Source: a virus. From it: DNA of 34,658 nucleotides. The notes under the pieces are model-generated. The model was not told the origin of the DNA. It worked only from the letters and a program-made list of their open reading frames with translations, and did no database searches. The translations under genes were made by a program, and so were the position numbers. The stretch lies in the IMG/VR virus record IMGVR_UViG_3300018080_000387, positions 1 through 34,658 of that record; one strand, given 5' to 3'. Positions 1 through 34,658 of the stretch are shown here, in pieces (position 1 is the stretch's first letter; each line of letters starts with the position of its first letter).

Positions 1-316
1 CCTCGCGTAAAAGCTCGTCCACGAAGGGTTTGATGATGTGGTGAACTGATGTGATGTCTTCCAGGTCGTTGTTGACCACCACTGCCACCGATACGAATGC
101 CTCCGCCTTGTGGAACTCGTGGTTGCTAGACATCGAACTGCTCACGGTAATGCGAGCCTTTCCGTCACCCACGTATGGGCCTAGATCTTCCATGAGATTC
201 TCCGGAATACCGTCACGACGCTCTTCGGTCGTGACGGTAAAGTCGTTGTCGTTATAGAAGGACCTTCGGCGCTGGACGAAGTCCATCGCCGTGTTGTCCA
301 CGTACACGTCTGTCAT
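1..316 (-). CDS. Unknown phage protein, C-terminus beyond window
   Basis: An open frame begins at ATG 316 and runs leftwards off the window, giving 105 codons so far and starting MTDVYVDNTAMDF. An AGGGG ribosome binding site lies 7 nt before the start. It is the last visible gene of the leftward operon, 12 nt after the 169-aa gene. The visible part is mixed alpha/beta-like with a hydrophobic strand (AFVSVAVVVNN) and no motif I recognise. The function is unknown. Its position downstream of uracil-DNA glycosylase and the helicase suggests a DNA-metabolism or accessory role, which is inference only. Confidence 0.75.
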   Translation of the reverse strand, partial: MTDVYVDNTAMDFVQRRRSFYNDNDFTVTTEERRDGIPENLMEDLGPYVGDGKARITVSSSMSSNHEFHKAEAFVSVAVVVNNDLEDITSVHHIIKPFVDELLRE

Positions 317-328
317 GTGGGACCCCTG

Positions 329-838
329 TTAGAAGAGGTTCCCGAACTTAGGGTCGGTGACGGCTGGCGTCATCTCCTGGCGATCTCTCCACGCTGTTTT
401 GAAGAGTTCAGCCTCTGCTGGGTGGGTGGCAAAGAAGTTTGTCGCCTGGTTGTCCAGCGAGATCTTCTTGACTGCTCCTGCTTTGATAAGCTCGGGCAGA
501 ACGCGCGCAGCTTTTTCATCCTCGCCGACGAGTCGAGTAACGGCTTCGTCATCATACCGAGCGGCTTTGAACTTACGCTGCAGCTTGAAGTCTCCGACCG
601 TCTCCTTTGATTGCTGAACCAGAGAATGCGCTTCTTTCACCTTCTCAGCGACCACGTCTTCTTGACGCATGATGCTCTGGAGTGCCTCAAAGGCATCGGG
701 GAACTCAGTCTTGAAACTCTCCCTCATTTCTTCCAGCACACTAAGCTCGCGCTCATACGCTGCGACGGCGTCCTTGGCCACGTCTACGGGGTTGAGTTCT
801 GTTTGTTGGGAAGGTTTTCGGATACGTCCGATAGGCAT
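329..838 (-). CDS. Unknown protein with predicted coiled coil (169 aa)
   Basis: The protein starts MPIGRIRKPSQQTE and has long charged helical stretches at about residues 20-95 (AYERELSVLEEMRESFK and following), which look like coiled coil. The C-terminal part is more mixed and ends in KFGNLF. The start at 838 is 3 nt from the end of the UDG gene, and an AGAGGA ribosome binding site lies inside the UDG 3' end, so the two are probably translationally coupled. I recognise no catalytic motif or family. One partial copy of the dispersed palindrome (GAACTCAGTCT, 701-711) lies inside it. A structural or scaffolding-type role is possible but not supported beyond the helical character. Confidence 0.8.
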   Translation of the reverse strand: MPIGRIRKPSQQTELNPVDVAKDAVAAYERELSVLEEMRESFKTEFPDAFEALQSIMRQEDVVAEKVKEAHSLVQQSKETVGDFKLQRKFKAARYDDEAVTRLVGEDEKAARVLPELIKAGAVKKISLDNQATNFFATHPAEAELFKTAWRDRQEMTPAVTDPKFGNLF

Positions 839-841
839 GTT

Positions 842-1597
842 TCACATCCTCTCAATGTGTTTTCGAATAACGTCATATTCGTCGTGTAGCTCAGCTACTC
901 TTGCGAGAATCACTCGCAGGTCTTCCAGGGTTTCATCTGCTAGTCCGCCTGGTTCGAACGATTGTGTCTTCTTGTTGTAGCTGTCGTTCCTCGCTATGTA
1001 CGCTGGGTGGTAGATGCCCACCACGTCGTAGTCCAGCGGGTAGACCAGCTTGTCATCTCCTTTCAGCGGAAGAACCCGGCCGGGTATCTCCACTCCGTTT
1101 GATTCCCCTTTGATTCGTGCTGATGGATGAGGGCTGGAGAATAGGACGCCATGCATCTTCTCGATGCTCCAGCTCTTTCCTCCGCACAAAGCATTGAGGG
1201 CATATTTTCCAATCGCCACAATGAGCAGTGGGTCGATGAGGTAAATGATCTCGTGCAGCCGCGGCAGGCATTCTGCCTTCTCAGCCCCGGCTGGGTCACG
1301 GTTCTTGGGAGGCCGACAAGCAACGACGTTGGTGATGAACACATCATCCCGGTCTTGCCCAAGTACCTCCCACATTCCCCACAAGATGTCGCCGGCCTGT
1401 CCAACGAAAGGGCGCCCCGTTTTGTCCTCGTTCTCTCCAGGCGCTTCGCCCACGAACAAGATGTCTGCATCAGGGTTGCCCTCTCCGAACACTACCGACC
1501 TTCGGGTCTCATGTAACCCGCACCTCTGACAACTTTCCCACTGGTCCTGGAGCTCTTGGAGCTTTTTCAGCTTCCACTCTGGTGACCAGGGCCCCAT
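842..1597 (-). CDS. Family 4 uracil-DNA glycosylase with Fe-S cluster site
   Basis: This is a DNA base-excision enzyme that removes uracil. The family 4 hallmarks are all visible: active-site motif GEAPGENE (residues 50-57), GRPFVGQAG just after it, NVVACRPPKNRDP near residue 90, and the HPAY motif at 197-200. Four cysteines, C23, C26, C94 and C110, match the spacing of the 4Fe-4S ligands known in family 4 enzymes. The length (251 aa) is a little above the usual ~200. I chose ATG 1597, which overlaps the previous gene's stop as TGATG; a TTG one codon upstream (1600) is the alternative. It lies in the leftward operon between a small unknown gene and a coiled-coil protein. Its role in the phage is probably removal of uracil from viral DNA before or during replication. 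Confidence 0.94.
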   Translation of the reverse strand: MGPWSPEWKLKKLQELQDQWESCQRCGLHETRRSVVFGEGNPDADILFVGEAPGENEDKTGRPFVGQAGDILWGMWEVLGQDRDDVFITNVVACRPPKNRDPAGAEKAECLPRLHEIIYLIDPLLIVAIGKYALNALCGGKSWSIEKMHGVLFSSPHPSARIKGESNGVEIPGRVLPLKGDDKLVYPLDYDVVGIYHPAYIARNDSYNKKTQSFEPGGLADETLEDLRVILARVAELHDEYDVIRKHIERM

Positions 1598-2013
1598 CAA
1601 TGACCCTCCGGCAGAGTGATGCCGGCGCGCATAGCGGCCGTCACCTTCTTCGCCTGCTCAAGGTTGCGAGCCGAGATCTCCACGAGCTGCTCCAGCTCTT
1701 CCTCGATCTCGGGGTTCTCCGACACGAAGTACCAAGCTGATGGTACAAGCCTTAGCTTGGGCATGGGCCCTGGTAACAAGTCCACCGGTACCAGCAAGTT
1801 GAACCTGCCCACCGACCGGATGTTTCCTCGAGGGTCTGTGTCGGTCTGAAGTTGGCTGGCCAGCAGCATGACCTCGTGAAGCTCAATAGGCTGCTTGTCT
1901 GCTACTTTCTTCTCCACGTAGGAGACTGAGTCCGTGACTCCTTTGGGAAGGTGCCCAAAATACTTCTCTCCGTGCTGCGCCGTTACGATCACAGCTCTCT
2001 TTTTGTCTTTCAT
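1597..2013 (-). CDS. Unknown operon protein (138 aa)
   Basis: It begins MKDKKRAVIVTAQHGEKYFG and overlaps the helicase stop by 4 nt (ATGA) and the UDG start by 1 nt, so it is embedded in one transcription unit. The N-terminal half looks beta-rich (residues 5-80, with RFNLLVPVDLLPG). The C-terminal half is a charged helix (EIEEELEQLVEISARNLEQA). No cysteine cluster, nucleotide-binding loop or known motif is visible. Lying between a helicase and a uracil-DNA glycosylase suggests it acts in DNA processing, but this is guilt by association only. Confidence 0.85.
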   Translation of the reverse strand: MKDKKRAVIVTAQHGEKYFGHLPKGVTDSVSYVEKKVADKQPIELHEVMLLASQLQTDTDPRGNIRSVGRFNLLVPVDLLPGPMPKLRLVPSAWYFVSENPEIEEELEQLVEISARNLEQAKKVTAAMRAGITLPEGH

Positions 2014-3425
2014 GTGGTCTCCACTTTTTCGTCCTTCATTTTGATTGGGTAACCAAGGTTCTTTAGATTCCTTCGAAGGCTACGCCCGCAGCCTTCGCAT
2101 ATTTTGAGCGCGCAATCTTCAAACACCCGCACTAGTGGCGGGAGCTTCCCTTCATACCGACGTTGAATCCTCCCCCACGCCTGCTGGCGATCGTTGGGAG
2201 AGGAGAACGGCGTGGTGCAGTAGAGGGTGTCAAGTTCTGGCTTGTTGAGTCCTTCACGCGCTAATTGGAAGGTACCGATAACGGGATTGGATTCGCGCAG
2301 AATCCTCATCCGGTCTCCCTGCGGGGTATCTCCTGTGATGACCCCTGGCTTGGCGCCGCGCGCCCTCAACGTCACGATCTCGTCCAGCCTCCGAACATGC
2401 TCCACGCTGTGGCTCAGGACTAGAACTGTTCGCCCTGCTTGCAAGTCGGAAGACAGAGTTTGGTAGATGAAGTTGTTTCTCCAGTCAAGGCCACCAAGGA
2501 ATGTTCGAACTCGAGGAAGGCTAATGTCGTTGTTAGCGTCGGATATGAGAGGCTTGTACCGAAGATCGAACTCCCATTTCATTCGGTGAAAAACTGTAGC
2601 TGGAATCAGTTGTTGCTCAAGGTTCCTATGAATCACGCCTCCCAAGTGGGACTGGTAGATTGACTCCAGTCCGTCGATGCGCGAGGCTGTTGCGGTCAAG
2701 GAGAACCGACGCCCGAAGAAAAGGTCGGCCGATCGAACGAATACAGGAGCGCTCATGTGGTGCCCCTCGTCATAGAAGACGAGGCCGAAATGGCGCCTGA
2801 ACTTCATCGACCATTTATTCCTTCTCTGTGAAAGCGTGTGGACCATCGCGAGGACGAGGGGATGCTGCCAATTGGCAGCGTCTCCTTGGATGGTTCCCAC
2901 GCTTTCTACGTCTAGGAACTTCGAGATCTCTTCCTTCCACTGCTCCAAGAGCGCCGTCGTGTTCACGATGATGATGGTCGGCACTTTCAATGTGGCCGCC
3001 ATTTTCATAGCCAACACAGTTTTCCCCTGACCACACGCCAGGTTGAGCGTCCCGCTGTGGTTGCCTATCAGGGCAGCGAAGGATTCTTCTTGAGCTTCGT
3101 CTCGAAGTACGATGTTGTCTCTGATGTTCACCTCATGGAACGCCTTCGGGCTCAGGTCGATGAACTCGAACCCGAAGGCTGACCTTTGGTTGGGGGGGAG
3201 GAACTCCCGGGGAACTATGATGTGGTGGCGGTTCTCTTCCCACAACCTCAGTTCCCCGGCGCGCACCCCGATGAGCTGGTCTAGCTCATCGTAGATCTCT
3301 TCCTCTCCATGCTGGAACGTGAGCGCAGTCATGACGGCCGCCAAGTTCACACCACCTTTGGGAAGCACCAGGTTGTTTGTGATGTACGCCTTGTGAGGGT
3401 CCATGCAGTAGAACTGGCGAGTCAT
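2010..3425 (-). CDS. SF2 DNA/RNA helicase (XPB/UvsW-like)
   Basis: This ATP-dependent helicase of superfamily 2 has Walker A ACGQGKT at residues 130-136, the motif II box DEGH at 219-222, motif III TAT at 244-246 within SLTATASR, and motif VI QAWGRIQRR near residue 420. A CEGCGR pair near the C-terminus may bind metal. The length of 471 aa fits UvsW/XPB-type phage helicases, which remodel forks and recombination intermediates. An upstream in-frame start (3473) exists. ATG 3425 is preferred because it has a perfect GGAGG site 5 nt upstream and makes an ATGA overlap with the XRE gene. It is followed with a 4-nt overlap by the 138-aa gene, so the operon is tightly coupled. Whether the substrate is a branch, an R-loop or an RNA cannot be told. 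Confidence 0.92.
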   Translation of the reverse strand: MTRQFYCMDPHKAYITNNLVLPKGGVNLAAVMTALTFQHGEEEIYDELDQLIGVRAGELRLWEENRHHIIVPREFLPPNQRSAFGFEFIDLSPKAFHEVNIRDNIVLRDEAQEESFAALIGNHSGTLNLACGQGKTVLAMKMAATLKVPTIIIVNTTALLEQWKEEISKFLDVESVGTIQGDAANWQHPLVLAMVHTLSQRRNKWSMKFRRHFGLVFYDEGHHMSAPVFVRSADLFFGRRFSLTATASRIDGLESIYQSHLGGVIHRNLEQQLIPATVFHRMKWEFDLRYKPLISDANNDISLPRVRTFLGGLDWRNNFIYQTLSSDLQAGRTVLVLSHSVEHVRRLDEIVTLRARGAKPGVITGDTPQGDRMRILRESNPVIGTFQLAREGLNKPELDTLYCTTPFSSPNDRQQAWGRIQRRYEGKLPPLVRVFEDCALKICEGCGRSLRRNLKNLGYPIKMKDEKVETT

Positions 3426-3841
3426 CTGTCCTCCAATGCTGAGCTGAGAATGAGCTCGATTCTTCTTCGGCAAACAGCCTGAGTGCGCGGGGTCATGTTT
3501 ATCCCCATCCTCTTCAGCTCGAACCGTATCTCTGTGGCAATTCTGTCCGATATGCCCGCTGTGTTCGGCAGTGGAATCTCAGAGATATTGATACCCACTC
3601 TGGCAAGCTGCGCCTTGACCCAGGCTTTCCTGATTTTTCCTATCGTCTCTTGGTCGAAGGTGCTGAGCCGAAGGATTCTATCCAGCTCTTTTTTCTGCGG
3701 TATCCTATTTCCATTCTCGTAGGCACTCAGGGTACCGGGATTGAGTTCAGTCACCCTGCAGAACTCTAACTTCTCATAGCGTTGGGAGGCTTTGCGCGCT
3801 TCACGCAGAGCCTCTCCAAACCCTCGGTCGGGTAGCGGCAT
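3422..3841 (-). CDS. XRE/Cro-type helix-turn-helix protein
   Basis: The N-terminal ~65 residues carry a Cro/C1-type HTH: FGEALREARKAS as the first helix, then TELNPGTLSAYENGNR, in which the recognition helix and the conserved AYENG turn are plain, followed by IPQKKELDRIL. The remaining ~75 residues form a separate helical domain ending RRRIELILSSALEDR. It is the second gene of the leftward operon, overlapping the helicase start by 4 nt and directly following the Cys-rich gene. A regulator placed early in a replication/repair operon is a candidate phage transcription switch. One exact copy of the dispersed palindrome lies 129 nt upstream of its start, and a one-mismatch copy (3738-3748) lies within it. 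Binding is inferred, not shown. Confidence 0.85.
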   Translation of the reverse strand: MPLPDRGFGEALREARKASQRYEKLEFCRVTELNPGTLSAYENGNRIPQKKELDRILRLSTFDQETIGKIRKAWVKAQLARVGINISEIPLPNTAGISDRIATEIRFELKRMGINMTPRTQAVCRRRIELILSSALEDR

Positions 3842-4291
3842 TTAGTCTGGCCTCCTTCGTCTGAAGAATCCGAGTAGCATCTCCAGCATCCCTTCGACAG
3901 CTCCCCACAGTGCGTGCAACCCCATCTGTTGGACGAATGACATGTCTGGATCCAATTCCATTGGAGCTTGGACTGAGTTCTGAGGAGACAGCAGGTCGCC
4001 CCCGGGCCTCCGTATACTATTTTGAGCCGTTCTACTCACAGACGTTCGCGTAGGCACGTACCCAGGCGGTTGGTATCTCCCCTCCTCTTGCTCCTTTCTG
4101 TGTGTTAGAACCTTGCATGAGTGAGAGTGAATACAACCTTTGCATGTGGGATCATGGCTTTCGTATCGATGACCAAAGCAGCAGTCACCGCCTTTGCGAT
4201 AGTGGGCGGGGCAGTAATCACAGTTTCGATTGCGGTGACCATCGAAACATTCTTGAACCATCTGCTCCACGTCCACTTGATTGATGGGCAT
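3842..4291 (-). CDS. Cysteine-rich zinc-binding-like protein (149 aa)
   Basis: The first ~65 residues hold about ten cysteines plus several histidines, in pairs such as CDYC, GDCCFGH, CKGC and HSHSC. This pattern suggests one or two zinc-binding modules. After a polar, Pro/Ser-rich linker the C-terminus is hydrophobic and then basic (MLEMLLGFFRRRRPD), perhaps a membrane-associated or amphipathic helix. ATG 4291 has a GGAGG site 8 nt upstream. It is the first gene of the leftward operon and faces the divergent late gene at 4343. I recognise no family. The mix of a Cys cluster and a basic hydrophobic tail is compatible with a host-interaction or regulatory role, but nothing specific can be claimed. 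Confidence 0.8.
   Translation of the reverse strand: MPINQVDVEQMVQECFDGHRNRNCDYCPAHYRKGGDCCFGHRYESHDPTCKGCIHSHSCKVLTHRKEQEEGRYQPPGYVPTRTSVSRTAQNSIRRPGGDLLSPQNSVQAPMELDPDMSFVQQMGLHALWGAVEGMLEMLLGFFRRRRPD
3970..3980. repeat. Dispersed palindrome copy GGACTGAGTTC
   Basis: This is an exact match to GRACTSAGTYC inside the Cys-rich gene. On the coding (minus) strand it reads as part of Q-N-S-V-Q codons. It lies 129 nt upstream of the XRE gene start, the best-placed copy for autoregulation. Confidence 0.7.
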
Positions 4292-4342
4292 TGAAAAACC
4301 TCCGAGGTATGTTTGGGGTCTATGTACAGAGGACTTGTACCG
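4292..4342. promoter_or_regulatory. Short divergent intergenic region
   Basis: Only 51 nt separate the leftward operon (ATG 4291) from the rightward virion operon (chosen ATG 4343). It holds the GGAGG site of the leftward gene and an AGAGGA site at 4328-4333 for the rightward gene. No convincing sigma-70 -35/-10 pair is visible, so promoters may overlap the coding sequences or belong to the phage polymerase. A CTTGTACC block (4334-4341) also occurs at the other divergent junction near 25984. Confidence 0.35.
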
Positions 4343-6157
4343 ATGAATCGCCCAGAATTTCGCCTTGACCCATGCGCACTTAGGTCATTACGTTCGAAAA
4401 CAGGGGCCGTAGCGAGTTCCTCTTCAGGTACTCCACTTCAGGGTAATTATCTGGTACCAGCAAATTCAGGTGCTGTTCTCGGGGGCGCCGCTGGAGGTTA
4501 CACTACCAGGAAGGACCCGTTCTCAGCTCTCAAGAGCAAGGAGTCTTCAATGACGGGATACAAATACGCGGGCGTAACGTTGGATTGGTACGATGACCGC
4601 GGCGAGACGTTGAAGTCCAAATTCCCCACGCTTGATCATCTCCCAGACGTTATCAAGGAAGCGGGCATCCGGCCGAAGGATCAGTTGGCCAATGAGGAGT
4701 TCGCCCTGGTGATGGTCGACGAGGGTCATGTCTACAGAAAGTATGCTTGTGCTGACGCCGGCACCACGGCGATGTCCACCATTTATTTCATGGAGCATGG
4801 GGACAAGCTTCCTGAAGCGGCGCAGAAGCTAGCAGCCACCAACATCACGGCCTCTTGCTTGCAGCATGGTATGATGCCGCCGGCGGCTATCATCAAGCTC
4901 GCCAACGGGGACGAGGAGATGGACGAGGGCTCGCCTCCGACCATGGAGCAGAGGGCAAAGATCAGGCAGTTTGTGAAGAGCAATCCTCATCTCAGCGACG
5001 ACGAATTCCATGCGTTCTCAGAGCGCCTTGGAGTGAACCCTCACTTTGCAGAGGCTGAGGTTTACAGTATGGCTCATGAGCTCTCCAAGAAGGCCGCCGC
5101 CGACATGATTCCCGGAGGCAAGGCCGACAAAAAGTCTTCGTCCGATTTTTCACCGAAGCAAATGGCGATGGGTCAGAAGGTGGAGATGGAACACACGAAT
5201 GACCCAGCCAAGGCCAGGGAGATTGCGCGCGACCACCTCGAAGAGTTTGGGGACTACTACACTCGCCTCGACAAGATGGAGTCCGAAGCGGAGAAGGCCA
5301 AGGAGGGTGCCGCTCAGTGCCCCGGCGGGAAGATTCGTTCTAAAGGGAAGGGTCGAGGCGCTGGAAGGGGGAAAAAGAAGGGCCCTATTGGGGTTCCCAT
5401 TCTCGACAAAAAGGCAGGAATCGTGGACATCACAGGGATGAATCCCAACCCGAAGGTCAAGGTGGCAGCCCCGCAATCTGACAGAGATTACGCGGTCATC
5501 ACTCAGGATGGTCGTCGGATGTACCCCATCCACACTTGGGGCATGGTGAAGAAGGCGGAAGCCTACTTCCACGATGAGCAAAAGAGAATGCACCCCGAAG
5601 TACGCAGGCAGTTTGCCGTCAAGCTCGCTCAGAAATCCTACGCTATGGGGTACCCTTTGAGCCCGGACATTGCTGAGCTCGGAGCCAACGACTACCACAA
5701 CCCCGGGCACATGCGAGCGGCTATTGAGATGCGTAAAATCTCCTGCGCCCCGGACAGCGACGCTCGGAAAGACTATGACGACCTGTTCGAGAAGCGGGCC
5801 GAGATTCACCCCGAGGTCTACGCTGAAGTCATGAGGCAGATTGACGTTCGTGAGGGGTTGGACCGGGGCTGGGATCATTTGGTGCTGGATCCGTGGACCT
5901 CCACCTTTGGCACGAAAACAGCATCGGTGGTTTGGGAGAATGAGTCTGGAGATCGGGTGACGGATGACGAGCTCATCAACCTAGCAAACAACCATCTTGA
6001 TGTGGTCACTGAGGACTTCACGGAGGGGATGGCAAAGGAGTTCAAGAAGGACCCAGTGGCTATCTTCAATTCGATGCCTGACCCACAAAAGAAGCTGCTT
6101 GCTCGTATGGCTGCCGACTCCGCTAGTTCGGGAGAAGCAGAGCACCGGACGGCGTAG
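4343..6157 (+). CDS. Probable virion protein with DUF5661-like segment
   Basis: The protein has 604 aa from ATG 4343, supported by an AGAGGA site 9 nt upstream; ATG 4322 and TTG 4313 are alternatives. A segment at about residues 266-314, containing KVEMEHTNDPAKAREIARDH, resembles the DUF5661 family found in many phages (established resemblance, function unknown). It is followed by a very basic Gly/Lys/Arg linker (GKGRGAGRGKKKG, near residue 340) that could bind DNA. Several hydrophobic-x-Lys-x-Ala sites are present (LSKKA, LDKKA, MVKKA, FEKRA), as in the other late proteins here. It is first in the operon that ends with the portal gene, so a head or internal virion protein is likely. The specific role is unknown. 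Confidence 0.75.
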   Translation: MNRPEFRLDPCALRSLRSKTGAVASSSSGTPLQGNYLVPANSGAVLGGAAGGYTTRKDPFSALKSKESSMTGYKYAGVTLDWYDDRGETLKSKFPTLDHLPDVIKEAGIRPKDQLANEEFALVMVDEGHVYRKYACADAGTTAMSTIYFMEHGDKLPEAAQKLAATNITASCLQHGMMPPAAIIKLANGDEEMDEGSPPTMEQRAKIRQFVKSNPHLSDDEFHAFSERLGVNPHFAEAEVYSMAHELSKKAAADMIPGGKADKKSSSDFSPKQMAMGQKVEMEHTNDPAKAREIARDHLEEFGDYYTRLDKMESEAEKAKEGAAQCPGGKIRSKGKGRGAGRGKKKGPIGVPILDKKAGIVDITGMNPNPKVKVAAPQSDRDYAVITQDGRRMYPIHTWGMVKKAEAYFHDEQKRMHPEVRRQFAVKLAQKSYAMGYPLSPDIAELGANDYHNPGHMRAAIEMRKISCAPDSDARKDYDDLFEKRAEIHPEVYAEVMRQIDVREGLDRGWDHLVLDPWTSTFGTKTASVVWENESGDRVTDDELINLANNHLDVVTEDFTEGMAKEFKKDPVAIFNSMPDPQKKLLARMAADSASSGEAEHRTA

Positions 6158-7030
6158 ATGGCTACTGGGGTGGAGAAGTGGGGGCTGGACCCCCACAGTC
6201 TGCCGGCCGCCGTGGCGGCTTCGCGGGAGCCGATCATGCGACTGTTCAGCTACCACGATGCCCACCCAATAGCGTTGGTCATGGCTCTGATGGAGAAGTT
6301 CGACGTCGAGTGGATAGAATGGGAGGGAGACACTCTCAAGAATGAGATAGTCCAGACGTTCAACGCTTCATCCGTCAGCGAACATAACTGGCAGAAGATT
6401 CAGGCTGCTCGCACACTCATGCGATCGGTTGGTTTTTGGAACGAGTGGCACATATTTGAGAAGATAACTCAGGCTCTCAATAACAACGTTCCCAGATTCG
6501 ATATCACTCAGCGCTGCTCTCTCCCGCAGCTCATGGCTGGGGTCGACATCGCCAATCAGATCCGAAAGGAGCCCTTTGAGGATGAAGTCCAAAGGTATGT
6601 TGCGGCATGCGCACTCGACGCGGGGGTTACGTACCTCCCGCCCCCTCTTGATTTCGCGCAAGTTCCTCTCTCATCTCCGATGTATCGTTGCAAGACGTGC
6701 GGGAACATCGACACGGATGACCTCGATGGAAGATGTGATTTCTGCAGCGGAAGGTTCCAAAGCGAGCACCCCCTGAGCTTCAAGCCAAATCCCAAGCTCC
6801 CCAAGGATGCTGGGACCAATGTTGAGAAGTTCTTGGAGCGGGACCCGGGGCCGGTGCAGAAGAGATTTGATCAGTTGAAGTTGAAGGATCGACAGGAACT
6901 TGACCTGGACGACGAGTCATCAGCAGATGTCCAAGCGTCCAAGCTCATGGTAGCTTACGACTACATGATGCTCAGGAAAAAGCAGCTTGTGGACCAGCTG
7001 GAGGAGTTGAAGACGTGGGTGACCCATTGA
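6158..7030 (+). CDS. Virion-operon protein with zinc ribbon (290 aa)
   Basis: It starts at the ATG that directly follows the previous stop (TAGATG). The first ~190 residues are helical with many Trp and aromatic residues (FDVEWIEWEGD, SVGFWNEWHIFEKI). A clear zinc ribbon follows, CKTCG then CDFC 15 residues later (about residues 178-197), and then a charged helical tail ending LEELKTWVTH. It lies between the DUF5661-like protein and the gene before the portal, so it is probably a head-assembly or morphogenesis protein. I do not recognise a named family. The 3' end overlaps the next gene by 16 nt. Confidence 0.8.
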   Translation: MATGVEKWGLDPHSLPAAVAASREPIMRLFSYHDAHPIALVMALMEKFDVEWIEWEGDTLKNEIVQTFNASSVSEHNWQKIQAARTLMRSVGFWNEWHIFEKITQALNNNVPRFDITQRCSLPQLMAGVDIANQIRKEPFEDEVQRYVAACALDAGVTYLPPPLDFAQVPLSSPMYRCKTCGNIDTDDLDGRCDFCSGRFQSEHPLSFKPNPKLPKDAGTNVEKFLERDPGPVQKRFDQLKLKDRQELDLDDESSADVQASKLMVAYDYMMLRKKQLVDQLEELKTWVTH

Positions 7031-7761
7031 ATCAGGTCAAAGCTGAGGCCTTCTTCGACGAGCTTGAGAAGGTAGCGATAGCCTCCTTCTTAGCGAGAGC
7101 AGGTAGGGGTTTGCAGAAGAACCTTCTCGGAGCTGCTGAGCGAATAATCCACCCGGTGAGAGGGATCAAGGCGGGGTGGAGAGAACTTACCCCTGCTTTG
7201 AAGATGAAGAGTATGGCTCCTGCTGAGCGCGCAGCCCACCTTAAAGGTGGTTGGTTAGGGAAACCTGGCGAGCATTTGAAGGGGGCTTTAGGGACCTCTC
7301 GACAAGACCTTCTTCAGACCATGCGCGGCACCACGGCAGAAGCTGCAAAGAAAGGTAGGCTCCGGGCTACGGCTGAGGAGCTTTCCCGTCGGGGATGGAC
7401 CGGGCAAGGGGCCCGCACCAAATACCTTCCTGTTGGTGATAAAGGACAGATCGCTTTGATGACCGCTCCTGCTGCCCCGGAAGTGGTCAAAGCTATGAGG
7501 AAGGAACCGACTGCCACTGGAGAAGGGGCTGGAGCTGAGTCCGGACTCGGAGAGCTCGGCGGGCTCGCCGGGTGGGTAGCCGGCAGCGGCCTGGGCCTCC
7601 CCGGCATGGCTATGTGGTACGGAGGTCAGAAGGCAGGGGAGTATGCTGGCCGTGCCATAGACAGGTTAAGGGGCGGCGCTTCTTTGGGCACCGCTCTTGC
7701 GGCCCCGTCAAGACGGGAAGCCATCCAGCAGCTTTCTAACATCCGAAGGTTTCACGGGTAA
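7015..7761 (+). CDS. Unknown late protein, Gly/Ala-rich C-terminus (248 aa)
   Basis: The preferred start is GTG 7015, because a strong GGAGGAG site lies 8 nt upstream inside the preceding gene; TTG 7027, which would make a TTGA overlap with the previous stop, is the alternative. The N-terminus carries AFFDELEKVA, the clearest example of the hydrophobic-x-Lys-x-Ala motif in this window. The middle is basic and helical. Residues ~170-235 are Gly/Ala-rich and hydrophobic (GGLAGWVAGSGLGLPGMAMW), consistent with a membrane-active or pore-like segment. It sits directly before the portal gene with a 1-nt overlap (TAATG). The function is unknown; an internal or ejected virion protein is one possibility. 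Confidence 0.75.
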   Translation: MGDPLNQVKAEAFFDELEKVAIASFLARAGRGLQKNLLGAAERIIHPVRGIKAGWRELTPALKMKSMAPAERAAHLKGGWLGKPGEHLKGALGTSRQDLLQTMRGTTAEAAKKGRLRATAEELSRRGWTGQGARTKYLPVGDKGQIALMTAPAAPEVVKAMRKEPTATGEGAGAESGLGELGGLAGWVAGSGLGLPGMAMWYGGQKAGEYAGRAIDRLRGGASLGTALAAPSRREAIQQLSNIRRFHG

Positions 7762-9803
7762 TGCCAGGCATCGAATCATTGGACTACGGTCCCAGCGCCT
7801 CCTTCCGGTTCTCTCGGAACAGTGGAAGGTCCATCAGCGGCGAAGCCCTGGGCGCCATCAGGTACCCGTCGCCGTTCTTTGACATTGCTCACACCTACCT
7901 GCCGTCATCGTTCAAGACGATGCTCCGGTGGTGCCGGTACTACTTCCTCACGAACCCACTTATCAACGCCGTCTGCTACAAGATGGCGGCGTACCCGACC
8001 ACCGACCTCGTCTTCGACTCCAACAAACACCTCATGAATGAGCAGTGGTCGCGGTTCTTCTCCCGCGTCCTGCACTTCAAGAAGTTCGAGGTGGAAGCGG
8101 GCTTGGACTACAACACCTACGGCAACGCTTTCATCAGCCTCCACTACCCATTCAGGAAGTTGTTGCGCTGCAAAAGCTGCGGCCGCGTGACGCCGGTGGA
8201 GAAACAGAAGTACACCTTCCGAGAGTACAAGTTCGTCGGCGAGTGCCAAAGGTGTTGCCATTACGGTGAATTCCAGGTGAAGGACCACTACGTCCGGTCG
8301 GTCCGGGAGATCCGCCTCATCCGGTGGAACCCTGAGTACATCACCATTCAGCACAACGAGGCGACTGGGGAGAACCGGTACTACTACGTCATTCCTCCGT
8401 CGATGGGGAACGATGTTCGCATGGGCAAGCGCCATGTCATCGAGAAGATCCCTCAGATTTCCATCGAGGCCCTGCGCAAGAACAAGGCCCTGCTGTTCAG
8501 TCAGAACAACATCTACCACATGCAGCGCCCGACCATCGCCCAGAAGGATCGAGGGTGGGGCATGCCCATGATCCTCCCGGTGCTCAAGGATACCTACTAC
8601 CTGCAGATCCTCCGCAAGGCCCAGGAGGCCATTGCCATTGAGCACATCGTGCCGATGCGTCTCCTGTTCCCTCAGTCCGCGAGCGGTACCGCCGACGTCT
8701 ACTCCACAGTCAACATGACCCAGTGGAGGGACAAGATTGAGAAGGAGCTCATCCGCTGGCGCCTCGACAACAACTACATCCCCATCATGCCAGTGCCCGT
8801 AGGGTCGCAGACCCTGGGTGGCGATGGCCGGGCCCTCATGCTCAGCCAAGAGCACCGCCAGTGGTCGGAGCACATCGTGGCCGGTATGGGCGTACCGATC
8901 GAGTTCGTGTTCGGCGGCATGCAATACAGCGGGTCCAACGTCTCGATGCGCATCCTCGAGAACCAGTTCCTCGACGAGAAAACTCAAAGAAAACAATTAG
9001 TTGACGACTTTATCATCCCGAGTGTTGGTGCGTTCATGGGCTGGGAGCCTGTGACCTGCCACTACAAACGCTTCAAGATGGCGGACGATCTGCAGCGCTC
9101 TGCTTTCTACCTTCAGCTCAACCAGGCCGGGAAGGTTTCGGACGAGGCCCTCCTCGAGGACGCCGACTGGGATTCCAAGAAGGAGCAGGAGCGGATCGAG
9201 GAGGAGCGCAAGCACGTGCTGGAGAGCCAGCGACGTCAGGCACTTAGTCAAGCCCAGATCCAGGGCGAAGCCCAGCTCGTCATGGCCAAGTTCCAGATGC
9301 GCGGCCAGAAGCTCATGGAGCAGCTCACCCCCGCGGCCGCGCCGGTGGGGCTGCCGCCGGCGGAGCCGATGCCGGGGATGGGAACCCCTGGGCAACTGAG
9401 TCCAACTGCCGAGGGCCAGATGATGAACCAGGAGGGGGAGATGATGAACTCTTCCGGCCAGGTTCCTGGTATGGAGATCCCACCGACTGCACCCCCGGGA
9501 GGGGCTCCGCCTCCTCCGCCCGAGGGGGCCGCGCTCCCGATGGATCAGGTGCAGTCGCAGCTCACACCGGGGGTCAACTACGACCTCACTATGATCGCCA
9601 GCCAGGTTGTGGGGTGGCTCAACCAGCTTCCGGACCACGAGAAGAACCACGAGCTCGTGAAGATGCAGATCGACAACCCACAGCTCTACGCTATCGTGCT
9701 TCCGATGCTCCGCACCTCTGCTGGCGCCGAGCAGAACTCGGCTGCCATGCCGCAGCCTGAGCAGCGCAATGCTCGGCGTGGCCCAGAGGCTGCCGCACTT
9801 TGA
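7761..9803 (+). CDS. Portal protein
   Basis: The portal forms the dodecameric channel through which DNA is packaged and ejected. Support: 680 aa; an N-terminal wing/clip-like region; a central segment KDTYYLQILRKAQEAIA followed by hydrophobic strands; the GVPIEFVFGGMQYSGSN stretch with the long helix RILENQFLDEK typical of tailed-phage portals; and a Gln/Glu-rich coiled C-terminus ending in a Pro/Gly/Met-rich tail (about residues 530-610). An unusual Cys module, CKSCG (about 136-140) and CQRC (about 159-162), looks like a zinc ribbon inserted in the wing. It is the last gene of its operon. Codons are visibly more GC-rich than in the upstream genes. A one-mismatch palindrome copy (CAACTGAGTCC, 9393-9403) lies in the tail region. 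Confidence 0.85.
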   Translation: MPGIESLDYGPSASFRFSRNSGRSISGEALGAIRYPSPFFDIAHTYLPSSFKTMLRWCRYYFLTNPLINAVCYKMAAYPTTDLVFDSNKHLMNEQWSRFFSRVLHFKKFEVEAGLDYNTYGNAFISLHYPFRKLLRCKSCGRVTPVEKQKYTFREYKFVGECQRCCHYGEFQVKDHYVRSVREIRLIRWNPEYITIQHNEATGENRYYYVIPPSMGNDVRMGKRHVIEKIPQISIEALRKNKALLFSQNNIYHMQRPTIAQKDRGWGMPMILPVLKDTYYLQILRKAQEAIAIEHIVPMRLLFPQSASGTADVYSTVNMTQWRDKIEKELIRWRLDNNYIPIMPVPVGSQTLGGDGRALMLSQEHRQWSEHIVAGMGVPIEFVFGGMQYSGSNVSMRILENQFLDEKTQRKQLVDDFIIPSVGAFMGWEPVTCHYKRFKMADDLQRSAFYLQLNQAGKVSDEALLEDADWDSKKEQERIEEERKHVLESQRRQALSQAQIQGEAQLVMAKFQMRGQKLMEQLTPAAAPVGLPPAEPMPGMGTPGQLSPTAEGQMMNQEGEMMNSSGQVPGMEIPPTAPPGGAPPPPPEGAALPMDQVQSQLTPGVNYDLTMIASQVVGWLNQLPDHEKNHELVKMQIDNPQLYAIVLPMLRTSAGAEQNSAAMPQPEQRNARRGPEAAAL

Positions 9804-9806
9804 GCT

Positions 9807-9842
9807 AAAAAAGACTCAGTCCATTGGGGATGGACTGAGTCT
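9807..9842 (-). terminator. Intrinsic terminator of the small leftward cassette
   Basis: A perfect 13-bp stem (9812-9824 with 9830-9842) with a 5-nt TGGGG loop is followed, on the minus strand, by a run of six T (9812-9807). It ends the leftward genes starting at 10801. On the plus strand it closes the portal operon but has no U-tract, so rightward termination is less certain. Each stem arm contains a one-mismatch copy of the dispersed palindrome. Confidence 0.85.
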
Positions 9843-9854
9843 CAGCAGATTCCG

Positions 9855-10142
9855 TTACACCCACCTCAGCAGTCGGTGTTTGCATCGAGGACACACTTGC
9901 TTGTGAAGCTCGTTCACCTCTCTGCGTACTTCGGACTCTACCTTATCGATCACCATCTCAGGAACCTCCAAGAACTTGCACAGACAATCACGCCCGCAGA
10001 AGACTCTGGTTTCTCCTGCCTCAGTGATGGTGATCATTTTTACTCTGTTTACGTGGAAGCCACACTGGTCGCACTTAGTTGAAGCTTTCCCTACGCGACC
10101 AGCGAATCTGGAGGCAGGTCGTCTGCCGATACCAGCTGCCAT
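9855..10142 (-). CDS. Zinc-ribbon protein (95 aa)
   Basis: It has three Cys modules: CDQC near residue 24, CGRDCLC near residue 50 and CPRC near residue 85. This suggests one or two treble-clef or ribbon-type zinc sites joined by a helix (EVPEMVIDKVESEVRREVNEL). ATG 10142 has a GGAG site 9 nt upstream; ATG 10157 is an alternative with a weaker site. Either start overlaps the preceding 163-aa gene by 52-67 nt, unusually long for this genome. It is the last gene before the terminator. The family is unknown; a DNA- or RNA-binding or protein-interaction role would fit. Confidence 0.7.
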   Translation of the reverse strand: MAAGIGRRPASRFAGRVGKASTKCDQCGFHVNRVKMITITEAGETRVFCGRDCLCKFLEVPEMVIDKVESEVRREVNELHKQVCPRCKHRLLRWV

Positions 10143-10582
10143 AGGGGAAGACTCCATTTCTCAACAGCGCACCAGAAGCACACGTTACCTGCGTCTTCGT
10201 TGTCTCCACTCCATTCGAAGCTCACCAAAGGGCCCTTGCCGCGACCGCGAACAAGGACCCCTCTTTCAACTCGCAGAACGCTTGTCGAAGCGAGCTCGGT
10301 GATTGGTTCAAACGATTGGCCGCACACGTCGATACCATCATCGACCATGCATGCATCGTCACGAAGCTCTAACAGGTTTACATTATGTTCAGCACTGCAC
10401 TGGGGGCACAGCCATTTTACTTTATCCCCATCTTGGAACTCATCCTTCTCTTCTTCCGTGATGAATTCCACAACCACGTCCCCATCGTGGTCTTCGTCGT
10501 ACCGAACAGCGCCTATGCGAATACGCAAGACTTCCTCCGGCCCAGGATGGAGGGGTCTGTCACAGCACAGGCATATTTTCAT
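10091..10582 (-). CDS. Zinc-ribbon protein (163 aa)
   Basis: It begins MKICLCCDRPLHPG from ATG 10582 with GGAAG 7 nt upstream; TTG 10618 is an upstream alternative. Cys pairs CLCC, CPQC and CFWC, with extra single Cys residues, indicate two metal-binding units. Between them is a strongly acidic, beta-like region (YDEDHDGDVVVEF). It overlaps the 36-aa mini-gene upstream by 23 nt and the 95-aa zinc-ribbon gene downstream. I recognise no family. Together with its neighbour it makes a small cassette of cysteine-rich proteins placed antisense between the portal and RNA polymerase genes. Confidence 0.7.
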   Translation of the reverse strand: MKICLCCDRPLHPGPEEVLRIRIGAVRYDEDHDGDVVVEFITEEEKDEFQDGDKVKWLCPQCSAEHNVNLLELRDDACMVDDGIDVCGQSFEPITELASTSVLRVERGVLVRGRGKGPLVSFEWSGDNEDAGNVCFWCAVEKWSLPLWQLVSADDLPPDSLVA

Positions 10583-10670
10583 ACTGCCGCTTCCATTTTT
10601 CGTGGCGCAGCTCTTCAAGGATTTCCTGGAGAAATCCTACTGCTACACCGAGCAAGAATATCTTGATCAG
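10560..10670 (-). CDS. Possible 36-aa single-span membrane protein with CTG start
   Basis: A short frame begins at CTG 10670, which overlaps the stop of the 44-aa gene as CTGA, with an AAAGGG site 7 nt upstream. It reads as a hydrophobic helix (IKIFLLGVAVGFLQ) followed by a charged amphipathic tail (EILEELRHEKWKRQYENMPVL), the layout of a small single-span membrane protein. A TTG at codon 6 (10655) is another start. The coupling pattern and the sensible protein argue for a real gene. The non-ATG start and small size keep confidence low. Confidence 0.4.
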   Translation of the reverse strand: MIKIFLLGVAVGFLQEILEELRHEKWKRQYENMPVL

Positions 10671-10801
10671 TTGTCGTCCCTTTCTGTGTCGGATGTGTCC
10701 TCTACGGCATAGGGTTCGTACTGATCGTCATCTTGCCCTAGGACCCCTTGGTCAAGGGACTGCTCAAAATTCTCACAGACAGTAGGCGTTGAGTCGCACA
10801 T
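10667..10801 (-). CDS. Small acidic protein (44 aa)
   Basis: Inside a longer frame reaching 10978, the believable start is ATG 10801, because a strong AAAGGAG site lies 6 nt upstream. The product begins MCDSTPTVCENFEQ and ends in an acidic tail (EDTSDTERDDN). It is the first gene of the small leftward cassette and opens after the divergent control region. It has no recognisable motif; small acidic phage proteins of this kind sometimes act as protein inhibitors, but nothing here shows that. Confidence 0.6.
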   Translation of the reverse strand: MCDSTPTVCENFEQSLDQGVLGQDDDQYEPYAVEDTSDTERDDN

Positions 10802-10971
10802 TGACGACTCCTTTCTGTAGTTTAGGTTTGGGAGCAGATATTCTGGGCCTTCTCTTACATACCTTATACCGTTTGCGGCCTTTCTTTTTCCGGAGTAGGA
10901 TGGCCGCAAATCTAGGACTTCCATATCGTTAGGCGGCTTCGCACTGCCTGAGATACGAGTCGGAGAGTCGC
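10802..10971. promoter_or_regulatory. Divergent control region before the RNA polymerase gene
   Basis: This is 170 nt between the leftward small cassette and the rightward RNA polymerase gene, the longest non-coding stretch in the window. It is T/A-rich compared with its surroundings. It holds a leftward -10-like block (GGTATAAGG on the minus strand, about 10862-10870) roughly 60 nt upstream of ATG 10801, a 9-bp inverted repeat, and the GGAGA site before GTG 10972. A minus-strand frame runs through it but has no ribosome site at its own starts, so I treat the stretch as regulatory. Confidence 0.5.
10872..10910. repeat. 9-bp inverted repeat, 21-nt spacer
   Basis: TTTGCGGCC (10872-10880) is matched by GGCCGCAAA (10902-10910). 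The arm centres are 30 bp apart, about three DNA turns, so the halves face the same side of the helix. This suits an operator bound by a dimer or looped pair. It could alternatively form a long-loop RNA hairpin in the 5' leader of either transcript. Confidence 0.55.
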
Positions 10972-13900
10972 GTGGCACATTTCAATCCTTCAGAAGCATT
11001 CGATACCCTCAAACAAAAAGTCTCCGAGACAGTCAAAGAGCAGTTCCCTGTTGAGGGGAAGAAGAACACGCTCCATGTGAAGCGTGTCTGGGTGGATGAC
11101 AACAAGAACATTGATGACATCCGCTCCCAGGAGGATGCCAAGATCCGAGGGCGCAATTGGGCGGTCCCTGTTCGTGCTGAGTTCGAGCTTCGAGACAACA
11201 GGACAGGGAAGGTGAAGGACCGTCAGGTTCTCAACATTGCCCAGCTTCCCAAGATCACGAATCGCTACACCTACATTGTTGGTGGCAACGAGTGGCAGGT
11301 AAACAACCAGTTCCGCCTCAAGTCTGGGGTCTACACCCACGTCAAGGCGAACGGTGAGCTCGCGTCGCAATGGAACCTCGCCAAGGGTCTCAACTTCAAC
11401 ATGGACTTCAAGCCGAAGACCAAGAAGATGACGATCCAGTTCAGTGGGAAGAGTGCCAACGTTCCTCTTTACCCTATCCTCAAAACTCTTGGAGTCGACG
11501 ACGACACTATCGAGCGGAGATGGGGCAAGGAGATCTTGAACGCTAACAAGAAGGACAACTCGTCTGCAGCCCTCAAGAAGTTCTACAAAGCATTCAAAGG
11601 GGAGAACCCAAAGAGCCTGGACGATGCTAGAAATTTGATTCTAGAAGAGTTTGGTCGAACAGAGTTGAGGCCGGAAGCTACCAAGCTTACCCTGGGCAAA
11701 GAGTTCAGCCAGGTGGATGGGGAGGCGCTGCTTACTGGTTCCCATCGAATCTTGAAGGTGTCGAGGCAGGAAGAGAAACCTGATGACCGGGACTCCCTCC
11801 AGTTCAAAGACCTCTACTCTGCTGAGGACCTCATTGCCGACCGGCTGATGAAGGGGAAGGCTCGGTGGGATGCTCGTCGAAAGATCGTCAACAACTTGGA
11901 TAAGCAGGACAAGGTGGCCAAGATAGTCAACCCAGATATCTTTGGCCGCCCGGTGCGGAGCTTTTTCACTCAGTCCAACCTCTCCGATCGCCCGGACCAG
12001 ATGAACCCGATGAGCTACATCGGGGGCAACCGCCGCACTACAATTTGGGGAGAGGGTGGCATCACTACGAAGGAGCAAGTGACTACTGCGGCCAAGTTGG
12101 TCAACCCTAGCCACATGGGATTCCTCGACCCCATTCATACTCCTGAGTCTGAGAAGACTGGAACAGTCTTGCAGCTTGCATTGGGTGCCAAGAAGAGAGG
12201 TACCGATTTAGAGATACCGGTCTACAACATGAAGACTGGGAAGCGGGAGATGATAGACGCTTCCAAGGCTATGTCCTCGAATGTTGCCTACCCTGACCAG
12301 TTCATGCGCGAGGGTGGTAAGTTCAAGCCCGTGGATCGGCTGGTGAAGATCTCCGACAAGGAGGGGAACACCGTGTTGGAGAGCCCGAGCAAGGTAGACT
12401 ATGTGCTCAGTTCTCCTAAGGGGATGTTCGACCTGAGCGCCAACCTCATCCCCTTCTTGGGCAGTGACCAGGGCAACCGGGCGATGATGGCCACCAAGCA
12501 GATCGAACAGGCTGTTGCACTGAATGATAGGGAAGCACCTTTGGTGCAGGTGAAGTCTGAGGGCCCTGCTACTTTCGAGAAGATTGTTGGCGGGTTCACT
12601 TCCCACCAGTCACCGGTGGATGGTGTGGTTGAGAGCGTCAGTAAGAAGTCCGTCAAGATTCGAGATAAAGAGAGCAAGCTCCATGAGGTGCAGCTCTACA
12701 ACGACTTTCCATTGAACGATGACAAGAGTGTGCTCAACTCTACTGCCACGGTGGCTAAGGGTCAGACAGTAAGGAAGAACCAAGTAGTAGCGGACACCAA
12801 CTTCACGAAGGATGGTGTCTTGGCTATGGGAAAGAATCTTCGCGTAGCTTACATGCCCTGGAAGGGATACAACTTTGAGGACGGGATCGTCATCTCGGAG
12901 ACGGCGGCGAAGAAGCTCACGTCTGAGCACATGCACCGCAACACCATCTCGAAAGAGAACAATATCATCCTCGACAAGAAGAAGTTCACAGCCGAGGTAG
13001 GCGCGGTCACTCCGAAGAAGTCGATCGACAAGCTGGGAGACGATGGGGTCATCCAAGTTGGTCAGAAGGTGGAACAAGGGGACATCCTCGTAGGGGCTTT
13101 GCGCGTGGAGGAAGTGACTCCGGAGCAGCAACAACTTGGATTGTTTTCCAAGAAGTTCATCAAGCCAGTGCGGCCGCGCCCAATCACCTGGGACAAGGAC
13201 ACCCCGGGGATAGTCACTCGTGTAGCGAAGCAAGGCAAAAAGACGACCGTATATGTTCGAACGAATGCGCCTGCAGACATAGGTGATAAGATCGTCGGTC
13301 GCCATGCAAATAAAGGAATTATTACCAATATAATTCCAGACCACGAGATGCCACAGGACAAAAACGGGAACCCTATGGAGGTCCTGCTCAACCCTGTAGG
13401 CATCCCGGGCCGCATCAACGTAGGCCAGGTGCTGGAGACTGCCGCGTCAAAGATTGCGAAAAAGACGGGCAAACCCTACGTGGTAAATAATTTTGACCCG
13501 AACAACAAGGATTACACCCGCAACCTGATGGCGGAGCTCAAGAAACATGGGCTCTCTGACACCGACGATTTGGTGGACCCCAGCACTGGTCGCAAGTACG
13601 ACAAGGTCCTGAACGGAGACCAGTACATCTACAAACTTCACCACACGGCGGTGAAGGGTTTGTCCGCTCGGTCTCGAGGAGCCTACGACTCGAACATGAC
13701 CCCCCGGGGTGGTGGCCCTCAGGGTGGGCAGACAATGGATGCCATGGGCCTATACGCGATGCTTGCGCACAATGCGCGCGAGAACATCCGGGAGATGCAA
13801 AGTTACAAAAGTGATAAGAACGATGATTTTTGGGCCATGCTGCAAGCTGGGGACTCAGTTCCCACCCCAAAGACCCCCTTCGTGTGGAAGAAGTTTGAGG

Positions 13901-16900
13901 GATACCTCAAGGGGATGGGGATTGATATCGACAAGCAAGGCAACGACATGATCCTCCAGCCGCTGACGGACAAGAAGGTCCTTCAGATGAGCAACGGAGC
14001 CCTGAAGGACCCTGGCCGCAGCTTGATTGGACGCAACCTCAAACCGGAGAAGGGCGGCATCTTCGACCCGGAGGTCACAGGCACGAAGTGGCCTGCCGGT
14101 AGGTTCGGGGACAAGTGGTCTCACATCACTCTCGCTGAGCGGATGCCGAACCCTGTGTTTGAGTCTCCGATGCGCTCATTGTTGGGGCTCAACACGAACG
14201 AGTTCAAAGACGTGGTGAGCGGGAAGAAAGATATCAATGGGGAGAGGGGCCCCAGCGCTATCGTGAAGAACCTCAAGAAGATCAACGTAGACAAAGAGAT
14301 CTCTGACCTGGAGGCCCAACTACCTGATCTACGAACGTCGAACCTCAACATTGCCAACAAGAGGTTGAAGTACCTGCGCGCTTTGAAGCGCACCAACATG
14401 AGCCCGACCGAGGCTTACACGATGAAGTACGTTCCTGTGCTGCCCCCGTCGATGCGACCAGTGGGTGTGCTGGATGATGGGACCCCAAGCTTCGACGATA
14501 CCAACAAGCTCTACAACATGCTGGCTAACACGAACGACCAGCTCAAGAAGTTCGACCCCAAGGTCCTCCCCATAGAGGAGGCCGACGGAATTAGGACTGA
14601 GCTCTACGATGGGTTGAAGTCTTTGACTTTGACGGGTGCAGTCAATAAAGGCCGTCACCTCAACAGCATAGCCACCACTATCGCCGGCAAGGGGTCGCCC
14701 AAGGTGGGGTTCTTCCAGAGCAAGGTTATCGGCAAGCGCCAAGACCTATCAATGCGCAGCACCATTGTACCCGAACCTTCTTTGTCTTTGGACGAAGTGG
14801 GAATCCCGAGGAAAGCAGCACAAGAACTCTACAAACCTTTTGTGGTATCTCGTCTTAGGCGGCAGGGGATGTCTCCGTTGCAGGCGCAGAGGGAAATCAA
14901 AAACAACACCAGTGGTGCAGCTGCAGCGCTGGAGAACGTGATGGCGGAGCGGCCAATCATCTTGAAGCGCGACCCCGTTCTGCACAAGTTCGGCGTGCAG
15001 TCATTCATGCCCAAGATTGTGGAAGGAAAGGCCATCAAGATTCACCCCCTCGCTACTTCTGGGTACAATGCTGACTTCGATGGCGACAAGATGTCCGCCT
15101 ACGTCCCAGTGAGTCAGGCCGCGGTGAAGGAATCGTTCAAGATGCTTCCTTCGGCCAACCTTTTTAGCCCGGCTACAGCGAACGTGATGTTCAAACCGTC
15201 AGACGAGTCGATGCTAGGGCTTTACAAACTCACGGAGGTGAAGAAGGGCCCCGTCAAGAAGTTCAAAAATGCTGCAGAAGCAGCTCGTGCTGTGAAGGAT
15301 GGCAAGCTAGGCATAAACGACCTCATCAGCCTAGACGACGTTGAGGGTGATATTGGGAGCATGTTGAAGCTTGGGGCTAGTAAGAAGACAACGGTTGGAA
15401 GGTTGATGGTGGCAAACACTCTACCCAAAGACAAGAGGGAGAAGTTTCTTGCCAGTGATAAAACTCTGACCAAGAAAGACCTCAACGTCTTGTTGACCTC
15501 TGTGGCCCAAGAGAACCAAACAGATTTTGGTGGGGTGAGTGACCAGCTCAAGAACATGGGCAACGAGTACGCCACTGGGTTCTCCATTGGTCTCGAGGAT
15601 TTTGTCTCTGACAAAGCTTACCGAGATCGATTGCTGCGCATTACTCGCGAAGAGGAAAAGAAGGTTCGTAACTCCCGTCTCAGCGCAGATAAAAAAGAAG
15701 ACAGGATTGTGGCGTTATATAGCCGGGCCGGCAACTTGCTAGAAGAGAACGCCAAGAAGAAGGTAATGCAGTCTGACAACCGCATGTACGATTGGATCAA
15801 ATCGGGAGCCAAAAACAAGTGGCCTCAGTACAAGCAAATGACTGTGTCTCCTTGGTTGGTCTCTGACGTTCTTCGTGACCGCATCATTCCAATTCCTATC
15901 GACAAGTCCTATTCTGAAGGGCTCGATGTCAGTTCATATTGGGCAGCAAACAGTGGTGCTCGAGGAACTATCATCCAGAAAGCTGAAGGTACGTGGCGCC
16001 CGGGTCTGATGGGCAAGCAGATCATGCAGACGACCATGAACCAGATGGTTGTCGATGAAGACTGCGGCACTAACCGGGGTAGGTTAATGAAGCCCGACGA
16101 TCGTGGTATCCTCAACCGCTATACTGTTGGGGACATTTCTCTTGGAGTGAAGGGGAGGAAGGACAAGGGGACTATCCCGTCTGGGACCCTCATAACCCCA
16201 GATGTGGTTAGGCGCTTGAAGAACAACAAGATCCCCGAGCTCACTGTGCGATCCCCGTTGAAGTGCCAACATGGCAAGGGGATATGCGCCAAGTGCTACG
16301 GGGTCAACGAGAATGGCCAGCTCTATCAGCCCGGTGAGAACGTGGGGGTCATCGCTGCTCAGGCTTTGGGGGAGCCGGCAACTCAGCTCTCTATGAATGC
16401 TTTTCATACTGGTGGGGTCGCCGGTGCCAAGGGGTCGAAGTCTTCCGCCACGTTCGAGAGGTTAGATCAACTCACCAAGCTGCCCAAGATCCTTCCAGGT
16501 TCGGCAACGTTGTCGCACGCTGATGGTAGGGTGAACAAGGTGGCCAAAGACCCAGCTGGTGGTTGGAACGTTTACGTTGGGAATGACCGGCACTATGTTC
16601 CAGGGTCCCGCACGTTGCAGGCCAAAGTTGGGGCCACAGTAAGGCGCGGGGATGCGCTGTCGTCCGGTCCTAAGAATCCTAGGGAGATGCTTCCTCTCAC
16701 GGGGCTGAATTCTGTTCAGAGTTACCTCACTGACGAGATACAGAAGGTCTACGAAGATCAAAACACTCCTTTGTTCAAGCGAAACGTCGAGACGTTCGTC
16801 CGCGCGATGACTAATCTGAGCGAAGTCATAGACCCAGGAGATCACGAGTTGTACCTGCGTGGAGACAAGATCCCGACGTCTGAAATCAATGCCTACAACA

Positions 16901-17139
16901 AGAGGGACCCCAAAAAGCCTGTTCGTCACAGGCCTATACTTCAGGGCGTTGAGCACTTGCCCCTAGATATGCAAGAAGATTGGGTGGCACGCTTGCAGAG
17001 CAGGGAGCTCCGGGACACTATCCTCAACGCAGCATCAGAGGGTTGGCGTTCTCAGGTTCATAGCACTCACCCGATTCCTGGGATGGCAGTGGCCAAAGAG
17101 TTTGGTAAAGGCACCAAGGAAGAGCCCTGGTTGTACTAG
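10972..17139 (+). CDS. rpoBC: Single-chain multisubunit-type RNA polymerase (beta-beta' fusion)
   Basis: This 2055-aa protein holds both halves of the catalytic core of DNA-dependent RNA polymerase. Beta part: the rifampicin-region equivalent (about 335-364), the PIHTPES motif, YNFEDGIVISE (633-643), GRHANKG (776-782), NPVGIPGRINVGQ, and a C-terminal clamp piece near 960. Beta' part: GGIFDPEVTG (1028-1037), PPSMRP, the catalytic NADFDGD (1366-1372), the bridge helix around NSGARGT (1660-1666) and the trigger loop GEPATQLSMNAFHTGG (1800-1815). Cysteines C1698, C1765, C1772 and C1775 match the second zinc site of beta'. The N-terminal beta' zinc ribbon is absent. E. coli beta plus beta' total about 2750 residues, so the lineage insertions are missing. 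It starts at GTG 10972 after GGAGA. All catalytic motifs are intact, so it should be active. No alpha, omega or sigma gene is visible here. Confidence 0.97.
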   Translation: MAHFNPSEAFDTLKQKVSETVKEQFPVEGKKNTLHVKRVWVDDNKNIDDIRSQEDAKIRGRNWAVPVRAEFELRDNRTGKVKDRQVLNIAQLPKITNRYTYIVGGNEWQVNNQFRLKSGVYTHVKANGELASQWNLAKGLNFNMDFKPKTKKMTIQFSGKSANVPLYPILKTLGVDDDTIERRWGKEILNANKKDNSSAALKKFYKAFKGENPKSLDDARNLILEEFGRTELRPEATKLTLGKEFSQVDGEALLTGSHRILKVSRQEEKPDDRDSLQFKDLYSAEDLIADRLMKGKARWDARRKIVNNLDKQDKVAKIVNPDIFGRPVRSFFTQSNLSDRPDQMNPMSYIGGNRRTTIWGEGGITTKEQVTTAAKLVNPSHMGFLDPIHTPESEKTGTVLQLALGAKKRGTDLEIPVYNMKTGKREMIDASKAMSSNVAYPDQFMREGGKFKPVDRLVKISDKEGNTVLESPSKVDYVLSSPKGMFDLSANLIPFLGSDQGNRAMMATKQIEQAVALNDREAPLVQVKSEGPATFEKIVGGFTSHQSPVDGVVESVSKKSVKIRDKESKLHEVQLYNDFPLNDDKSVLNSTATVAKGQTVRKNQVVADTNFTKDGVLAMGKNLRVAYMPWKGYNFEDGIVISETAAKKLTSEHMHRNTISKENNIILDKKKFTAEVGAVTPKKSIDKLGDDGVIQVGQKVEQGDILVGALRVEEVTPEQQQLGLFSKKFIKPVRPRPITWDKDTPGIVTRVAKQGKKTTVYVRTNAPADIGDKIVGRHANKGIITNIIPDHEMPQDKNGNPMEVLLNPVGIPGRINVGQVLETAASKIAKKTGKPYVVNNFDPNNKDYTRNLMAELKKHGLSDTDDLVDPSTGRKYDKVLNGDQYIYKLHHTAVKGLSARSRGAYDSNMTPRGGGPQGGQTMDAMGLYAMLAHNARENIREMQSYKSDKNDDFWAMLQAGDSVPTPKTPFVWKKFEGYLKGMGIDIDKQGNDMILQPLTDKKVLQMSNGALKDPGRSLIGRNLKPEKGGIFDPEVTGTKWPAGRFGDKWSHITLAERMPNPVFESPMRSLLGLNTNEFKDVVSGKKDINGERGPSAIVKNLKKINVDKEISDLEAQLPDLRTSNLNIANKRLKYLRALKRTNMSPTEAYTMKYVPVLPPSMRPVGVLDDGTPSFDDTNKLYNMLANTNDQLKKFDPKVLPIEEADGIRTELYDGLKSLTLTGAVNKGRHLNSIATTIAGKGSPKVGFFQSKVIGKRQDLSMRSTIVPEPSLSLDEVGIPRKAAQELYKPFVVSRLRRQGMSPLQAQREIKNNTSGAAAALENVMAERPIILKRDPVLHKFGVQSFMPKIVEGKAIKIHPLATSGYNADFDGDKMSAYVPVSQAAVKESFKMLPSANLFSPATANVMFKPSDESMLGLYKLTEVKKGPVKKFKNAAEAARAVKDGKLGINDLISLDDVEGDIGSMLKLGASKKTTVGRLMVANTLPKDKREKFLASDKTLTKKDLNVLLTSVAQENQTDFGGVSDQLKNMGNEYATGFSIGLEDFVSDKAYRDRLLRITREEEKKVRNSRLSADKKEDRIVALYSRAGNLLEENAKKKVMQSDNRMYDWIKSGAKNKWPQYKQMTVSPWLVSDVLRDRIIPIPIDKSYSEGLDVSSYWAANSGARGTIIQKAEGTWRPGLMGKQIMQTTMNQMVVDEDCGTNRGRLMKPDDRGILNRYTVGDISLGVKGRKDKGTIPSGTLITPDVVRRLKNNKIPELTVRSPLKCQHGKGICAKCYGVNENGQLYQPGENVGVIAAQALGEPATQLSMNAFHTGGVAGAKGSKSSATFERLDQLTKLPKILPGSATLSHADGRVNKVAKDPAGGWNVYVGNDRHYVPGSRTLQAKVGATVRRGDALSSGPKNPREMLPLTGLNSVQSYLTDEIQKVYEDQNTPLFKRNVETFVRAMTNLSEVIDPGDHELYLRGDKIPTSEINAYNKRDPKKPVRHRPILQGVEHLPLDMQEDWVARLQSRELRDTILNAASEGWRSQVHSTHPIPGMAVAKEFGKGTKEEPWLY
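13851..13861. repeat. Dispersed palindrome copy GGACTCAGTTC
   Basis: This exact copy lies inside the RNA polymerase gene, near the end of the beta half. It is extended to GGGGACTCAGTTCCC and read as G-D-S-V-P codons. Confidence 0.7.
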
Positions 17140-17148
17140 GAGGACTCA

Positions 17149-18306
17149 GTGACCAGCTTCGCACCACCTTTTAGCTCTATCGCGGACGGGAACTTCAACC
17201 CCGCCTACGTTGAGAAGGTGCGCGTCATCAATGTGAACAATGTCGATTGGACCGTGAACGTCGTCACTTTTGAGGCCGGCAAGCGCCATTTCGATGTTCA
17301 GGTGATGAGCCCCTACTTCCACTATGACAATGGTGAAGGCATGTACGTCATGCCAGAAGTAGGAGCCCTTGGGTGGATTTGCTACCCAAGCTCTGGTGGG
17401 TTCGACACCCCCTTTCTCTTAGGGTTCGCAGCTCCATTCGATGAGGGGAGCGCCAGCTTCCGTTCCAATAGACAGACTCTTCAACCTGGGGACATGATGA
17501 TGAGGACCCGGGACGAGAATTTTGTCATTGTGAGGCGCGGCGGGGTAGTCCAGCTTGGGGCCACCCCCACAGCTCAGCGTATCTATGTCCCCGTCAGGAA
17601 CTTCATCCGGGACTTCTGTGAGAACTACCAGCTGTTCACTTTCGGGGGCGAGCTCACTTGGATTACAGAGCGCGACGACAAGACAGAGACAGGGGACGCG
17701 CCCACTACCTTCAGGTTGAAGGCCAAGGAGAAGGCAAACGACAAGGAGCATATCGCTGAGCTAACTATCGGTTCTCACGAGGGGGACGAGCACCTTACAA
17801 TGAAGCTGGTGATTTGGACAGATGGTACCGAGGATCGAGAAACTCGGGTCACTCTTCAGATCACGGATGAGGGTGACGTCACATGGGACATCGAAAGAGA
17901 TTGGACGCAGAACATCATTGGGAAGATGACCCAAAGGGTGACGGAAGAGATCTCGATAGAGACCGAGAAGAGCTACAAGCTCTCGGCCAAAAAGAACATC
18001 GAAGTGACTTCAGACGCAGACCACAAAGTCACTTGTGCGAATAGCGAAGTGAAAGCAGACGAGCATAAAGTGGATGCCCCAAAGATCTTTCTCGGCGGCG
18101 GCGCCTCGGAGCCTGGGGTCTTGGGCGACACACTGGTCGGGGTTCTCAAGGATATCTGCTCAGTCATTTCCAAGCTCGAGTTCACTGATACTCACGGGCC
18201 CGCGCCGCCAGGGCCGGGGAAGCTTCCAGTTCTAGGGGCAGCGGCAATTTCGGGTCCCCAAGGGAAACTAGACACCATACTCGCTCAAATCACAAAGATT
18301 GAGTAG
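17149..18306 (+). CDS. Baseplate/tail-spike-like protein (gpV/gp5 type)
   Basis: The N-terminal ~110 residues look like the OB-fold domain of baseplate assembly/spike proteins, with hydrophobic strands and a VGALGWICYPSSGGFDTPFLLGF segment. After a mixed middle, residues ~255-320 are a repetitive strand pattern (TQRVTEEISIETEKSYKLSA, then NIEVTSDADHKVT) typical of the triple beta-helix needle of VgrG, gpV and gp45-like spikes. The tail ends with a Gly/Pro loop and a short helix. GTG 17149 has an AGGAGGA site 4 nt upstream, directly after the RNA polymerase stop. If the assignment is right it forms the membrane-piercing tip, which implies a contractile or long tail. The exact family is inferred from pattern, not from a diagnostic motif. 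Confidence 0.65.
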   Translation: MTSFAPPFSSIADGNFNPAYVEKVRVINVNNVDWTVNVVTFEAGKRHFDVQVMSPYFHYDNGEGMYVMPEVGALGWICYPSSGGFDTPFLLGFAAPFDEGSASFRSNRQTLQPGDMMMRTRDENFVIVRRGGVVQLGATPTAQRIYVPVRNFIRDFCENYQLFTFGGELTWITERDDKTETGDAPTTFRLKAKEKANDKEHIAELTIGSHEGDEHLTMKLVIWTDGTEDRETRVTLQITDEGDVTWDIERDWTQNIIGKMTQRVTEEISIETEKSYKLSAKKNIEVTSDADHKVTCANSEVKADEHKVDAPKIFLGGGASEPGVLGDTLVGVLKDICSVISKLEFTDTHGPAPPGPGKLPVLGAAAISGPQGKLDTILAQITKIE

Positions 18307-18318
18307 GAGATCATCACC

Positions 18319-20313
18319 ATGACCTCATCTCTTTTTCTGGATGCGCCTCTCAAAATTGATGGGGCAGAGAAGCTGGCCGGAACACTCACTAGGATGGGAG
18401 ACAACGTCGACGAGTGGCCCCAGCAGGTTTCGCAGGAAGCCTACAAACAGATCCCCTACCTGAGTGACTTCACCGCCGACGTCATCCTGGAGAAGGTGGA
18501 CGAGCAGAAGGGTTTTGCCTTTGGCGCCATCCACGTGAAGCCGAAGAGCGACATGTCGCTCGAGGAGCAAGAGGAGACCTCCGGCCTGGACAAGGTGTTC
18601 ATCCCGGTCGTCATCAAGGACAACATGCTCTGCTCCTTCGACGTGTTCATCCACGGGAAGAGCTACCACAACTTGACCGAGAGTCGGTTGCGTTCGGCGC
18701 TATTCCGACCCGATGTCATGGATGCCCCGCGGACCCGCCCCTTCGACCCGAACCTCATCAACGACATGATGCCTCCGGTTGAGGGCCGCATGGGCGGTTC
18801 GTTTGGGAAGTTGGGGGCAGCTGAGATGGCCGCCATCCCTCTGCTACCTCAGCTGCAGGGCCGGGTGATGCAGAGTCACGTCGACCGATTGAAGACTGCG
18901 TGCGAGGACCCGTCGCTGCGCATGCAGGTCACCAACGGTGATGAAGGGGTGAAGGCTGCCTTCCAGTCGGCCATGGGACTGAGTCCCACCGAGAAGGAGA
19001 AGCGGGCTTCTTTGCTGGCCAGCAGCGTCCGCCCCAACGTCGTGCAGATTCGGAGGCTAGACAACGGCCAGTACAAGGTGAAGTGGGCCAACACCGAGAT
19101 GTACGCGCCGCAGGAGGAGTCGGTCCCATTGGACGTGGCCATGGACCTCGCCGGCGAGGAGGACCTCAGCGGAATCCTCGAGGCCGACGACACCATCACG
19201 GCCAGCCCCGACGCCCCCATCAAAGAGACTATGGAGGCCGAAGAGGTGAAGGTCGCCGACGTCTTCGGTCTGTGGAAGGTGCAGGACACCACCGGCAACA
19301 CCATGATCGGATGGGTGTTCCCACAGCTCCTGTCCATGGACATGGTGCCGCTACCGCTCACCCTGTTCACCAACGGCTCCCAGTATGCGGTCCAGGAGCA
19401 TGTCGCCGGCGAGATGGCCGGGAAGTCGGTGGACCTGCCTAAGGGGAACCCCCAGGGCTATGGTTGCCTCTACTACATCGACCACGGCACGGCGAAGGCA
19501 TTCGTCCCGATGACCGTGAGCAACACGGTGCGCGGCCCCGACGGCCTCATCAAATACATGGCCACCGACGAACTCGGTGAGCAGGTCAACTTCTACTTCT
19601 CCGACGCCATGAAGAAGGTGATGAAGGTTGGGGAGGGTGAGTACTGCGTCCCCGCCGGCTGCAACTGGATGCCCTTGCGCGGGAAGACCGACCTCATCAG
19701 CAAGCCCTTGGCGTTCTCAAAGACTGCGAGCCGGAAGTTCTCCTCCATGGGTGAGCTTTTGAGCGATGGGGCCCTGTTCACCTGGCGCGGCCCTGCGGTC
19801 GCTCACCTCCCCGAGGAGCAGACCAAGTTCGTGAAACGTGCCGACGCTGAGTTCCTCGGGGTGGCGATGGGACTCAGTCCACCATTTTGCAAGCAGGCCC
19901 TGGCCAAGGCGGCGAAGGGCGAGCTCATGTCCTTTGAGCATCTCAAGCAGGTAGTTCCTCTCCGAGAGAAGATGGCGGCGGCGCGGAACTCAGTTCTCAA
20001 GGACTTGACTGAGCTCGACCGGCCTATCCGCAACTACTTCCTGGCTAAGGAGGCCTCCCTCCTGGACGACGCCCTCACCGCGGACAAGATCCTCGGCCTG
20101 GGATTCCTAAACGCGGAGAATGTGGCGACTTTCGTCGATATGCTCCCAAACCTGGAGGCCACGTCGTCCAAGCTGGCCGAGATGCTCATCGCTGTGCGCC
20201 TGGGCATGAAGGACGTCCCTGAGCAGGCGGTCGAGCGGATGCTCACTGCCATCGAAGACGTGATCCAAGGACTCAAGGCTCTGAAGCACAAAGAGCTGGA
20301 GAAGATGCAGTAG
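18319..20313 (+). CDS. Unknown late protein (664 aa), probable virion protein
   Basis: ATG 18319 has a TAGGAGA site 8 nt upstream. The protein is mostly helical at both ends with a beta-rich middle (VVQIRRLDNGQYKVKWANTE, then the KVADVFGLWKVQDTTGNTMIG region). It contains three Lys-x-Ala sites (FSKTA, VKRA, LAKEA) of the type shared by late proteins here. AMGLSP occurs twice (about residues 218 and 516), and both copies coincide with dispersed palindromes at the DNA level. Codon choice is GC-rich, like the portal gene and the next gene. I recognise no family. Operon context, between the spike-like protein and further unknowns, suggests a tail or internal virion component. Confidence 0.75.
   Translation: MTSSLFLDAPLKIDGAEKLAGTLTRMGDNVDEWPQQVSQEAYKQIPYLSDFTADVILEKVDEQKGFAFGAIHVKPKSDMSLEEQEETSGLDKVFIPVVIKDNMLCSFDVFIHGKSYHNLTESRLRSALFRPDVMDAPRTRPFDPNLINDMMPPVEGRMGGSFGKLGAAEMAAIPLLPQLQGRVMQSHVDRLKTACEDPSLRMQVTNGDEGVKAAFQSAMGLSPTEKEKRASLLASSVRPNVVQIRRLDNGQYKVKWANTEMYAPQEESVPLDVAMDLAGEEDLSGILEADDTITASPDAPIKETMEAEEVKVADVFGLWKVQDTTGNTMIGWVFPQLLSMDMVPLPLTLFTNGSQYAVQEHVAGEMAGKSVDLPKGNPQGYGCLYYIDHGTAKAFVPMTVSNTVRGPDGLIKYMATDELGEQVNFYFSDAMKKVMKVGEGEYCVPAGCNWMPLRGKTDLISKPLAFSKTASRKFSSMGELLSDGALFTWRGPAVAHLPEEQTKFVKRADAEFLGVAMGLSPPFCKQALAKAAKGELMSFEHLKQVVPLREKMAAARNSVLKDLTELDRPIRNYFLAKEASLLDDALTADKILGLGFLNAENVATFVDMLPNLEATSSKLAEMLIAVRLGMKDVPEQAVERMLTAIEDVIQGLKALKHKELEKMQ
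18976..18986. repeat. Dispersed palindrome copy GGACTGAGTCC
   Basis: This copy is perfectly symmetric around its central base and extends to GGGACTGAGTCCC. It is read as G-L-S-P codons in the 664-aa protein. Confidence 0.7.
19870..19880. repeat. Dispersed palindrome copy GGACTCAGTCC
   Basis: This is the second copy in the 664-aa gene. It is again read as G-L-S-P codons, 894 nt after the first. Confidence 0.7.
19986..19996. repeat. Dispersed palindrome copy GAACTCAGTTC
   Basis: This is the third copy in the same gene, 116 nt after the second, but in another reading frame (R-N-S-V-L codons). It is the closest pair in the window. Confidence 0.7.
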
Positions 20314-21204
20314 ATGAGCCATCCCAGCGAATTCTTCGTCCGCTTCGCCCTCGCCCAGGCGTGGGGTGAAGGAGAGAACGCCCCTACAACTCAGGAGGCG
20401 TTGAACAAGACCTTGAGATCCTTTGGTCTTTTGGGCCTGCTCGAGCATCACTACGACTTCATCATGGGGTCTTTCGAGCCGCCGACTGAGTTCCGGTTTC
20501 ACAGTCAGAGGCACGCGGCGACCAAGGAGTTCATGGAGTCCGAGAAGCTGGTGACCTTGTGGAAGGCGGACAAGGACGCCAAGCGGGTGCTCGACGAGCT
20601 CGTGGACGGGCACATGCTGGTGAAGCAAGACCTCCACCTGCTCCTGATGGGGCGCCTCCCTCATGAGGTGATCACCGACAAACTCAACCGGAAGTACCGA
20701 CTCCACCCCGGGCTGACCCAGGAGATGGTGTCGATCTACGCCCACTACTTCTGGAACGTTGAACGCGCCAGTCACGATGAGTGGGAGGAATTACTGGCCG
20801 GTAGGACCTACCGGGACGCCTTTATGGCCGCCCTTTACTGCGGGGAGCAGCAAGCCCTCTACCGGGCCGGGTTCAGCCCCCGGGTGGATGGGAACCGGGC
20901 AATGAAGGAGGTCTACCGGCAGGCGTATTTCAAAATTGAAGCACTACGTCACAAAGCTGATACGCGCGCGAACGTGACCGACTTCTCGGCGCTGGCCTCC
21001 AAGCTCACCAAGGTCCACGAGATTCTGTACTCACAGGGCACCGGGCTGCAGGACCAGCTCAAAGAGTTCCGTCAGATCATGATGCAGCACAAGGACCCCG
21101 ACGTCGCGGCGGTCGACACCGTGATCAACAAGCTGGAAGGCGGCAGCTACAGCGGTGACGGCGCGGATGAGGAGCCCGAAAAACAACAGGGAGACCTTCA
21201 ATGA
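20314..21204 (+). CDS. Unknown helical protein (296 aa)
   Basis: It starts at the ATG directly after the previous stop. It is nearly all helical. The region around residues 115-150 (HEVITDKLNRKYRL, then LTQEMVSIYAHYFWNVE) resembles a helix-turn-helix followed by a conserved-looking HYFWN motif, which I have the impression of having seen in other large-phage hypothetical proteins but cannot name. The C-terminal 90 residues are a charged coiled-coil-like segment. A small terminase subunit or another DNA-binding assembly factor would fit the HTH-like part, but the evidence is weak. It is GC-rich in codon use and overlaps the next gene by 4 nt. Confidence 0.75.
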   Translation: MSHPSEFFVRFALAQAWGEGENAPTTQEALNKTLRSFGLLGLLEHHYDFIMGSFEPPTEFRFHSQRHAATKEFMESEKLVTLWKADKDAKRVLDELVDGHMLVKQDLHLLLMGRLPHEVITDKLNRKYRLHPGLTQEMVSIYAHYFWNVERASHDEWEELLAGRTYRDAFMAALYCGEQQALYRAGFSPRVDGNRAMKEVYRQAYFKIEALRHKADTRANVTDFSALASKLTKVHEILYSQGTGLQDQLKEFRQIMMQHKDPDVAAVDTVINKLEGGSYSGDGADEEPEKQQGDLQ

Positions 21205-21740
21205 CAGACCAAGGCATGCCGATGCCTGACTGGGCGGACGAGGCCCGGCGGCAGATGTACGAAGCCCATGGTTCCATCGATTACCAGAAGGGTGGGGTCG
21301 AGGTGCGGAACCTGGACAAGATCCTACACTTCAGCACTCACTTTGCTGAGTACTTGGAGCGGGACTCCACCATCGTGGTTCACCTGTTCCCTCGCGGTGG
21401 CGCGGAGGACAGGTATTATGCTGAGGAGCTGAGGGATGGGAAGCGCATCCCCGGGAGGTTGGAGCTCCACTTCAGCAAGATTGAGTTCCCGAACGACATG
21501 GAGAGTCGTATCCAGGACGCGGCCGACAGGACGTGGGCTGGAGACATTGCCATCGAGGAGATTTCAGTCCTCCGCTATGAAGATGAGGACGAAGTGGTGA
21601 GGGGGGACAACGCTCGAGAGCATAGGACTGGGACTTTCGTTGTCCAGTTTCAAGAGGCCGTCAACGCCGCCCACTTGATAGGCACCCGCAAGTTCGTAGA
21701 CAAATTCTGTGAAGAGTTGGACAAGGAGCTCGAGGGATGA
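21201..21740 (+). CDS. Unknown late protein (179 aa)
   Basis: ATG 21201 overlaps the previous stop (ATGA) and has an AGGGAGA site 6 nt upstream. The protein is acidic, with alternating strands and helices (STIVVHLFPRGGAED, then GRLELHFSKIEFPND) and a helical C-terminus KFVDKFCEELDKELEG. There is no membrane segment, Cys pair or known motif. It is coupled by a 4-nt overlap to the P-loop/HExxH gene, so the two products probably work in the same structure or step. A tail completion or assembly factor is possible, but this is unsupported by any motif. Confidence 0.75.
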   Translation: MTDQGMPMPDWADEARRQMYEAHGSIDYQKGGVEVRNLDKILHFSTHFAEYLERDSTIVVHLFPRGGAEDRYYAEELRDGKRIPGRLELHFSKIEFPNDMESRIQDAADRTWAGDIAIEEISVLRYEDEDEVVRGDNAREHRTGTFVVQFQEAVNAAHLIGTRKFVDKFCEELDKELEG

Positions 21741-23368
21741 GTCTTCTTCTGGACAAGGGGGACATTGAGAAAGGCGCTGCTATGTCTCCTAAAATGAGGA
21801 CCTCACGAACAAAAGAACTGCTGGAGGAGATGAGGAAGCAATCTTCTAGCAGCGAGAATATTGCTTTGGGAGCAGGTGTGGGGGCGGCACTAGGTGGCTT
21901 AGCTTTCTTAGCTAGGAACCCTATGTTCAGAAAGCACGTACTCCACTCGGTGTCCAGTGCTCTCAAGCGTAGCAGCCCCGTAGTTAAAGAGATGAGAGGG
22001 AAAATACCGGAGAGCGCAATCAAGGACGCCAAGGAAGTAGCCAGAGTATTGAAGGAGAAGGGTATTGATCCTTCTACTGCTCGTATTGCCGTGGCTGGCA
22101 CAGGGGGCACAGGAAAAACCACTTTCTCTCGAGCCCTGGGCAAAGAATTGGGGATGAAGAATTTTCATCTTGATGGATACTACAAAAACGGTAGAGACCT
22201 GCCTCAGTTCTTGAAGAACACAGGGGGGTTGCCCAGGGGTTCTGTAGCAGAGCAAACTCACCTATTGAGCCAGGTGGAGCCTGACACTTTCGACGCCATC
22301 ATTCGTCTTTCTAAGCCTATGAATAAGGTGAAGTCTCAGCTCAGCTCTAGAAATCGCGGTGCTTATCAATGGGAGTTGTATGACTACCCAAAAGTCCATG
22401 AAGCTATTCGAGCCTCTTTCAACAACACTAAAGGCGCTGCTACCAAAGTGCGTGAAGGCATAGAGCTGAAGGTGAAGCCAAAAGGTGGATTTGAGGCCAA
22501 CGGCATCTTGGATGCGAGTCTTAGAGCAACCGGAATCGACCCAAAAGGGTTGAGCAGGCAACAGAAAGTTATTAGCGTAGTCACAGGTAAGAAAGAAATT
22601 TTGGACGGCACGCTGCCTTACTTCAAGGGCAAGACAGTTGCTGAGCTAGCTGCGTTACCAGCAGTGTTTGGCACAGCTGGCGCAATCGCTCCAGAGGTTT
22701 TGGATGATGCTTTAACCAAAGAAGCTCTGACTCTCCGGAAGACTCCTACTATGACAGAAGAGCAGTTCCAAGCTCTTCGGGAGCAGATGCAGCAGACAGC
22801 TGAGCGCCTCAATATCAAGGAACCGAGTCAAGCAGCCTATGTTCCGAAGGGTGGTGTTCTTCCCAAAGTCTTTCGGGAAGCTGAGCTCGAAATGTATAAA
22901 AATCGCCTTGGCCCTAAAGAACAGAAGCGCCTCGAGAAGATGATCGATGAGCAGGAGCACATCCTAGCGTCCTTGAGAAACCCAGAGGTGGCTGCGCACG
23001 AACTTGGACACGGGAAGGTTCACAACACTCCGTACCTCGGAAAGTTCATTTCTGCAGCGCGCCCCTTGGGCGGCATTGCTGGGAATATTTCCGCAATGGC
23101 AGGCTCATTCATCCCGAATCGTCCGTTAAGGTACGGACTCAGTATTGGGGGTCCCATTGTCGGTGATCTTCCAACTCTTCTAGACGAAGGGCTTGCTACA
23201 CGCCACGCATTGGGGGCGATGGAGGAGACTCAGCGTTATACCCCCGAGCAGCTCAAAGCTATGAAGCAGAACCTTCGTGACGCTTACATGACCTACCTCA
23301 AAAGCACAGCTACTACTGCTGGGCTTGGTGGTCTTTCGGCGTTGTTGATGGAAGGAACCTACAGATAA
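21737..23368 (+). CDS. P-loop kinase-like plus HExxH metallopeptidase-like fusion (543 aa)
   Basis: A hydrophobic segment near residues 42-58 (LGAGVGAALGGLAFLA) is probably membrane-spanning. A P-loop domain follows with Walker A GTGGTGKT (121-128) and a FHLDGYYKNGRDLPQF stretch, as in small-molecule kinases such as uridine-kinase-like or zeta-toxin-like enzymes. The C-terminal domain has HELGH (421-425) and a downstream glutamate in LDEGLATRHA (E484), the ligand arrangement of zinc metallopeptidases of the gluzincin (M48-like) kind, with Gly-rich hydrophobic helices between. The ATG overlaps the previous stop by 4 nt and has AAGGAG 8 nt upstream. Base composition is lower in GC than the three genes before it, suggesting separate acquisition. 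It is the last gene of the operon. A virion enzyme injected with the DNA is a plausible role; the substrates are unknown. Confidence 0.7.
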   Translation: MSLLLDKGDIEKGAAMSPKMRTSRTKELLEEMRKQSSSSENIALGAGVGAALGGLAFLARNPMFRKHVLHSVSSALKRSSPVVKEMRGKIPESAIKDAKEVARVLKEKGIDPSTARIAVAGTGGTGKTTFSRALGKELGMKNFHLDGYYKNGRDLPQFLKNTGGLPRGSVAEQTHLLSQVEPDTFDAIIRLSKPMNKVKSQLSSRNRGAYQWELYDYPKVHEAIRASFNNTKGAATKVREGIELKVKPKGGFEANGILDASLRATGIDPKGLSRQQKVISVVTGKKEILDGTLPYFKGKTVAELAALPAVFGTAGAIAPEVLDDALTKEALTLRKTPTMTEEQFQALREQMQQTAERLNIKEPSQAAYVPKGGVLPKVFREAELEMYKNRLGPKEQKRLEKMIDEQEHILASLRNPEVAAHELGHGKVHNTPYLGKFISAARPLGGIAGNISAMAGSFIPNRPLRYGLSIGGPIVGDLPTLLDEGLATRHALGAMEETQRYTPEQLKAMKQNLRDAYMTYLKSTATTAGLGGLSALLMEGTYR

Positions 23369-23409
23369 AAGAGCGGGAACTGAGTTCCCGCCCAGGCCAA
23401 GTGGCCTGG
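23369..23409 (-). terminator. Tandem hairpins ending convergent operons
   Basis: The first hairpin is GCGGGAAC/GTTCCCGC (23373-23380 with 23384-23391). The second, CCAGGCC/GGCCTGG (23392-23398 with 23403-23409), follows with no gap. On the minus strand the first hairpin is followed by CTCTTTTAT, a short U-tract, so it should stop the leftward operon. On the plus strand it lies just past the stop of the P-loop/HExxH gene. The stem of the first hairpin is itself an exact copy of the dispersed palindrome. Confidence 0.8.
23377..23387. repeat. Dispersed palindrome copy GAACTGAGTTC
   Basis: This is the only exact copy outside a gene. It forms the upper stem and loop of the terminator hairpin and extends to GGGAACTGAGTTCCC. 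Confidence 0.7.
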
Positions 23410-23412
23410 CTA

Positions 23413-23631
23413 TTACGGGGTATACCCGTCATCTTTTAACATTGCTTTGAGGCATGTCTTGCATACCCCGTAAGGAAGGAACCCTGCTATGGTGGCCACC
23501 TTCTTGGCTTTGTCCCTTTTGACGTCGAGCTTCCCGCACACGGACACCCATCCTTTTGGGACCCAGTGAGGGGTTTTGTCTCCCACTACAAATAGGCGTC
23601 GGCCGGGGGCGGATAGTCGTGCTCTGCTCAT
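23413..23631 (-). CDS. Small Cys-containing protein (72 aa)
   Basis: ATG 23631 overlaps the stop of the preceding gene (ATGA), with GAGGT 10 nt upstream. The protein is basic. It has C32 and a CKTC pair near residues 57-60, possibly a single metal site, within GWVSVCGKLDVKRDKAKKV and GVCKTCLKAML. It is the last gene of the leftward cassette before the tandem-hairpin terminator. The function is unknown. Confidence 0.7.
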   Translation of the reverse strand: MSRARLSAPGRRLFVVGDKTPHWVPKGWVSVCGKLDVKRDKAKKVATIAGFLPYGVCKTCLKAMLKDDGYTP

Positions 23632-23831
23632 TTATTTAGGACCTCTACAGTTAGCATTATATCAGTACCATCATCTAGGCCGACTAGTAGACCTAGTTCC
23701 CCATCAAACCTTTTTTGTGTCCCTGCGTACTCTACTTTCTTCTCGTTGAACCTCCACCCTCGATTGTTGGCGAGCTCGTTCCCTAGGGTTGTCATCAGCT
23801 CTTGGATCGTAATTCTTTCTTGCTTGGTCAT
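23628..23831 (-). CDS. Small unknown protein (67 aa)
   Basis: It starts MTKQERITIQELMTTLGN, with a helix and then a four-strand-like pattern (RFNEKKVEYAG, GLLVGLDDGTDIMLTVEVLNK). The ribosome site is weak (purine-rich AAAGAAAG). Its first 128 nt overlap the 3' part of the membrane-protein gene in another frame, unusual for this genome. The protein looks folded and the ATGA junction downstream supports it. The function is unknown. Confidence 0.6.
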   Translation of the reverse strand: MTKQERITIQELMTTLGNELANNRGWRFNEKKVEYAGTQKRFDGELGLLVGLDDGTDIMLTVEVLNK

Positions 23832-23961
23832 AAGCTTTCTTTCTCTTTGCCCGCTGTTCGCGATCTTTACGTTCTTTGCTGTTCATCCACAGACCGCAGG
23901 CCCAGAAGCCTACTAAGACTAAGATTGGCAACGTCATGGTAAGGAACGCGAAACCAGCCAT
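23704..23961 (-). CDS. Small membrane protein with long basic tail (85 aa)
   Basis: ATG 23961 has a strong GGGAGGGAG site. Residues 3-26 (FAFLTMTLPILVLVGFWACG) form one membrane span, and the remainder is very rich in Arg, Lys, Asp and Glu. The tail from about residue 43 is encoded in the stretch shared with the 67-aa gene, so its odd composition may be the by-product of an overlapping frame. A small inner-membrane phage protein; a holin- or spanin-like role is imaginable but there is no endolysin nearby, so no function is assigned. Confidence 0.6.
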   Translation of the reverse strand: MAGFAFLTMTLPILVLVGFWACGLWMNSKERKDREQRAKRKKAYDQARKNYDPRADDNPRERARQQSRVEVQREESRVRRDTKKV

Positions 23962-23977
23962 CTCTCCCTCCCGGCAC

Positions 23978-24592
23978 CTAATAGGGTATGTTCGCTCTGT
24001 TGAGCCTGTCTTCTAGACTCTCCATCAGCTTCTTCTGGTCTTCCATCTGCGACAAAGCTTGTGGAGCCAAATTGAGTTGCGCGAGAACGTTCTTCACGAA
24101 GATCCTCTCCATCGACCGCCGCACCATTTCGGGGAACATAGACTCAATCTGTTCCGCTGCAGCCTCGATAGCTGTCGAGATCTTATCACTTTGAGTGACT
24201 TCCTCCTCCACTTTCTTCAGAGCGACATCCATCATTCTTTTGAGGATCTCATTCTTGAAGTAGTGGTGGACGTCGGCGTATTTGCCAGTCAGATCATCGA
24301 ACATTCGGCGGTCGCCGCTGTCCACATGTTCCCAGCTGCTGCCGCCTACTATCTTCAGTCCGCTCTCTTCGTCCCAAACGAATTTTCCAGAACGGTCCTT
24401 TCTCTTCTCGTTCATCTCTTTGAGGGCTTCATTGATACCTAGCCTTCTAGAGAACTTGCACTCGACATCTTTCATGGTCTGAGTGAGGATTCTTTCCGCC
24501 ATTTGAGATTTTTGCTTTAGCGTAAGATTCTCCAGCACTTCTCTGATGTCGTTTGATAACTGGTCTGCTGATACCTCGATCTCGATTTTCAT
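23978..24592 (-). CDS. Unknown helical protein (204 aa)
   Basis: ATG 24592 is chosen over an upstream in-frame start (24709) because it makes an ATGA overlap with the preceding gene and has an AGGAGG site about 8 nt upstream. The sequence is strongly helical and charged (LTLKQKSQMAERILTQTMKD; later DKISTAIEAAAEQIESMFPE), with one short less-regular section in the middle (GKFVWDEESGLKIVGG). It is likely an oligomeric coiled-coil protein. There is no enzymatic motif. It sits in the leftward cassette that starts with RNase HII, so an early or accessory function is likely. Confidence 0.75.
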   Translation of the reverse strand: MKIEIEVSADQLSNDIREVLENLTLKQKSQMAERILTQTMKDVECKFSRRLGINEALKEMNEKRKDRSGKFVWDEESGLKIVGGSSWEHVDSGDRRMFDDLTGKYADVHHYFKNEILKRMMDVALKKVEEEVTQSDKISTAIEAAAEQIESMFPEMVRRSMERIFVKNVLAQLNLAPQALSQMEDQKKLMESLEDRLNRANIPY

Positions 24593-24933
24593 TTGTTCGT
24601 CCTCCTCTCGATTTCCTGTTCGAAGTCTTTTATAGCCGCCTGGTCCCCCACAGCCTTCCAGTGTTGAAGGCACTCTTTCAGGAATTCTATGGGAGCGTGA
24701 TCCATCCAACTGCAGAATCTGCCATTGAATGGGCAGAATTCGGAGATCACGTACTCCTCTCCAGTCACTTCTTGCAGCTCTACCTCCATCTCGTAATTGC
24801 GAACTCTTCCCCAGTTTGGAGGACAGGGCCCAACCAGTAGTTTGATCAATTTCTCTTTTGGTAGGCTCTCCAATTTTCTCTTCCGAGCCTCCCAGTAGAT
24901 TCTTGGAGCTTCTTTTCTACTTACCTGTTTCAC
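24589..24933 (-). CDS. Unknown protein (114 aa)
   Basis: The best start is GTG 24933, which overlaps the previous gene's stop as GTGA with an AAAGG site 9 nt upstream; GTG 24966 is an alternative that would overlap the upstream gene by 37 nt. It has a basic helical N-terminus (KEAPRIYWEARKRKLESL). A middle part carries CPPNWGR and FCPFNGRFCSW, followed by a charged helix (DFEQEIERRTNK). The three Cys with aromatic neighbours might hold a fold or metal. No family is recognised. Confidence 0.7.
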   Translation of the reverse strand: MKQVSRKEAPRIYWEARKRKLESLPKEKLIKLLVGPCPPNWGRVRNYEMEVELQEVTGEEYVISEFCPFNGRFCSWMDHAPIEFLKECLQHWKAVGDQAAIKDFEQEIERRTNK

Positions 24934-25040
24934 TTCCCGCGCCCTTTCCAATTCGATCGGATCCACACGTAGAAGAATAACAGTCCCAGAAATAGGGCTG
25001 CAGAAATCCCCACGACGTCTTGTATTGTGAACACGAACAT
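24930..25040 (-). CDS. 36-aa single-span membrane protein
   Basis: ATG 25040 follows an AGGAGG site that lies in the 3' end of the RNase HII gene. The product has a short polar N-terminus, a single span (VVGISAALFLGLLFFYVWI) and a basic tail (RSNWKGRGK), which predicts the C-terminus inside the cell. The stop overlaps the likely start of the next gene. The function is unknown. The same layout (tiny membrane protein inside a leftward cassette) appears at 10560-10670. Confidence 0.7.
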   Translation of the reverse strand: MFVFTIQDVVGISAALFLGLLFFYVWIRSNWKGRGK

Positions 25041-25048
25041 CCTTCCTC

Positions 25049-25633
25049 CTAGTAGGTTCGCGCCTTCAGCAGCTTTTTGAGAAATGACATGCGGTGGTAG
25101 GGGCAGGGCCCCGCAAGAAGAATCTGCTTCCGGTGCGGCTTGGTGCCGTACCCCTTGTTCTTCTCCCACCCATAGGCAGGGTATTGCTCTGCCATCTCGG
25201 TGATATCGTTGTCCCTGATCACCTTGGCGAAGATGCTGGCGGCCGACACTTGCCAGTGCCAGACGTCTGCTTTCTCAACTGCTCTTTGGTCTCCTTCGTA
25301 GCCATTGATGGTGCGGACCCCGTCAATGATCAGTTTTGCTCTCGGAGGTAGTCCGGCCACGGCGTCCCTTGCTGCCATTTGCCAAGCGCCCGCAATGCCG
25401 AGCTCATCGATGGTCTGGGGGAGGGCCCACCCAATCCCGATGAAGCGCGCAGCTTCCAGGATGGGCACAACTAGCTCCTCTCTTCTTTTTTCGCTCAGAC
25501 TCTTTGAGTCTGCGACTCCAGGAATAGGACTCAGTCCTTTTGGGAAAGCCAGAACGGCCACACAGAGTGGGCCTGCCAGGCAGCCCATACCAACCTCGTC
25601 CAATCCTGCTGACAAGTTCTTATTCTTTTCCAA
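25049..25633 (-). CDS. rnhB: Ribonuclease HII
   Basis: It cleaves RNA in RNA-DNA hybrids, for example primers or misincorporated ribonucleotides. All family motifs are present: GLDEVGMGCLAGP with D12 and E13; DSKSLSEKRREE; the second-strand Asp in LIIDG (D104); KADVWHWQVSAASIFAKVIRD with D123; and YGWEKNKGYGTKPH. D12, E13, D104 and D123 correspond to the known catalytic DEDD set. KAD replaces the commoner KGD. The length of 194 aa is typical. The start is TTG 25633 with GGAGG 11 nt upstream inside the preceding gene. It probably works with the replication genes at 842-3425, though it lies in a different operon. Confidence 0.95.
   Translation of the reverse strand: MEKNKNLSAGLDEVGMGCLAGPLCVAVLAFPKGLSPIPGVADSKSLSEKRREELVVPILEAARFIGIGWALPQTIDELGIAGAWQMAARDAVAGLPPRAKLIIDGVRTINGYEGDQRAVEKADVWHWQVSAASIFAKVIRDNDITEMAEQYPAYGWEKNKGYGTKPHRKQILLAGPCPYHRMSFLKKLLKARTY
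25527..25537. repeat. Dispersed palindrome copy GGACTCAGTCC
   Basis: This perfect palindrome extends to AGGACTCAGTCCT. It lies in the RNase HII gene and is read on the minus strand as G-L-S-P codons. Confidence 0.7.
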
Positions 25634-25976
25634 AGCGCTTTTTGCCTCCTTTCATAAACATCCCTTTAGAGTTTCGGTGCCAATGTCGTTGTCTAGTGAG
25701 GATTTCTGCCTGTACGTGCTTGTCGGTTATTCGAATGACTGGTACTTCGCATTCAAACTCCTTGGCCCAGCACCTGATGTAGGTTCTCAAGGGGGCCCTG
25801 GTAGCCTTTGCGAATGGGCGGTTCAGTGTTATTTTCAGTATGAAGCGAAGTGGATCAACGGTAGGAAAGGCACGGAAATTAGGACGAACAACATCACCAA
25901 CGGCGGCAATGATTCCGGCGCGAGCGTGTTCAATCCAGCGGAGTCTGTCCCTGTCTACCTTTCGGCTAACAGTCAT
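25620..25976 (-). CDS. Unknown basic protein (118 aa)
   Basis: It is a basic protein beginning MTVSRKVDRDRLRWIEHARA, with a strand-rich centre (LRFILKITLNRPFAKATRAP; ECEVPVIRITDKHVQ) and a Lys/Gly/Arg tail (GMFMKGGKKRFGKE). ATG 25976 has an AAGG site 5 nt upstream. It is the first gene of the leftward cassette, divergent from the terminase gene, and overlaps the RNase HII start by 14 nt. A nucleic-acid-binding role fits the charge and the neighbour, but no family motif is recognised. Confidence 0.75.
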   Translation of the reverse strand: MTVSRKVDRDRLRWIEHARAGIIAAVGDVVRPNFRAFPTVDPLRFILKITLNRPFAKATRAPLRTYIRCWAKEFECEVPVIRITDKHVQAEILTRQRHWHRNSKGMFMKGGKKRFGKE

Positions 25977-26002
25977 CGAAGACCTTGTACCAGGAACTTC
26001 TC

Positions 26003-28864
26003 ATGATTATCGAGCTGAACCCGCACCCTCGCAATGACCCCTACGACTACTTTGTCGAGGATGAGGACGCCTACCCGGACAATCCCTACCTCGATGAGGA
26101 AGAGGAGATGCGCCAGATAGAGGCAATGGAGAAGATCCATGCCTCTCCTTCCGAGTTTGTAGAGTTCTCCGTCTACATGCCCCACAAAGGGCACCTCGAG
26201 AAATTCAGCTTTGGGGAGCGTCGGTACCTTCGGACCATCTACGACACACCGGCGAAGCGGAAGCTCCTCATGGCGGGGCGACAGGTCGAGAAGTCGACCC
26301 TGCTGGGCAATCTGTGCCTGGCCTACTCCGCCATCAATCCCTTCTTCCGCACTCTCTACGTCAGCCCTTCTAATCAGCAGACCAAGGTATTCAGTCGTGA
26401 CCGAATCAAAGAGCCCTTGGAGATATCTCCGGTCCTCAGCAAGTTCACGAACTCGAAGCTACTTTCCAACGTCCTAGAGAAGAAATTTGTCAACAAGTCC
26501 CAGGTGACTCTTCGGTTCGCGTTCCTCAATGCCGACCGCTGCCGGGGTATCCCGGCCGACCAGATCCTCATCGATGAGTTCCAGGACATCCTGTTGGAGA
26601 ATGTACCTGTCATCGAGGAGTGCGCGTCCCACTCTGACCACAAGCTGTTCACTTACAGCGGAACGCCCAAGTCTCTCGATAATGCCATAGAGCATTATTG
26701 GTCTCGGTTCTCGACCCAGAATGAATGGGGAGTGCCTTGCAAGAGGCACGGCACTCCCAAAAATCCAGGGTCATGGCATTGGAACATTCTAGCCGAAGAC
26801 AACATTGGAGACGAAGGTCTCATCTGCGATAAATGTGGGGAGTCTATCGACCCTCGAGACCCTGACGCCAAGTGGTTGTCTCTCAACCCCGACCCCAAGG
26901 TAGACAAGCCGTTTGAAGGGTACCGGCTGCCTCAGTTGATGGTCCCGTGGATCGACATCTCGGACATTAAAGACAAGCAGGTCAAGTACAGCCGAGCCAA
27001 GTTCTACAACGAGGTCCTGGGGCGCAGCTATGACTCAGGAACCCGGCCGCTCACTCGTCGGGACATGCAGCGCAACTGTTGGGACCAGTTGTCCATGTCC
27101 TACTACCGGGACGTCATCCGATACTGTCAGACCCACCCAGTATTCATGGGTGTCGACTGGGGCTGTCACGATGACCAGACCCGAATTCTGACCGATCGCG
27201 GGTTTGTCCGCTTCAAAGACTTGACCGACGACGACGTGGTTGCGCAGTTCGACGAGCGCACCAGGGAGCTCAGCTTCGTCAAGCCCATGGTCCGGACGGT
27301 TCGAGACTGGGACGGAGACTTGCTGCATTTCGAGGCGAAGGGCCTCGACATGATGCTCACCGACACGCACCGGATGTTGTTCAAAGGGAAGCACGCTACC
27401 GAGTTCAAAGTGGAGTGCGCAGGCGACTTTGTAAAACGTACGGGTCAGGTCAAATTCGTAGGAACCACATCCTTTGTCAGTGGCCAAGAGCGCGATTCGT
27501 TCACCCTGCCAGGGCTACCGTCCTCGGCGGGATATTCGGGCTGCGAGCCTCGGACGTTCAACATGGACGACTGGTTGGAGTTCCTTGGATACTTCTTGTC
27601 TGAGGGTGGTCTTTGCTGGGTCCCCAAGTTGTGGGCGGGGGCTCGACCATCTTGCATAAGGTTATCCCAACGAGAGACGGTGAACCCGGAAGCCACCGCC
27701 AAGATCCGAAGCTGCATGGACCGACTTGGGGTCGAGTACTCTGAGTTCCCCAACCCGAAGACCGGGGACGTGAACTGGACGATCCGCGGGAAGCAGTTCT
27801 GGCATTGGGTGGAACAAAACGTCGGTGGAAGTAGTGCGACCAAGAGGATCCCTCGGGAGTTCATGCGCCTCCCGTTGCGTCAGCTCCAGATCTTGTGGTC
27901 CGCAATGATGCTTGGTGACGGGTCCTATGACGAGCGCGAGAACTGTCACAATGGGAACTACACCTCGACTTCCAAAGGGCTGTGCGAGGATTTCCAGGAA
28001 CTGTGCGTACTGATGGGCTTGCGCTCGACACTGTCCCTCCACAAAGCCGCGGAGGGGAACCGGAAGGACCGTTGGCGTCTGAGCTGGTCGTCTGGTCGTG
28101 ACTACACGTTCAATGACCCGAGCCGCGTCAAGAAGGTTCCGTACAAAGGCAAGGTCTACTGTTGCAAGGTACCTACAGGCTTCATCGTGACCGAACGCAA
28201 CGGCCGTATCGGTTACCAGGGGAACACAGGAGAGGGAACGTTTACGGTCGTCACCCTGGGCGGGTATCTACCGTTCGCTCCAGAATACTTCACCATCTTC
28301 TATGCGAAGCGTTTTGAGGGCCTGGAGTCGGATCCAGAAGTACAGCTCAAGCAAATCAAGCAACTCATTGCTGACTTCAATGTTCGTTATGTAGGGGTCG
28401 ACTACGGTGGTGGTTTTTGGCCCAACGACCGGTTGGTGCGCGCCTACGGGGCGGAGAAGATCAAGAAGTACCAGTGGGTGGGTCAAATCAAAAAGAAGAT
28501 CGTGTTCGAACCGCGCCTCGCAGTTCCTCGTTACCTCTGCCACCGCACTGAGGTGATGAGCGACATTTTCAATACCATCAAGCGATCCAACGTTTTCAAG
28601 TTCCCTCGTTGGGAAGAGTTTGAGGACCCGTTCGCCATGGACTTCCTGAATATCTATTCGGAGTACAATGAGCGGCTACGGATGAACGTCTACAAGCACG
28701 CTCCGGGGAATCCTGACGACACCTTCCACTCAGTCCTCTACTGCTTCTTGGCGTCGTTCTTCTACAAGAAGCGTCCCGATGTGCTGCTCCCAGAGAAGGA
28801 AGTGGACCAGCCAAAGGGAGAGGACGGTGAGGACGTGGGCGACTACGATTTGGACATTATGTGA
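26003..28864 (+). CDS. terL: Large terminase subunit, interrupted by an intein
   Basis: This is the ATP-driven DNA packaging motor and nuclease. From ATG 26003 (AGGAA about 6 nt upstream; TTG 25985 is an alternative) the precursor is 953 aa. ATPase: Walker A-like AGRQVEKST (91-99), Walker B LIDEFQD (189-195), and coupling motif TYSGTP. A Cys/His cluster (CKRHG and CDKC, about residues 250-282) looks like a zinc module. The RuvC-like nuclease begins at GVDWG (383-387). It is split there by a 354-residue intein (388-741) and resumes as TGEGTFTVVTLGG, then GVDYGGG and a late DDTFHSVLYC with further acidic residues. The spliced protein would be 599 aa, a normal TerL size. No small subunit is obvious next to it. 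Confidence 0.94.
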   Translation: MIIELNPHPRNDPYDYFVEDEDAYPDNPYLDEEEEMRQIEAMEKIHASPSEFVEFSVYMPHKGHLEKFSFGERRYLRTIYDTPAKRKLLMAGRQVEKSTLLGNLCLAYSAINPFFRTLYVSPSNQQTKVFSRDRIKEPLEISPVLSKFTNSKLLSNVLEKKFVNKSQVTLRFAFLNADRCRGIPADQILIDEFQDILLENVPVIEECASHSDHKLFTYSGTPKSLDNAIEHYWSRFSTQNEWGVPCKRHGTPKNPGSWHWNILAEDNIGDEGLICDKCGESIDPRDPDAKWLSLNPDPKVDKPFEGYRLPQLMVPWIDISDIKDKQVKYSRAKFYNEVLGRSYDSGTRPLTRRDMQRNCWDQLSMSYYRDVIRYCQTHPVFMGVDWGCHDDQTRILTDRGFVRFKDLTDDDVVAQFDERTRELSFVKPMVRTVRDWDGDLLHFEAKGLDMMLTDTHRMLFKGKHATEFKVECAGDFVKRTGQVKFVGTTSFVSGQERDSFTLPGLPSSAGYSGCEPRTFNMDDWLEFLGYFLSEGGLCWVPKLWAGARPSCIRLSQRETVNPEATAKIRSCMDRLGVEYSEFPNPKTGDVNWTIRGKQFWHWVEQNVGGSSATKRIPREFMRLPLRQLQILWSAMMLGDGSYDERENCHNGNYTSTSKGLCEDFQELCVLMGLRSTLSLHKAAEGNRKDRWRLSWSSGRDYTFNDPSRVKKVPYKGKVYCCKVPTGFIVTERNGRIGYQGNTGEGTFTVVTLGGYLPFAPEYFTIFYAKRFEGLESDPEVQLKQIKQLIADFNVRYVGVDYGGGFWPNDRLVRAYGAEKIKKYQWVGQIKKKIVFEPRLAVPRYLCHRTEVMSDIFNTIKRSNVFKFPRWEEFEDPFAMDFLNIYSEYNERLRMNVYKHAPGNPDDTFHSVLYCFLASFFYKKRPDVLLPEKEVDQPKGEDGEDVGDYDLDIM
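27164..28225 (+). other. Intein with LAGLIDADG endonuclease inside terL
   Basis: The self-splicing element occupies codons 388-741 of terL. Evidence: Cys1 of CHDDQTRILTDRGFVRFKDL (block A), LTDTHRM (block B, TxxH), two LAGLIDADG-type helices (LGYFLSEGG near 528 and MMLGDGSYDE near 635), and the C-terminal block VPTGFIVTERNGRIGYQGN followed by Thr. Removing it rejoins GVDWG to TGEGTFTV, an intact nuclease motif. The usual penultimate His is Gly (GN/T) and the +1 residue is Thr, so this is a non-standard but plausible splice junction. Confidence 0.9.
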
Positions 28865-29130
28865 GGAAACCACCGTTTTAGCTCTGCTCTCCGGCGCTTC
28901 CTAACTTTGTCCGGCTCGAGTTCTTTGAGCTGGAATTGAGGTCCTCTGTGGAGGTACCTATCTATGCTGTCCAAGGTGATATACACCTCTCTGGTTCCAG
29001 CAACGTGGATCTGAATGACGTCACTTTTTCTGATACGTCGAAATAAAGTGGATCGAGAGCATCCAAGGAGCTTCATTGCCTCCTTCTGGTCCACTAGCAC
29101 TTGGCCTTCAGTCTCGATTCTTCCCACCAT
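28843..29130 (-). CDS. MerR/excisionase-like DNA-binding protein (95 aa)
   Basis: Residues ~13-60 (VDQKEAMKLLGCSRSTLFRR, then VYITLDSIDRYL) have the winged helix-turn-helix pattern of MerR/excisionase (HTH_17-like) proteins: an acquisition helix, CSRSTLFRRI as the recognition helix, and a beta wing before the final helix. The C-terminal 35 residues are very basic (KVRKRRRAELKRW). It lies alone on the minus strand between two late operons, its 3' end overlapping the terminase 3' end by 22 nt. A transcriptional regulator or recombination directionality factor would fit. There is no integrase in the window, so a regulator is the better guess. Confidence 0.75.
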   Translation of the reverse strand: MVGRIETEGQVLVDQKEAMKLLGCSRSTLFRRIRKSDVIQIHVAGTREVYITLDSIDRYLHRGPQFQLKELEPDKVRKRRRAELKRWFPHIMSKS

Positions 29131-29198
29131 ACCACCCCCGTGTTAGGTTGAAGCAGCGGGAATCCTTATGGTACCCAACCCATCATTGAGAGGTAACC
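29131..29198. promoter_or_regulatory. Divergent intergenic region before the last virion operon
   Basis: These 68 nt separate the HTH gene (ATG 29130, GGGGGT site) from the rightward operon (ATG 29199, GAGAGG site 5 nt upstream). They contain a GGTACC palindrome (29170-29175) and no clear sigma-70 boxes. They probably contain start signals for one or both directions, possibly under control of the adjacent HTH protein. Confidence 0.35.
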
Positions 29199-30740
29199 AT
29201 GTCCGATAATCCCTTTGAGCTTAGCAGGGGAGACACCTATGCAAAACTTTCGCCAAGCGACTTGAAGCTGATGGCGAAAAGGGCATCGGCTGACTACTTG
29301 CAATGCGGCACTCCTCTCGAAGCTGCAATTATCAAGGTGGCCAAGGAGTATCCAAGCATTTCCGCTCATCAGATTCGACGGGTCACTGAGTTCGCCAATC
29401 AAGAGACTTTCTCTCAGCTCTTTGAGAAGCAGGCGGGCGACAAGAACATCGAGTTCGACGTGGCTGACCCAGGGAATGTTCTCCACGAGATCAATGCTGG
29501 TGTTCGCCCGATGGGCGTGGTGGCCATGCCCGAGGAATACGCGGCTGACCCGGTGAAGGTGTCTCATGTTGCAGTTGAGCAGGACATAGAGCTCGCCAGG
29601 GTGTTTGGGTTCGACCTAGATTCCCCTGGAGTTCAGCACACGGTGGAATCCTTCAATCTCGGAATGGAGAAGAAGGCTGGAGTTGTTGGGCGTATCCTAT
29701 CGATGGAACCAGGCACTCCTCTCGATCGCATCACCAAGCTCGCCCAGGACGTGGATGCCCCTGACGCCATGCCGATGTCTCCAGATGGGCCGGCGCCACA
29801 GCAGCACCCCGAGGTCACCCATCGAGAGAATATGCGCGCTATGGAGCGTCGCGTGGAGCTTGAAAAGAAGAAGCAAGAACTTGTTGCCCTTCAAGCGAAG
29901 GGCACCGAGGCCCAAGGGGATATGGGTGGTGCCCCAGCACTTTCGGGTGGCGGCACTCCCGGAGGTGCTCCCCCTCCAATGGAAGGGGCACCCCCACCAG
30001 GGGAGATGCCGCCCGAGCAAATGGGCCCACCCCCGGGCCCACCGCCAGGACCGCCTCCCGGACTTCCCGGTGGTGGGCCAATGGAGATGCAACCTCCGCC
30101 TGAGCAGTTGAAGCAGGGAAGTGCTTCGCTCACCAAGCAGGCTATGGACTACGTCAAGTCCAGCCGTCCGATGTCTGAGGCCGTGCTCGAGGACCTTCGT
30201 GCTGGCGTCTCTGTCGAGAAGATCAAGGAGGCTGCGGCGGCCAAGGAACACCGCTCCGACGTCGATCCTCATCGCAACCTCTTCATGACGAAGCAGAAGG
30301 TGGCTCGACTTTTGGGCGATGCCCGCGCGGCCACGGACACCAATCGGTTCCTCCACAAGGAGGCCACCACCCGGTTCCAGAAGGATGTCCGAGATCACAT
30401 GCTCGGCGGCGGGAACCTCGGCGAGGTGGCTCACCTCATGGGCCATGTCGACTCAGGGCATGTGAAGGTCGCCCTCGACGCTGCGATCCCCGAGCTCTTG
30501 AAGCACGGGCTCAAGCATGAGCAGCTGCAGGCCGAATCCATCCGCTACGAGATGGAGAAGGGCGCGAGCGTGCGGTTGATCAACACGGACCACCCCATCG
30601 TTCAGTCCTACGCTGACCTCGTCAAGATCTCTGAGAACCAGAAGGTCCTCGACAATAACCTCGCCAGCCTCGAGCGTGATTACGCCGAGCTCCAAGCCAC
30701 CATTGGACAGGTGCTCACGCAACATGCTGCTGCGATCTAG
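29199..30740 (+). CDS. Probable virion/assembly protein with Pro-Gly linker (513 aa)
   Basis: The N-terminal domain (1-170) is helical with ISAHQIRRVTEFANQETFSQ and NIEFDVADPGN, a pattern I associate with a recurring large-phage family of unknown function. Residues ~241-304 are a Pro/Gly/Met-rich linker with PPPGPPPGPPPGLPGGGP. The C-terminal 200 residues are helical with a heptad-like end (KVLDNNLASLERDYAELQAT). It has the most Lys-x-Ala sites of any protein here: MAKRA, FEKQA, MEKKA, LTKQA, LHKEA, MEKGA. GAGAGG precedes ATG 29199. Its place just upstream of the probable prohead protease suits a scaffold or internal core protein that is cut during maturation, which is inference. Confidence 0.75.
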   Translation: MSDNPFELSRGDTYAKLSPSDLKLMAKRASADYLQCGTPLEAAIIKVAKEYPSISAHQIRRVTEFANQETFSQLFEKQAGDKNIEFDVADPGNVLHEINAGVRPMGVVAMPEEYAADPVKVSHVAVEQDIELARVFGFDLDSPGVQHTVESFNLGMEKKAGVVGRILSMEPGTPLDRITKLAQDVDAPDAMPMSPDGPAPQQHPEVTHRENMRAMERRVELEKKKQELVALQAKGTEAQGDMGGAPALSGGGTPGGAPPPMEGAPPPGEMPPEQMGPPPGPPPGPPPGLPGGGPMEMQPPPEQLKQGSASLTKQAMDYVKSSRPMSEAVLEDLRAGVSVEKIKEAAAAKEHRSDVDPHRNLFMTKQKVARLLGDARAATDTNRFLHKEATTRFQKDVRDHMLGGGNLGEVAHLMGHVDSGHVKVALDAAIPELLKHGLKHEQLQAESIRYEMEKGASVRLINTDHPIVQSYADLVKISENQKVLDNNLASLERDYAELQATIGQVLTQHAAAI

Positions 30741-31098
30741 CCGCATAGCCGCTCGCCTCTCCAAGGAGGCGTCCGCACTGGGGAGGGTCGGAAAACTTAC
30801 CGGTGGGGCTGTAGGTACCGCTGGCAAGTTGCTTGGCGGAGTCGCTGGCGCCGTCGGCAAGACTATCACCAAGCACCCAATCGGTTCCTTGGCCACCCTT
30901 GGAGGGTTGTCGGGGGCAGCTTTCTTTGGGGCACCCGCCGTGATGCACGGCGAGATGGGCATGCGGCCTGAGTACCTAGCAGCCCAAAGTCGTGGTCTGG
31001 TTGAGCGGCCCCGGGCGAGTATGTCCTACCAACAATTGGATCGCCACCCGGCCAGAGGGTACGGGCGGCAGGTCAGAAACACCAGAATCTTCAGGTGA
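30724..31098 (+). CDS. Gly-rich hydrophobic late protein (124 aa)
   Basis: The preferred start is ATG 30724, overlapping the previous gene by 17 nt; an upstream in-frame start at 30676 exists, and neither ribosome site is strong. The N-terminus is basic (MLLRSSRIAARLSKEA). A long Gly-zipper-like hydrophobic stretch follows (residues ~25-75, with LTGGAVGTAGKLLGGVAGAV and LATLGGLSGAAFFGAPAV), then a basic soluble tail ending RQVRNTRIFR. Such Gly-rich segments suggest membrane insertion or pore formation. Candidate roles are an ejected virion protein or a small head component. No family is recognised. Confidence 0.65.
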   Translation: MLLRSSRIAARLSKEASALGRVGKLTGGAVGTAGKLLGGVAGAVGKTITKHPIGSLATLGGLSGAAFFGAPAVMHGEMGMRPEYLAAQSRGLVERPRASMSYQQLDRHPARGYGRQVRNTRIFR

Positions 31099-31102
31099 TC
31101 AC

Positions 31103-31693
31103 ATGAGCGTTGTCGAAAAACTGGCGAATCATCTCACCGACGAGCAGATGGAGAAAGTTGGTCACCGGGTGCGTAGATTCATGGAGGAGGTCCGAAACGA
31201 CCCTCAGTTCCGCGCTGAGGTTCTGGAGAAGACTGCCATCATGACGGACCCCACGAAGATGAAGACTCTTTTGGGTCTTTTGGCGGGCGGCGGCGCCATC
31301 GGCATTGGCTCCGGATTGGCAGCTACGGCCTACAACAAGATCTCGAAAGGCATCGAAACCAGGCAGTTGGCTGCGCAAAAGCCTAAGTATTACAAGGCCA
31401 TGATCGAGGCCAACCCTGATCTTGGCTCATCTGAAGTGAGCGCTCGGGACGTGCAGAAGCACTTCAACACGCTCTTTAAGTTCAACCCTCAGTACGCCTC
31501 TGACCCGGTGGTGGCTGGGACCTACGTGACCAACTCTCTGGAGATGGCGAGACCGAGTCTCGACACCGTGAACAACCTGGTTCAGGCCCGTCGTAACATG
31601 ATTGAGGCAAGGGGCGAAAACCCGGCGATGGCCGCCACCAAAACTGTGAGCACACTTGCTGGGATGGCGGGGAAAGCGGCCCTGGGCGGATAG
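31103..31693 (+). CDS. Late protein with one membrane-like segment (196 aa)
   Basis: ATG 31103 lies 4 nt after the previous stop with CAGGTGA upstream; the open frame reaches back to 30992 but without a better start. The N-terminal helix carries VLEKTAIM (Lys-x-Ala site). A Gly-rich hydrophobic segment follows (about residues 54-74, LLGLLAGGGAIGIGSGLAAT), then a soluble domain with VQKHFNTLFKFNPQYASDPV and VAGTYVTNSLEMARPS, which I believe recurs in large-phage late operons but has no known function. It directly precedes the probable prohead protease gene (stop and start adjacent), so it is likely a head or internal virion protein. Confidence 0.75.
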   Translation: MSVVEKLANHLTDEQMEKVGHRVRRFMEEVRNDPQFRAEVLEKTAIMTDPTKMKTLLGLLAGGGAIGIGSGLAATAYNKISKGIETRQLAAQKPKYYKAMIEANPDLGSSEVSARDVQKHFNTLFKFNPQYASDPVVAGTYVTNSLEMARPSLDTVNNLVQARRNMIEARGENPAMAATKTVSTLAGMAGKAALGG

Positions 31694-34658
31694 ATGCTCA
31701 AGCTCGCGACATTCAAGGGGGTATCGGACGAGGGCGAGCCGCTCGTCCAGGTGTTCCACAAAGGGGACTCAGTTCCGAAGCTCGCCGGCGCGATGATGCC
31801 GGAGGTTCAGAGCTGGTTGAGCCAGTACCAGCCCGAGAAAGGGAAGACTGCGGTCCTAGTCAACGCGATGGGCTCATCCGAGTATTGGGGCCAGAACATC
31901 AACGGCGACCTGTTCCCCGAGGGCGGCCTGGTCCATGATTGTCGCAATCATCCTGAGACTCAGCACCCGGTGGATGATTTCACCGGGAAGGTGATACCCG
32001 CCTACGGGTACTGGACTTTTCTCCACGCCTACCCGTTTGTCCACCACAAGAACAAGGACCCCAACCGCGCGTTTGGGAAGGTGGTCCTCGCATGCTGGAA
32101 CCCGCGCATGCACCGGGTCGAGCTCGTCATCATCCTTGATCACGAGCTCGCCATGCAGCACGGCGCCCAGCACGTCATCGATCGCATCATGGCCGGGGAG
32201 TTCCCGGACGTCAGCATGGGCTGCTTCACATCTGGGACCATGGTGACCATGGCGGACGGCACCCGTCGTCCGATAGAGGACATCAAAGTCGGTGACGAGG
32301 TCCTGACCCACAAGGGTAGGGCGCGCAAGGTTACAGAGCTCCATCGCCGGAAGTACAAGGGTGACCTCTACAGCATCAAAGCGGAAGCCCACCCGACCAT
32401 CCGATGTACCAGAGGACATCCCTTCCTGGCCTACGCACAGGCGCAAGTGAAAAAGAAGGATGATCACGCCAACTGGAAATGGCGTGATCGTACCGTTGGT
32501 GAGCCTGAATGGTTGGAGGCCAGTGCCCTCCGTGGTGAGTACTTGATTGAGCCTATACGGGCCGTTCGTCCACGAGGACCATACCCTTTGCGTGGATCCA
32601 GAGCTGAGGCCCGCCTGCTTGGTTATTACTTGGCGGAAGGTCACCTCCTGCGGAGCAGGTCAGGTGAGATCTCAGGCATCGAGTTGACGACCCATAAGGA
32701 CGATCTTGTCCACGACGAGATTGAAGAGCTGTGCGAGCAGTACGGAACCCAGAACCCTCCATCGTTTCACCAGCGCGTCAACTCCGAGGATTCCATCGGG
32801 GTCTATATCTTCGACCGGGACCTTGCAATGACGTGCCTCCGGCACGCCTCACAGTACTCCCGTGAGAAGTGCTTGTCCGAGCGAGTGGTTGGGGCGGAGA
32901 CCGAATACGTCAAGGAGTTGATCGGCGCCTACGCAAACGGTGATGGTTGCGGCTACGATGGTACGCTCAAACTGTCGACGGCGTCTGAGGATCTGGCCTG
33001 GCAGCTGGCGTCTATGCTCCATCGCGTGGACGCTATGCCTTCGGTTTCCTGCCTCACGCACAAAGCCGGCTCTGGGTTCTCTACCGAAGACACCTATGAA
33101 TGGGTGGTCCACATCGGGAAGCAGTGGGCACCGATCCTGGCCCCGTACTGTGGCAAGGTAGACCCTGTTGAGGTCATCAAATCGAAGAACTCCCGCAAGC
33201 GCATTCGCGATGAGGTCCTCACACCCATCCGCGAGATCTCCTCGATGTACGTAGAGACCGACGTCTACAACTTTGAGGTCGAAGAGGACAACAGCTACCT
33301 CGTCGAGGGCATTGCCGTCCACAACTGCAAGGTCCCGTACGACGTCTGCGCCATCTGCGGCCACAAATCGAAGACTCGGAAGGACTACTGCAACTGCATC
33401 CGTTACATCGGGATGAACAAGATCCTCGATGACGGCCGGCAGATCGGGGTCATCAACCTGCACCCCCGGTTCTTCGACATCAGCTTCGTGTTCATCGGCG
33501 CCGACAAGACCGCCAAGGTCATGTGCAAGCTTGGGTCCGGACTTTGGGTCCCTCAGTCCATCGTTGATGCTGAGATGGTCTACGGCACCTCCGAGGATGA
33601 CGGTGAACTCGTGAAGGCGGCGAGTCGCCGCAGAGAGATCGTGGACTTCTACCTGGGGAAAAGAGACACCCCTCCAGGTAGTGTCGAGAGGCGCGCAGAA
33701 GTCCACGACTTCTATACGAAAGCTGCTGAGGCCCCTGACGACGAGGCTCCACGTAATCTGCACTACGTCTCCACTGAGGAGCGTGCCATGGCTGATGGTG
33801 AGGATCTTCGGAACATTATAGCCCAGAAGCTGTCCACCGATGGTGAGTCGGTGGTTCGCGTCGACAAGGTAGCGCCCCCTCCGCCGAAGACCTACTTCGG
33901 GAGGTCTGACAACCAGGGGAATCTGGGTAATCGAGCTGTCATGGACGGTGAGCTGAAGACTAACGCTGACGCAGATGACGCCGATCAGACTCCCGAGCCA
34001 CTGTACCCGGGTCGTGGGAAGGTAGCGTCGATACCTCTACACGCTTTGCTAGGTGGGGGCCTCGGTGCGGGCGTCGGTGCACTGTCAGGGGAGGACGCTG
34101 GTCGCGGAGCCCTCTTGGGAGGAGGAGCTGGTCTTCTCGCTGGTGCGGGAGCGGGCGCACTTGGTAAGCACGTCATCGGCCCTGCGGTAAAGAGGGAGTT
34201 TCTTCGGCCCGGGAAGAAAATCAGGGACGCCGGCACGAAGATTCAGATGCTGTCGGATCTCCGCCGCCAAGCGAAAAAAGCGGGAAACACTGACCTGTCT
34301 CGTCAGGCGGTTGATGCCATGAACAAAATTGTTCAGGACATCAGGAAGCCGCTGGCGAAGCATCGAGAGTTCGTTACGTCGAGCCAGGGGTTTGCGGACA
34401 AGATTCCCGGGCCCACGAGCAACGTAGTAGCGGGAGTCGCAGGGGCGGGGGCAGGAGCTCTAGCCCCTCAGCTGTTCCCCAAGGAAGGGTCCGCAACCTG
34501 CAAGGAGTGCGGCAAAGAGAAGAAGGAAACCGACAACGGCGTCGAGTGCGATTGTGGGGTAAGGCTCGCCTCCATCAGAATTGGCCCGCCACCAAAGCCC
34601 AACCGAAAAGAGTATCCTTTCGTTGGCACTATCAACTTCCGTGGACTCATGATCCACG
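31694..34658 (+). CDS. Probable prohead protease with intein and long C-terminal extension, partial
   Basis: The frame is open from ATG 31694 to the window edge (988 codons) and continues beyond. The N-terminal extein has NINGDLFPEGGL, then a His cluster in FLHAYPFVHHKNKDP (about 105-125), then DVSMG (172-176), followed after the intein by KVPYDVCAICGHKSKTRK and DISFVFIGADKTAKVM. This His...Ser layout matches phage head-maturation serine proteases of the gp21/S78 type; Ser174 is the candidate nucleophile. A Cys cluster (CAIC, CNC) after the junction looks like a zinc site. The long tail holds Lys-x-Ala sites, a Gly-zipper stretch (about 781-826) and a second Cys cluster CKEC/CDC (about 936-956). 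Such an extension is unusual and may be a fused scaffold or internal protein. Confidence 0.7.
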   Translation, partial: MLKLATFKGVSDEGEPLVQVFHKGDSVPKLAGAMMPEVQSWLSQYQPEKGKTAVLVNAMGSSEYWGQNINGDLFPEGGLVHDCRNHPETQHPVDDFTGKVIPAYGYWTFLHAYPFVHHKNKDPNRAFGKVVLACWNPRMHRVELVIILDHELAMQHGAQHVIDRIMAGEFPDVSMGCFTSGTMVTMADGTRRPIEDIKVGDEVLTHKGRARKVTELHRRKYKGDLYSIKAEAHPTIRCTRGHPFLAYAQAQVKKKDDHANWKWRDRTVGEPEWLEASALRGEYLIEPIRAVRPRGPYPLRGSRAEARLLGYYLAEGHLLRSRSGEISGIELTTHKDDLVHDEIEELCEQYGTQNPPSFHQRVNSEDSIGVYIFDRDLAMTCLRHASQYSREKCLSERVVGAETEYVKELIGAYANGDGCGYDGTLKLSTASEDLAWQLASMLHRVDAMPSVSCLTHKAGSGFSTEDTYEWVVHIGKQWAPILAPYCGKVDPVEVIKSKNSRKRIRDEVLTPIREISSMYVETDVYNFEVEEDNSYLVEGIAVHNCKVPYDVCAICGHKSKTRKDYCNCIRYIGMNKILDDGRQIGVINLHPRFFDISFVFIGADKTAKVMCKLGSGLWVPQSIVDAEMVYGTSEDDGELVKAASRRREIVDFYLGKRDTPPGSVERRAEVHDFYTKAAEAPDDEAPRNLHYVSTEERAMADGEDLRNIIAQKLSTDGESVVRVDKVAPPPPKTYFGRSDNQGNLGNRAVMDGELKTNADADDADQTPEPLYPGRGKVASIPLHALLGGGLGAGVGALSGEDAGRGALLGGGAGLLAGAGAGALGKHVIGPAVKREFLRPGKKIRDAGTKIQMLSDLRRQAKKAGNTDLSRQAVDAMNKIVQDIRKPLAKHREFVTSSQGFADKIPGPTSNVVAGVAGAGAGALAPQLFPKEGSATCKECGKEKKETDNGVECDCGVRLASIRIGPPPKPNRKEYPFVGTINFRGLMIH
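31765..31775. repeat. Dispersed palindrome copy GGACTCAGTTC
   Basis: This copy lies 71 nt inside the probable protease gene and extends to GGGACTCAGTTCC. It is read as G-D-S-V-P codons, the same context as the copy in the RNA polymerase gene. Confidence 0.7.
32222..33325 (+). other. Intein with LAGLIDADG endonuclease in the protease gene
   Basis: It occupies codons 177-544 (368 aa). Block A is textbook (CFTSGTMVTMADGTRRPIED then VGDEVLT), block B is TRGHPF, the endonuclease helices are LLGYYLAEG (near 309) and LIGAYANGDG (near 409), and the end is VYNFEVEEDNSYLVEGIAVHN followed by Cys. All splicing residues (Cys1, His-Asn, +1 Cys) are present, so splicing should be efficient. Excision joins DVSMG to CKVPYDVC, right beside the candidate catalytic serine. 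Confidence 0.95.

Follow-up and report, generated by a model that had tools for sequence, protein, structure and literature searches.

The 34,658-nucleotide stretch of viral DNA analysed here (the window) carries 17 copies of the palindrome GRACTSAGTYC, 8 exact and 9 with one mismatch, and every copy that an earlier note on this DNA had reported is in place. The dispersed, phage-specific palindromes of this phage and its relatives are probably protein-binding sites. The copies, and the genes discussed with them, are as follows.

701-711: one-mismatch copy GAACTCAGTCT, within the gene at 329-838 (minus strand)
1923-1933: one-mismatch copy AGACTGAGTCC, within the gene at 1597-2013 (minus strand)
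3422-3841, minus strand: XRE-family helix-turn-helix (HTH) protein, the binder proposed in the earlier note
3738-3748: one-mismatch copy GGATTGAGTTC, within the XRE gene
3970-3980: exact copy GGACTGAGTTC, within the gene at 3842-4291 (minus strand), N-S-V codons
7532-7542: one-mismatch copy GAGCTGAGTCC
9393-9403: one-mismatch copy CAACTGAGTCC, in the portal-like gene at 7761-9803
9812-9842: two facing one-mismatch copies (9812 and 9832) that form a hairpin stem beside an A-run
10972-17139, plus strand: fused beta-beta' RNA polymerase, 2055 aa, the marker of the phage lineage
13851-13861: exact copy GGACTCAGTTC, in the RNA polymerase gene; it encodes G-D-S-V-P, which relatives conserve in part
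14594-14604: one-mismatch copy GGACTGAGCTC, in the RNA polymerase gene
18976-18986: exact copy GGACTGAGTCC, G-L-S-P codons
19870-19880: exact copy GGACTCAGTCC, G-L-S-P codons
19986-19996: exact copy GAACTCAGTTC, N-S-V codons
20483-20493: one-mismatch copy CGACTGAGTTC
23377-23387: exact copy GAACTGAGTTC in a longer perfect dyad (GCGGGAACTGAGTTCCCGC), intergenic, after the gene at 21737-23368
25527-25537: exact copy GGACTCAGTCC, in the RNase HII gene, G-L-S-P codons
25985-28864, plus strand: large terminase (TerL), interrupted by an intein-like insertion and adjoining the candidate binder gene
28843-29130, minus strand: winged-HTH (HTH_17/MerR-like) protein beside TerL, the leading candidate binder
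31765-31775: exact copy GGACTCAGTTC, in an open frame running from 31694 to the window end

The claim that the motif lies far above chance held in codon-preserving shuffles, which gave 0.07 exact copies (sd 0.27, maximum 2 in 200 shuffles) against 8 observed, and 2.44 matches at up to one mismatch (n = 200, maximum 7) against 17 observed. An independent run of 60 codon-preserving shuffles agrees with this result, and dinucleotide shuffles (n = 100) gave 3.19 matches at up to one mismatch (maximum 7). GRACTSAGTYC had originally been picked by eye, and we therefore scored every 5+n+5 palindrome in the window. GGACT-N-AGTCC ranks first among them; it scores 5.1 against a maximum of 5.0 for the best palindrome of each codon-shuffled genome (reached by 0 of 40 shuffles), and with one mismatch allowed the values are 5.9 and 5.3. 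Taken by itself, the window has a top palindrome hardly stronger than the best ones of shuffled genomes and would be only just significant after correction for the full search; with so modest a margin, the case rests on the relatives' own palindromes. That the motif simply reflects codon usage or composition, or arose by chance and was picked by eye, is nevertheless extremely improbable. Several genic copies do share codons, in the two frames that had been described (G-L-S-P and D/N-S-V), but GRACTSAGTYC exceeds all 200 codon shuffles, which rules out chance or codon bias, and the palindromes of the related contigs G016, G029/G059, and G044 score some 7 to 25 log units above the maxima of their shuffles. 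The argument that protein sequence alone is insufficient also stands: at most sites the encoded residues are not conserved between relatives, which leaves protein constraint unable to account for the copies there, and copies are indeed found in both intergenic hairpins (9812/9832 and 23377).

The earlier note had named loss of the sites in close relatives as an outcome that would refute its claim. Read literally, the exact word is almost gone, being present in 1 of 28 related phage contigs as a single copy; on the other side, the closest relatives found share only about 60-78% protein identity, and several carry a different palindrome instead. These are dispersed dyads of odd symmetry that differ by lineage. 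TGACCWGGTCA has 19 copies in the 139 kb of one relative, the core of GACGACACWGTGTCGTC has 15 in the 202 kb of one relative, and TAATGWCCSGGWCATTA has 18 + 18 core copies in G029 and G059, two contigs of a single ~188-kb phage (the ends of G059 overlap both ends of G029); the dyads of further relatives are TGACANTGTCA and CGGACAGNCTGTCCG. Odd symmetry and a G-A/W-C core are common to TGACCWGGTCA, TGWCCSGGWCA, TGACANTGTCA, CGACACNGTGTCG, GGACAGNCTGTCC, and GRACTSAGTYC. An excess over codon shuffles was seen in the window, G016, G014, G011, and G005, and the top palindromes lie above shuffles in G016, G029, G044, and others. The 13-15 bp symmetry claimed for many copies is borne out poorly in the window, where symmetry past 11 bp is weak; flanks are constrained in G016 (symmetric A-rich positions) and in G029 (TAA...TTA).

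In scans of all of IMG/VR, G059 is the one other contig with multiple copies of the 17-bp motif of G029, and the 17-bp motif of G044 is confined to G044 itself. A word shared through the host is thereby rejected for these two versions, and as far as the scans show the sites are specific to the phage rather than the host. Some other palindromes were set aside. The GTTCG-N4-CGAAC copies of G005 are held doubtful as part of the same system because all lie in one codon frame and because the motif is missing from G019 although its XRE helix is similar; they may be partly codon-driven. The clustered palindromes of G021 are confined to one locus, and the repeats of G006 lie within a coding array.

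The earlier note had likened the copies to stoperators, partition sites, or packaging sites, and dispersed binding sites do appear to be the right class, since the copy number stands up to codon shuffling and related phages carry counterparts particular to their own lineages. A few temperate phages are known to have protein-binding sites that are scattered over the genome and specific to it. In actinophage phiC31, the conserved inverted repeats (CIRs) bound by the c repressor are intergenic and recur through the genome; by description, they resemble the sites here as inverted repeats repeated along a phage genome. We think it unlikely, if a real possibility, that the sites are dispersed operators at which a phage repressor blocks or roadblocks phage or host RNA polymerase, parallels being mycobacteriophage L5 Rep and the Kpn2I C protein. 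The stoperators of cluster A mycobacteriophages (the L5 Rep sites) number up to about 30 per genome and, like the sites here, are short, dispersed, and genome-specific, with a motif that typically drifts with phage relatedness (PMC6550527). Some of the present sites are also intergenic (2/8, 6/19, 3/13, and 4/17), in tandem pairs (44668/44683 in G014), or in convergent intergenic hairpins (9812/9832 in the window), and elongation can be obstructed by XRE-family C proteins acting as roadblocks (PMC6237814). However, a stoperator is a 13-mer without symmetry, and stoperators predominantly point the same way with respect to transcription (PMC6550527), whereas the sites here are non-oriented dyads and mostly intragenic, in a fused-RNAP lineage; among genes that share one direction, the sole asymmetric version (TGACCCGGACA in G029) is found facing either way. 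Nor was an integrase or lysogeny module seen in the annotated parts of the contigs, or a Rep homologue in the window, and the obvious repressor-like protein, XRE, is absent from the best example, G029/G059. A literature search on dispersed palindromic repressor sites returned nothing relevant.

Nucleoid-organising, partition, or occlusion sites of the Noc/NBS, SlmA/SBS, or MatP/matS type, read by a phage or host protein, are a still less likely identity. These systems too use short palindromes that are dispersed and read genome-wide, Noc through ~70 sites and SlmA through 24-52 (PMC4726725), and the sites of G044 are spaced more evenly than random (CV 0.54, P 0.004). In the window, G016, G029, G030, and G014, however, the spacing shows no evenness beyond that of random placement, so that even spacing is rejected as a general rule, and within IMG/VR the motifs track the phage and not a shared host word. 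The Noc, SlmA, and MatP systems are moreover chromosomal, their site distribution is biased away from Ter, and their proteins are unrelated to the candidates here. No ParB, MatP, or SlmA homologue was noticed, and families of the ParB, TetR, or MatP type are absent from the best 25 Pfam/PHROG families of 105 small G029/G059 proteins.

The earlier note's candidate binder, the XRE protein at 3422-3841, is very doubtful. In its favour, XRE/C-protein dimers are established binders of short palindromes (C-boxes), the XRE gene is syntenic (beside a helicase) in most relatives, the protein's recognition helix is variable, as the motifs are, and its structure as modelled by AlphaFold is similar to C.BclI, C.AhdI, and ClgR. 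Yet neither profile, nor Pfam HTH_3, nor synteny reveals an XRE in G029/G059, the phage with the strongest motif (about 36 core sites), and this rules the protein out as the general binder. Conversely, G019, G026, and G020 carry an XRE and no dispersed palindrome of this type, and the G005 motif is absent from G019 despite the similarity of their XRE helices.

The distribution of the HTH_17 protein at 28843-29130, the 'MerR-like' protein of the earlier note, suits the role of binder better than that of XRE, but not perfectly. A TerL-adjacent HTH_17 gene is found in every motif-bearing contig that covers the locus (window, G016, G029, G030, G044, and G056) and also in G005, while the motif-free G019 and G026 lack it and have tight junctions there. 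The association is weak, because other contigs carry the gene with no dispersed palindrome above the null (G018, G015, G024, and G025) or with clustered palindromes instead (G020 and G021). Similar recognition helices go with the same form of motif (G044/G056: GACA-x-N-x-TGTC, G001/G005: GTTCG-N4-CGAAC). Several family members match PHROG_57, 'terminase small subunit' (G044: 7e-7, G056: 1e-6, G030: 2e-4), and gpNu1 structures, the G056 protein matching the PDB small terminases 6hn7, 1j9i, and 7lw0 with E 0.003-0.05. The window protein matches excisionase and regulator profiles and not PHROG_57, and its closest folds are Xis, RdfS, and BldC. No clear candidate emerged among the genes beside the densest site clusters.

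From the codon-aware excess, dispersal, mostly intragenic placement, and drift of the dyads, we infer, as a plausible reading that falls somewhat short of probable, that GRACTSAGTYC is this phage's version of a lineage-drifting dyad bound by a dimeric phage protein. The dyads would be selected at the DNA level, and the specificity of the protein would drift from lineage to lineage. Its likeliest identity would be the small winged-HTH protein at 28843-29130, some relatives' versions of which resemble lambda gpNu1-type DNA-recognition domains. The sites would then label phage DNA as 'self' at numerous points and may serve packaging initiation, concatemer capture, or genome organisation rather than the regulation of individual genes. 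A more specific form of this reading, possible but unlikely, is that these ~190-kb phages scatter lineage-specific dyad 'barcodes' that a TerL-adjacent small-terminase-like protein reads, so that packaging could start anywhere and ignore host DNA while barcode and reader co-evolve. The likeness to lambda gpNu1 lies in the TerL-adjacent winged-HTH; the R sites of lambda cosB, however, are clustered at one cos locus, whereas the candidate sites are symmetric and dispersed genome-wide in the window, G016, G029/G059, and G044 rather than gathered at a single cos/pac locus. No phage is known to us to have small-terminase sites spread through its genome, and a literature search on such sites returned nothing relevant. 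Here the putative sites are dyads of no fixed orientation lying within genes; they recur through a lineage of uncultured phages, their motif drifts by lineage, and the phages encode a candidate reader. The pairs of site and protein would form a natural series for studying the evolution of DNA-binding specificity. If the reader is indeed the small terminase, the dyads would also answer how a large phage discriminates its own DNA from that of the host in packaging without a single pac/cos site.

The window covers part of the genome of a phage of the fused beta-beta' RNA polymerase lineage. By gene content it resembles the mReC phages (multi-subunit-RNAP-encoding Caudovirales), metagenomic contigs that likewise encode a beta/beta' RNAP, a portal, and a terminase (PMC7481178); the text of that paper mentions no palindromes, repressors, or helix-turn-helix proteins. 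A search of the genome collection with the RNA polymerase gave mostly matches of low identity (27-32%) in bacterial records and pointed to no host, and Rfam and tRNA searches of the window gave zero matches. Two distantly related phages in culture, Salmonella phage Arash and Vibrio phage D69 (about 30-33% in RNAP), have no dispersed palindrome of this type, and their top dyads look like terminators. The window hairpin at 9812-9842, which lies between convergent genes (7761-9803, plus strand; 9855-10157, minus strand), is terminator-like, for minus-strand transcription.

A recount found all 17 copies of the dispersed palindrome GRACTSAGTYC (eight exact, nine with one mismatch) exactly where the earlier note had placed them, and the claimed excess over chance holds against dinucleotide shuffles. 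It also survives codon-preserving shuffles, which retain every protein and the codon usage: there are eight exact copies vs 0.07 expected (maximum two in 200 shuffles) and 17 with up to one mismatch vs 2.44 (maximum seven). Because the motif had been picked by eye, we scored all palindromes with 5-base half-sites and gaps of 0–8, among which GGACT-N-AGTCC is the highest scoring in the window. After full correction for this search, the window alone scores 5.1 vs 5.0 in shuffles (reached by 0 of 40), and 5.9 vs 5.3 when a mismatch is allowed. This margin is small and the relatives therefore matter to the case.

The exact motif is missing from 27 of 28 related phage contigs (G-numbers); G007 alone has it, in one copy. 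Several relatives carry a dispersed dyad of their own. TGACCNGGTCA occurs 19 times in G016 (139 kb; 0.34 expected), with an A-rich, symmetric flank, and five times in G014, including one tandem pair. G029 (84 kb) has 18 copies of TGWCCSGGWCA flanked by TAA...TTA; in an IMG/VR-wide scan, this 17-bp form is multi-copy in only one further contig, G059, which has 18 copies of the 11-bp core. Since the ends of G059 overlap both ends of G029, the two, which come from one metagenome (3300037851), are very probably one circularly permuted genome of ~188 kb. G044 (202 kb) has 15 copies of CGACACNGTGTCG (0.06 expected), whose 17-bp form a second IMG/VR scan found in no other contig; in G044, the spacing of the 17 motif sites is more regular than chance would give (CV 0.54, P 0.004), and the other tested contigs differ in this. 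Smaller numbers are seen in the shorter contigs G011 (TGACANTGTCA), G056 (CGGACAGNCTGTCCG) and G030 (TGACASTGTCA, marginal vs shuffles). No palindrome exceeded the null in G019, G026, G024, G025, G015 or G043; most contigs are fragments and absences apply to recovered DNA, the most complete being G029/G059, G044, G019, G026, G020 and G021. The odd symmetry and GAC/GWC core common to the lineage motifs suggest a single drifting system, although homology of the sites is not provable.

A different arrangement is seen in G021 (176.9 kb), where 16 exact copies of AATGGCCATGGCCATT lie in one locus (about 174.9–176.9 kb and 0–0.6 kb). The cluster spans the contig ends, which have a repeat in common, and the contig is probably circular; the cluster looks like an array of the origin, centromere or pac kind. 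In G020, copies of CAACAnnnnTGTTG form a smaller cluster, in noncoding DNA, at 94.1–96.3 kb.

The window genes concerned are:
3422–3841, minus strand: XRE protein, an HTH protein
10972–17139: fused beta-beta' RNA polymerase, a single chain of 2055 aa
25985–28864: large terminase, intein-bearing
28843–29130, minus strand: HTH_17 protein, a winged-HTH protein adjoining the large terminase

The sites are mostly intragenic, though in most contigs the intergenic share somewhat exceeds the proportion of noncoding DNA (relatives' genes were called by a simple codon-usage caller). Six in-gene exact window copies were mapped onto relatives; at five the residues (GLSP, RNSVL, QNSVQ) are poorly conserved, and the sixth, G-D-S-V-P of the RNA polymerase, belongs to a stretch of better conservation. 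In the RNA polymerase gene, the window and G016 have their sites at different residues (positions worked out by hand), and the only asymmetric version, TGACCCGGACA of G029, is found in both orientations. The terminator-like hairpins said to carry copies do form, at two intergenic places in the window (9812/9832 and 23377). Intragenic placement, poorly conserved residues, shifted RNA polymerase positions and the use of both orientations lead us to argue for selection on the DNA as such, in preference to control of individual genes or an RNA structure. We also argue that site number or coverage counts more than position.

The XRE protein, named as a candidate binder in the earlier note, fares poorly: it is lacking in G029/G059, the best motif example, and present in motif-free phages. 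Its gene adjoins a helicase and is syntenic in most relatives, and its structural model comes closest to C proteins and ClgR, with no match below E 0.001. The HTH_17 protein fits the motif distribution better. Every motif-bearing contig covering the locus encodes a syntenic copy, placed between the large terminase and the conserved gene that comes next; in motif-free G019 and G026, these flanking genes are only about 45–60 bp apart, with no space for it. Similar recognition helices accompany the same motif form (G044/G056; G001/G005). Longer family members match PHROG_57, a terminase small subunit family, and weakly match solved small terminases, including lambda gpNu1. However, motif-free G018, G015, G024 and G025 have the protein too, and the window's own copy matches excisionase/regulator profiles, so the assignment is a lead and not a result. 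The association is exploratory, as the candidate was sought in the gene distribution once the motifs were known and the phages are few.

We suggest that a phage-encoded dimer would bind the dyad of its own lineage, using about 8 to 36 sites per genome or contig. Packaging, or another use of the candidate HTH_17 protein, is a tentative but quite possible explanation. Were the reader a small terminase, the motor would be able to identify phage DNA at any point and pass over host DNA. Were it a regulator, the sites would act as roadblocks, by analogy with stoperators (PMC6550527); we consider this unlikely. That they would work as organiser sites like those of Noc or SlmA (PMC4726725) seems less likely again. 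The rest of the probability goes to the XRE protein, to chance and to binders outside this list.

The window, 34.7 kb from IMG/VR, is part of the genome of a phage of the same kind as the mReC phages (PMC7481178), with related contigs of up to 177–202 kb. Megablast of its first 25 kb against the phage collection matched no record, and its RNA polymerase is only about 30–33% identical to those of the nearest cultured phages. In one cultured relative, Salmonella phage Arash, the RNA polymerase beta subunit is annotated on two separate ORFs. The window also encodes a portal-like gene. The insertion in its large terminase (about residues 394–750) is intein-like, and tblastn finds relatives of it in G004, G012 and G014, where they lie within the RNA polymerase gene; judged by these matches, two different genes of the lineage, large terminase and RNA polymerase, host related intein-like elements.
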